Below the pieces are notes generated by a model. The model did no database searches. It was not told the DNA's origin and was given only the letters and a program-made list of their open reading frames with translations. Below, piece after piece: positions 1 through 64,000 of a stretch of 64,000 nucleotides of DNA (position 1 is the first letter of the stretch; every line of letters starts with the position of its first letter). The position numbers and the translations under genes are program-made. The stretch comes from Panopea generosa (Eukaryota > Mollusca > Bivalvia > Adapedonta > Hiatellidae): the NCBI GenBank assembly GCA_029582155.1, contig CM055894.1, forward strand, positions 30,174,707 through 30,238,706. Direction: 5' to 3'.

Positions 1-2400
1 AACATGGATTTCTTCAGCAAAATGAAGGTATTTACACAACTTTAAAGTGGTACATATAAAAAATCATCATTTTACAGTACAAACTGGTTAACAGTGGGAA
101 AAATTGCATACATTTGTTCTCAGATACAAAGAAAGTTTAATGTTAGTTTAGAATAATTTAAAGGGAATATATCAGGATTTTTAAAAAAAAAATTTAAATT
201 GGTTACACAATTATATATTGTATATTGAAATATAAGTTAAAAAATGTCCAAAAAAAAATGTTCTGCATAGGTTCCAATGCTTAAATATATAGCTAATTAA
301 TGTATAGTTATTATGTAACCATGGACAACGATGCAAGTTCCTTCAGACCATTATGGTGTTCTCTTATTTTCGATAATAAATTCCGGCTAGATTATTGATA
401 GCCCCTTATGTCCTCTACCTTGGCGGCCTGTAAGGTAAGACAAAAATTGAAATTGTAATAATGTATGGTAAAAGTTCTTCCCACATTTTGAACTGTGAAA
501 TCTATATAAACCAATGTCACTTAGTCGTGAATGGTAATTGCATGAATTAGTGCGGATTCTAATGAAATTTCCTCTTAAATTAATGGAAATAAGCTAAGTT
601 GTGTTCTCATTTTTAAACTAAAGAAAACAAAAGTTCTTTTGTAGCTAAATCAAACCACTACCATTAAAAGTAGATTAAGCACTGCAACATACCAGCTGTT
701 CATTCATGGCAGCTGTTCATTCATGGCAGGTGTTTTTGATGACACGTTTCATCATGTTGTATTACAAAACAGAATTATAATTCTAATCTCCCTGTCTGAT
801 AAATCACACAATAAATCTACATGTATTTACTGTGTTAAAATCATTTATAAGTATGACAAAATATTACTTTCTAAGTATTGAACACATTAAACCACACTAG
901 AATACAGTTATTATGGATAGACTGCACTATTAGCATTATTTTTATTTTGAAAATGGGGTTCAGTGCCAATTTCAACACATTTCAGGTTTAGGACTGAATG
1001 GGACTCGAACCCATAACCACAGCGGTGAGAGGCAAGTGATCTTGAGATGGGGCCCAAGCCTACACATCCACAAAGGTTCATTAGGTTACATGATATCAGT
1101 AACTACATGATTGTATTACTGATTTTTTTACATGGTATCATAGTAACAATCCACCACAAATCTTTCAATGTAGCCATTCCTATTTTAAACTGAGAACACA
1201 GAACTTTATCAGTGTTACTTAGATGTTATTGTAAAAAAATTATGTGCTGAATAAATATGGCAATAAATTTAATGATGTCAAGGGGATGATTATAAAATCA
1301 TATTGAATTAATATATATTTTTTATGTCTGCACATTATATTCACACTAAGTCAATTGGGAGTATTTTATTCATCTTTTATTTAAAAACACAGTTCAGATG
1401 GTTGCGAAATATCTAAACCTACTAAATTTAATGACTGCTGAATTCAATCCACATTATTTTTTCATTCAGTTAATCGGTCAATGCAACTTCTGGTGGAAAT
1501 AGTTTTGTATGACTACTGTGTTGTTCATTTGAGTGATATTTGATTTCATTAGAAGTTCCTCTTAAAATGATTATATTTTCACACAAGACCTTGATGATTA
1601 AATTACATATCTTTTTATAGGGCCCAATTATGGCCAATCAGAATCAAATCACCAATATATTTTTAATGATTTGTTTTCACTGTGTTACAGTTTCCATTAA
1701 CCGTGGTGAGAGTTGAATAAAATCTGGCTTAAAAAAATTTGGAACTTCAAAAAAGATAATTTAAGCTGTTTCTTTATTATTTGTTGGTTTATGATTTTTA
1801 TATTGTCAAAAACTTGATTTATTACAGATGTAATATCAGACACAATTGGTTATTTTCTAACTTTAAGACATTAGTCCTCATAAACTACAAGTTTGTGGTG
1901 CACAATTCTGTTTTATGAAGGAAATTGTCTCCTTTACATTGGTCACATTTTAATATCAACTTAATGTTTTCACAAATTGAAATAACAGGAAAGGTGAATT
2001 CGGTAAACCAACAAATAAAAATTAAATGGCTTTAAACAATTAAAAATAAATGTAACTCATGACAAAATATCCATATCAATTAAATAACAGATACACACAA
2101 TTACAAATGATTGAAACATTTCTTATTCTTATCAAACAAATATTTCTCATTTTAATACAATGTATAAAACAAGAGTGGTGTCCTTACTCTTACACATCTA
2201 AATAAATATATGTCCACTAAAATATTAACATTGCAAATAACTTTGCCCAATTTGATTTTTCCACCCTAAAAAATAAAACGTCTAATAAAATTAAAAAAAA
2301 AAAAGAACATTTTTTCAACAAAATGGTCATAATGTAGTGAAGTTGAAATTATATATTTGAAAGAGAAACGAAAGTAGAGAATGATTATAAACTAGCTTGC
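1..2400. other. AT-rich noncoding stretch, probably 3' flank or intron
   Basis: I see no convincing gene. A 17 bp unit (cagctgttcattcatgg) is tandemly repeated around 691-728. Near 970-1050 there is a degenerate tRNA-like B box (gggactcgaaccc), probably a SINE remnant. On the minus strand a good acceptor (cttaccttacag) ends at 428 and is followed from 427 by an 11-codon open stretch, A-A-K-V-E-D-I-R-G-Y-Q, then a stop. It could be a terminal exon of the minus-strand receptor gene, but its phase does not follow directly from the transmembrane exon. Confidence 0.4.
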
Positions 2401-2660
2401 AAGCATTGCCATAGTACCATGAAGCATATATACATAATTATGTCACATTACATTTCATCATGCCAGTCTATGCCATTCTACATTGCCATAGTACCATGAA
2501 GCATATATACATAATTATGTCACATTACATTTCATCATGCCAGTCTATGCCATTCTGCATTGCCATAGCACCATGAAACATATATATAATTATGTCACAT
2601 TACATTTCATCATGCCAGTCTATACCATTCTGCATTGCCGTAGTACCATGAAGTATATGC
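2400..2660. repeat. 79 bp tandem repeat, about 3.3 copies
   Basis: The unit starts at 'gcattgccatagtaccatga' and runs through 'catcatgccagtctatgcca'. Three copies follow each other (about 2403, 2482, 2561) and a fourth is cut short near 2660. Copies differ by a few bases, so the array is fairly young. There is no coding potential. Confidence 0.85.
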
Positions 2661-3374
2661 CATATGTCTGAAACAACCAATACACCAACTGCTATACATG
2701 GAAATGAGAGTATTTATCATTAACTACACATATATGTTTAGATTCATAAAAGAAAATGCTATAATAATTGTATATAAGGATAATCAACTAACTGTCCATT
2801 TATTTACTGAAGACCAATAACTATAGAATTATGTTACAACATAACTAAAGACTTAAGCTTAATTGGAAGCAATACTGATTTTATTAAGTTCATAGAAAAA
2901 ATTCAATTTCTATGCAAGTACAACTACATGTATTTTACTTTGAAAAGCTATCATTTATTTAACTCTTTAATTTTCAAGTTATTTGAAACTTTTAACACAT
3001 TTTCTGGATGTCATTGACATTTATGACTTTGAACATAGTCATGATATATAAATGATCAATAACTTAGACACCTTTAACGTATTTTTGTGTCCCACTAAGA
3101 AATATGTCCAAACAAATGACAAAAAATAGTGTAAGGTAAGTTCAATTTTCTATTAACAGCTGCTGAAGGAAAATTGCCAGGATCCGATATGATAAATCAT
3201 TCCTAATATAAATTTTTTTATAAGCAATCATAATACAGTGCATCAGATCTCCAATTTCCAAGTAAATAAGATATATGAACATGAGTTGTCAGAAGACAAC
3301 AAAGCTCGCTGATGGGATAAAACTCACCACCAATGCAAAGATTGAGATTGGAGGCAAACACCAAAAAAAACAAA

Positions 3375-4092
3375 AGTTTAACCTGGGTGTCTACAGACGA
3401 AAAATTAAGTCTTAAAGGGTCATAACTGTGCCAAAATGCAACCCAGAGTTATGGTTCTTGTCTTTGTGTGTTTCAATGATGATGGTGAACACAAAGGGAA
3501 AGTTTAAGTCGAAAAAGGGCCATAACTGTGCCAAAATGCAACCCAGAGTTATGGTTCTTGTCTCTGTGTGTTTCATTGATGATGGTGAACACACATGTGA
3601 AGTTTCATTCACATCCAATGAGTGGTTGCATAGATATCTTAAACTTAAACGCAATTAAACGCAAAGTTTAACCTTGGTGTCTAAGTCCAAAAAGGGCCAT
3701 AACTGTGCCAAAATGCAATCCAGAGTTATGGTTATTGTCTCTGTGTGTTCCATTGATGATGGTGATAACACATGCAAAGTTTCATTGATATCCAATGAGT
3801 GGTTGCATAGATATCTTAAACTTAAACGCAACTAAATGCAAAGTTTAACCTGGGTGTCTAAGTCCAAAAAGGGCCATAACTGTGCCAAAATGCAATCCAG
3901 AGTTATGGTTCTTATCTGTGTGTGTTTCATCGATGATGGTAAACACACATGCAAAGTTTCATTGACATCCAATGAGTGGTTGTATAGATAACTGAAACTT
4001 AAACGCAAAAGTTTAACCTGGGTGTCTACAGATGACGCCGACGCCAGGGTCATGACAATAGCTCTCCTTGGACTTCGTCCTGGCGAGCTAAT
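3375..4092 (+). repeat. Core-repeat array, pearl/Helentron-like element
   Basis: About four copies of a 175 bp unit contain 'gggccataactgtgcc', 'cagagttatggttcttgtct' and 'atccaatgagtggttg'. The first copy is shortened to about 100 bp. The array ends in 'gctctccttggacttcgtc' followed by 'ctggcgagc', an imperfect GC-rich hairpin. Several other arrays in this window share this plan of tandem cores plus a terminal hairpin. Open frames on both strands here are by-products of the repeat. Confidence 0.7.
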
Positions 4093-7048
4093 TAAAGGCA
4101 ACAGTAAAATAATTACAATTGAACATTATACAAGACAACTTGCACTATACAATAGTATATAGAAAGGACCAACTGAACGAATAAAATGAAGAGATAATAA
4201 AAGTAACAACAAGACCTGGCAAGAAAACACATGGGCAAAATGACACTGTCACCATGCAGTGATAACAGGACAACACATTTTTGGTCAGGATCTTGATCTT
4301 AAACATATATATCACAGGCAGCAGCTTTGGTAAATTTAAAAACAATAAACAAAATTTATCATACTATAAAAGTATGGTTTGGGGCTGTTTAAATAACTCA
4401 TCTGGAATTAATACTCAAACTGTGAAATGAGTGCATACAATATGGGGGCCTTGTATCACTAGCCTTTGTAAGTCTTAGATTTTCAAACGAACTATGGAGA
4501 CTTCTTCATACTTTTCACTAACACAACATTATTGTGAATTTTCAATATGAATATTATTTACCAGGTTTACAACACCAAATGCATATATTTTTAAGATTTC
4601 AATATTTTCGCTAAGACAAACATCAGTAAAACGGGACCCAGTTGAAATACAGGTGATAATGATCAGGTGAAAATGACTAAATACTGAGAATTACTCTAAG
4701 TTGAAATCTTTATCATTTGTTAACAAACAATATCTTTCCATGTGTCATAATTGAGGAAAGTTGCATCCATAGCAAATTCAATTTTACCAAATAATTATAC
4801 AACTATGTAAAATGCTTTTCAAGAATTAAATTTTCAACTTTGGCCCAACTTGCAGACTAGAGAAACACTTATTCCCAATGGGTGAATGAATCCTTGATTA
4901 GGTTGTAATAGTTTCAAAGTTGATTAATGTAAATTCAATTGTTAATCTTAAAAAAATAATTTTAGCTAACAAGAAATAAACTTGCTAGGATATCAGTAAC
5001 TCTTAATGCTTTTACAAACAGAGATGGATCATGCTGCATAATAAGCAATGCCAGGTCTAAAGTAAGAACATCAAATGAGACTTATGATAGGCTGCGGATG
5101 ATTATGCACACAATTAAATTGCTGTTTTGAGGACATGATATATGACAATATAAGTATAATGCTACAAAAAACTAAGTTTCATAGTTTTTGTATTAATTTT
5201 GTTAAAGAAAATACGATTTTCTGACATACAAACAATTAATTATTATACATTAGAAGAAGCTTTATCTATGTTTTAACAGACAGGTTATTTGTTGTATGTT
5301 TTTTAAAGACTATAAAATGGGTATTTGACTTTGCCAAGAACCTTAAAGAATAGCTAAGTAAACTTTTGAAGAGTAGCTATGTTAATTATATCCAAAAGAA
5401 CCATACCTCTTTGTAAATACCATGTCAGAAATTGAATAGATAAATCAAACTTGGCCTTTTTAAAACATTCACACCTCTGCATGCATAACTAAAAATAGTC
5501 AATACTTGGGGTTTAAAATTAATTTAGAGTATAGTTATCAAGGTTTGGCATCACATCAGAACCAGTGTGAATATGTGCATCATAGTACCAAACTTCTAAA
5601 AATGCTGCATTATGGAACATTCTGAACATTGCAAACTTTTTAATACATAGATTGGAAGTTGACTGAACTAACAACACTTTTTTCCCATTTGTGTGGTAAT
5701 TACTGGGTTTTACTACAGAAACAAACATTTATGTTTTGTTATTTGCAGACCACCACCTTGACAAACAGTTAAAGATGACGATGCATACCATATTTCTCCT
5801 AATCAACCCAAAGTCAAGCCACCATCCCTGGGTGAGGGGCGCAGTATTACATATGTATATTATTGCACAAAATCAAGACCAATTCATATTTGATTGTTCC
5901 GACAGTTCAGTTACCACTTTTACCAAGCTGAAGTTAAATCCCATCTACACACCGATTTGTTTGTTGTGCAGATACTAATGATTTGCGCTTTGAACGGAAC
6001 TGGTAAGTAGTGAACGATGGATACAAATGCAAGCTGATGTACTTATCCAGATAAATATCATTGATTTTAATGTAACTTTGATGATTTTATACCAAACTGA
6101 CACATTTTTCTTCAAATGCGAAGCATCTGGGTGCTTTAACTAGAAGAAATAAGATACATTGCACCAGTGATGCAGACTTGGTTAACATGCAACAAAGGCA
6201 GAAGGTGCACAAGCAGAAAGACAATCTAGGTAAAGTACAAAATCAGTTTTTTTATAAGGTAAGGAATAACAAAACATCAAAATCCACCAAAAAAAATTAG
6301 CAAATATATTTTCAACTTCATCAAATAAAAAGTAAATGCCTTTTTGGCAATGATGACCTAGATAAGTAACTGATGACTAATGCTGAAAAAGTTATTAATA
6401 TGTGAATCTTCCTACATATTTTGAGGTTTTTCCTAGTAACAAGACAACACAACATTATTACAGGTGGAACGATTATAACTGAAATAATAAATGTTTGTAA
6501 AAATTTTGTAATTAAATCCATTGTTTATTACAAAATTCTATAGTGTTCCAGTTTTATGCATATATTTTAAAAAAACAAAACAAAAAAACCTGGATGTTAA
6601 TTGTATTTAATTTGGTGGGATATTCATACTTTTTTCTGTTGTTATAACTGTTGAAAGGGGCAAAGGAACATATTGTCACTATAGATAAGGCATTGTGGAC
6701 AACTTTTTATTGAAAACAATAAATCAATGAGGTGATTTATATATTTTTATATTTTGTACACATGAGAAAATCGAAGTATATCGTCCAAGTTTTCTATGAT
6801 AATTCCCACTAATAGCTATTGTACAATTTTTTTTATGCATTATTTTTCCACGCTTTTTCTTCTTTTTCATTTTTGGGTTTTAATTTATTTCCTCCTGTAT
6901 TGGGCTTTTCTGTGAGTAGAGCAATGAAAAATAAAAGTATCATAAATATATAAATCATATAATATTGACTCCCAATTTAAATGACTAAGTTGATGAACAA
7001 TAAGTCTCAGGCCTGGAGTACGAGACAATTAAAAGTAATTTTTTTACA
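4093..7048. other. Noncoding AT-rich stretch with no supported gene
   Basis: Short open frames occur but none has convincing borders. A plus-strand stretch ending at a donor-like 'ctaggtaaag' near 6230 reads L-V-N-M-Q-Q-R-Q-K-V-H-K-Q-K-D-N-L. It looks protein-like, but its upstream acceptor is weak and no partner exon is visible. Confidence 0.4.
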
Positions 7049-7050
7049 TA

Positions 7051-7253
7051 TAGTTGAACTTTGATGGCTTGAACTCAACAGGACTGGACAAAATAGTTTG
7101 ACTTAAAGGTTGTTCGAGCCACGTTTTGTTCAACATCATACCATACATGTACATGAACAAACATTGAAACAGAATTAGACTGGGACAAGGTAAGTGGTTC
7201 AAGCTATATATGGTGTTCCAGCCATCCGTGTACGAGCCAACAAAGTTCTACTA
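7051..7253. mobile_element. Tc1/mariner-type MITE, TA-flanked, 203 bp
   Basis: The left end 'TAGTTGAACTTTGATGGCT' and the inverted right end 'TAGTAGAACTTTGTTGGCT' match at 17 of 19 positions. TA flanks both sides (7049-7050 and 7254-7255), as expected of the Tc1/mariner superfamily. It has no coding capacity. The inside repeats parts of the terminal sequence ('gttcgagccacgttttgttc'). Confidence 0.75.
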
Positions 7254-7990
7254 TAGAATTGGACCTGGGAATAATGCAGATTCCATGACATTTTGTTCCT
7301 CTAGATAATGGTTAACCTGAATTTAAGAGAGACAGAGTAAAAGGAAGCAAAATTATTACAAAATAAAAACTACCATTTATTTTAAGGATCACAGTTTGTT
7401 ATGTGTCCATGAAATAAAGTTCAGATCCCAATACAATACCTGGGCATAGAATTCCATAGAAATTTGTTTAATAGAAACAGCTTTTGGTATATAATTTATT
7501 TAAATTCACATAAATTCAAACTCCCTTTTAATTTGTCTACATAACTTTTGTTTAAATTACTCTGTTAAATATTATAATCATGATGAAGGGAATATGTACA
7601 TTAAATTTTCTGAGCACTTAATAAGATTAAATCGAATGAAATCAAATCTACTTCTGTATACTTCGATCTAATCTAAGTGAAAAATAACAGGTCACAAAGC
7701 TTTCACATTTGGATTGACAAATATTTTCAAATATTGACATATCTTTGGTTGAGCTTACAAGCTTAATAAAAGTCTACAGTCATGTAAACTATCAGAGTCC
7801 AGGCTATTTCAGTTCTGAACAGGGGACATATTGAATGTATTTCATCATATCTTATTATAGAATTTTTGCAATGTATAAGATCTTAAAGTCAAATAAAAGG
7901 TGACAATATTACAAAATCTAATAATAATTCTTTTGATTATTAATATTAAAAATAGTTATCTTGAACTTGTTTGCTAAGTAGTTCACAAGA
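7254..7990. other. Noncoding stretch, nothing recognised
   Basis: AT-rich sequence without open frames, repeats or RNA genes that I can support. Confidence 0.5.
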
Positions 7991-8809
7991 AAGGTATTGG
8001 AACAAGAGGGGGTCATGATCACCTCGAGTTGCTCACCTGCAGCATAATTATGAGATCATACCAAATACATGATTTTTGATAATTCAATTAATAGATATAA
8101 TATCTAGACATTTATTATCAACTCATGACTGTTTGAAAAATTTTCTGGGACCTTTTGGTGTAAGTTAACTACTGTGTTTGGTGAAGATCCAGTCATAATG
8201 CAGGTACTTGAGTATCAAATAGGGCAATTGCTCATTATTCAAGGGCCTTAACTCTGACATTCATAATATCCTTTTAGGCCAGTTCAATAACTTGTCCGAG
8301 ATATTATAGTTATATAATTTGCCAAAGATTAAATGAAAAATGTGGGTGCCAGAGTGTACAATAGTACAATTTTTGGACAATTCATGACTATCACTCTGAT
8401 ATTTATAGTCCAATTCCAGTAATTCCGACATTAACTTTCAGATTTTGGGAGGTTAGGAAGTGTGCATTATATTAAGGTAATATTAATACTGCATAGGTTT
8501 ATTGGGGATCCGATGAAAACTGTTCTAGAGTGCACATAAGGACAAATAGCTAAAGTTTTGACTATTTGAGGACCATAACTCTGACACAAATTATCTGATT
8601 TGGCCAGTTCAATCTTTTTGTCAAGGATAGTATGATAATTACTACTGTGTAAATTTGGTAAAGATCAGATAAAATGTGGGTGCTTATACAATACAGACAA
8701 GTTTATATAAGGCATTTTTTTAAGATTTAAGGGCCTTAACTCCAACATTAATTATCAAATATTTCACGAAATTCAATAACTTTCATAGAGAGATATATTT
8801 ATAGAGCTA

Positions 8810-8986
8810 CAGTCAAACCTGTCTTAAGCAGCCAGTCAAGGAAGGAGCAAAAGTGACCTTTTAGGACAGGTTGTTGCTAAATACAGGTTAATAGACTCTG
8901 AAAGCATAGAAATGGGAAAAACAAAATATGACTGCTTAAGAGAAGTAGCTGCTTAATAGAGGTGACAGCATGCACAGGTTTGACAG
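8810..8986. mobile_element. Tc1/mariner-type MITE, TA-flanked, 177 bp
   Basis: The termini read CAGTCAAACCTGTC at the left and CTGTCAAACCTGTG inverted at the right. TA flanks both sides (8808-8809 and 8987-8988). The flank resumes the core-repeat text ('ttgtgtttggtg'), so it clearly inserted into the array. No ORF. Confidence 0.75.
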
Positions 8987-9256
8987 TATTGTGTTTGGTG
9001 TTGACCCAATGGAAAATGCTGGTGCTATAGAGTGCCCATTTAGTCAAATAATGAAATATTCCAAGCCTATTCAAGCACACTTATGGTTATGTAACTATTG
9101 TGTTCTTTGGAAGACGATCAAATGAAAACTGTGAGTGACAGTGAACAATAACACCATTTTTCATGACTAAAGACATATACTGCCCAATTTGGCCAGTTCT
9201 TTTGAGATATTATAGTAAGATAAACTGTGTAAGTTAAGTGATGATCAAATAAAAAA

Positions 9257-9312
9257 ATAGGGGTCCTATTTCCCCCGCCCGCCCCCTAATTCTCATGCCA
9301 ATCCGACCATTT
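9257..9312 (-). repeat. Family A repeat fragment, inverted
   Basis: The reverse strand reads 'aaaaatggtcggattggcat' then 'agggggcgggcggggg', matching the GC-rich part of the repeat family seen at 12292-12360 and 13798-13868. A related forward fragment lies at about 9700-9790 on the other side of the SINE. Confidence 0.5.
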
Positions 9313-9399
9313 TTATTTTCCCAATCTTTTTTTATAATGTATTAAGTGTCGCTTGCAACAATTTTTCAGTCATATCCTGATGGTGTCTACTTGAGACAG

Positions 9400-9645
9400 T
9401 ATTCTGAGCACAGTCACACTGGAGTATCATGCTGCAGACACATGGTATGATACCCTACCCAGTCACATTATACTGACACCTGGCCAACCAGATCTAGAAC
9501 AATCCTCTAAATGCTGAATGTCAAGCGAGGAAGCTTCTAGAAATATTCTTAAAGTCTTTGGTAAGACCCGGTCAGGGGTCGAACCCACACCCTTCCGCAT
9601 GTGAGGCGGACGTTCTACCACTAGACAATGCTGCGTTTTTGGTTG
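9400..9645 (-). mobile_element. tRNA-derived SINE, family 2, copy 1
   Basis: On the minus strand the 5' head is a tRNA-Val-like sequence with a split promoter: A-box-like 'tgtctagtggtagaac', a CAC-like anticodon loop in 'cgcctcacatgcgg', and B box 'gggttcgacccc'. The body (inverse of 'tggccaaccagatctagaac') is shared with the copy at 10236-10470. It has no CCA-ready acceptor stem, so it is a SINE and not a tRNA gene. Confidence 0.7.
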
Positions 9646-10235
9646 TTTATTTTAATAATAATAACAATAAAAAAAAAACATAAAAAAATAAAAATAAGAT
9701 ATAAAAAATAAAATTTGCCCTCCCTCCCTAACTCATTTTAAGAAAAATTTGGATAATAATCAAGCAATTTATTTGTAATGGCCACAATGGTCTGATTTGC
9801 CCAAGTCAAGAACTTATCTCAGCAATCATAATTATTATGGTTATATCACATTTGCTATTTTGATGACACTCCAATGAAAACAGGGAGTGACAGTTCACAA
9901 AAAGTCAAATAAAACAACTTTTGATGATTCAAGAGACACAACTCTGCCACTAATTATCCAATATGGCCAGTTTAATTTTTTTTAAGACAGTATGATTATA
10001 TAACTTCTATGTAAGATTACATGAGGGTTGAATGAAAAATGCAGTGCTAGTTTGCACTCAAGTTCAAATAACACAATTTTCATGGTTCAAACTGCAGGGT
10101 CAAATTCATACGACCAAACACTCACAGATGATGGACAGACAATGGATGATGGACAATGGACACAGGGTGATCAGAACAGCTCAAATAGAGTTTTTGTCAA
10201 ACTTGTTAAAGTAGTGGTCTGCTTAAAGTAGTATT

Positions 10236-10470
10236 GTCAGACTGATTACCATTCTGGAGACACATGATATGATGCAAAACCCAGTCAACATATACCATGA
10301 TAGGGCCAACCAGTTCTAAAGCTATCCTGTAAATATATAACTCCAGGCGAGCAAGCTTAAAACAGCAACTTAGTTTTTCAGTTGATAACCTGTCCTGGGA
10401 TCCCACCCACATCCTCCAACATTTGAGACAGAAGCCCAACCACTAGAATACCACTGTGGTTTCCAGATGC
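10236..10470 (-). mobile_element. tRNA-derived SINE, family 2, copy 2
   Basis: Diverged homolog of the SINE at 9400-9645: it shares 'cagacacatg(g)tatgat', 'acccagtcaca/catata', 'ggccaaccag' and 'gcgaggaagctt/gcgagcaagctt'. The tRNA-like head is decayed ('gtggtattctagtggttggg' on the minus strand). Confidence 0.65.
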
Positions 10471-11540
10471 AGTCTTAATCAAGAGTTCATTATATATTTT
10501 ATACAGCATCTATTTGTATTGTTCTACTGTCACACTTCAGAATTACATGAATGCATTTTTCACCTTACATACAGTTGAGTTTTTAACTTTTGGTCTATCT
10601 TTTGCTATTTTTTTTAACTTAGTAACAGTTACTACAATATATAAACAGTAATTTAAGCAACTTACATTATCAATCATTTCATCAGTCTATATAATAGGGT
10701 TTTAATTTAAAGGCCATTATAAATTAATTGTAGATTATCATCAAAAATGTTCATAAAGAGGAAATGGGGGGGTGGTATTTATATATATACACCATGTATA
10801 TGTGAGTAGTCATGACTCCTTAACTGGATCCTACTCATATAAAGCTATCAGTTCATGTATGTAAATTTGTCCACCCTGTCCAGATATGTTGCATGTAATT
10901 CCATTGTATACAAGTCATGGTCGACACAAAATTTATTGGTTTGGCAGACATTGTGTCTATGGTTTACATTGTAGCTAGGCGCACTCCCCATAGTCTGGTC
11001 TGTACATTTATGTCTTAGTTGTTCACAAATAATTATCTCAATTTATATATACATATATATTTTTTAATGAAAATTGAAACGGTCGAGGCGGCATATATTT
11101 GTGGGTGGGTGGGGAGGATAATCTAGCAATTAATTTATTATGGCCATAGCGTAAAATTGGGTTAGAAAAATGTGGTAAGGGACAAATTTAAAATATTTGG
11201 AATGTAAGGCTATACGAAATGTTTGATTAAATTTGCAAAACGTATTATATGTAAAGTTGCAAATATGAAGGTATTTAACAGCTGCTGTGTGTACAGTATT
11301 GCCTTAAGCAATATTTAATTCATCAAATAAATTTTACATCAATAAAAAAAATCTAATACAAGGATCCTTATAACAGAAACACAGATTTTGTCAAAGAAAA
11401 TAAAATAGCAGATTTGGTTTCATGAGGAGTATTGAAATATGCAACAGCCCTATATCCCCTAAGCAAAGGCTTAAACTGTATTCTGATTTTGAATAACAGA
11501 TAAACTCCATGATTCCAAGGCAATGGCAGATCTACTCTTT
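10471..11540. other. AT-rich noncoding stretch with one family A repeat end
   Basis: No gene seen. At 11080-11155 'ggtcgaggcggcatatattt' leads into 'gataatctagcaattaattt' and 'attatggcc', a diverged copy of the family A repeat end. Confidence 0.5.
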
Positions 11541-11945
11541 AAACAAGAGGGCCAGAATTGTCCTTACTTGCTAACATGCCGCAGAGGAGACAATGTCGAA
11601 GACGGCAATTTTTACAGGTGCTAGAGTGTACATAACTTCATATAATGTAATTTTTGTTGATTCAAAGACCATAACACCCGATATTATTAATCCAATCTGG
11701 CCAGTTCCAAAAACTTGTCCAAGATATAATGGTAACAATCATAACAACTGTGTAAGTTTTGATGAAGATCTAATATAAACTGTGAGTGCTAGAGTGCATT
11801 AAATACACACAATTTTTAACCATTCAAGGGCCAAAACTCTGACAATATTTTTTCGATTGGATGGCCAGTTCAAGAACTCATTCAATATATTTTGGTTACA
11901 TAATAAGTGTGCAAGTCTGCCAATAATTAAATGAAAACTACTTTT
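11541..11945 (+). repeat. Short core-repeat fragment
   Basis: Starts with 'aaacaagagggccagaattg' and carries two cores like those of the 7995-10200 array ('gctagagtgtacataa', 'ctggccagttccaaaaact', 'gtgtaagttttgatgaagat'). No terminal hairpin is visible, so it is probably truncated. Confidence 0.6.
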
Positions 11946-12137
11946 AGAACTGGTTTGATTAATATTTTGCTTTAAAACATGATTGAAAAGTGGGATTTTA
12001 GATAAATCGAAATGAGTAATTATTTCAGCTCTGACAATTGGAACAGACTGGTTTTAGAACTCATCTTAAGGAAACTAGGTAACAGATATATTAAGTCCTT
12101 TCCAGATTTGAATTAAATCCTATCAAAAATAACACTT

Positions 12138-12360
12138 TTATTGGATAAACAAGATGGGTATACAGACAGACTATGTACAAAAGACAGCTTACCACCACAA
12201 AATCATTCAGCTGGAGTAGCAATAAATTTTATTTTTTTAAATTACATTATCACATTTGGTATGTTTTTTTGTTTTTTAAGAAAATAAAAAGGGTCGGGTG
12301 ACATGAAAATTACAGGGCGGGGATGATAATCTAGCAATTCATTTGTTATGGCCTTAGATA
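12138..12360 (+). repeat. Family A repeat, copy with partial ORF
   Basis: About 220 bp shared with 13622-13868: 'ttattggataaacaagatg', 'cattcagctggagtagcaat', a T-rich tract, then 'gacatgaaaattacagggcg' and 'gataatctagcaattcattt'. It ends at 'gttatggcc'. The reading frame of the 13567 ORF is kept here over about 31 codons. Confidence 0.75.
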
Positions 12361-12983
12361 ATCAAGATGAAAGTGCTTTTTTCTTTATTTCAATTTTAGA
12401 ACTGGTCCTTGTCTCATGAGTATTAACACGATATCCAAGTTTGATTAATATTTTGCTATAAAACAAGATTGAAAAGTGGTACTTTAGACAAATCAAAATG
12501 AGTAATTATTCCAGCTATGACAATTGAAACAGACTCATTTTAGAACTTATCTTAGGTAAATTGGGTAATGGATATATTACGTCATGGCGAGATTTTAATT
12601 AAATCCTATCAAAAACAAGTTGACTGCTTTTAAAAAGCATCCAATGGTTAGGTCTTATGAACGATGTGGCAATTAAAGTGAATGAATGTGTAAGTTTGGT
12701 TCCTTGTACAGGTTACTAAATACATGGGTGATACCAAATTCTGACAAGATTCCGGCTGACAAATTGAATTCCTGGCTGCAGGTGTGCCTGATAGTAACTT
12801 TGATGTTTAAATGTACTGATCTCAATCAATATGTATTGCCATTTGCATATTTAAAAAGATACTTACCTAATATATTGTCTAATGTATTACTGCTATGTTC
12901 TATACAATTTACTACTGTGATCATAATATATTTTAAAATAATTTGTATCCATGTTGTGAATATATTATTCTTAAAAACAGCAG

Positions 12984-13048
12984 TTAAAAGTTACTGTTTT
13001 CACAAAATTGTGCATGTTCCGAGATATATATCTGATTCTGACGACGTG
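12984..13048 (-). CDS. Candidate cytoplasmic-tail terminal exon of receptor
   Basis: On the minus strand a good acceptor (gtgacatattttcag) ends at 13049. In the phase left by the transmembrane exon (phase 1) it opens 20 codons: R-R-Q-N-Q-I-Y-I-S-E-H-A-Q-F-C-E-N-S-N-F, then TAA. A basic start followed by a polar tail is what follows a type I membrane anchor. The intron from 14137 would be about 1.1 kb. A possible donor (A|GTAACT, phase 1) would allow continuation. A second phase-1 candidate with a strong donor (TTAG|GTAAGT) lies at 12868-12914. The call rests on phase and borders only. Confidence 0.35.
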
Positions 13049-13566
13049 CTGAAAATATGTCACACCGCTAAACTATCTTTACATTTCTGTTGTATCGAGT
13101 AAAATAAACAACTGTAGCTGTTTAATTTTGTTATTATTTCCATTGTTATAGGTTCAGCATATTATAATAATTGAGTAAATACATCGTTATTTGAAAATTA
13201 TTTACATTAACTCAGTAGGAATCTGTCAGAAATGGCGATAAATTGTCAAAAAAGATAAGTTTCAAGACCTCATTTAAGCAGTTTTAAAAAATTCCTTGAT
13301 TGAAGGCATTATCATTTTTTTTCCTGATTAAATATGCAAAGAACAATTCATAGTGATCTCAATTAGTGCATTAAAATGTCACAATCAATTATTATACACA
13401 CACACCGCATTTGAATTTTCCTTTTCAGTGGAAAGTGGTCGGAACATGACCAGGTTTTAATATCAATAGCAGTTTGTACATTCCCATGATGCACTGTTTA
13501 GAAAAACAATGGCAACCTCCAGGTGGCGAATGAGGTGTTTATAACACGTAATCGTGATGTTTCAAT

Positions 13567-13788
13567 ATGGCAGCGCCCAGAGTCAAATTCTTAACTGGCC
13601 CTTATATTGGGTTCGGTCGCTTATTGGATAAACAAGATGAAGGGTATACAGACAGACTATATAGAAGGGATAAATTACCACCACAAAAACATTCAGCTGG
13701 AGTAGCAATAAATTTTATTTTCTTAAAATACACTATAACATTTGGTGGGTTTGTATTTTTTGATGGTTTTTTTGATTTTTTTTTTTGA
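13567..13788 (+). other. Small ORF overlapping family A repeat
   Basis: The frame opens with M-A-A-P-R-V-K-F-L-T-G-P-Y-I-G-F-G-R and runs into the family A repeat, ending in a T-rich tract. From 'L-L-D-K-Q-D' to 'S-A-G-V-A-I-N-F' it aligns with 12138 onward with a single whole-codon gap (GAA) and the frame kept. I do not recognise the protein. It may be a leftover of a transposon gene or a captured 5' exon. The repeat part makes a host gene unlikely. Confidence 0.25.
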
Positions 13789-13868
13789 AGAAAATAAAAA
13801 TGGTCGGGGCGACATGAAAATTACAGGGCGGGGATGATAATCTAGCAATTCATTTGTTATGGCCTAAT
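13622..13868 (+). repeat. Family A repeat, second copy
   Basis: Close homolog of 12138-12360, including the terminal block 'gacatgaaaattacagggcg', 'gggatgataatctagcaatt' and 'catttgttatggcct'. More diverged ends of the same family lie at 11080-11155 and 22550-22617. Confidence 0.75.
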
Positions 13869-14136
13869 GCAAAGGAATTTTTTTTTAAAAAATAAGAACC
13901 GGTAGTTTTGGAGGTGTAATATTCACAAATAAATGTTTATGCATGGACACACAGAGACTGATGACAGACATCGTACCACAGCATGAGCTAAAAATAATAA
14001 AAAAGCATTTAATACAAAGGTTATTAAACCTGTATTGGCAGTTGAGATTTTCTATCTAAGGATGACTTATCTTCCATTCCAAAGGATCTCAGCCTCCATA
14101 CAAGTTCAATCAATGACACTTGTGTAAAGAACTTAC

Positions 14137-14266
14137 CTTCTGCAAAATATAATGATTTCTTACAATAAAAAACAATGATGGCGTTGATGCAGGATGACGA
14201 CAACCGCTGCAATGACAATACCAACAATTGAACCTGTTGATAAGCCGCCACCACCACCACCACCAC
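14137..14266 (-). CDS. Hinge plus transmembrane exon of Ig-type receptor (frameshifted)
   Basis: Acceptor 'ttttattgcag' ends at 14267 and donor 'GAAG|GTAAGTTC' starts at 14136. With the split Ser codon it reads S then seven Gly, L-S-T-G-S, and a hydrophobic run I-V-G-I-V-I-A-A-V-V-V-I, which is a membrane anchor after a Gly-rich hinge. In this frame a TAA follows 10 codons later, after L-H-Q-R-H-H-C-F-L-L. One frame over, the sequence continues as I-N-A-I-I-V-F-Y-C-K-K-S-L-Y-F-A-E and reaches the donor in phase 1. The exon is 130 nt, one more than a multiple of three, although a phase 1-1 exon must be divisible by three. The extra base most likely lies in 'ATCCTGC'. It may be an assembly error, an allele or a true inactivation. 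Confidence 0.65.
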
Positions 14267-14369
14267 CTGCAATAAAAAATTAATAATATATTTAATATGG
14301 GCAGTCAAAGTATATTAGTGATTATAATTCCATAACAAACTTTCTTCTAGATCACATCCCTATGTTTTT

Positions 14370-14671
14370 GGCAATCGTGATCAGTCAGCACTCTGGACTT
14401 TTTCTGCTTCACAGTCTGACTATCAATCCAGGGGTCGTGAATTCGAATCCCCGGCAACAGTCTCCGTAATGACTGATATACGACATTGTGTCTCATTATC
14501 ATTCGTCTCTCACCGCAGATTCAAGTGGGAAAGTTATCAGTTACTTGCTGAGATGGGGTGTGCTATAGTTCTGGTTAATCCTAGGAAACAGTGGTAAGGT
14601 TAACTGATCGTCTGTTAGCCCTCAATAGCATAAAAATGACGCTAATTATTTAATCAATCAATCAATCAATT
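14370..14671 (+). mobile_element. tRNA-derived SINE, family 1, copy 1
   Basis: The body from 'gtctgactatcaatccaggg' to the (caat)n tail at 14652-14671 matches, inverted, the copy at 52303-52588. It has a good B box (gaattcgaatcc) and a decayed A box. It lies in the intron just upstream of the transmembrane exon. Confidence 0.75.
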
Positions 14672-14727
14672 CTGCTTCAAAAAATAAGGAAAACAACACC
14701 ACCAATCTGTGTATGTTTGCACTGTGG

Positions 14728-14940
14728 CAACCCTTAGTGTAACAAAAACCTTTAGTTACACTAAGGGTAGAAATCACAATCATTAGTGTAGCAAAATCAA
14801 TTTTTATTACACTAAGGGTCACAACAGCAACGCATAAATTAGTGTAGCAAAAATTGGTTTTGTTAAAATATGCGTATGTTTTGTACATGTATTGACAATT
14901 GATTATAAAAAGGGTTCACTTAGTGTAACAATCTTTTTCA
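14728..14940. repeat. Cluster of inverted repeats with motif TTAGTGTAAC
   Basis: A perfect 14 bp inverted repeat, ACCCTTAGTGTAAC (14730-14743) and GTTACACTAAGGGT (14755-14768), is followed by a weaker pair (attagtgta at 14782, tacactaagggt at 14808) and single arms near 14840 and 14920. No element body is visible; the function is unknown. Confidence 0.6.
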
Positions 14941-15343
14941 GCTAGAGATTCATTTGTCCCTGCTATGAAATGGGGGCATTTTGTTTTACCCATGTTCATC
15001 GGCCCATCTGGTCTGTTGCAAAGTGCTTCCATGTGCTTCCAAATCGCATTTACACAAACTTTTATGTTAATGATATCAAAATAAAGAAGATAAAATATAT
15101 TGGTGTATTTTTGTGTAATATTACATTTTGTGTTATTTCAGGAGCACTGATACCATAAATAGAATAATGCTATTAGGGGCGTAGTTTGGCTGTGTAAGCA
15201 CAGTTGTAGGGCGTCCGGGTCATGCTCTCCCGAAAAAAAATTCAGCTAGGTTGTCATGAGTGCATTTACATGTTTTTTAGGGTCCTGGTTATCCTGATTA
15301 TGAACTTTAAATTCACTGTTTTATAACCAAATAAATTCAAACA

Positions 15344-16540
15344 AGAGGTCCATTTAAGAGGGCCTGAGGACACTCTACCAACTCATAGTGGCCGTAGCAC
15401 TTTTTGAAATACCACAATATTTACCCTCTTTGGGGGGGGGGGGGGGGTCGTCTTAACAACTTATGGATAAATACCCCCATAACACCCATACTGAACAAAA
15501 ACTTAATTGCTATGAAAAGGAAATACTCTAAATTCCCATGCCATTCACCAGTAAAAAAAGTATAGTCCCCTGTACAGAACCCTTATACAACCAAGCCCCT
15601 TAATTTGTCAGAACTTCAATCACCCATTCCTAGCAATTTGTTATGAGCAGAAATGATTCAAATTTCAAAAAGAAGTTTGTTTTGTACACATGGATGCAAA
15701 ATGAAAAAAATCAGTTTTCCTATGAAAAGGAAATACTTTAAATTCCCATACCATTCATCTGTAAAAAAAAATATAGTACCCTGTACAGAACCCTTATACA
15801 ACCCAGCCCCTTAATTTGTCAGAACTTCAATCACCCACTCTTAGCGATTTGTTATGAGCAGAAATGATTCAAATTTTAAAAAGAAATTTGTTTTGTACAC
15901 ATGGATGCAAAATGAAAAAAATCAGTTTTCGTATAATATTCCTATGTTAAAGTCACATAACAGGGCCCGAATATATCCCAGCCTTGTGATATGCTGAATC
16001 TTCAATCCTGGCTGATGTAAGAATAATTTATTTCAAATATGAACTAGTTTGACAGAAAGGTTATTGAGAGGAAATTTGTGAAAATTCCCAATTTTAACCT
16101 TATTGCCCATCCACCCCCTGGCCTCTTATGGAAATTCAATCCTCTTTATTGAACAAAATCAAATTTATTGTTACTAGGCAATGCTTTAGATCTTAATTTG
16201 AACAACATATTTACCCAAATGGACAAAAAAATGAGAATTTTCCATTTTCCCTTAGTATTCCTTTGTAAGACTCAAAAACCCCTTACAGGGCCTCTATACA
16301 TCAAAAATGTCCCTTGATGTGTACAAACTAAGATTTCTTAATCATAGCGAAAATTAATATCAAATATGAACAAATTTGACTGACCGGTTGTTGAAAATAA
16401 GTTTAGTTTTAATCATTTTGTGACCCCACCTGGCCCCTTTTAGAAAGTCAATCCTTCGTATCAAACAAAATCATATTTGTTATGACTAGAAGTTGCTTCA
16501 AAACTCAAACCGAAAAAAAAATGTCATAAATGAATGATAA
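15344..16540 (+). repeat. Degenerate repeat family B with a ~210 bp tandem duplication
   Basis: Starts with 'gagggcctgaggacactcta' and a poly-G run (15432-15448), shared with 21310, 36180 and 38825. Two ~210 bp units (about 15508 and 15719) repeat 'gctatgaaaaggaaatactc' through 'ggatgcaaaatgaaaaaaat'. More decayed units with 'attcctatgt' and 'ggcccc' continue to 16500. No coding content. Confidence 0.6.
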
Positions 16541-17812
16541 ACAAGAGGGCCAAGATGGCCTTATATCGCTCACCTGACTGACCTTGAGTCTCCCAACTTA
16601 AGTAGATTATATAATACATGTACACTCAAAATTCCAGAAAGACGAGATGGGCAAGTAGTTAGAATTTTCATTTGTTTTTGAAGATGTAACAGATGCGTAG
16701 AAAAGTTCAAACTTGGTTGAGGTTCACCCATGGTAAATGTCAGTGAAATTACATTGAAATCAAGTCAGTAGATTCTGTCTATGCACTTCACTGTGGCAGT
16801 CATGTTTTTAACAAATCACAAAGGCTTGAACAAATTTGGTAAAGGGTCACCCAAGGAAAATTTCTGTGAAATTGTTTAAAATCGATCCGGTGGTCTCTGA
16901 CAAGAAGATTTTTTAAGTTTTTACTATAGCTTATATAGAAAACTAACCCCACCCCATGGCCGCAATGTTTTTTGACGAATCAGTACAGTTTGAACAAACT
17001 TGGTGAAGGGTCCTCCAAGGAACATTTCTGTGAAATTATTTTTAAAATTGAGCCAGCAGTTTCTGACAAAAAGATTTTTTAAGTTTTTTACTAATTAAAC
17101 TTGCCCCGGACCCTGGCAGTAATGTTTTTTGATGAATCAAAATGGCTTGAATAACCTAGTAGAGGGTAACCCAAGGATCATTTCTGTGAAATTATTCTAA
17201 AATCGAGCCAGCAGTTTCTGACAAGAACATTTTTTAAGTTTTTACTATAGCTTATATAGTAAATTGGAACCAGCCCCCTGGCTGCCGTGTTTTTTGACGA
17301 ATCAAGATGGCTTGAACAAACTTGGTAGAGGGTCACCCAACGAACATTTCTGTGAATTATTTTAAAATCAAGCCAGTAGTTTCTGACAAGAAGATTTTTT
17401 AAGTTTTTACTATAGCTTATATAGTAAACTAACCCCAACCCCTGGCCGCCATGTTTTTTGACGAATCAAGATGGCTTGAACAAACTTGGTAGAGGGTCAC
17501 CCAAGGAACATTTATGTGAAATTATTTTAAAATCAAGCCAGTAGTTTCTGACAAGAAGATTTTTACTAATTAAACTTTCCCTGCCCCCTGGAGGCCATGT
17601 TTTTTTGACGAATCAAGATGGCTTGAACAAACTTGGTAGAGAGTCACACAAGGAACATTTCTATGAAGTTATATCAAAATTTACCCAGTGGTTTCAGAGA
17701 ATAAGTTGTTAGAAGCTAAAAGTTAACGACGGACGACGGACGACAGGCGACGGACGGCAGACGATCACAAAAGCTCACCTGTGAGCCTTCGGTTCAGGTG
17801 AGCTAAAAATAT
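16541..17812 (+). repeat. Core-repeat array with perfect terminal hairpin
   Basis: The left end is 'aacaagagggccaagatggc' then 'tcgctcacctgac'. About six cores of 153-163 bp follow ('cttgaacaaacttggtagag', 'acccaaggaacatttctgtg', 'gccagtagtttctgacaaga'). The right end has a 'gacggacgacgg' run and then a hairpin with a perfect 10 bp stem, AGCTCACCTG (17774-17783) pairing with CAGGTGAGCT. Tandem cores between distinct ends and a 3' hairpin match the layout of pearl/Helentron-like non-autonomous elements. It carries no gene. Confidence 0.75.
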
Positions 17813-19001
17813 TGAAAATAAAAACCCAATCTTAGGAAAAGGCACTACTTCTTCATCATCAGCTTGACATGTGAACAAAGCCTTGTGAAGTTACAGGTTT
17901 GGAGTTAAAAAATTTGTTCTGCAAATGACAAATTTTGATATTTCAACTAATCTTTTCCAAGGTAACATAAAATTACTGAAAATGAAAACTCCCATACCGC
18001 AAATGGCACTAGTAGACCACTAGGTTAACATATAAACAAAGTTTTGTGCAGTTACATTTAACAATTTTGGAGTTGTGGGAGGGGTTGAAAAAAGGAAGAT
18101 TATTTATTTTAATACAGTCTTCAAATAATACTTTCCAATTGCTAGTAGATAGTACATCTAATGCAAAAAAAACAGACTTTGCTGCAGTAAGTCCAAACAA
18201 TATTGAATACGCAACAAAGAGGAGGATAATACAGTGATATTTTTTGTCTAAAGCCTTACCAGATATATGGAACTGGGAGCCAGAGGCTGCTTATATGCAT
18301 GCACCTGCATTAACGTGTAGGAGGATAGTACCTAAGTCTTAAGCATTGTCAGATATGGGAAAAGGGAGCTGGAAAAGCACCTGCTATAACATAATGTAGG
18401 AGGAAAATACTGTTGTGTTTTTTTTTTCTTAAGCATTGCCAGATAATTATAGAACAAGGGGAGGCAGAAGCTGTTGATGCCTGCACCTGCTAATTATAAC
18501 ATACTGTAAAATCGTTAGTACAGGCATAATACAAGTCATGTCTAATAAACATAATAAAATCTTTAAAATATTTTTGAAAGTGAATGGAAAACTTCATTTT
18601 CAAATAAATTCCTCTTTTCAGAAAATTGTACTAGATTTTAGTTTTATATAGACTTGAAAAGATGTACCAAAATCACAAAGTTCTCTTTTGATTGAGATTT
18701 CTATTATTTTGTTAATGCGTGTAAAAACTAAAATTTCTCTACAGCAGTAACTGATTTCAATGGAAATAATTGATATAGTACATACATACATCATGTGTTC
18801 AGGGGTGTACACTATACACGGGTGCCAAAAAGCGCATACACTTTTTCATGGGGACCCCTGTGGGGATGAAACAAAGCCCATGGTATTCACAGTAGTCAGC
18901 TAGTAAGCCTGCAAAACTAGACTTAGTCGACTCCATCATTAAAAAGACATGTCAATAGTTTTTACTATGTGATTCAGGTACTATCATGTAGTTATACATA
19001 C

Positions 19002-19085
19002 TAGTTGTATCAGAAGTGGATGAAGATGAAATGTTAGTTGGTACAGATGTTGTCTGTTGTGAAGCTGTAGTTGAAATTGCTGGTG
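19002..19085 (-). CDS. Ser/Thr-rich stalk exon of Ig-type receptor
   Basis: Acceptor 'tttctgatatag' ends at 19086; donor 'A|GTATGTATAAC' follows 19002. The 84 nt exon is phase 1-1. It encodes P-A-I-S-T-T-A-S-Q-Q-T-T-S-V-P-T-N-I-S-S, then S-S-T-S-D-T-T, a Ser/Thr-rich segment of the kind that is O-glycosylated next to membranes. It joins in phase to the Gly hinge of the transmembrane exon. A paralogous shorter exon sits at 27779-27808 with matching intron sequence on both sides. Confidence 0.65.
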
Positions 19086-21012
19086 CTATATCAGAAATAA
19101 TGAAATTAATAAAATATTGTACTGAATGAAAATAACAAGAAAATTATAGAGACTTTCTTGTATCAGGAAAAGCAAAACAACTAACACACATAAAAATATA
19201 ATATTATCCAATGAAATCAGTCAATCTTTGATATATTGTAATCAAATTCAAATTTAAAAACAATTAACACAAAAGTGTTCAAAGGAACTGTTGGCAATTT
19301 TTACTTTATTCTACCAGCTGCATTACTAAATTAAATCTATGTTTTTCTTTTAAAGAATGAATGTCAGGATTTTTCAAAATTTCAAAATTGGTTAAAGGCA
19401 TTTTTGTCCAAATATATCATGTCTATGTATGCACAATGGCCTCATATTGCCATAAGGACATCTATTCAAACATGCCAACATAATAATATACTGTAATGGG
19501 GTTTCAGCTGCCCAAACCAAAATGGTTGGCATTTGCTCCAAACAGTTAATTCATTCCTTTCTGAATGATTTACTATTGTCCAGAATAATTTACATTTATT
19601 TTGATAATGAATTATTTACAATTGCGCAAATTAGAATGATTACATTTGTGGATAAGTGTTGGCCACTCATACCTGAGCCACGGCTCTCCCAAATAGCCTC
19701 TTAAAAACAACTGTCAGTTCTGATTCTACCCAGGAAATGGACTCATATGAGTGATTCATATTTTTTGTGATGGGGCAAAAATAAATTTAAAATAAAAGCA
19801 TCAACTGATAACCTCAGAGTGAATCTGAGTAAAACAACAATTACTGTCCTTTAGCAAGTAACTGGAAAACTTCATCACATAAAGAATTTGAACCAAGCTG
19901 GATTCGAACCCATGACCTCAGCAGTGTAATTCAATTAAATTCCAAGCAAAATTATCTACATCTTCTCCAGTCAGAATGGCTTACAGTTGTCTCACTTGAT
20001 CCGCCCAGTCAGAAGGAGGCAATAACTTGATGTCCAGTCCAACTTTTTAATTAAGATTCTGTCTGCGTCACATTTAATATCAAGCAATGGTAAACCATCC
20101 TATGGTTTTAAAACAATAAAAAATACTTTTACTATTTAATCAATATAAATTATCTTTGTATTATAATTTGTACATTAAGCTACATTTAAGTTCTAAGTAC
20201 ATATGTATAGATTATGTTTTGAATACTTTAAAAATATCCATCTCAACAAGAGGCCTAAGTGAGCCTTATGTGACTCACTGAGTAATATAGAACTCCGCAG
20301 TGGGGTCAAATATTTCCCAAGGGTTATGATTAATATAATGAAATTGCCAAAATTGCTTTTTCACTATTTCGGTGGTTTGATAATACACCTTTATTTTTGA
20401 CAATTCTGCCAATTCATTGCCATATGTGTATCACACTTCGCATCTTTACACTGTTAAAGCTTTATCAAGTTATAGCTGTACCCAATGTCATCCAATTTTG
20501 ACAGAACTCATGAAAAGGTTCCAATGTTCTCATAATTATGTACAAAGAAATATCACAATTTTATGCATTTTCAACAAAATTAATGCATCATTACCACACT
20601 TCATGCAAAATTTCAATTTTGATTTCTTAGACCAAACATTTACGAAAATAGTCTAGGTCATCCAAAAACAACGGCACAACCCATTACACAACTCTAGACC
20701 ACATATGGCTACTCCAACAGTTTTTGCATAGAGAGCTTAATGCAGATATTAACATTCCACTGTTGTCTAATCCACCACAGAGAAAATTACAAATGCCAAA
20801 AAACAACAACACCAAAAGCCACATAACATTATACAGCAACCTTTTTTTTTATATAAAAATACAAATATATAAAATAAACAAAAGTCATGATTATGCAATA
20901 TATCAGCATTGCTCAATTTCATAGCCAAGACAATAATAGCAAATATATAATACAATACTTAATCTTGATTACGATAGGATTGGTATACATTATACAAAAA
21001 ACAACATTCAGT

Positions 21013-21293
21013 ATACCCCCAAATAAACGTACCTGTAAAATGGGAGTATTACTGCCAGTGAAATTGGTTTATATTTTGTATGAAATATGTGTGTAAAATG
21101 CAATAACACTGCCAGTGATGAGACACATAGTCAACTTTTAAATGTTTCAAACATATTTCAATTTTGTAATGAACATTTTATTTATTTGTATAAAAGATCA
21201 ATTTCCAGAGTGTAGTCATTTTATATTCTATATAAATAGGTAAGGGGTGCAGTGGGGTTATAAGGAAGGAGCATTTATTCAGGAGTATATGGT
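21013..21293. mobile_element. Small inverted-repeat element in block 1
   Basis: The left end 'agtatacccccaaataaacg' and the right end 'gagcatttattcaggagtat' are imperfect inverted repeats. The same pair brackets 35000-36156 in block 3, so the element predates the block duplication. The consensus resembles the 'attcccttataaacgcccc' termini at 30995 and 62399, suggesting a related family. No ORF. Confidence 0.5.
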
Positions 21294-21357
21294 ATATTAC
21301 ATAACATTTCAAGAGGCAGATAAGGGCCTGAGGACACTTCTGATTATAGTGGCAATA

Positions 21358-23120
21358 CATGGTTCATACAGAACTGGGAAGATTTTTTTCAAGGACTTTT
21401 CAAAGACTTATTTTGAAATTCAAGGAGAAATTCAGTTTGTGCATAATGTACTACTCTAAATTGCAAGTATGAAAGAGCATGTACTGCTACCACTGCTGGT
21501 GAGAGTTGGAGGAGGAATATGCAATTCTCCAATCTCCAGGGTTGATGTTTGCTGCTCTTTCACAATAGACTGTTTATCAATATATGATTTAATGCGGTTG
21601 GTGCTAGGCTTGGAATTTTGATAATTTGTTTTGTGTTTTTCCCCTTTGATATGTGACTTCAATACACTTTCCCCCATATTTGATACATCGATAATTTGAT
21701 CGCACACTGTACACAACGCCTTAGGTTTGTCAGCTTTAAATAGCTTTACCCAGCTACTATACACAGGATTGCCCTCCCACTTCGTATTGTACACACTGTC
21801 TTTTGTTTATTCTATGGTATTGGTATAAAAGCCACATTCTGGTTTACACAAACAGTGTGCGACATTAACGGCGGCACGATGGTCCGGGGCTATGATAAAT
21901 TGCCTCTGGCTATCATAAATTTTAAGTTCATGGACCATTGGGCCATGACAATATTTTTGCGATTTGAAGAAAACATCTTTGAAAACAACGTATGCTGCAA
22001 CAATAGCGCCGATATATTATACCTGGTTTTAGGTTGTTTGTATATAAAGATGAAATGTGCAAATCATGAAACTTTAAAAAAAAAGTCATGTTATTTTACT
22101 GTTATAAATGTACAGACGATAATCTATCTAGAAAACTTTTTATTTACAACGTCCGCCATTTTATAAGGTATCGAGACGCGCATGTGTGACTTTCTTATAC
22201 CAGTTTAAACATCGGCCGGTCCATGTTTGCGGTGCCCTTTCCAGTCTTTGCAGCGACGTTTAAAAGGTTATGGAAAAATAAATAAACTTTTAGAAAATTA
22301 TACCGATTCATTTTGAAAGAAATAAATTATGCTAAAAAAGATAATTTAATATTATTTGAGAAAAATTTCTTAAGTGTCCATTAAAATGTTTTAATTTTTT
22401 TTATTTTTAGGTAAGGCAATTACAAATCAATTGTTAGATTCTCATCCAAATTGTTTTTAAAAATGGGGAGGATGGGAGGATTTTATTGTTTATTTTATTT
22501 CTTAATTTTTTTCCTATTTTTTTAAAAAAAAAATTATGAAAATAAAAAGTGTCGGGGCAGCAGGAAAAATAGGGGGCGGGCGGAGATGATAATCAAGCAA
22601 TTAATTTATTATGGCCTAACAGAATTGCTTCTTAGAACAAAAAACATAGCTTTGTTTTGCAAGGAGTATAATGCTTAGTAACGTTAAACATGTAGCTCAG
22701 TTTAAGTATTAAAATTAATAATTTTATTAGTGTTTTTCATTGAAAATAGATAGGGCCATGATAATTCTGCTGGGGTCATGACGTTTGAAAAGTTCATGGC
22801 CCTGTGGCCATGATCATAAAAAAGTTAATGTTGCACACTGCACAAACCCACAATGGTAACTTTTGCAAGATAAACTTTATGATACAAAATATCAGAATTT
22901 GGTACAATTCTAACAGAAAAACGTTCCAAAATACAAAAATGAAGAAGCTAACTTGCTACTATCATACTACAGAATATTTCAAGGAGGTTTTACCAAATTT
23001 CAAGGAGTTTATCACAAAATTCAAGCACTATTCTGGGACAAATTCCATTTTACCCAACTTCAAGTAGTTTTCAAGGATAAAACAGAATTCAAGGACTTTT
23101 CAAGGACTGTGCAAACCATG
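21358..23120 (-). mobile_element. hAT-like element, 1.76 kb, 5 bp target duplication
   Basis: The termini CATGGTTCATACAG and, inverted, CATGGTTTGCACAG match at 11 of 14 positions. CAATA flanks both ends (21353-21357 and 23121-23125). The element splits a family B repeat: the flanks rejoin as 'tagtggcaatagta', matching 'tgtggccatagtac' at the uninterrupted copy near 36210. It encodes only the N-terminal zinc finger of a transposase (21456-21794, minus), so it is non-autonomous. A decayed family A end (22440-22617) and a diverged direct repeat ('aagttcatgg...ggccatga' near 21930 and 22790) lie inside. Confidence 0.75.
21456..21794 (-). pseudogene. BED-type zinc-finger fragment of hAT transposase
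   Basis: A 112-codon frame. Residues 1-55 carry W-E-G-N-P-V-Y-S-S-W-V-K, then C-T-V-C and H-I-K-G-E-K-H, i.e. C-x2-C and H-x5-H spaced as in a BED finger, the DNA-binding N-terminus of hAT transposases. After a polar linker (to residue 112) the frame stops beside the left terminus; there is no catalytic domain. It is probably an internal-deletion derivative. Confidence 0.65.
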
Positions 23121-23125
23121 CAATA

Positions 23126-24110
23126 GTATTTTTTTTTAAATTTCACAATATTAAACATTTGGGAGTGGGGTGGGGGAGTGGGTAGTCTTAACCCCTTATG
23201 GAAAAAGGAAATATACCCTGCCACACCCTTACTGAACAAACAAAAAGTTATATACTTATCATTACTTATACTATCAAATGGAATTGCTTTCAGTGAGTTT
23301 TTTTTTCGGTCATTTTTATAGCTGTTGTTGGGTCATATTCCCATTGGCAAGTGAGTGGTAAAAATTCCCAACTGAAAGCTTCAATAATTATTTTTTGTAA
23401 ATTGAAACTCACCACAATTCCTTGATTAAATAAAGTTTTCTGCATTCCGAATTGAGTATGACATTGATTCTTTAATTAAATGGCCAGAGAAACAAGTGTA
23501 CACATTTTTATGAAGCTGAGCAAATATATTTAATGCAAAAGTTTTCCCAATGTTAATTAAAACACTGCTAAAATTCCCGATTCTAAGGGTATGGGTCACC
23601 TTCTCAAATAGTGAAAAAAAAAACAATGGCTTTAATTAAATTGACATTTTCATATAATTCCTGTGTCAAATAAACTAAGTTTCCTTGCAGGAACCTTTGA
23701 CACTCCAGTTTCTTGATTTGTCCAAATCCAAATTGCTTATGTATTTAGGACAATTCCTATAATATATCAACAAGTTTGACATACAGGTTATTGGGAGGAA
23801 GACTTGAAATAACACAATTTCAACCCTTTTGGTACCCCTTCAGCCCCTTTTTGGAAAATTAATTTTCCTTATTGAACTAATTATTGTCTAAGACTAGACA
23901 ATGCTTTAGATCTCAAACTACAAATTAGTATTAAACAAATGGATAAAATAATATGGGAAGTTTTTATTTTCCTGAATAATTTGTATAAAAGACTTTGAAG
24001 TCCCATCACATGACCCCTATACACCCAAGCCCACTGAATTGTGAAAACTTCAAATCCCTTATTCATAGGAATAAATTCCATTCTTGTTTGACCATGATAT
24101 GACTCTGGTG
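23126..24110 (+). repeat. Family B repeat continued past the hAT insertion
   Basis: 'aatttcacaatattaaacat', 'gtagtcttaaccccttatgg' and 'cacacccttactgaaca' align with 15400-15500 and 36230-36310. Further decayed units with 'ggtacccc' and 'attttcctga' run to about 24060. No gene. Confidence 0.6.
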
Positions 24111-24214
24111 CCATATACCATTAATGGTCAACTATCGTTTGACTATGGTCATAACATGGTTTAAACATGGATTATGATGAGAAATTGTACAAAATGAAGG
24201 TTAACTATCATGTT

Positions 24215-25265
24215 AATCTCAATGAGATCCCAGTTACCTCCCACTGGGGTCTCAGTGTGGTAATCCCCTGTAACATTTTCTACTGGGATCTCAGTGTGGT
24301 AATCTCCAGTAAAACTTTCTACTGGGATCTCAGTGAGGTAATTCCCTGTAATATTTTCTACTGGGATCTCAGTGAGGTAATCCGCTGTAACATTTTCTAC
24401 TTGGATTTCAGTGTGGTAATCCCCTGTAACTCATTCTACTGGGATCTCAATTTGGTAATCCCCTGTAACATTTTTTACTGGGATCTCAGTGTAGTAATCC
24501 CCTGTAACATTTTTTACTGAAATCTCAGTGTGGTAATCCCCTGTAACATTTTCTACTGGGATCTCAGTGTGGTTATCCCCTGTTACACTTTCTACTGGTA
24601 TCTCAGTGTGGTAATCCACTGTAACACTTTCTACTGGGATCTCAGTGAGGTAATCCCCTGTAACATTTTCTACTGGGATCTCAGTGAGGTTATCCGCTTT
24701 TCTATTGGGATCTCAGTGTGGTAATCCCCTGTAACACTTTCAACTGGGATCTCAGTGAGGTAATCCCCTGTAACATTTTCTACTGGGATCTCAGTGTGGT
24801 AATCCCCTGTAACATTTTCTACTGGAATTTCAGTGAAGTAATCCCCTGTAACATTTTCTACTGGAATCTCAGTGTGGTAATCCCCTGTAACATTTTCTAC
24901 TGGGATCTCAGTTTGGTAATCCCCTGTAACATTTTCTACTTGGGTGTCAGTGAGGTAATTCCCTGTAACATTTTCTACTGGAATCTCAGTGTGTTAATCC
25001 CCTTTTACATTTTCTACTGGGATCTCAGTGAGGTAATCCCTGTAACACTTTCTACTGGTATGACAGTGTGGTAGTCCACTGTAACATTTTCTACAGGTAT
25101 CTCAAGAGTGGTAATCCCCTGTAACATGTTCTACTAAGATCTCAGTGAGGTTATCCCCTGTAACATTTTCTACTTGGATCTCAGTGTGGTAATCAATCCC
25201 TTGTAACATTTTCTACTAGGATCTCAGTGTGGTAATCCCCTGTAATATTTTCTACTGGGATCTCC
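24215..25265. repeat. 39 bp minisatellite, about 27 copies
   Basis: The unit reads 'ggtaatcccctgtaacattt' then 'tctactgggatctcagtgt'. Because 39 is 13 codons, open frames run on both strands (plus: V-I-P-C-N-I-F-Y-W-D-L-S-V; minus: T-E-I-P-V-E-N-V-T-G-D-Y-H). The frames are broken by indels and stops in several units and lack splice borders, so I read it as a noncoding array in an intron of the receptor gene. Confidence 0.9.
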
Positions 25266-25739
25266 AAAATGAACTGATTGTTGTTACCACAAAATTTAAT
25301 ATTTTGCCAAAAAATACACCACAGACATTAATGCTTTTATTTACAAACATAATTTATATAACCATAATCAAGATGAGAACAATGAGCAATGTCATAGTTT
25401 CTTACATCATTAGTAGGAGATCATTATTTCTTATGAACTCATGAAAACTATGCCTTGATTTCAATATTTTAGATATTATTTTTCTTGAAAAACAATGTGA
25501 AACTAATAAACTGAAATGAGCAATTTGATGGTTAGAATATTTCAAACAAAGGACCATACTATTATTTTAGTTTGTGACCAGAAAAAAATGTCATTATGGT
25601 GATCTTTAATTGCCAGTAATGGGTAAATACAACTGATGCAAAAACTATAGACTTTGTTGCAGCGAGTCATCCTGTGATGGATAAACAGTAATATCAATAT
25701 ATAACTAAGAGGAGGACATAGTATTGTGATGTTTCTGTA

Positions 25740-26470
25740 ATTGCCAGATATAGGGACATTCCAAACTGTTTCTTATAACTGCTATTGCTATATAGGAGGG
25801 TATAAGTACTGTGATAATCCTTGTCAGGTACAGGGAACCGAGAGGCAGAAACTATTTATGCCCGCACCTGCTTTATAACATAATTACATATAGCATGATG
25901 GCGCAGTGATAATTTTTGGCTTAAGCATTGTCAGGTACAGGGAACCAGGAGGAAGACGCTGTTTATGCTTGCAACTGCTATATAACATATATCAGGATAG
26001 TGCTGTGACTGTTTTTGCGAACCGGGCGGCAGAAGCTGTTGATACCTGCACTTGCTATATAACATATAGTAAGATAGTGCAGCAATGGTTTTTGTCTTAA
26101 GCATTGTCAGGTACAGGGAACTGGGAGGCAGAAGCTGTTTATGCCTGCACCTGCTATATAACAGATAGCAGGATAGTGCAGTGATGGTTTTTTCTTTAGC
26201 AATGTCAGGTACAGGGAACCGGGAGGCAGAAGCTGTTTATGCCTGCACCTGCTATATAACATATAGCAAGATAGTGCAGTGATGGTTTTTGTCTTAAGCA
26301 TCGTCAGGTACAGGGAACTGGGAAGCAGAAGCTGTTGATGCCTGCACCTGCTATATAATATATAGCAGGATAGCACAGTGATGTTTTTTGCTTTAAGCAT
26401 TGTCAGGTATAATTTAGGGAACTTGGAGGCAGAAGCTGTTTATGCTGGCACCTGCTATACAGCATACTGT
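25740..26470. repeat. 98 bp tandem repeat, about seven copies
   Basis: The unit is 'aagcattgtcaggtacaggg', 'aggcagaagctgtttatgcc', 'tgcacctgctatataaca' and 'agtgcagtgatggttttt'. Copies begin near 25830, 25930, 26033, 26131, 26229, 26328 and 26425. Block 1 (18240-18500) keeps about three diverged copies, so the array grew after duplication. Confidence 0.85.
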
Positions 26471-26595
26471 AAAATCCTTAGTAGAGGCATAATTCAAGTC
26501 ATGATTTATAACTTTTGTTCACTTTAAGAAAAAAAATATTTTTATTAAAACTGGTGAGAAAAACAAATTTAAATTAATTATCTTTAATTATCAAC

Positions 26596-26700
26596 ATGGT
26601 TCATATAGACCTTAGTGACAAAAATTCAAGGACTTTTCCAGGACTATTTTTCAATTTTCACGGACTCATATGTGCAGACAAACCTTGTAATATATTTTTT
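26596..26700. repeat. Solo end related to the hAT-like element
   Basis: 'catggttcatatagacctta' followed by 'ttcaaggacttttccaggac' matches the left end of the element at 21358 ('catggttcatacagaactgg', 'ttcaaggacttttcaaagac'). No partner end was found, so it is a fragment. Confidence 0.5.
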
Positions 26701-26964
26701 TGAAAATGACTTGAAATCAAAGGAACTACATGTATTTATCACTTCACTTTCAAATAAATCCCTCTTTACAAATAAGTATACATGTATTTGCCACTGCACT
26801 AGATTTTACAGTTTTATATAAACTTGAAAAGATGTACCAAAATCACAAGTTCAATATATTTCTTGTTATTAAATATTACTTTAATTACATATAAAAAGGA
26901 AAAGCACACAATTAATTGAGAATTGAGAATAGCTTAATTCCTAAGCTTGCTGGTCTTGTACAGT

Positions 26965-27575
26965 GAATTACTAAGGTACCATTAAGATGTGTTCCTGCAA
27001 AGATACTATGGGTTATTGAAGACCATAAGGAATAACAAAATAACAATGGATAAAAGGTACCACAATTGTACACTAAGGTACCATTAAGATGTGTACCTGC
27101 AAAGATACTATGGGTAATTGAAGGCCATAAGGAATAACAAAATAACAATGGATAAATGGTACCACAATTGTACACTAAGGTACCATTAAGATGTGTTCCT
27201 GCAAAGATACTATGGGTAATTGAAGGCCATAAGGAATAACAAAATAACAATTGATAAATGGTACGGCAATTGTACACTAAGGTACCATTAAGATGTGTAC
27301 CTGCAAAGATACTATGGGTTATTGAAGACCATAAGGAATAACAAAATAACAATGGATAAAAGGTACCACAATTGTACACTAAGGTACCATTAAGATGTGT
27401 TCCTGCAAAGATACTATGGGTAATTGAAGACCATAAGGAATAACAAAATAACAATGGATAAATGGTACGGCAATTGTACACTAAGGTACCATTAAGATGT
27501 GTTCCTGCAAAGATACTATGGGTAATTGAAGACCATAAGGAATAATAAAATAACAATGGATAAATGGTACCACAA
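26965..27575 (-). repeat. 102 bp tandem repeat, six copies, open on minus strand
   Basis: The unit is 'ctaaggtaccattaagatgt', 'cctgcaaagatactatgggt', 'gaaggccataaggaataaca' and 'aaataacaatggataaatgg'. It equals 34 codons, leaving a 214-codon minus-strand frame (26912-27556) of near-identical peptides with a N-G-T sequon. It lies on the coding strand, between the two stalk exons, but I see no acceptor or donor that would include it. A chance frame in a young satellite is the simplest view. Confidence 0.85.
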
Positions 27576-27778
27576 TTTTTTAAAGGCTTTATGTAAGGGA
27601 ATTACCACAAAATCTCTCATGGCATTTAAAGAAAAAACTACATTAAGCGATGAACAAAGCACGGCGTATTCACATAGCCAACTAGCAAGTCTGTGAATGA
27701 AGTAAACTCCATCAATAAAACAAGTAGCTTAATATTTTTAACTTTGTGATTAAGGTACTTTCATGTAGTTATACATAC

Positions 27779-27808
27779 TTGGTGAATTAGAAGTAGTTGT
27801 TGCTGATA
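27779..27808 (-). CDS. Short Ser/Thr-rich stalk exon of Ig-type receptor
   Basis: Acceptor 'tttctgatacag' ends at 27809; donor 'A|GTATGTATAAC' follows 27779. The 30 nt exon is phase 1-1 and encodes S-A-T-T-T-S-N-S-P. The acceptor and donor contexts are nearly identical to those of the exon at 19002-19085, and the surrounding introns are duplicated too, so the two are paralogs. Joined after the Cys-rich exon at 42372 it keeps the frame. Confidence 0.6.
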
Positions 27809-28019
27809 CTGTATCAGAAATATTGATTTTAACAAAAATAATTTACTATATGAAAATAATATGAAATAATAGTAATTAAAATTACTATGTTTGAACAAAT
27901 GATATAGACTGTCTTATATCAGGAAAAGCAGAACAATTAAAAAAACATATAAACATACCATCCACAAAATAGGTCATCTTTTATATATTGAAATCAAATT
28001 CAAGTTAATAAATAACATA

Positions 28020-28285
28020 AAATTATTTGAAGGAACTGTTGGCAATTTTTATTTCATTATTTCATTCTATTAACTATATATATAAATTGTTTAAAGGAAC
28101 TGTTGGCAATTTTTATTTCATTATTTCATTCTATTAACTATATTTATATAAATTGTTTAAAGGAACTGTTGGCAATTTTTATTTCATTATTTCATTCTAT
28201 TAACTTATATAAATTGTTTAAAGGAACTGTTGGCAATTTTTATTTCATTATTTCATTCTATTAACTATATATTTATATATTCAAT
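28020..28285. repeat. About 62 bp tandem repeat, four copies
   Basis: The unit is 'aaaggaactgttggcaattt', 'ttatttcattatttcattct', 'attaactatat' and 'ataaattgttt'. Block 1 has a single copy at 19283, so the expansion is specific to block 2. Confidence 0.85.
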
Positions 28286-30099
28286 TAAACTTGTACATTT
28301 TCTTTTAAAGGAAGTATAACAGGATTTTTCAAATTTTAAAATTGACTGAAATAGTTTTACATTATATACTCACTGACTTCCTATTGCCATTAAGACAGAT
28401 TCTATTCAAACCTGCCAAAATATTATTTTGAAAAGGGATTTACTAACTTGGCCTATGTATCAAGGTTAGACTAAAAGATTTCCCGCTTAAAAATTTGTTT
28501 CATCTTAGAAAGAATCTGAGTGACTATGTAAAAGTTGTCAAGCAGTAATTAATTAAGTGCTGTCTATTTATAGAATGAGGATTTCGTTTCATGTTTACCA
28601 CTTCAATTGAAATATTGATTTTTTCATGTTTTGGTGGATTTGATTTATTTAAAAAGATGTCACAGGAATTCTCAAAACAAGGTTTTGCGACAGACGGATG
28701 TATAGACGGAAAACACAAAAATAATATGTCTCCCAGTGACATGTAGACATAATTATCAAAGGTGACAAAATAACATTGTTAAATAAAGAAAGTTGGTGTA
28801 ATAGATATAAAATAAATGAAATGAAATAGATTTGATCATATTCCATTTGTCAGTGTTTTTTTTTTTTTATTAAATTGCTGACAATTCCTTTAACGCAAAA
28901 CAAATGTCTGATACTCTTGCAATAAGCATCTTGATGACTTGCCATTTTGTTTCATGGAAATAAACAGAAAACTACCAATCAATTGCAGCAGGACATATAT
29001 TGAGAACTAGTTATAATAAATTTTAAAATTAGGACATTATTAAATGTTTGACATGGATAATGAACAATTACTATATTATTGGTTACTTTAACATGGTACA
29101 GTAAAATTGTTTCTATGTATGTAATAAGTATGTACAAGTTTTCTATTCCTTTGCATAAATATTGCACAAGCAAGACAGGTGAATTATCCATAGCAACATA
29201 AACTGTTGGTTAACATTAAACAGGGTAACTGCACAGACTGTAAGGTCAACTGCACTGGTCAGGTACTTATCAGCATATAGTCAAGAGATATGACAACACA
29301 ACACTGGAAGTGATATGAAAACACAACATATTTAGCAGAGTGTATATATTTATATCCTACAGTAATTATTGTTGATGTTATTGGTTGTTTACTTGAGATG
29401 TCACCGAATAATTTGGGCTGTGTTGCATTTCCATATCTCTTCCTGTGTTGCTTTGTCATATTTCCTGTATTGTCTCTTGAGTGAAGATTATTGGCGAGGT
29501 TTTATCTTCTCTATACGAAGTGGTTGGTTAGAATGCATGGCCATTTAGACTGCATCCAGATTTCATCAAGCTGCAGAAACACAGTTAAAGTTAACCATAT
29601 AAAAAAAAATTAATCTTTTAAAAGAAGCTTATTCTGAATGGTTTAGAATTGCCACTGTAAAACAAGATCATTTTGTACCTTCTACATTCAGCATGGTTAA
29701 CAACTGGTTAACTGTCCTTTGGCAAGTAACTGGAAAACTTTTGAACCAAGCTTTGTTTGAACCCATGACCTCGGCAGTGTAATTCAATTAAATTCCAAGC
29801 AAACTTAACTCCAGTTAGAATGACTTAGTTGTTTCATGTCAGAATGAGGCACTCACTCAATGTCCAGTACAACTTTTTAATTAAGATAATGTTCTGTCTG
29901 CATCAGATTTAATTCCAAGCAATGGTAAACCATCAAATAATAAAAAATACTTTTCCTATTTATATCAATATATCTTTTATTAAATTTTGTACATTAATCT
30001 ACATTTAAGTTCTAAGTATATATGTATAGATTATGTTTTGAATAATGTAAGAATAGCAGTATTTGAATCAATCTCAAATATGTCCGAAGGGTTATGATT

Positions 30100-30375
30100 A
30101 GAATAAAGTTGGCAGGGGACCATAACAGGATGTTACACACAAAATATGACTGCTAAATCACCTTTATCATTGAATTGCATGTGTTTAGTGTTGCTTTGTA
30201 CAATTATTTAGCCAAATCAGGACAGCGTCAGCCCAAGACAGTGGTGTAAGCTATACTGAAATATTACCAAAGATAATTTTATGAAAATCAGAAATTATAA
30301 CACAAAATTGTTTCTTGTCATTTAAAATTTGTCACCTATTGTTAATAATTACCAGAATGTCCATTGTAGGTAGGA

Positions 30376-30406
<31 letters not shown>

Positions 30407-30994
30407 CAGTCTTGCCAAGTTGCATAAAAAAACAAAAATGTGGAGAAAAAGTGACAGGAAAAGAAAAATGCTATCCATATGCCATACCAATACATGATAA
30501 CAAATATCTTATGGTAATGAATGACAAAAAAATAAAATGGGAAATATTCACAAAATTCATGGTAGTATAATATGAATTGAACAAGAGACGTGGTAATTCC
30601 CCGAAAACCATGTTTTTCAAACATTTTAGCTTTTCTGTAACTATAAATCTATTTCATGCCAGAATTTTATGTACATTGAAGCAGAAAATAAAAAAGCATA
30701 CAATTCAAATTTTGTTTTTTTTATTTGTACAACATTGATGCAATAGTTTTGTTAAAAAAAGCATGAAATAAAGTTTTTCTCTTGTTTCTGTGCTATTCAC
30801 ATTATGAAAGATGTAATGTGATTATACCTGGAAACAAACATGCGTATTCATAAAATAATACATCAATATTTTCACATTTTGCACTGAGGCTTAAGTGGTG
30901 GTATTGTTTCCAGTACCCAAAGATAGGAGGTAAGTCACACATGCTCAACTGATAGCAACAATTTCTTAAACACGATGTTTGATTCTGCAAATAT
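30100..30994. other. Noncoding stretch with a (GT)n microsatellite
   Basis: A run of about 13 GT units lies at 30380-30406. Otherwise AT-rich sequence with no supported feature. Confidence 0.6.
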
Positions 30995-31645
30995 ACCGTA
31001 TATTCCCTTATTAACGCCCCCGGGGGCGTTACATTTTACAAGGTGGGGGCGTTTATAAAAGACAAAAAAGCAAATTTAACAACAGTTAAAAATACAACAA
31101 AGCCCTGGAATAAAACCTTAAATCCGGTTTAAATCCCCGAAAAAGTGGTTCAGAATTATTTGAGAGTGAATGAAATAATCGACATAGGATGAAAAAAAGC
31201 TGAAAATCTGTATGAAATTACTAGTCTGCGTACTGGAATATCCGAATTTATGGTCAGTGTACTGTTCACTTTAAATCACTTGGACGCTTGCTCTTATCAA
31301 TGTGGAACAATGAGCTTTCAGCGTACACAGACTAACAGCATTTTCCGATGTTTTGTAATGTTTTAATCGGCAGACAGTATTTTTACTAGTTTTAAACAGC
31401 AAATATGGGCAGGTGTTTATTCAACCAAAAAATGGTTAAGTGGTCCCCAAGATATAAACAATGGGTTAAAGAGTTCAAAGGTAATAAACACTCCACTTAT
31501 TGTTGTCTGTGTAACAAAATAATCGATCAGGGAAAGATGGGCGAATACGCACTCAACTCGCATATACGTTTTGTGTTTTAATTTTCCAGAAAAATAGGTG
31601 GGGGGCATTTATTAGAGTGGGGGCGTTTATAAGGGAATATACGGT
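30995..31645 (+). mobile_element. Inverted-repeat element carrying a BED-finger fragment
   Basis: The left end ACCGTATATTCCCTTATTAA and the inverted right end ACCGTATATTCCCTTATAAA match at 19 of 20 positions. An 18 bp perfect palindrome AACGCCCCCGGGGGCGTT (about 31012-31029) follows the left end. The only coding content is a truncated zinc finger (31405-31581). I see no clear target-site duplication. A shorter relative lies inverted at 62399-62615. Confidence 0.7.
31405..31581 (+). pseudogene. Truncated BED-finger ORF, 58 codons
   Basis: From ATG at 31405 the frame carries W-S-P-R-Y-K-Q-W-V-K-E-F-K-G, then C-C-L-C and N-S-H-I-R before the stop. The C-x2-C pair and first His fit a BED finger, but the last zinc ligand is missing, as the coding part ends at the element's 3' region. 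A near-identical peptide is encoded at 62428-62600 (minus), and a related one inside the hAT element at 21358. Confidence 0.6.
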
Positions 31646-31889
31646 TTTACAAAACATTATGAGAAATTCAGCTGTGTTGTAAAAATTTTAAACAGACCTG
31701 TACATTTCTCTTATAAATCATTTGTATTTTTTATAATACTTTTTGCCTCATGGCTATAAACTGAGCAAGGTCACCGCAAACCATTTTCAAGATAAAAATG
31801 TGCATGTTAATTGAGTTTCACTTTAAAATATATCAATACATCAATCCAAACTTTTTTAGTATCTTTATCAAAATAACAAAAGAAAAAGA

Positions 31890-32830
31890 TTATGACTTTA
31901 AAGAGATGTACACTTTGTGTAAGTTTGCTTCAGTTCTGATAAAGAATAATCTAGTTATTGAGCGGAAAGGGTAAATTTTAGCATTTTTGACTAATTAAAG
32001 GGCCATAACTCTAAAGATAATGATCCATATTGGCTGGTTATCGAACTTGGCCTAGATATTATAGAGATGCACACTTTGTGTAAGTTTGCTACAGTTCTAA
32101 TAAAGAATACTCTAGTTATTGAGAGGAAACCGGCAATTTTAGCATTTTTGACTAATTAAAGGGCCATAACTCTGAAGGTATAAGGGTCCGTATTGGCTGG
32201 TTATCAAACTTGAACTAGATTTTATAGAGGTTCACACTTGGTGTAAAATTGGTTCAGTTCCGATGAAAAATACTCTAGTTATTGAACGGAAACGGGCAAT
32301 TTTAGCATTTTTGACTAATTAAAGGGCCATAACTCTGAAGATATGGTCCGTATTGGCTGGTTATCGAACCTGGCCTAGATTTTATAGAAGTATACACTTT
32401 GTGTAAGTTTGGTTCAGTTCCGATGAAAAATACTCTAGTTAATGAATGGAAACGGGCAATTTTAGCATTTTTGACTAATTAAAGGGCCATAATTCTGAAG
32501 ATAATGGTCAGTTATGGCTGGTTATCAAACCTGGCCTAGATTTTATAGAGGTACACACTTTGTGTAAGTTTGGTTCAGTTCTGATAAAGAATACTCTAGT
32601 AATTGAACGGAAACGGGCAATTTTAGCATTTTTGACTAATTAAAGGGCCATAATTCTGAAGATAATGGTCTGTATTGGCTGGTTATCGGACTTGGCCTAG
32701 ATATTATAGAGGTACACACTTTGTGTTAGTTTGGATCAGTTCTGATAAAAAATACTCTAGTTATTGAACGGAACCAAAAAAATTGAGGCCACCCATCCGG
32801 CCGCCCGCCCACCGACTTCGCCTATCCAAA
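31890..32830 (+). repeat. Core-repeat array, ~161 bp unit, five to six copies
   Basis: The unit is 'ctctagttattgaacggaaa', 'gggcaattttagcatttttg', 'actaattaaagggccataac' and 'ggctggttatcgaacttggc'. The 'agggccataa' motif recurs near 31999, 32160, 32321, 32483 and 32643. It ends in a GC-rich tract 'ccggccgcccgcccaccgac'. Same class as the other arrays. Confidence 0.8.
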
Positions 32831-32839
32831 AAGTGCGAT

Positions 32840-33640
32840 ATAACAACATCACTCATATGCATCCAACCGCATTACCAAAAAGCATGAACTACAAAATGGA
32901 ATCAATATTGCGACAAATGCTATTTTTTAAGTGGGTGGGATATGAATATTACATAAATACTGGATTCTAACACAAACAATTTTTTTTAACTAACATGAAT
33001 CATGAAATCTGGATGCAGTGAATGTTCCGGACATGCTTTTGTTGTGTTATATCAGCATCACTGTCTCTCTGTGACTTTCAAGTGTTTTAAGTCCAAATTT
33101 CTGTTTGTTTGAGTCAGGTGGCTAAAATCAAGTCTCATGGGAATCTACAAAGCATATTTACACAGATAATCTCATTGTGTGTTTCTTCCATTGAAACGAA
33201 TCCTTGATTTCATGACAAATTTTCAACTGTTCAATCTCATTGCCCTATTTGTTTAAATTGTTTTTGCTTCAAATTTGATTTGGTATGAGTGAAAGATTCT
33301 GTATTTCACTCAAAATCATCAGTTTTCCACAAAAATACAGTTATCTTGCCATTGATAGGTTTCAAATTACAATATTTCCCTTAGAAAATGATATACTTTG
33401 ATAAAGAAAGTAAATCTGAATCAAAAGAATACAGTGTCTTCTGATTTTCTATGTGAATCTGATATCAGAATCTCGGACGTCTAACACAACAATTAATTTT
33501 GCCAAAGAGAAATGCACTTCTTAGAACACTGAAACCATTACGAATGGTTCTAAAAGTGCCTCATTTTGAAATCCATTTCCACATTATCCTCTGTTGGTCC
33601 AAATGTGCCGAAAAGAACAAGGGGGGGTGACCACGTTAAA
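32840..33640. other. Noncoding stretch, nothing recognised
   Basis: AT-rich with short G runs ('aagggggggtga' near 33620); no repeat or gene that I can support. Confidence 0.5.
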
Positions 33641-35181
33641 AAAATTTAAATTGACTAAAAACATTTTTTTTCCCAATATACCATACCTCATAATATTATA
33701 CTCAGACCCCATATTGCCAAAAATATATATATTTAAACATGACAAAATAATTATATATTGAAAAGGGCTTTCATAACTTAGGTTATATGCCTAGGTTAGA
33801 CTAAAATTGTTTTGTCAAGCACTATTTAAGTGCCGTCTATTTTTAGAATGAGGGTTTTGTTTCAAGTTTACCACTCTTATTTACATATCGATTTTGTCAC
33901 GTTTTGGTGGATTTGACATACTAAACTATTCGCTTTATATTTATTAATGAATGATAATGAGATGCTTTTTATCGGTATTGATAATTATTGACATTTATAG
34001 CATTTTATCCTGATACACCTTAAACTGTTATAGCTTTATCAATCAGCACACAATTGCATCCAATTTTGGCAGAACTCATGAAAAACTATTACAAAAAGCA
34101 TAACCCTAGGGGGCCTTCATTAGAGCGTTTATGGTAGTCTAGGTCATCCAAAAACAATACCTCATTGTTCTGAGCGGCATAACTCATTACACAACTCTAG
34201 ACCACATTTGTCCACTCCAACAGTTTTTGTATAGAGAGCTAAATGCAAATATTAACATTCAACTGGTCGCTACACCACCTCAGGAAAAATAACAAATGTC
34301 TATTTTTTCTTCAAAATGAAAAGAAAAAAATTATTTATCACATAATTTATGGTGCAGGAGTGTAATAAACCCACGGCATATTTTTGAAATTAACCTATTG
34401 TAATATCACTTCAAATTGATCACTCAGTGTTTTCCGTATAACTCAGCTCTAATTGTAAATAAATTGCCAAACTACTTCTGGACTTGCCCCAAATATACAG
34501 ATGATTGATTTTTAATGATTAAATGACATTATTTTGTGACGTAACGTTTTACGATGACTCATGGAAACTAATATGCCCAATTATTTCTCATTCCTTATAG
34601 AGGTGATCTGTTCAATAAATGGTAAATGTAAACTTTTTCTGAGTGATGTGATAAAACGAATTTTACATTCATGCTCATTTATTATTGAATTTACTAAACT
34701 TGTTGGGGGAAAAGTATATAATTCTTGGCAGAGCCTCGCATAATATATTTTAAACTCATTTAATAAATTCAATTATAAGTAGGCACTCATGTAAGATCCT
34801 CTATATATCGCATAACAAAATATAACATTAAACAGCAGCTTTTCTTATAAAAATACAAATATATAATATAAACAAAATCACTATTATGCAGAAATTCATT
34901 ATTGCTCCATTTGATAGCTACAAAAATTATAACAACTATATAATACAATACTTAATCTTAAGTATCATATGTAAATATTATACAAAAATTACATGACATG
35001 CAGTATATCCCCAAATAAACGCGCCTCTAAAATGAGGGTATTAAAACATAGTTGTGCCAGTGAAATCAGTTTAATTTTGTATTGAAAAATGTGTAAAATG
35101 CAATAAAACTGCCAGTAATGAGACATATAGTCAACTTTAAAATGCTTAAACAGATTTGTTATGAACATGTTGTTTTTGGTA

Positions 35182-36050
35182 CACTGCGGTCCCGATATAA
35201 CGCGATCCAATATATATCGCGAATTCCGTTATTACGCGGTTTTTGCTTGGCTCCCATTTTTTTGGCACGTGGGGAAAGTCATGATATAAAACTTGAAAAT
35301 CATTGCGAATGATCAAATGACAACCAAACAATAGATCGTCGCCATGTTTTGATTTGATAATCGCTCATCTTCTTCTCACCAAATAGCCTTGATTATTACA
35401 AACTATTATAACCATTACCTCATGGTGGTTTAAAGGATAGTTTAAGTGATTGATTCATGCCAGCATTGACTAAATTAACAGTTTGTAATAATCCCGAGAA
35501 CTTCAATAAATGCTGTCATGCATCAAACACGGAAGCCATATGCAAACTTTGTTTTTATCGAGTGATCACGTGATCAAGCAACGTAGCGGTTGACAGGTAT
35601 TAATAAATCGCGGGTGTCTGATTTGATCGTAAACACAAACTTATTTTTATGATTTAATTGTTGTTAATACCTCAGATATACATTTTTAATATTTTAACAC
35701 TTACAGCGTTGAGTTTAAATTGAAGCGCGAGTTTTTATATAGACACCGTTTTTTTCTCCTTCCGGGTTAAATGGAAATGGCTGCCAATTTTAGAATAATC
35801 AAAACACGAAAACGTTTTTCTTTATATTCTTTTTTTGTATTAATTTTTTACATATGTATCTGTAGTAACCAAATATGCGTTGTATCATATTACAATGCAA
35901 ACAATACCATACACTTAGAGTCGGACAGCACAATAGGTGTGAATAACCGACATCGATTTTTTCGAGGTAATTATTGCTATAACGTGGTCCGTTTATAACG
36001 CGGTTTCATTTTGTGGACCCCAAGAACCGCATTATAACGGGACCCAAGTG
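35182..36050. mobile_element. pogo/Tigger-like non-autonomous element, 869 bp
   Basis: The termini CACTGCGGTCCCGATATAAC and, inverted, CACTTGGGTCCCGTTATAAT have the form typical of pogo/Tigger elements. TA flanks both sides (35180-35181 and 36051-36052). Block 1 supplies the empty site: 'atttgtataaaagatcaa' at about 21185-21203 against 'ttttggta...tattaaagaccaa' here. A second terminal-like motif (ttataacgcggttt) lies inside the right end. It encodes no transposase but carries a signal-peptide-like ORF. Confidence 0.8.
35771..35966 (+). CDS. Signal-peptide-like first-exon candidate inside the pogo-like element
   Basis: ATG at 35771 (a second ATG in 'ATGGAAATGGCTGCC') opens M-A-A-N-F-R-I-I-K-T-R-K-R, then a hydrophobic run L-Y-S-F-F-V-L-I-F-Y-I-C-I-C-S, then a polar stretch. 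A donor-like 'TTCGAG|GTAATT' follows 35966 in phase 1, the usual phase after signal-peptide exons. Upstream are a CACGTG palindrome (tgatcacgtgatca) and 'cttccggg', which could be promoter elements. It may be a captured host promoter plus leader exon, or chance. Confidence 0.3.
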
Positions 36051-36330
36051 TATTAAAGACCAACTTCTAGCATGTCAAGTCATTTTATATTCTATATAAA
36101 TAGGTTGGGTCATTTATAAGGAGGGAGCATTTATTTAGGAGTATATAATATATACAGTACATTACCTAACATTTCAAGAGGGCCTGAGGATGCTCTACTG
36201 GTTATTGTGGCCATAGTACTTTTTTTAATTTCGCAATATTAACCCTTTGGGAGGGGTGTGGTAGTCTTAACCCCCTATGAAAAAATACCCACCACACCCT
36301 TCACTGAACAAAAGTTATATACCAGTATTA

Positions 36331-37370
36331 TGAAATGGACTTGCTTTAAATTAACATTTTCATAAAATTACTGTGTAAAACAGGAACCGCTCTTGATTGT
36401 CCAAACTTCAAAACTCGCTCATGGGATATGTTATGAGCAGACAATGTTTTAAATTGATTCATTTTTTTATTTTGAACATCAAACTTTCCATTTTGCAGAT
36501 GGTTACATACGCTGCTGTTTTCCATTTCAAGAATAAGAAAGTACACCTTTTATCTCATATCAGTCATTTTAGCTGCTCAAATCTTTGAATTTCTTCCAGA
36601 CCATTGTTGAGTAATAAAATGTCAATGTTCACATTTTTATTTACAAAAACTTTCCCAGCACTAATATGATCCTTTGATTCATTTTGTCTTTTCCACAGAT
36701 GCTCTCTGTATGTTGGGTGTACCTTAAAATTCATCAGAATAAACTTTTTAAAACTGAACAGAGTACAATAAAATATATTTCAGCTGATTCTATGTCATTT
36801 GCTTCTATCAATTCCAACATGGAAATAATTTTTTCCAGCTTTCTTAATGTCTGTTTTCTTATTTTGTTACTATCCTGTTATTTTGTTGAAGTATTCCATC
36901 AATTTTACACCATCTACAGCCATGTAGACTGTTTCTAAAACAATAAATTGAATGATAGACTTCATAGATTGATCAGTGTTGGGTTGTTAAAAAATGATTT
37001 TGAAATTTTCGGAATTAAAACTGCTGTAGCTGTTTTTCTGCCTCTCTTCGACATTGTTTTGAATTGTCATAAAAAAAAATGAAGACAGACATTCAGCAAC
37101 CACACATCATAGATGACTTCTATCCCAATATTATGAGTGGAGCATTTTTCCCTCATAATACATGCAATGAGTGATGAAATAGTCTCTATTGAAATGGAAT
37201 GGTGATATAATGTATTCATCATCATCAAGAGGCTTTTATTTAAACCATGTGTCAAATGCAAGCTGCTGTACAATATCAACTTTAACTTATTGATTTTATT
37301 TTGACCGTGAAACAACTTATTACAACTAATACAAGAGGTTGCCACTAATGTGGTCATATCCCCAGTCACC
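36331..37370. other. Noncoding stretch, nothing recognised
   Basis: AT-rich sequence with several short open frames but no splice-bounded or homologous coding segment that I can support. Confidence 0.5.
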
Positions 37371-37379
37371 TCGTTAACC

Positions 37380-37895
37380 CTTAGAGGCATAAGTGAACAT
37401 TTGTGCCAAGTTATTTAAAAATGCAATCGCAACTAAAAAATATATGGTCTGGACAGGACAAAACACAGTGTATACATTGGATTTTTAAACACTTGACCTT
37501 GAGCTATGACCTTGACCTTTGACGAACAGACCAAAGTCATTCACATGACACATCGTCTTGTCCTAGTGAACATTTGTGCCAAGTTATTTTAAATTCCAGT
37601 CACAACTAAAGAAGATACGGTCCGGACAAGAGGAAACACAGTGTATACATTGGATTTCCAAACACTTGACCTTGAGCTATGACGTCCACCTTTGCCGAAC
37701 ACACCCAAGTCATTCGCATGACATTTCGTCTTGTCCTAGTGAACATTTGTGCCAAGTTATTCAAAATTCTAATAACATCTGAAGGAGATACGGTTCGGAC
37801 AGCAGGGGACGCATGCACACACACACATGGATGGACGCAGCCCATTTCTATATCCCCCGCTCTGCTCTATGAGCGGTGGTGGGGATAATAAATCA
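37380..37895 (+). repeat. Core-repeat array, ~178 bp unit, three copies
   Basis: The unit is 'gtgaacatttgtgccaagtt', 'acacagtgtatacattggat', 'acacttgaccttgagctatg' and 'cacatgacacatcgtcttgt'. The right end 'atggatggacgcagcccatt' leads into a hairpin, 'tatcccccgctctgc' with 'gagcggtggtggggata'. Confidence 0.75.
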
Positions 37896-38820
37896 GGCTT
37901 AAAGTCTTCCTGGGTAGAACCAGTACTCAGCATATGCGGAAAAAGTGTCTGTCTCAAGGTCACCACACATTCTATATTTACCAACAGTCTATACTACAAC
38001 AATTTACTTTGAGAAAAAAATTGATAAAGTTAACAGTTTACAAAGATTGTTTCCATTTGGTTATACACGGTTCTTAAAGTCATTGTGTGAAAATCAAAAG
38101 GGTTGCATATTAATTTTGTTATGCATTTTGATTAATTTCATGGATTATTTAGTAATTTTGATTGAGTGAAATATACAGATACCCTGTTTATTTTGGGGCA
38201 CTATCCATATAAATGGAGTCCAGGGTCTTCATTTGGAAGTGGGAGGTGTAAATGAACTGTTCATCAAACATGAAATGTTGATAACACTCCATTCATTTGA
38301 AAACTACAAAAAGACGACTATAGAAACTTTTTTTTTAAAACAGTGAAGTACATGTACCAGTTTCACTGCAGCAAGAGATAAAAGATTTCTTACTTTTTTG
38401 TCAAAACTACAATCACAAACTCATAAAGATTTGCCATGAGCAGAATGATAATGCTTCAGATTTTAATACTGTATAAGTTTTTTGTACACATGGATGCGAA
38501 AATGAAAACTTTTGGTTTTGCCCATAATATTCCTATGTAAAATTCACCTTACAGGGGTCCCTGTACATCCAAGCCCCTTGATTTTCAGAATCTTCAATCC
38601 CTTAATGATGTAAGGATAATTTATATCATACGTGAACAAGTTTGACAGAAAGGTTCTTGAGAGAAAGACTAAATAAATATTCTCAATTTCAATCCTTTCG
38701 GGGTCCCTTTGGGCCATTTTGCAGGGGCATTGGTGATCAAATCTGGCTTATTCAAAAACTTGTTTGAGATCTTGTGATTATATAACTGCTGTACAAGTTA
38801 AGATTCAATGAACAAGAGGT
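37896..38820 (+). other. Noncoding stretch with decayed family B repeat
   Basis: From about 38440 the text resembles 15880-16100 ('ttttgtacacatggatgc', 'atattcctatgt', 'agcccc', 'gacagaaaggtt'). The earlier part shows no feature. Confidence 0.5.
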
Positions 38821-39985
38821 ACAAGAGGGCCTGAGGACGTTCTACTGGTTTATAGTGGCCATACTCTTTTTGAAATTTCACAATAACCCAAGTGAGTGTT
38901 TGACTCTGTACCGGCTACTTGGTTGAAAAATACCAAACTGCATAGCAGGAACAATATGTGACTCTGCACTTCACAGAACTCATTCGCAAATTATTGAACC
39001 TGAACAAAATGACAATATGCGCAGATCCTAGCTAGTTTTACAAAATTAAAACGAGAGGTTGTAGCGAAATAACGTCATGACGACAATATGCACATCTCCA
39101 CTTGGTAATGATACATCCTAGCAAGTTTCTTAAAATTCCAACCAGAGATTGTACAGAAATAGACTGGAGAAGAATTTGGTCCAAGACAGAATGAAAGGGC
39201 CATAACTCCGTGAAAAATCATCAAACCGGAACACAAACATAGCAAGTTTCATAAAATTCCAACCTGAGGTTGTCGGGAAATAGCGCGGGCAATAATATGG
39301 TCACTGACCCAATGAAAGGGCCATAACTCTGTGAAAAAATCATCGAACTGGAACTCATAGACAATATGCCCGTCTGCACTTGGTAAGGATGCAACCTAGC
39401 AAGTTTTATAAAATTCCAACATGGGGTTGTAGAGAATTAGCGCGGATAAGAATTTGGTCACAGGCAGAAACTCCATGAAAAATCATCGAATCAGAACACA
39501 AAGACAATATGCACATCTGCACTTGGTAATGATGCATCCTAGCAAGTTTCATAAAATTCCAGCACGGGGTTGTAAAGAAATAGCGCTGACAATAATTTTG
39601 TCTCAGATTCAATTAAAGGGCCATAACTCCATAAAAAATCATCGAACCGGAACACGTAGACAATATGCGCATCACCACTTGGTAGTGATGCATCCTATCA
39701 AGTTTCACAAAATTCCAACATGGGGTTGTAGAGAAATAACACGGACAAGAATTTGGTCACAGACAGAATCAAAGGGCCATAACTCTGTGAAAAATCATCG
39801 AACTGGAATACAAAGACAATATGCGCATCTGCACTTGGTAATGATGCATCCTAGCAAGGTTCATAAAATTCCAACCAGAGGTTGTAGAGAAATAGCACGG
39901 ACAAGAACTTGGGGACGCACAGACACATGCACGCATGGACGAAGCTGCGACTATATGCTTCCCATCTTTGGGGGAGCATAAAAAA
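38820..39985 (+). repeat. Core-repeat array, ~155 bp unit, about six copies
   Basis: The unit is 'gacaatatgcgcatctgcac', 'ttggtaatgatgcatcctag', 'caagtttcataaaattccaa', 'gttgtagagaaatagcgcgg' and 'aagggccataactccgtga'. It ends with 'ggggacgcacagacacatgc' and 'cttcccatctttgggggagc'. The start is fused to a family B start ('gagggcctgaggacgttcta'). The 175-codon plus-strand frame at 39454-39981 is a by-product. Confidence 0.8.
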
Positions 39986-40084
39986 TGAAGTTCTAATAGT
40001 TATATAAATACTCTGATCACAAATCAATTCAACGGATTGATACTGCTCTGCACACCAGGCCAAATAAAATTTTTATGATTTAAG

Positions 40085-40335
40085 TGCAAAAACTAAACAA
40101 AAGAGCCAGAATAGCCATAAATCGCTCACCTATGACAGAGAAGACAATGCAAAAGACTGCAATTTTTGCAGGTAGTAGAGTGTACATAAAGAACTTGTCT
40201 GAGATAATATGGTTGTATAACTATTGTGTAAGTTCCAATGAAAAATATAGTTGCTAGAGTGCACACAACAAAAAGTTCATGGACAGAGGATGGACAACAG
40301 GCAATCAGAATAGCTCAAGTGAGCTAAACTTTCAT
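40085..40335 (+). repeat. Short core-repeat element with both ends
   Basis: The left end 'aacaaaagagccagaatagc' then 'tcgctcacc' and the right end 'tagctcaagtgagcta' enclose one to two cores like those at 7995-10200. It is a minimal member that shows both ends. Confidence 0.65.
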
Positions 40336-40784
40336 GAAAATCATTGAAATTGAATTAAAGCAGCATAACTAGTAATTAAAGATGTTTTTTTTATAAAGAA
40401 GTTTATCGCCTTCCATGGATTTATAACAGTCAATGCCTCTTTTACACATGAATAAATAGTGTTTTAAATATATATTTACTGATCAGAAATATGTAAAGTA
40501 GCTGCTTCGCCGTAAAATTTCTGATGATATTCATGCATTCAATCATACATAGTCTGCCAAAGCCGACATCTTTTGGTATAAGGCCTCCCAGTGTCAAAGT
40601 TTACCTCAAGAATTATGCAAAAGGGTCTAGCTTGTGTCTTATTCACATGAAACATTGACTTTTTGAAAATCATAAGGTTATGTTTTTTGTTTAAGAGATA
40701 AATGCAAAGATATAAATGCATACATGGGCATTTTTTTTTATTTTGCCTAAACAAAACAAGAAAATATCGGTGGAACCGATGGAT
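40336..40784. other. Noncoding stretch, nothing recognised
   Basis: AT-rich; no supported feature. Confidence 0.5.
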
Positions 40785-41916
40785 GCTCCCCAAGTGAGTG
40801 TTTGACTCTGTACCATATTCCCTTAGTGCTGATGGCTACTTGGTTGAAAAATACCAAACTGCATAGCAGGAACAATATGTGGCTCTGCACTTGACAGTAC
40901 ACATTCACAAATCATTGAACCGGAACAAAATGACAATATGCGCATATCCTAACTAGTTTTACAAAATTAAAACCAGAAGTTGTAGTGAAATAGCGTCATG
41001 AAGACAATATGCACATCTCCACTTGGTAATCATGCATCCTAGCAAGTTTCATAAAATTCCAACCAGAGGTTGCAGAGAAATAGAGTGGAGAGGAGTTTGG
41101 TCACAGACAGAATGAAAGGGCCACAACTCCGTGATAAATCCTGGAATTGGAACACAAACATAGCAAATTTCATAAAATTCCAACCTGAGGTTGTAGAGAA
41201 ATAGCGCGGACAATAATTTGGTCACATACTCAATGAAAGAGCAATAACTCCGTGAAAATCATCAAACTGGAAGACAAAGACAATATGTGCATCGCCACTT
41301 GGTAGTGATGCATCCTCGCAAGTTTCATAAAATTCCAACCTGAGGTTGTGGAGAAATAGCGCGGACAATAATTTGGTCACATACTCAATGAAAGAGCAAT
41401 AACTCCGTGAAAATCATCAAACTGGAAGACAAAGACAATATGTGCATCGCCACTTGGTAGTGATACATCCTCGCAAGTTTCATAAAATTCCAACCTGAGG
41501 TTGTAGAGAAATAGCGCGGACAATAATTTGGTCACATACTCAATGAAAGAGCAATAACTCCGTGAAAAATCATCGAACCGAAACACAAAGACAATATGCG
41601 CATCTGCACTTGGTAATGATGCATCCTAGCAAGTTTCATAAAATTCCTATCTGAGGTTGCAGAGAAATAGCGCGAACAAGAATTTGGTCACAGACTCAAT
41701 TAAAGGGCCATAACTCTGTGAAAAAATCATCAAACCGGAAAACAAAGATATTATGCACATCTGCACTTGGTAATGATGCATCCTAGCAAGTTTCATAAAA
41801 TTCCAACCAGAGGTTGTAGAGAAATAGCGCGGACAAGACTTTGGGGACGCACGGACGGACGCACCCACGGATGAAGTGGCGGCTAATATGCTTCCCCCCT
41901 TTTGGGGAGCATAAAA
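40785..41916 (+). repeat. Core-repeat element with ATGCTCCCC inverted ends
   Basis: Close relative of 38820-39985 with an intact left end: 'atggatgctccccaagtgag' at 40790. The right end is 'cttcccccctttTGGGGAGCAT', so ATGCTCCCC/GGGGAGCAT bound the element. Units of about 156 bp begin near 40930, 41005, 41279, 41434 and 41590. Two adjacent units (from 41222 and 41377) are almost identical, marking a recent duplication. Confidence 0.8.
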
Positions 41917-42371
41917 ATGTTAAATGAGAGGCTGTTAATGGAGGACGTAGGAAAAATAGCATTGCTAGAGAAAATTTTTTCTCAGGATTCAAATATGGAT
42001 CACCCAAGTGATAATCTGCAACTCTAACCACTGTACTATGCAGGAATTTTACAATGTAAAAGGTATATTTATTGTTTATAAACCTAATCACTTACCCAGG
42101 CTGTCACATATTTAAAATTGACAATGCCAGGAAATTCTGAACGTTTGCGAATATAACTGAGATCAATACGCTAAACCTATGACATGGGTCAGGTCTAATT
42201 CAAATATCAATGATAATAAAGTTAAATACATATTTTAATGATAAACAATCATGGTATTTTGCACAAAAAATTATCTAATCACACTTTAATATACTAAACA
42301 TTGCAATTATACTAGTTTTTCTATTGCAATAAGATATCAATTACTGGTTATGTTGTTTTAATAAAACTTAC

Positions 42372-42504
42372 TCTTTGCCAATATACAATATGGATTAGTT
42401 GCGCCTGCAATACAGGTGACTGCAGTTCCGCTAAAACAGCATTCAATCTTGTCACTGCCAGATGTGGAGGTGTAAGTACTGCCTGTTTGGAGAACATCAT
42501 TTAC
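42372..42504 (-). CDS. Cys-rich second half of Ig-like domain exon
   Basis: Acceptor 'gttaattttcag' ends at 42505; donor 'AAAGA|GTAAGTTTT' follows 42372. The 133 nt exon is phase 0-1: 44 codons starting V-N-D-V-L-Q-T-G-S-T-Y-T and continuing S-G-S-D-K-I-E-C-C-F-S-G, T-A-V-T-C-I-A-G and N-P-Y-C-I-L-A-K. Four Cys in 20 residues suggest extra disulfides. It joins in phase to the exon at 54433-54524 and to the stalk exon at 27779. Its Ig nature is inferred from the upstream exon and the overall layout, as the canonical Trp and Y-x-C are not clear. Confidence 0.65.
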
Positions 42505-43270
42505 CTGAAAATTAACATTTTACAGCTGTAGGAAGACATTGTGCTTGACTTTTTGAAGATTGTTTAAACAATAGCCATTAGCTGACTGAAATTGGATAAT
42601 CTGAGTACTTAGATAATACTTAAGTAATGAAACCCGGCAAAAAATGGTTTAGTAGAAATAATACGTTTGTGTCAGATGAACCCAAAATATTTTAGTTTCA
42701 TAAGCATATTTTATGGAAAGTAATTGGTAGGGAATTATTTAGGAAAAGTATCAAAGTACAATTTTGATGTGTGACCGACTCAGTATGATCATAGTATATG
42801 AAGCGTTCGCCAAACATTTAACCGATTTGTATTTGTTATTGTCTGACAAAATGTGTTTGCATCAGTGATTTCTTTGATATACCGTCAGCCATTTGTTTCT
42901 CAAAGGTTATGACATACAATGTTCCAGACATGAAGATGATTAAAACAAGCCAATTCTTTCAATTCAAGTCCCCCGCTTTCAAATATAAATATATATTGTA
43001 TGCATAGATCGCATATACATTGTATGCATAGATCGCTCGACCAGAGATTTTCTGAAATGTATCTGCATTCTTGACCTTTATTCCATCATTATTAACATTG
43101 TCCTAACATTTGAAAAGATTTGGTTAGTAGGCAAACTTTTGTTATGAAAAGAAACCCCCAAAAAATGATTTTTCACAAATTAAAGTTTTGTATTAAAATA
43201 TTTGATTTGGCAATCAAAAGCTATTGCAGGCAAACCCCCCCCCCCCCCCCCCCCACCCCATCCCCACCTT
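42505..43270. other. Intronic stretch with short duplication and poly-C run
   Basis: A 21 bp duplication 'attgtatgcatagatcgc' lies at 42995-43036. A run of about 21 C bases lies at 43232-43253. No coding sequence. Confidence 0.6.
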
Positions 43271-44235
43271 CCTAAAAAAAAATATTTTTCACAAATTAAA
43301 AAGATCTGATAAAGGCATTCTTAAGTTATTGCACGGAAATGAAAGTGCGACGACTTTTGACAAGTTAAAGGGACACAACTCTACAACAAAAGTCACAACC
43401 CCAAAAATCGAACTTAGCCTGTGTTTTGCATTTACAAACATTTTATTAAAATTTCATAAGATTTGATTCAGGCATTCATAACAGGGTTCAACATTAACTT
43501 TTTTTCCCACTAGACCACCTGGTAAGTGACCCAGTAAAACTATTAGACCTGACCAAACTTCAACTAGACCAGACCAATATTGTAACTATGACTCCGGACA
43601 TAGTACTGAAAGTTGGTCACAATCAGAGTTTTCTTCTTTGTTTCAGTTCTGCCTTTTGTATTTTTGTCGTTATCGTCCCAATCTTTTCCCCCGATGAATC
43701 CAAAATTGAATAGAGACATGTCAAAAGGTGTTGTTCATCATCAATATCAATAAATCATAAATTGGTCTTCTAATATCGTAAAATATAGAAGAGAAATAAC
43801 TGAAGCCGATCGTACCCAGAAGAGTTACGCCACTTAATATATTGCGTCATTATGGTTAAAGTTATGCCGCTTAGTTTGGGGCGGTTATTAGTTCTACGTT
43901 ATGTGATTTCATGTTCGCTGTAATGCTACAAATTATCAATAATCAATGATATTACATGCTCGTCGGCAGGTGCATTTTACTTGATTCAATGATAAACATT
44001 ATCAGCTCAGGTTTTGGTGCTTTTTAACTGATTTCTTAATTTTAATTTAACACGACCAGTCGGGCTACCTATGCTCCAGTTGAACACGACCGGACCAAGT
44101 ATATACTAGACTTTGGCGGTCGAACGTGGGTTTATGTCGAACCCTGCATAAGTTATTGCACGGGAAACCAAACTGTGACGGACAGACATACAGACCCAAA
44201 TTAGTGTCTCCAGCTTTTTGCAAAGTGGGGGACAA
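43271..44235 (+). repeat. Core-repeat array split by a hAT-like element
   Basis: Two partial units ('ggcattcttaagttattgca', 'acaagttaaagggacacaac') precede and follow the hAT at 43482-44146. The right end is 'gacggacagacatacagacc' and 'tctccagctttttgcaaagt', near a hairpin ending at 'gggggacaataat'. Same class as the array at 31890. Confidence 0.6.
43482..44146. mobile_element. hAT-like MITE, 665 bp, CATAA target duplication
   Basis: The termini CAGGGTTCAACATTAAC and, inverted, CAGGGTTCGACATAAAC match at 15 of 17 positions. CATAA flanks both sides (43477-43481 and 44147-44151). The uninterrupted repeat unit at 43312-43340 ('ggcattcttaagttattgca') shows the pre-insertion order. No transposase ORF inside. 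Confidence 0.8.
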
Positions 44236-45370
44236 TAATACATAAATTAAATATCCTTATTTCCATAGTATTCTTATTTAAAAATCAAAGTCCTTGTAAT
44301 GGGCCCCAATAAACTCTAGCCCCTTTAAATGAACAAACTTGAAATCTCTATTCACAGAGGTCATAACATTTTAATCAAACCAAATATGAACAAATTTGAC
44401 TCATCAGAAACTGTTCCTGAGAAGAAGATTTTTGAAATTTCACAATCCTGTAATTCCTTTTAAAGAACTCATCTCAATTGTAATTGCTATATAAAAAATG
44501 CTCCAGGCATCAAGATTATTGAAATAATAGTAAAGATGGATAAGAAACAGAATTTCCTATTTTCCCATAGTATTCCTATGTAATAATCCCTGTACTGGGT
44601 CTGAATACATCATAGCTCCTTTATTTGAACAACTTTGAAACTCCAACTATAAGGATCATTTAAACTTAATTTGAAAAAATGTTAATGGTTTAAAATTTCC
44701 TTATGTTAAACTGCAGGATGGTGCCAGTTTTGACTAAGGGTCATGGCTTAAACAAACCTGAAAGAAACTCATTGAATTAATGATGCTTAACCGTTTACTT
44801 CATAAAGACGCATTCTGACGACATTACCCCCCGCTTCATAAATACCCATCTGGACACCCGGTACGTGTCCTTCATAAAGACGCATTTGGACGCATGGTCT
44901 CATTCTCATAAAGACGCATTTCGACGCTCTCTATTTTCAATCACAAAACAACACCTTTTAATTTATTTTTCAGAGATCGTAAGTTTATATTCGTGTAGTG
45001 CAACATTTCACAAAGTAAATTTACGGAAGATTAACATGGTAATAAATCATTGTTTGTTTTGATTGTGATTACTGGGATAGAATCATGTACGCTACCGTTG
45101 CTTACCGTTATGGTTTTGGGCGGTTAGAAGTTGGGGAGGGGGTGTCATAAATTATGTCAGTTTGCAGTTCGGCAATTTACCAAAGCCGTGATATATGTCC
45201 TGAGGGTATATGGACTATTTTACCATTATGCTAACTGATAAATTGTAACTAGACCTATCATTATTATAATTAAAACTTCCCCTATCTATTATTGTCGTTA
45301 ATTATTCATAATAATGATTCTAATAATAAATATGCAGTAGTTGTATTAATTATAACTAAGGTATTGATAA
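44236..45370. repeat. Family B remnant and short 39 bp repeats
   Basis: 44240-44700 holds decayed family B units ('cccatagtattcctatgtaa', 'gctcctttatttgaac'). At about 44800-44930 'cttcataaagacgcatt' followed by 'gacgc' recurs three to four times with ~38 bp spacing. The rest is AT-rich with nothing else recognised. Confidence 0.55.
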
Positions 45371-45376
45371 TTTATT
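45371..45376 (-). terminator. AATAAA polyadenylation signal candidate
   Basis: AATAAA on the minus strand, about 80 nt downstream of the stop of the exon at 45457-45549. The position is right for a short terminal exon. The region is AT-rich, so chance occurrence is possible. Confidence 0.35.
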
Positions 45377-45456
45377 ATTAGTAGTAAAGGTAGTCCTTAA
45401 TTATTATTGTAAATAATCTGTTTTGTCTGTTTAGTGAACTTATGTATGTTTTTGTC

Positions 45457-45549
45457 TTATTTCAGTTTGAAAGTTCGCACATAGCAGTCGGGACCAAAAC
45501 TTTCAGGAGGATTTGATATTTTTAAATTTAAATTTTGTGCTGCTTTTAC
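45457..45549 (-). CDS. Candidate alternative terminal exon (secreted isoform)
   Basis: A strong acceptor (tttattttccatttcag) ends at 45550. In phase 0, the phase left by the exon at 54433-54524, it opens 30 codons: V-K-A-A-Q-N-L-N-L-K-I-S-N-P-P-E-S-F-G-P, D-C-Y-V-R-T-F-K-L-K, then TAA. It begins with a Val codon (GTAAA), like the Cys-rich exon at 42504. It lies between the two Ig exons in gene order and lacks a usable donor. Joined to the first Ig exon it would end the protein before stalk and membrane anchor. It could instead be the last exon of a decayed paralogous unit. Confidence 0.45.
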   Translation of the reverse strand, partial: VKAAQNLNLKISNPPESFGPDCYVRTFKLK

Positions 45550-46349
45550 CTGAAATGGAAAATAAATGTACAAATTCCAACAAAAAGTAAAGATTAAAAA
45601 ATTGTACAACCATAACTGAACGCTCTTGCATATTTTGTATATAAATAAGTGTAGTAACATTAAATTTATGATACTTTTGGTAAAATAGTAAAAAATTATA
45701 TATCTATTTAACTATTCCTATTTTAATTATTTTATTAAGTTTATTTGTTTGAATTATATTACATATAAAAATATCATTGTAAAATATTGGTATGTATAAA
45801 TTTGTGTCAAAATTAAAAATGAATTGAAATGAAAAGTCTTCTTGTTTTATATCCGTGTATCTTTGTATTCCATTGTCATAGAATTATTTTTTTTTTTATC
45901 ATCGCAAAGATAATTTAATATTCAACAAAGTTGACACTGACATAACAAGTGTAAAATTAATATATCTTGTGGAAATATTAACTTTACAAGCGAGATATAT
46001 ATATAAACTAGTGTTGAATTTAAAGAAAAAATAAAATGAAACAAAATCTTTTTAGTTTCTACACATATATCTCATTATTCAATTGCCACAAAATAAAATG
46101 TTTTATATCACCAGAAAGAAAATTTTATTTGCAACAAATTTTACACACAAAAAAAGTATAAAATCAATATTTCTTACTGAAATAATGACTTTAATGAACT
46201 AGGTGTGCAATCGGCATGTATTGTTAAATATCCCCTATGGGAATGGTGCAGAAACCTTATCAGCTGGGTATTGGTTTATTGACATCTGTTTCCTTCTACC
46301 TGTATCTGTTAGGATAGGCAATACTGCTATATCTCTATGAAGTAAAGAG
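45550..46349. other. AT-rich intronic stretch, weak ~180 bp duplication
   Basis: Two loosely similar stretches ('aatattgg...tgaattgaaatgaaaagtct' near 45780 and 'aaatattaac...ataaaatgaaacaaaatct' near 45970) suggest an old tandem duplication. No gene. Confidence 0.4.
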
Positions 46350-47217
46350 TTAACCCATTCCCGCTCAACTATGCCTTTCTTGTTGTCTACTAGCCGTCGC
46401 TCAGATACGCTTTTTATGTACCCTACCTGTGGCCGCTCAGATACGACAAAATACGCTCTTACTACTTGCTAGACAGATACGCTTTTCTACGCGTGTGTTT
46501 TTAAATCTAAAAATTAAACTAAATAACAGCAAATCGGGTCACCGGAAGATTGTTTTTATAAACATTGACTATTAATAAATCGATAACCACAGAGAAAATA
46601 TAGGGTTGCTATTTAAAGTTTTGCCATAAATAACGTCCAATCGTAACCGCATTAATGGTGATTCCCAAAAGGTCATAAGGTCGCGCATGATCTATGATGG
46701 AAAATTACCACGTTTTGGAACACATGCCTTTGTTTTAACAATCACGTGTGTAAATGCTGATCAAAGTCGTAAATATAAATAGATAGCCAATCAAATATCG
46801 GATTTCCATAAGTCACGCGTGATTTCATAAAGCACATGCTGCTATCGGCGTTTACTTTGAACACAGCTGTCAAAACAAACAGTTTCCTGTGTATATTTAC
46901 GAGGGCAATAAAATCTGACAATTACGGAGTGACCAGAGTGACACTTATGTAAGTCTAAATAACAGTTTATTGTTGACAACGATTATGCAAATTAAAAAAA
47001 ATGATCAGCCAATTAAAACTTTATAATCAGAAGAAGCTGGATTATGCAAATTAAAAAATAATCAGCCAATTAAAACTTTTAAAAACTAAGCCAATAAAAA
47101 TGAAATTGCTGCCTGATTTCTTGATTTCTAATGAAAAAATAACTATCTCGTTCAGTTCGTGCGAGAACACATACGACTTCACATCGTTTGAAATTTATAT
47201 CAAACTTAATTACAATA

Positions 47218-47398
47218 ATGGCACTCGTTTTTGATAGCGATTCTGGTGATGAATCTGATTTTTCAGGGTTTGGGTCTGACGATTTAGGGTCCGATGTTGA
47301 GGTTCCTTTGGTTCATGAGGAATCGTCAGATGATGATGATGATGATTTGCCTTTGAGAAATGATGAATGGACACACAACTTCACGGCTCCTAGGGTGT
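47218..47398 (+). CDS. piggyBac transposase, acidic N-terminal exon
   Basis: ATG at 47218 opens M-A-L-V-F-D-S-D-S-G-D-E-S-D-F-S-G-F-G-S and an acidic stretch with six consecutive Asp, ending N-D-E-W-T-H-N-F-T-A-P-R-V. An acidic N-terminus followed by a W-containing motif is usual in the family. The frame stops at 47403. To join the next segment (acceptor 'tctttttttag' at 47686) in frame, a phase-1 donor is needed; T|GTTAAA at 47399 fits but is weak. Other readings: unspliced decay, or a stronger GT in the wrong phase. Confidence 0.6.
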
Positions 47399-47686
47399 GT
47401 TAAATTAAAATTAGCCATTCAGTTGCAAGTTTTCTAGTTTTCAGAAATAAATTAAAAATGAAACTGAAATCTTTCAACCGAACTAAATATGATTGTTTTC
47501 AGCTTCATCTGATTTACAGTATAGTAATGAGAAAATATTTTTTTTTTAAATATATAATGAAAGTAATAATGCTTTAAAATATCTTTAGTTTTAAAATTAA
47601 ACACCTACTATGATGAATGAAATAATAATTATAATAAAATGTATAATGAATGAACAAAAAATAATTATAAAAATATCTTTTTTTAG

Positions 47687-49068
47687 ACATTTGTTTTACA
47701 CATTGTGATCTTGTTTATTTTCTGTTTGAGGAGTTTGTTGAACGCCCTGGACCTAACCTTCCTGATGGGTTTGACACCAGGACAGCTACGCCGCTTGACT
47801 ACTTTTGGTTGATGTTTCCTATAAGGTTGATTGGGATCATGGTGCGCTACACTAATGGATATGCAGCTTGGAAACAGACAAGAGATGGTCCTGATACACA
47901 CTGGGAAGATGTAACTGAGCCTGAGATGCGTGCCTTCCTGTCACTCAACATACTCATGGGAGTAAATCAGCTACCACAGATTGAGATGTATTGGTCTAGT
48001 GATCCGTTCGTTGGCAATGCTGGAGTCAAGAACACAATGACATGTAACAGATTTATGAAGTTTCATGTAAGTGATCGGACAGAGGAACACGAACGAGGAC
48101 AGGAGGGATACGATCAACTGTTCAAGGTCCGGGAGATCATGGATATACTTTCTGACACATTTATGAACGGCTACACACTTGGCAGGGAGGCATCTGTGGA
48201 CGAAGCTATGATTAAGTACTCGGGCCGCCTCTCGTTCCGCCAGTATATGCCTGCTAAACCTATAAAGCGTGGTGTGAAAGTATGGATGCTGTGTGATGCC
48301 AACAATGCCTACTTGTCTCGATTCCAGGTGTACTTGGGGAGACAGAACAATGAAACAGAACACGGTCTTGGCCACAACGTTGTTACTAGCCTAACTTCAC
48401 ACTTCCAGCAGTCGAACCGATTGATTTTCTTTGATAACTTTTTTACTGGCCTTCCGCTGCTTCAGAGTTTGATCGCCAACGGGTTGTATGCTTGTGGGAC
48501 GATCAGAATTAACCGCCAGGGTTTCCCAACAGACATGAAAAAGCCACGCGAGGTAGCAGTTTGGAGAGACATGAAGATCCGCCAGTTAGGAGCTACCAAC
48601 TTGACAGCAAGTGTTTGGAAGGACAAGAAGCATGTCCACATGGTTTCTACCCTCAGCAACCCAACAGACATCAAAGAAGCACGTAGACGCATGAACAGGA
48701 ATGTAGTTCCAGTACATCAGCCACACAGTGTTTGTGCCTACAATAAGTTCATGGGAGGAGTGGACCTTCACGACCAGCTCAGGATTAACTATGGTGTGGG
48801 GCGTAATGGTAAGAAGTGGTGGCGGTATCTCTTTTGGTTTATGGTGAACTGTGCCATAGTGAATAGCTATATTATCTACAGGCAGGTCTCCGAGCGGTTG
48901 ACGACGAAGAAGAGATACCGTCACATAGACTTTAGGCTGGAACTACAACGTTCGCTGGTTGGTGGGTTCGCGAAGAGAAAACGTTCAACTGGCTATCAGC
49001 TTGCCAACCATCTAAGTGCTGGTTGCACAAGAGAACATCGGTGTGCACATCAATGTCCGTCTGCCTGA
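47687..49068 (+). CDS. piggyBac transposase, catalytic DDE domain
   Basis: Cuts and pastes the element at TTAA sites. After the acceptor the frame reads I-C-F-T-H-C-D-L-V-Y-F-L-F, then P-G-P-N-L-P-D-G-F and T-P-L-D-Y-F-W-L-M-F, typical of the start of the DDE_Tnp_1_7 domain. The catalytic Asp codons are at 48199 (S-V-D-E-A-M), 48433 (F-F-D-N-F-F-T-G) and 48763 (G-G-V-D-L-H-D-Q); the extra conserved Asp at 48772 is also present. K-W-W-R-Y-L-F-W-F closes the domain. The frame then runs into 14 irrelevant residues and TGA at 49066, because the Cys-rich domain continues one frame over. Confidence 0.88.
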
Positions 49069-49198
49069 GCGTCGAACTACGTGCAAGTTCCACATGCGTG
49101 TGCACAACAAGAGGAAGGAGACAGTATATGGATGCGCTGTGTGCAATGTGCATCTGTGCAAGGAGGGATGCCATGCATTATACCATTCTCAGTCCTAG
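49016..49198 (+). pseudogene. Out-of-frame C-terminal Cys-rich domain of piggyBac transposase
   Basis: The +1 frame reads V-A-Q-E-N-I-G-V-H-I-N-V-R-L-P-E-R-R, then T-T-C-K-F-H and E-T-V-Y-G-C-A-V-C-N-V-H-L-C, K-E-G-C-H-A-L-Y-H. The C-x2-C, C-x3-C and terminal H spacing is that of the zinc-binding domain that recognises the transposon ends. It is separated from the catalytic frame by one extra base (or two lost) near 49010-49030. As it stands the protein lacks this domain. Confidence 0.75.
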
Positions 49199-50024
49199 TG
49201 GATTTATGGTGTTGTAAAATAAAAGTACTGGTTCGAAACCCAGGAATCAATTTACTGAATTTACTAGATATTCAATTTATTTGGAATCATTCTTTTATAC
49301 ATTGATATAAACCCAGTGTTACATAGTGAAAAGTTCATTCATACTCATGTGGATATATATAAGTTTGGATAATTTAGTGCAAATAAATTTACTATTGCTG
49401 TGTGTACTAAGCTTTTCTCAGATTGGATTTGTTAATTAAGTGTAAAAATAATCATTTGGATTTTATTTCATGACAAGTGTAGAATCCCTCTGGACAGTCT
49501 CAGTGGCAAAAATGAACTCAATCTATACTGATTACCCTAAGTGACAATATGAGTCATTTTGTGACTGTTTTTTCCTGGATTATTACTTTTTGATTTTTAA
49601 CTGTATCTAATAACTTTATTTATTAAGTTTTGTATATATATATATATATATATAAATTATGTTTGAATATTATCTTTAAATTGAGATAACTATATAAAAA
49701 ATATTCTAAAACATGGCTTCTCTCTCTTTTATATCATTATCACAGCAGTAAGGAGTATCATACAAGTAAAATTTTGGTACCATTAGAAAGGAAATTAAAT
49801 TCTCTACAAACTTTACATTGATTATGAAATGATAAAATGTTAACTTCTTATAGAAATTCTGGTTTTAACAGAGCAGGTATAAATATGCAGCAATTTTGCA
49901 ATACACCCCTATCAGTACAGTGCATAGACACAGAAGTTTATCTATTGGTTATTGATTATCAGTAGACTGATAACACTATATGCATGAACTACCTGATACT
50001 GCTACTGTTCTATGGGGGAATGGG
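49199..50024 (+). other. piggyBac 3' noncoding region
   Basis: AT-rich, with a (TA)n run at 49632-49654 and possible AATAAA signals ('gtaaaataaaagt' near 49215). It ends at the right terminus. Confidence 0.5.
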
Positions 50025-50029
50025 TTAAT

Positions 50030-51244
50030 AGAAAAAAAATCAAAGCTCTAGGCCTTGTACTTTTGGAGATGAGAATAGATTTTACCCGACACTTTTTTTT
50101 TTAAAACTTTGAGAATTATCATTCACATTGTATTCATATGTAAAAAAACAAAGCCCACTTACTGGGCCCCCCACCCCAATGAACACTAGCTCCTTTATTT
50201 GAACAAACTTAACACCCCATTATGAGTGTCAAATTTATACTTAATATGAACACATTAATTTTGGCGGATTTGCTCTTGAGAATTTTTTTTTAGAAATTCA
50301 CATTTTTATCTCTTTTCAGTGCCCCTTTACATGAACAATCTTGAAAATCCTATTCATAGACATCATTTGAACAGAGTACAGATTTGGTTTGTCAGTTACT
50401 GTAAAGAAGATTTTTTAAAAACATGTATTCACAATTTAATCTCTTTTTGTCGGTTTTTGGCCCCTGCTAGCCTCTTATGGACATTAAATTCCCATTTAAT
50501 GATTTTATGGATCTGGTTTCAACTGTTTTCACTAAACAATACTCCAGATTTCAAGATAATTAATATAATTCCTCAAATAGATGATAAAAAGAGAATTTAC
50601 TGTTTTCCCTTAACAGTATTTTTCTATGTAAGAATTAAATACCAATAGATCCTAGCCCTTCCATGTGAACAAAGTTGAAACTCTTACTCGTTGGGATAAT
50701 TTATACCAAATATAAATTAATTGGCCCAATAGTTCTTGATATTATGCTCCAACATTTTGATATAAAATGATATAATAATATATCATGTTATATAACAATA
50801 TATGGTTGAACCATTATAATTTTATAAGATTATTTTATTCAAATTTTGTAATTTAATTTCACAGAAATTAAATTCTGCAGTATATATTTTATTCAAACTT
50901 TGGTTATTTCACACTTCTGTAATTACTAAAACAACATCAATTATGTATATATTTTGGCTGTCCAAATGTACATTTTTGTGGGTTTATTTTAAAGAGTTAT
51001 CAAAACTTTATTAACACCTTTGAGGTTTTTTAGCTAATAACTTGTCAACTTCTTGGTACTTACAGATGGCACAATCCTTTAGAAGTACTAGGTGCCAAAG
51101 CTATTAGCAAGCCTTGAAATGCAAACATATTGTGTAACAAAGTAATAACTGATTAACCAATTTCCTTTGTTTGAATAACAATAAGCCAACCTGGAAATGG
51201 CCTTTACTATATAATTTGAAGATATCACTTTGCAAATCATAATA
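50030..51244. repeat. Family B remnant and AT-rich sequence
   Basis: 50090-50700 holds decayed units ('actgggccccccaccccaat', 'gctcctttatttgaacaaac', 'ctatgtaagaatt'). The rest is AT-rich without features. Confidence 0.5.
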
Positions 51245-52187
51245 CTTCTGACTGCAAAGAAATAAAGATCACCAATCTAACAGATGTCTTCTTTTCCATA
51301 TTCCAGGTATGTGCATTTGGTATGTTTAATAATAAGTGTTTAATAATATATGTTTTACTATATGATTTAAAAATATGGTACCTGTTAGTGTGGCATTTTC
51401 AAATTATGAAATTGTTTTATCATGATATTATAATATATAATATGTATATATACATTTAATGAATAAGTGATTTGAAATTTCTAATGCAAAGAAATTACTG
51501 TATTAAAGAATTTACTATATTAAAGAATTTATTATGAATTTATATGTGAATATCTCATATTGCGGAAACAGAACAGAATATGTATTACTAAATTTTTGGG
51601 TTTCTGCCGGCTATTGATACTACAAATTCTAGATCACATTAACATCTTCTTGAAATATGTTAAATATATTGAGAACTATCATACTTCAAACTTCAGTTAT
51701 TTTTGTATTCATTTTAACATTTGGATCTAAGTAAAGAGATCAATTGGATAATTCTTAAAATGAAGTTTAGTTAATATTTAGTAAAGTGCTATTAGGTTTA
51801 TATTTGACTTGTGTCACTAATAACTCTCATTTAGCCAAGCAAGAATTTATAATCATGATTTCCCCAAAATCAAAGTTTTAAAGACAGTCATTATGCTATT
51901 AATTTTGTTATAATGAATATCTGTCAGTTTACCAATAAACTTCATAATTTTATTTATAAAATTGTATGTCATGAAATTATATCAAGTAAATGAGTATGGA
52001 TGTATTGACTATATATAATTATTCTATATGTTTATATTACAAATATCAATGCATTATAAACTATGACATGTTTTAATGTTAAACATTGAGTTTTGTTTTA
52101 GTATTGTGTTTGTATATATGAGATACTACTTCTGATTTCAAAGAAATAAAGATCACCAATCTAACAGATGTCTTCTCCATATTCCAG
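51245..52187 (+). repeat. 59-62 bp direct repeats bracketing an intron-like interval
   Basis: 'aaagaaataaagatcaccaa' then 'tctaacagatgtcttct' and 'ccatattccag' occurs at 51245-51306 and 52129-52187. The first copy is followed at once by GTATGT; the second ends in TTCCAG. Read on the plus strand, 51307-52187 is therefore a perfect GT-AG interval of 881 bp whose removal would leave one copy. The interval is AT-rich and noncoding. Confidence 0.6.
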
Positions 52188-52302
52188 AAACACGTTCGAG
52201 ATAATATAAAACGTCACTACACCAAGTGTAAAACTATACACTTAATGTACATACAGAGTGTAATAAGTGACACCCACTAAGTATACAAAACGTAAAATTG
52301 AG

Positions 52303-52588
52303 ATTGATTGATTGATTGAATATTTAGCGTCATTTTTATGCCATCGAGGGCTAACAGACAATCAGTTAACCTAACCACTGTTTCCTGGGATTAACCAGTA
52401 CTCGAGCACACCCCATCTCTGCAAGTAACTGATAACTTTCCCACTTGAATCAGTGGTGAAAGACGAATGATAATGAGACACAATGTCATATATCAATCAT
52501 CACGGAGACTGTTGCCGGGCGGGGGATTCGAACTCAAGTCCCCTGGATTGATAGTCAGACGTGTAACCGACTGAGCTAAACAGGCCCG
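52303..52588 (-). mobile_element. tRNA-derived SINE, family 1, copy 2
   Basis: On the minus strand it starts with a well-kept tRNA-like head: 'gggcctgtttagctcagtcg' (A box), 'ctgactatcaatccag' (anticodon arm) and 'gagttcgaatcccc' (B box). A ~200 bp body follows, ending in (caat)n. The copy at 14370-14671 is its homolog. The long body and tail rule out a plain tRNA gene. Confidence 0.8.
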
Positions 52589-52599
52589 ATTGGGAAGAA

Positions 52600-54425
52600 G
52601 GTTTTTTAAATTTCACAATTGTGTCCCTTTTTGGGCAGCTGCTGGCTCTTTATCAATATTAAACTTGAAACAAAGTGATCATTTCAACCAAATACAAACA
52701 CATCTTGTCGGTTCTTGAGAAGATTTCTCTATGATAAACTGTAAAGTCCCCAGGTCAAGGCTTGATGATCAAACCTGAGAGAGGATCCCATGCAAAATAT
52801 CAAAGCTTCAGACCTTGCATTTTCAGAGATAATTTTTAAAAACAACAACTGGTAAGTCCCTGGTGCAGGGGCCAAATTTGACTGAAGGGTTAATAAAAAC
52901 TTTAGAGAGCTACATATTAGAATACTTCATACCAAATAAGGTGAAAATCTATCCAGTGGTTCTCGGAGGGACAGAGTGCTCAACTTTTTCAATGCTGTTC
53001 TAAAACAATAGCTTTTTCAGGAAATAAGTACTAAATGAAAGTCGCAATTAATATTCACAATTCATCATAGGGCAATATATTGGTACAAGTTCATGGAATG
53101 GACCTATAGTTGAAATAATCTTGTTCAGCCTGCACAGTATGTCACAGCTGGTTTCATCCACATTCCATGTTGTTTCAATGTTTTACATAATAAATTGGTA
53201 CCAGTTCAAGCAAATGGATCTATAATTGAAATAATCTTGTATTGAACAGCATGCAGCTTACCACAGCTGGATACCCTTTTATGAAAATGAAAAACATTTT
53301 TTCATGAAAACAGAAGTGAAAAATTTAATCTGAGCTCCAGGCCTTAAATTTTGGTAGAAAAATATTTTTAGAAGTTTTCTCTAAAATTTTGACCCCATAG
53401 TGCAGGCCAATTTTGCCCACAGGGTCATGATTTTGAACCAATTTGAGAAAGGTCCACACACTGATCCTATTTGTAAAACATCTAATCTCAAGGCCTTGTA
53501 CTTGTACTATAAAATTTAACCTGCTAAAAATCTAAAAATTGTAACAAAAAAAAAGAACCTAAAAGGGCAATAATTCTAATAAATTGCTAAAGAGTTATGT
53601 TTCTTGTCTCTAGGAATTTCCTAGATGATTCTGAACACGATTGTGAAGTTCATGTCCAATTTATGTCCAAAGATGAAATATGTACCTACTCAAAGCTTTA
53701 ACCTGCTCAAAAACTCTAACCAAATTTTAAGTCCAAAAGGGCCATGATAAATGCTTTCAATATGTTTTAGAATAATGCATTTCAGTAAGGTTCAAGGATT
53801 TCATATTGCACCAAGCTCCAGAAACAGAGTTTAAGGGAATGTTCTTAGAATCTCTCATTGACTAAAGGAGGAATAATTGACCCAAGTAGGAAAAAAGACA
53901 TGTTCTTTAATTTGGTACTTTGTTGAAATAAAATTTTGTTGTATATATCAAGTAAACACAGTTTTTATAAAGTACTGAAAAAACTCATAATTATTTTTAA
54001 TGCCCCATACAGCAGCGACGTCATTGATGGAAGGACCTATAGATGGTGTCTTATGTGGTGCAGTGTGTTTGTTAAAACAGTGTTATAGATTTATATTTGA
54101 ATCGCATTAGTGTTAAATTAATATGCAACATGGCCAATAGAAAAAATAATCTTTTAAAGCAAGTGATGATTGTTTAACAATTATTAATTTAATCGCATTT
54201 ACATTGATTTTTCTTCTTACCATACATCATCGGAATATGGGCACCTGAGGATATGTTCTAAATGAATTAGCTTGTTTGCCAACTTGAAAACATGAAAGAC
54301 AAAACACTCATTTGTGGCTCTCACATTTCATTGAAATTATCAGCTATTGCATGACCCTTTATTTCATATTCTATGTTAAAAATAGTGTTAATATTTGTTC
54401 TTGTTTATTAGAGAAATATATATTT
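52600..54425. other. Decayed repeats in intron
   Basis: Family B-like and core-like fragments ('agggccatga', 'aaagggcaataattctaata', 'ttgtgaagttcatgtccaat') with no clear unit length. An approximate ~130 bp duplication ('tggtacaagttcatggaatg' and 'tggtaccagttcaagcaaat') is at 53090-53270. No gene seen. Confidence 0.45.
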
Positions 54426-54432
54426 TACTTAC

Positions 54433-54524
54433 TCTTATAAGAAGATCTACTGCTGGAGTTCCAAGTGTACCGGTGCATGTATAGGTATTACCTGATACAG
54501 TAAAATTTAAACCTGTTGGTGCAT
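54433..54524 (-). CDS. First half of Ig-like domain exon
   Basis: Acceptor 'aatttattttacag' ends at 54525; donor 'AAGA|GTAAGTAAA' follows 54433. The 92 nt exon is phase 1-0: A-P-T-G-L-N-F-T-V-S-G-N-T-Y-T-C, T-G-T-L-G-T-P-A-V-D-L-L-I-R. The Y-T-C-x-G-x-x-G-x-P pattern followed by L-L-I-R resembles the B to C strands of an Ig domain; N-F-T is a glycosylation sequon. It is the most upstream exon found. The 5' partner must end in phase 1 and probably lies outside the window. Confidence 0.65.
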
Positions 54525-54594
54525 CTGTAAAATAAATTGACTAACAATAACATGTTAGTGAAAACATACACCAGTACTTGTAGTTTTATGAAAT

Positions 54595-54680
54595 ACCATA
54601 GTATTACATACTCCAAAGGGTCTAATCACATATATATATATGTGTGTGATTAGACATTTTGGAGTATGTAATACTATGGT
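54595..54680. repeat. 86 bp near-perfect palindrome (hairpin)
   Basis: The left arm 'accatagtattacatactcc', 'aaagggtctaatcacatata' pairs with the right arm 'tgtgtgattagac', 'attttggagtatgtaatact', 'atggt', with only a few mismatches. It lies 70 bp upstream (in gene direction) of the acceptor of the first Ig exon. Confidence 0.85.
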
Positions 54681-54685
54681 CTTTC

Positions 54686-55467
54686 ATTTTTTTGCTACTT
54701 GCAACAGTTACTGCTGCTCTGTTTATTGCAATTAAAACTTTTAAAAACTATGGTTAAAGTACATAAACATTATAGGAAATAAGGAATTCAGTTATTAAGA
54801 GGCCAAAGCAAACCTCAATCTCTCTACTGTCAACAAATGGACAAATGAACATTTTAGAGAAAACTTATTTTTCCTATATAACTCTATGTAAAACAGTGAT
54901 GTGGCGTCAACAAATTAAACTCAATTGACCACCGCCTTCAACAAACCTTTTAAGAGACCTCCATTTTAAGAAATTTTTAATATTTTTTATCTGTTATTAT
55001 TTTAGTTTATGTCTGAAATCTATGTTTAGAAACAAGCGAAGTTTGATAATGTTAATTGTTAGTGTAGTATGTATGTATGAGTTTTTATTTACTCTCGCAC
55101 TTAGCTTTAGGCTTTTTGGCGAGCAGGAAAAACTTTTCATTAGCGACTGGACAGCATCAGCAGAGTCGCCAATTCTCCAAATACTGCAACACCGGCTGGA
55201 AGAGATCAATAGTCTTAGATGATTATTTTGTGCACCCTTGAAGTGGTTAGCCTCCGGTAGTCCTTTGTCGTAGCATGTAGCGCTTCTTTTTGATGTTATT
55301 TTCACTGGAATTCATGGCTTATGATCAAAGTACAAGCACGTTGAGCCGTGTCTAAATACCAAGTTCTCATCAAGACATACATATCACACTACCTACACAG
55401 CGTTGCACGGCATCCAGTGCCCTTGTGCTTTCCATTAGCCTATACCTGGAGCTAAGCATTGCTTGGA
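54686..55467. other. Stretch with overlapping open frames, unassigned
   Basis: 55022-55222 is open on the plus strand (a hydrophobic M-L-I-V-S-V-V-C-M-Y start, then L-F-G-E-Q-E-K-L-F-I-S-D-W). The same bases are open on the minus strand with a donor-like 'GCGAGA|GTAAAT' at 55092. I cannot choose between them or name either. Confidence 0.35.
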
Positions 55468-55861
55468 AGCTGAAAAAGACGATTATAGTCAATTCTTGAC
55501 GAAGTAGATTATACCACATATCGTAGAGCTAGCTGGTTAATGATGAAGTATGTTCCCGTCGCAAGAAGTTTATTAAAGATGAATATTGCCACTGAAGATT
55601 TTGGAGTGTCAACGTGATGCAACGTAGTAAAATGATGCTATTGTTGATATCTGTGTTGAAGCTGAAAAAGACGATTATAGTCTGTTCTTGACGAAGTAGA
55701 TTATACCACATATTCCCAATGATTATTGTAGAGCAAGCTGGTTAATGATGAAGTAGGTTCCTGTTGCAAGAAGATTATTAAAGATTAATATTGCCACTGA
55801 AGATTTTGGAGTGTCACCGTGATGCCACGTAGTAAAATGCTGCTATTGTTGATATATGTGT
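55468..55861. repeat. Tandem duplication of a ~195 bp unit
   Basis: 'gctgaaaaagacgattatag', 'ttcttgacgaagtagattat', 'tggttaatgatgaagta' and 'gaagattttggagtgtca' appear in both halves (starts near 55468 and 55660), with few differences. The second copy has a 15 bp insertion. Confidence 0.85.
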
Positions 55862-55910
55862 AAGTGAATATCTTAAAACATCAAAAATATCCTGTCTGGG
55901 TCACTTAAAA

Positions 55911-56516
55911 CTAGGGCTGTGCATCAACATTTTTTTCATCTGCGATGCTATCGCGATACTTCATTTTCAGAACGATACATATCATGATACATATTGCCTG
56001 TGAAAATAAAAGGCAATGTGTATTGCAATATTTAAGTCGCAATGCATCACGCTACTGATTTTTAAACTGTATCTTATGCAACCACCATTATTGTTTAATA
56101 AGGTGTGAAATTGTAATAACTATGGTTGCATACAACTTAAAAGTATCTTAAGTTTATTAACAGAGAATAACTTTATTCACTGCACAACTGCGAGTGATGA
56201 AATAAACATGGGATAGTACCTGATTGGAAGGAGAATGCGCTCTGTAATATCTGTAACGTGTTTAGCCAGTTTATATCCAAAAACTCATCTTGCTTTTTTA
56301 AAAACAACCTTCTTTTTTGTTTGTTGGTTTTTATTAACTAGTGTTTTATGTTTCATTATTGCAATGTAAGATATCTAACAAACGTATCAATGCATCGTAG
56401 GTCTAAAGAATGCATAGCATCGAGATCTATTGGAAGTTTCATTTGACACCCAATACACACATCGGTGGAAAGTTGAATCGCAATCCATCGATGCATCAAT
56501 GAATCGTTACACCTCT
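55911..56516. mobile_element. Decayed hAT-like MITE
   Basis: The left end 'ctagggctgtgcatcaac' followed by 'cgatgctatcgcgat' and the inverted right end 'atagaggtgtaacgattcat' followed by 'tgatgcatcgatggattg' resemble the common hAT terminus 'taggggtgtaacgattca'. The inverted repeats are imperfect and no target duplication is clear. No ORF. Confidence 0.5.
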
Positions 56517-56599
56517 ATTTAATTAAAAACCATAAAAACAATGCTGGTTTAAAAAAGTTTGCATCAATCATCAAAATGTTGAACTCCAGATTTACTTTG

Positions 56600-56780
56600 A
56601 AGACTGGAGCTCAGGTGAATAGGTCCTTCCGCTTAGACAGCCACGTGTAGAGTGACACAAAAGCCCCTTGGTGAATTTGACATGATGAAAAAGGCCCCTT
56701 GGTAGATTTTAGAAGGTGGACAATAGCCCCTTGGTGTATCTGACTTGGTGGACAAAAGCCCCTAGATTATTTTGAACCAG
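56600..56780. repeat. ~48 bp tandem repeat, three to four copies
   Basis: The unit contains 'acaaaagccccttggtg' plus 'atttgacatgatg'; copies begin near 56658, 56700, 56711 and 56752 with decay. Confidence 0.6.
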
Positions 56781-57486
56781 TGGCCCTGTGTCCATCAATT
56801 GAATGTTGTTGTTAATCATTAATAAAGTTTAAAGTGTGCCAACAATTTATTTCAGTTGATATTATAATAAATAATAATAATAATAAAATCTTTATTTAAA
56901 GAGGAAACACAGTTGGAACAATCTCCAATCTTCCCTGTGGTCCTCTATTATAAACATGTTAACAAAGAAATTATATATAACATAAAATATATACAACAAA
57001 ATCAAACAACAGAATCAATATAATTTGGAAACTTAGAAAATAGTGAATTATTTTTGTTGACATTAAATTTGTAATGTATATTTCAATTAACAATGAATAT
57101 TTATTGTGTGTTGATCACAAAGAAAAGCCGACACAACACCGCTGCAATTAATTAATATTAAATTACTAAATGGACTAGGTCAGGATTAAAGTATCGTATT
57201 AGATCACAGTTTGGTTGAGTGGAATATTTCTACAACTTCTTGGCTGAGTGATTAAAAATCTGGACATGCATTTGAATGCGACTTTATATTAGGCATTAAA
57301 CCACAACTGCTACCATCTGGCCAACCAGAGCCTCGAATAAATATGTAGGTATTGTATACAAATGATTTAGTATTGTCTAAAAATGTTAATCGTGCAAATC
57401 ACATGAATATTGTTTTCTGCCAACTGTTACGTCATATAAAAATGCAAGGTTATGTTTAAAATATGATACAGATGTATGAAAAAAGA

Positions 57487-57990
57487 AACAAGAAATGTCA
57501 CTGTTAAGTGTCACATGCCCCCCAACATGTCATGATGTTATGTTGATCATTTGTAGCAAGTATCATTAAAATTCATCTATGCATGACAAAGTTACAGGCC
57601 AGACACAAAATCTCACACAAACTCAAAGTGTTGTCAAACAAACTCAAATTGTGACCTTGACATTTGTGGTATGGGTGTGGATCTTACTCGCGACACGTCA
57701 TCATGTTATGTTGATCATTTGGAGCAAGTATCATTAAAATCCATTTATGCATGACAAAGTTACAGGCTGGCATGAAATCTCACATAAACTCAAAGTGTTA
57801 TCAAACAAACTCAAATTGTGACATTGACCTTTGAGGTACGGCACGTGGTCATGTTATGTTGATCATTTGTAGCAAGTATCAACAAAATCCATCTATGCAT
57901 GACAAAAATACAGGCCGGAAACGAAATACCAGACAGACGCTGAGATTACTATATGCCACCCAAAAAATTTGGGGGGGGGGTGGGGGGCAT
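57487..57990 (+). repeat. Core-repeat array with terminal hairpin, three units
   Basis: The ~175 bp unit is 'catgttatgttgatcatttg', 'tagcaagtatcattaaaatc', 'catctatgcatgacaaagtt' and 'acaaactcaaattgtgacct'. It ends in 'atgccacccaaaaaattt' and a G-rich return 'ggggggcat', a hairpin. It sits inside the LINE, directly after RT motif B. Confidence 0.75.
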
Positions 57991-59201
57991 AAAAAGAAGT
58001 GGTCCTAAGATAGACCCTTGTATGCCAGATTTTATCGGAAGCATATCTGAATTTAGATTTTTCACTCTAATTAATTGTTTTGTATTCTTTTCAATTTAAA
58101 CAGTTGAACAGCTTATTTGGAAAAATGGTAAAGTTTCAATTTTTGAATTTATATATCATGATCAATAAGATCAAAAGCTTTGCATAAATCGAGAAATACA
58201 GCACAAACATAATTTCCTGATTCTACATCTTTAAGCCATGTGTCTATGAGATGAGTCAAAGTAGTTTGGCAAGAATGATTTTTCCTAAATCCTGATTGCG
58301 TATCATGAATAATTTTATACTTTTTAAAATAGTCTTGTATCTGGTTTGCTATATGTCGTTCAAATATTTTTAATATTGTGATATTGTCGGCAATATGGAT
58401 ATGGGACGGTAATTATTAGGATTATTTCTATCTCCTCCCTTGTAAATGGGAGTTATACATGCTTTCTTCAATGAATCTGGAAATATACATTGGTTTATTG
58501 ATTTATTTATAATTGATGCAAATGCAGGAGTTATACAATCGCCACAGTATTTTAGGATTGTAGGTCATCCAGGCTTGTAGATTTATTTATGTTAAGTTAA
58601 TCTATAAGTTTTCGCACTTCGAATGGAGTTATTGGTTCAACTTTGAATTCACTATTGCATAATTTTGCATCAAGTTTACATTCTAATTTTGCAAAATTTT
58701 GTTAGACAAAAGATGTTCTTATAATGATATCCGATATATTTACAAAATGTTTATTTAATTTGTTCATTATGCGTAGCTGTCCTGTAATATTTTGTGTGTT
58801 GATCATTAAGGTGTCTGGCATAAAAAGCCCATGTTCATTTCCTTTACCTGTACTCGCAATACTTTTAATGTTTTTCCATAAGTAACTTGGACTTTATTAT
58901 CTTTAATATCATTATTATAGAAATTCATTTTACTTTTCTTAATCACTGATTATATTTTATTTCGCATTTGTTTGTATTCATCAAACCTTTTGTTTTTGTG
59001 TAAATTATCCCTCATACTTATTGCTTCCTTAATCTCATTCGTAAACCAACCAGGTTGTGTGTCATATTTAACTCTTTTTTCTTTCATAGGAGCATGCTTA
59101 GTAAGAACCGAATTGATTATAGAATATAATAGAGTTAGAGATTGGTTTGGATTATCAATATAGTCAATAACATCAAGTGAATAATTGGCTAAGTCATCCA
59201 A
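57991..59201 (-). pseudogene. LINE reverse transcriptase fragment and linker
   Basis: From the 5' side (minus): the linker (59201-58950) includes K-H-A-P-M-K-E-K-R-V-K and Q-P-G-W-F-T-N-E-I-K, typical of the region after the endonuclease. Then I-T-P-I-Y-K-G-G-D and N-N-Y-R-P-I-S (about 58390-58450), S-G-F-R-K-N-H-S-C-Q-T-T-L (about 58290), motif A F-L-D-L-C-K-A-F-D (about 58180) and motif B G-I-Q-G-S-I-L-G-P-L-L-F (about 58000-58027). The frame breaks between segments. Motif C is absent because the homology stops at 57990. Confidence 0.75.
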
Positions 59202-59219
59202 AAATGTATAGATTCACTG

Positions 59220-59688
59220 AATTTCTTGAAACATCTGTACTTAATTGTGTCACGGCAATTTCCTTTCGATTTTATACTACCCATGCGCCGTGTAAAACAA
59301 ACAGGATAGTGATCGCTAATGCTGTATACAGGTACTATAACCTCTGATATTAAATCAGGCATATTTGTATATATATATATGATCTATAATATTTGAACTT
59401 GATTTACATATTTTAGTTGGTGATTTAATCATATGTGTGAGACCAAATTTCACAATAGTGTCATTCCATCTTTTTATACTATAGTTTTCAATATTAGTAT
59501 TCAATAAACAGTTGATATTGAAATCCCCAAGCATATAGATTTCTATATCTTAGTGATCAATTTTATCTAAATATGGATTCAAAAGACACGATCAATGATT
59601 GAATTTCATTTGGCGCTCTATATATGAAGTGTAGTAAAAACGGTTTACAATTTGGATATTTTATTTCTATACATGTTAATTCTATGAT
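59220..59688 (-). pseudogene. LINE endonuclease, C-terminal half
   Basis: On the minus strand: I-Y-R-A-P-N (about 59610-59630), M-L-G-D-F-N-I-N (about 59514-59540) and S-D-H-Y-P-V (about 59300-59325). These are the conserved late motifs of APE-type endonucleases. Frameshifts separate the first from the second. The N-terminal half lies beyond the hAT insertion. Confidence 0.7.
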
Positions 59689-60785
59689 CAGGGCTCAAAT
59701 TTAAGCACTCGCCACTCGCAAAATGCGAGCTGTATTTTGAAAATGCGAGCTGTATTTTGAAAATGCGAGTTGAAATTACTTAAGCTTGCAATTTTTTGCG
59801 AGTGGATTTCAAGTTGAGAAAATTACTTATTGTATTCATTTTATTGATTTTTGAAAATATAAACAAGTATTATCCTGGTAAAAATAACGAGTTCTTGTGA
59901 ACTTTACCCAATTCTTTTGCCCTCTTGCGCAAAATTACCCACTAGCAGCACGATTGTCAATGACATTAAATATTTATATGAGAAGACTGCATCCAATTGT
60001 TTTTGATCTCGAGTTCATTCTGCAAAAAGGAAGTAAAGTTAAAAACCCGTCAACAACATAATGAGTACCGTCAACAACATAATGAGTACCGGTAGACTGT
60101 GTCTAGTTTGATCGATCGCGCACTCAATTATAAAATAAAAGTAAAGTTGAAACCCGTCAAATTTTAACGTTTACATATTTTGTCAGCTGTTAAAATGGCT
60201 GATAAAATAACATCTTTTTCTCAATTGAACCGACAAATGAAAGTGAGTCCCAACAAGAAAAAAGAGAAATAATCCTTCTGTTAATACTGTAATGAAATGG
60301 GAGTGACAGCTCAATATCACACTGGGTTATAAACTTGTCAATGACAAAATGGTGGGTTAATTGTAGAAACCACGCGATCAACAGATCATCCATAATAATT
60401 AAACTATATTACTATTATATCACAACATTTGTTATTGTTGAATCCATGATTCATATTTTTGTTTAGTTAAAAGTGTTTATTTATGATTATCAGTGTATGC
60501 ATTTATTTATGGTAGTATAATAAATAACAAAGACAATTTTATTTTTTGAAATATTTTGTTTTGTAAAGTACTGCTTTGAAATTGAAATACCCTAACATAT
60601 ATAATAACCTTGATACCATTGTCTATAAAATAAATACAAGCTAATCATGCATATTAAATAACACGCGGGTTTTGAAACAATTAATTTGGGGTTTATTTAG
60701 ACATTTAGGACAAAATTGGTTTGGCCAGTTGGTTTCAAATTTGGCCAGTTGAAATTTTAGGCAAAAAAGTTAAATTCTAGCCCTG
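59689..60785. mobile_element. hAT-like element inserted in LINE, 1097 bp
   Basis: The termini CAGGGCTCAAATTTAAG and, inverted, CAGGGCTAGAATTTAAC match at 14 of 17 positions. TATGAT flanks both ends (59683-59688 and 60786-60791). The LINE endonuclease reads across the site once it is removed. Inside are short direct repeats ('aaaatgcgagctgtattttg' twice; 'cgtcaacaacataatgagta' twice) and no transposase. Confidence 0.8.
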
Positions 60786-60795
60786 TATGATAGCA

Positions 60796-61209
60796 CTATA
60801 AATCGCAATGTCTTCGATAAGGTATGTTAGACTTTATATATACTAAAACACCTTCATCTCTTTTAATAACCCTGACCTTACGTTCGATTTGAAAACCGGG
60901 TACCTGTACGTTATTGTCTTCAATACTTGGTGATAATAATGTTTCAACAATTCCCAAGATATCAGTTGAGTTACATTGACTTAGGTGGTATTTGATTTCA
61001 TCAAGTTTTGGAAGTATATACTGTATGTTTATATTAGCAATGTGTAATCCCATAGTAGTATAAATAAACACATTTGATGTATGCAAATGCACATTTGAAG
61101 ATGCACTATTATCATGTCCTGTTATGAAATCAACATAATCATCAGCATTAGTATTTGGGCTGACGGTTTCACTTTCCAACGTATTATCGTTCTGTATCGG
61201 CCTGTTCAA
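60796..61209 (-). pseudogene. LINE endonuclease, N-terminal half
   Basis: The frame includes G-L-H-I-A-N-I-N-I, then L-P-K-L-D-E-I-K and D-I-L-G-I-V-E-T-L-L, carrying the early Asn and catalytic Glu motifs of APE-type endonucleases, then V-P-G-F-Q-I-E-R-K and G-V-L-V-Y-I-K. It runs straight into the hAT insertion at 60791. The first ~60 residues are a polar leader. Confidence 0.7.
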
Positions 61210-61624
61210 TTAAACAGTATCTGATCCTGATATATTGACTGGTATGGTTCTTATAGAAGTATTATTAGCGTCATTTTGCATACATCATTTAAAGATGATA
61301 AACAAGATACTGGACAAGATAACGAATCCCTTCATTCACAATTATCAACCTTGCATGTGTTTTGACATTCAGTACTATGTGTGATCTGTTTTTCATTAAT
61401 TAGCAAACTTTTTGTTAGATGAATAAGTACTTACATTATTTAATTTGACATACTCACTTTGATTCATAAATTGACCCACATTCTTTTGTAAACTTGTATC
61501 TAAGGTTGATTCAAAGTCATTGTCTTTGCACGTACATTCTACACTATAACAATTAAAGCAGATATAGTTTAAAATGTCATCTGTTACTACATATCAGGGA
61601 ATGTGAGTGTTTGTCGTCACTTCC

Positions 61625-61819
61625 CTACCGACGTCTTGGTAGTCTACAATCTGCAATTGTATGGTTATAGTGACCACAATTCTCACAGTACAACTGTCTT
61701 CCGAATCCAGCTCGACTGTTCCAGTCGACGTGGTTTTGTCTTATAGGGTGTTTTATGTGCAGATCACTTCCAGTTTGCTCTCCATCAGTCAGTGTGAAAT
61801 CGTGGCAGCCACTTTGCAT
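61625..61819 (-). pseudogene. LINE zinc-knuckle piece
   Basis: C-E-N-C-G-H-Y-N-H-T-I-A-D-C fits C-x2-C-x4-H-x4-C, a CCHC knuckle that binds nucleic acid. Upstream is R-Q-N-H-V-D-W-N-S-R-A-G-F-G-R-Q. It follows the SGNH piece on the same strand and belongs to ORF1 or the start of ORF2. Confidence 0.65.
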
Positions 61820-61875
61820 TGGATTATCTATGTAATGTCCACTTTCAGTTTGCTGTACATTTCTCTGACGGAAGT

Positions 61876-62395
61876 TTAGTTTCCATAGTGAGTTTCATCC
61901 ATGTGTCTGCTTTTTATTATTTCGACGACATTGTTTATTGCGGCAACAAATGTTCTAGTGCCAAACCTGTTGAGATGTATACCATCTGGAACAAAGTAGT
62001 GCTGCACCCTACTCCCATCACCGTAGATAAAAGATTGATAAATGTCAATGAGGTCAGCCCCAGTCTCAGCACATATTTTCCCGACATTGTTGTTGGACAG
62101 AGATACATCTGCGTCCTGCCTGGGAGACACTGTGCATAGATATATCCTGCATATTGACACTGAAGATTACGCATAAGTTTCATCAGCTCTGTGCGCGACG
62201 CATCAGCCTATTTGCCACCATTGACATCATTTCTGCCAACGAAAATGATGACCTTTTTATATTGTTGTATGTCTTTATTATTTAATTCATATGCAATATC
62301 TGTAATAATTGCACCACTGCATGAATAGCAATCAACATTTTCATCTAGTCCAGGACACTGGATCCCTTTTAAGATGGAATCCCCTGTAATTAAAG
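61876..62395 (-). pseudogene. LINE ORF1 SGNH/GDSL-esterase domain (broken)
   Basis: Three blocks of the SGNH fold are visible: G-D-S-I-L-K-G (block I, about 62370), I-I-F-V-G-R-N-D-V-N-G-G (block III, about 62240) and V-P-D-G-I-H-L-N-R-F-G (block V, about 61970). A stop after block III and a frameshift near 62160 break it. Esterase domains of this type are known from ORF1 of CR1/L2-clade retrotransposons. Confidence 0.7.
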
Positions 62396-62398
62396 TCC

Positions 62399-62615
62399 TA
62401 CCATATTCCCTTATAAACGCCCCCCACCTATTTTTCTGGAAAATTAAAAAAATAAATAAAACGTATATGCGATTTGAGTGCGTATTCGCCCATCTTTACC
62501 TGATCGATTATTTTGTTACACAGACAACAATTAGCTGAGTGTTTATAACCTTTAAACTCTTTAACCCATTGTTTATATCTTGGGTGACCACTTACAGACC
62601 GTAATCCGTTCAAGT
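62399..62615 (-). mobile_element. Fragment of BED-finger inverted-repeat element
   Basis: Inverted relative of 30995-31645: 'accatattcccttataaacg', 'ccccccacctatttttctgg', then minus-strand coding for R-Y-K-Q-W-V-K-E-F-K-G, C-C-L-C-N-K-I-I-D-Q and M-G-E-Y-A-L-K-S-H-I. Homology ends near 62600 beyond the finger start; the other terminus is missing. Confidence 0.65.
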
Positions 62616-62870
62616 ACACCAAACAGACGCAAACGAAATGAATATCAAACGCGTTTTAAACAATATACAAACGGACTAAAAATGCAAACGAAACGATAGA
62701 CGAAACGATAAACGAAACGATTCACGGATGCAACAGGGCGAACCATCCACGAACGATACAAAACGATAATGCAAACTTTAAACGCATCAAATAATAAAAA
62801 TTCGGATATCCTCTAATATTGTCGTAGTTATATTGACAATGAAATAAATAATAAAACGAAATGATTGCTC
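62616..62870. repeat. AAACG-rich low-complexity stretch
   Basis: 'aaacg' recurs more than a dozen times ('gcaaacgaaacgatagacga', 'aacgataaacgaaacgattc', 'acaaaacgataatgc'). CpG is far denser than in the surroundings. No unit length is obvious. Confidence 0.6.
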
Positions 62871-64000
62871 TCTTTGTCATTTAAAATCTTTAAATTGCTA
62901 TACCTGTAACTTTAATTTAATTGCTTTGTTATAGGTTTTAATCCCGAATTATCCATGAAAAACATTGCCTCGGGCATTGTTTCTTTACTTGTAAAAGTGT
63001 GATAAAACAATCAGATGACGCATGACCTGCTTACACAACTACCCCAATTAACTGATTTAATTATCTGAACACCGATTTATGTTGCTGTTCTGTTATATGA
63101 TTGCTAATCAGGAAAAGTTTAGACGCAATTTCAGAAAACCTGTTTGTTACACCAAAACCTTTCCACTACGGGCTTTTCCAGAATTGTATATAAAAATAGT
63201 TCATATATATATAACAAACACACTTAAAGGGTTGGTGTTTGTTTGTTACTGGGTATCTTCCAAAATGTTTGTTTTCAATATAGGCATTTGTTAAAAAAAG
63301 ATTACTATTGAGCTGATAGAGTTATTAACAACTACACATACCTAAATTTGTGTACAGAATGAACACACTTTCCCTTTCACTATCACCTTGTGCCAATGTC
63401 CGATGACGTCACCAGTGAAACAAACATTTTATTCACTAAGTGGGTATCTTTGACATTTTTGATGGAAGGATATCAAAGAAATTCTATCAGCGTAATGTAC
63501 ATAAAATTCCTTGAAAGCATCAGACGGAAGTACATGTACCAGCGATTTTAGAAGCCATGCCACTAGACATAAAACGTTTACCCTTAAAGGCATCTTTTTT
63601 ATGGAAACATCCCCGCCTTCCCCATGCATTTACCGTAGTGAAATAGAATGCGACGTTAAATGACGCAAAAAACTGTCAGAGTGACAACATTGCACATTGC
63701 CACGAGGTCAAAAATAAATTGTGTCGGAATTATAGACATAAAGTGTGTGTTCGCTACATAAATTAAGGCATGTGTATTTGTAAATATATTTATCTTTGCG
63801 GATTATAAATATTTTTTGTTTAATGAATTGTTATAATTGTTTAACATGACAATCTATCGAAATTCATAACTGGAATTAAAATTGGAAAAATACCTGTAAA
63901 TAAAATAAATACTTGCTGAGGCGTCTATACTCGGTTTCTTGCATAATAGCAGATTATACACCACTGCAGATATAAAAAACACGGACTGGTTCACATTTAT
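62871..64000. other. Noncoding stretch with a weak leader-exon candidate
   Basis: On the minus strand an ORF near 63429-63590 starts M-P-L-R-V-N-V-L-C-L-V-A-W-L-L-K-S-L-V, signal-peptide-like. A strong donor (TTTAG|GTATGTG) lies about 100 bp further on at 63342. The frames of ORF and donor do not connect, so I do not call it as the 5' exon of the receptor. Nothing else recognised. Confidence 0.3.

Follow-up and report, generated by a model that had tools for sequence, protein, structure and literature searches.

Are five short, widely spaced segments on the minus strand of this stretch of Panopea generosa DNA (the window, 64,000 nucleotides in all) exons of a single gene, and if so, what kind of protein would that gene encode? 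Exons that are scattered across tens of kilobases and invisible to ORF scans are normal in animal genes. The first-pass annotation took the five segments for one split gene of an Ig-type receptor. We suggest that they are better read as a split gene encoding a surface protein with a stalk and a single membrane pass; the Ig assignment is unsupported. Specifically, we give a probability of about 0.55 to the view that the segments make up the central part of an ordinary bivalve gene for a single-pass membrane protein, the reading frame of which is broken in the present copy, allele or assembly.

Borders, phases and the candidate membrane-span exon

All five segments lie where they had been proposed, each preceded by AG and followed by GT (Table 1), and their donors read GTAAGT in three of the five and GTATGT in two of the five. 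It had also been claimed that their phases chain as 1-0, 0-1, 1-1, 1-1 and 1-1. This is true of the first four exons, which join (92, 133, 30 and 84 nt in transcript order) into an open frame without conflict or stop, but it breaks down at the fifth: with 130 nt, 14137-14266 cannot be phase 1-1, and it carries a TAA in the frame required by the chain. Under the five-exon model the introns would measure 11,928, 14,563, 8,693 and 4,735 nt, lengths that are not unusual in bivalves.

Table 1. Positions of the candidate exons, the duplication and the transposon-related elements in the window
Feature	Positions	Strand	Remarks
Candidate exon 1	54433-54524	-	92 nt, phase 1 in / 0 out, APTGLNFTVSGNTYTCTGTLGTPAVDLLIR; AG/GT borders, open frame
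Candidate exon 2	42372-42504	-	133 nt, phase 0 in / 1 out, several Cys (VNDVLQTGSTYTSTSGSDKIECCFSGTAVTCIAGATNPYCILAK); AG/GT borders, open frame
Candidate Ser/Thr exon, copy B	27779-27808	-	30 nt, phase 1-1, AG/GT borders
Candidate Ser/Thr exon, copy A	19002-19085	-	84 nt, phase 1-1, AG/GT borders
Candidate Gly7 hinge and membrane-span exon	14137-14266	-	130 nt; frame breaks inside span
Duplication copy A	18213-21357		From self-comparison; contains the 84-nt stalk exon
Duplication copy B	26061-36215		From self-comparison; longer than copy A; contains the 30-nt stalk exon
piggyBac-type transposase	47671-49068	+	PF13843, E 3.2e-84; in first intron, opposite strand, not part of the gene
Reverse transcriptase fragment	about 58113-58376	-	Pfam, above cut-off

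A predicted glycine hinge and the hydrophobic run of a putative membrane span lie in the frame that the stalk exons demand, but this frame breaks within the span. In this phase-1 frame, the segment reads seven glycines, a hydrophobic run (GGGGGGGLSTGSIVGIVIAAVVVIL) and HQRHHCFLL, followed by TAA at 14160-14162, 23 nt ahead of the donor of the exon. The run matches the frame of the putative ectodomain, and its best 13 residues have a mean of 3.5, but it is interrupted by the frame break. In a different frame from the Gly7 run there is a stretch that is both hydrophobic and basic (INAIIVFYCKKSLYFAE), and it is plausible that this stretch, with its basic residues, is the continuation of the span. 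Read as it stands, the sequence would give a protein that stops directly after a short span. With its frame broken there, this copy would be pseudogenic, a truncated allele or the product of an assembly error, and because the phases no longer chain at the membrane exon, it would take transcripts for the locus to be accepted as an intact immune receptor.

Both ends of the proposed gene are faint. No signal-peptide exon was found in a first scan of the 9.5 kb upstream (right of exon 1); in a relaxed scan, 55381-55519 emerged as a weak first exon with donor scores of 0.4 to -0.3, and it was not adopted. The 14 kb downstream (left) gave weak candidates only for an exon with a cytoplasmic tail or signalling motif, none of which was adopted. 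In the lack of a convincing start or tail exon, the gene, if real, therefore runs past the window or has exons too weak to see.

On the one-gene reading, the five segments would be internal exons encoding, in order, a small extracellular domain with cysteines, interrupted by a phase-0 intron; a stalk rich in Ser/Thr and probably O-glycosylated, to which one or both of two skippable 1-1 exons would contribute; and a glycine hinge and membrane span after the stalk. This order of domain, stalk, hinge and span is sensible. The stalk exon would have been duplicated together with its flanks, giving copies that differ by 54 nt. The sequence itself shows the coordinates and borders, the phases of the first four exons, the duplication and the stop; we infer the splicing of the five segments together, the fold, the glycosylation and the cell-surface location.

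Chance borders and Ser/Thr exons

It could be argued that the chain is an assembly by chance, in which the eye selected, from AT-rich DNA full of repeats, cryptic splice-like borders that would chain, one such stretch having simply been copied by the duplication. We consider this unlikely, yet it is a live rival to the one-gene reading, and the splice-site scans lend it some weight. With a first matrix, built from generic splice-site frequencies, five minus-strand candidates passed in the window; six simulations of Markov order 3 yielded 1, 2, 1, 7, 0 and 1, and the count of five, which falls within this range, is not clearly above chance. Segment 14137-14266 ranked top of the five passing candidates, and the remaining four claimed exons failed to pass. 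A second scan, for which the donor matrix was relaxed after the exons had been seen and a codon score was added, placed 54433-54524 4th and 42372-42504 7th among 78 non-overlapping minus-strand candidates. The two exons score just below the rounded values 14.3 and 11.9, levels reached or exceeded by three and six candidates, respectively, in the window, against averages of 0.32 and 1.47 in 60 Markov-4 simulations. Five other candidates outrank 42372-42504, among them one inside a minisatellite (24238-24423) and one antisense to the transposase (48179-48250). Taken singly, neither exon 1 nor exon 2 is beyond chance; for exon 2 alone the score is not unusual because its level was reached 1.47 times per simulated strand, which favors a chance origin. 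So does the ease of chaining when there are three phases, with which the fifth exon nonetheless fails.

The Ser/Thr exons point the other way, as they are almost missing from simulated DNA. The minus strand has two places with phase 1-1 candidates of at least 9 aa and at least 55% Ser/Thr, the plus strand has none, and under the same rule one of 100 simulated strands held one and none held two. When the rule was loosened (50%, any phase), the window gave five candidate frames, all at the two stalk-exon places; 60 simulations averaged 0.25 and never exceeded 2. It should be noted that these cut-offs were chosen after the exons had been seen, and that the two places are mutual copies and therefore represent a single event and its duplication. 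A still looser list includes the minus-strand stretches 43511-43548 and 47902-47937, which are not phase 1-1. Also against a chance assembly, the top border pair of the first matrix encloses a hydrophobic run in the very phase demanded by the stalk exons, and the exon order makes biological sense.

A Pfam scan of the minus strand (three frames, stops as X) covered 63 of 66 pieces, three low-end pieces of 996-999 bases being omitted, and the sole family above cut-off was the reverse transcriptase fragment, a result in keeping with chance assembly. Weak single matches to DUF4625 (E 0.0011), Erg28 (E 0.0022) and DUF2172 (E 0.0072) were rejected as exons, all being under cut-off and none overlapping a proposed exon (40 of 42 pieces rescanned); those to DUF4625 and DUF2172 are located in minisatellites.

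A duplicated candidate stalk exon among transposon remains

Self-comparison identified the two Ser/Thr exons as one exon duplicated, located at corresponding positions within a segmental duplication whose blocks follow the same order in both copies and are about 60-79% identical. An additional partial copy of the duplication lies at about 33641-33925. Between the two exon copies, acceptor and donor are both kept, 26 of 27 bases agree on the donor side, and the length difference of 54 nt is in frame. The kept borders and the in-frame length difference fit the duplication of a real, skippable exon. In computed joins, the omission of one or both stalk exons leaves the frame intact, and the two together can add 0, 10, 28 or 38 residues.

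Further matches extend toward 23.9 and 38.7 kb, with repeats also found near 15-16, 44 and 50 kb; matches past the duplication (on the 23.1-23.9 kb side) were not counted because the repeats recur elsewhere in the window. Other duplicated blocks (19740-20260, 20630-20800, 20800-21210 and 21170-21370, with their partners) were considered as hidden exons and rejected: no long shared exon was seen in them because each block has at least one stop in each of the six frames, a check that bears on long exons and under which short ones could remain.

The duplication raises another possibility, namely that the segments are mixed remains, that is, real exons of at least two neighbouring paralogues or of a decaying gene in a duplicated region that were never part of one transcript. 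The duplicated region spanning about 18 to 36 kb, the frame break of the membrane exon and the transposon remains within and beside the proposed gene are all consistent with it. However, duplication of a whole gene would predict second copies of the other exons, and blastn (E 0.01) found none within the window for exon 1, exon 2 or the membrane exon; only the stalk exon is duplicated, and the upstream exons are single. We regard this second live rival as likewise unlikely.

The transposase in the first intron has its best match in a Mercenaria mercenaria protein (72% identical over 98%). A protein search returned 739 proteins at E up to 1e-20, and among the best 120 of 739 listed, the named matches are mostly from bivalves (Ruditapes, Pecten, Dreissena, Saccostrea, Mya, Mytilus, Argopecten), with a few from other animals, e.g., Montipora and Denticeps. 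The match makes a bivalve host likely, though transposons can pass between species. In the prokaryotic contig collection, no relative of the transposase was confirmed.

The putative ectodomain and the nature of the proposed protein

It would be tempting to see an Ig-like domain in the first two exons, as the first-pass annotation did, but the resemblance is by eye only, with no sequence match in Pfam, NCBIfam or PDB. For the 74-75 aa Cys-containing peptide, Pfam returned no family, Ig or other, at E up to 10 with HMMER's filters in force, a search that a divergent domain could escape. NCBIfam, a library that serves bacterial and archaeal genomes, gave no match to the same peptide, and phmmer with the Cys-containing peptide gave none among PDB chains at E up to 10. 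Ig domains usually carry a Trp and a D-x-G-x-Y-x-C motif; by eye, the Cys-containing region has cysteines and lacks both of these.

Further searches were similarly unproductive. The 147-aa join had four Pfam matches, all under cut-off, of which the best was Podoplanin (PF05808; E 0.0091, 16.7 bits, cut-off 30); VSP reached E 0.062 and 12.6 bits (cut-off 31.4). Both weak matches cover the stalk and the span, which fits an effect of composition. A protein search with a 137 aa query yielded 167 candidates, of which none had an E of 10 or less, and one with a 44 aa query gave no candidate. As only proteins of 0.55 to 1.75 times the query length pass the filter of these searches, a full-length relative of at least 300 aa could not appear, and the lack of a homologue in such length-filtered searches agrees with chance assembly. 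No relative of the 75-aa peptide was confirmed in viral and prokaryotic contig collections, and Rfam gave no match at gathering thresholds. Two PDB matches to the 52-aa stalk-plus-span piece (E 0.22 and 0.75) were taken as chance.

Several known systems resemble the proposed protein in part. Podoplanin has a Ser/Thr stalk followed by a membrane span, the layout suggested here, but with a score so far under the cut-off of the family the likeness is likely one of composition only. Genes of the CD44 and CEACAM types have skippable symmetric ectodomain exons, and the 1-1 stalk exons of the clam could likewise be omitted without a frame shift; the proposed clam gene, however, has only two copies, and their skipping is a prediction from the frame. 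According to the review PMC11999971, the oyster IgSF receptor CgIgIT2 combines five Ig domains with a membrane span and a tyrosine signalling motif. It shares a bivalve origin with the clam protein, and also the single-pass membrane layout that is proposed for the latter, but its five Ig domains and tyrosine motif compare with at most one putative domain and no tail here. In PMC8905726, immunoglobulin, IgSF, Ig-like and intron had no hits, and piggyBac occurs in one table row.

Taken together, the one-gene reading draws on the borders and phases of four exons, on the top rank of the membrane exon under the first matrix and the high ranks of exons 1 and 2 in the second scan, on the rarity of Ser/Thr 1-1 exons in simulation, on stalk copies that retain their splice borders and differ in length by whole codons, and on the sensible order of the parts, with which the sub-threshold Podoplanin and VSP matches over stalk and span agree. 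Against it stand the lack of any homologue or domain match, a fifth exon that fails the phase chain, weak start and tail exons, an exon 2 score at a level common in simulations, and a first matrix that missed four of the five exons, with matrix and thresholds adjusted after the exons had been seen.

As for the diversified immune-type receptor that had been envisaged, the only diversification seen in the window is one duplicated stalk exon, and an immune function is unsupported. We can also imagine, as little more than a long shot, a surface protein of the clam that varies the length of its stalk by choosing among duplicated symmetric Ser/Thr exons, and that has a divergent ectodomain, unmatched by any profile, which is possibly a mollusc-specific recognition domain. 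The chain, if confirmed, opens no new question by itself; it would add one more membrane-protein gene to those of bivalves and an example of stalk-exon duplication.

Repeats and duplicated sequence

Both minisatellites are partly open, as illustrated by a 229-aa ORF at 26912-27601, and all Pfam matches within the two arrays were under the cut-off. An additional partial copy of the segmental duplication lies at ~33641-33925.

Repeats and mobile-element features of the window
Feature	Position	Strand	Details
Inverted pair	14414-14667 and 52302-52560		~255 bases, 90% identity
Segmental duplication	18213-21357 and 26061-36215		copies in same orientation, of unequal length
Minisatellite	24243-25264		39-nt unit, 26.3 copies
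Minisatellite	26970-27577		102-nt unit, 6 copies
piggyBac-type transposase	47671-49068	plus	long open frame
Near-palindrome	54588-54687		100 bases, ~60 bases upstream of first proposed exon
Reverse transcriptase fragment	58113-58376	minus	RVT_1, E 7.6e-08

Short elements and a probable LINE-type remnant

The inverted pair, of which one member falls within the last and the other within the first proposed intron, is probably a short transposon, and the reverse transcriptase fragment is probably a LINE-type remnant.

The piggyBac-type transposase

The piggyBac-type transposase is possibly a recent insertion, and an acidic open stretch directly upstream of it (47238-47394) may be its N-terminal part. 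Among the best 120 of 739 matches to this transposase, one piggyBac protein (P0106) is assigned to a MAG of Candidatus Thiodiazotropha taylori; its presence in this bacterial bin may reflect contamination from the animal host.
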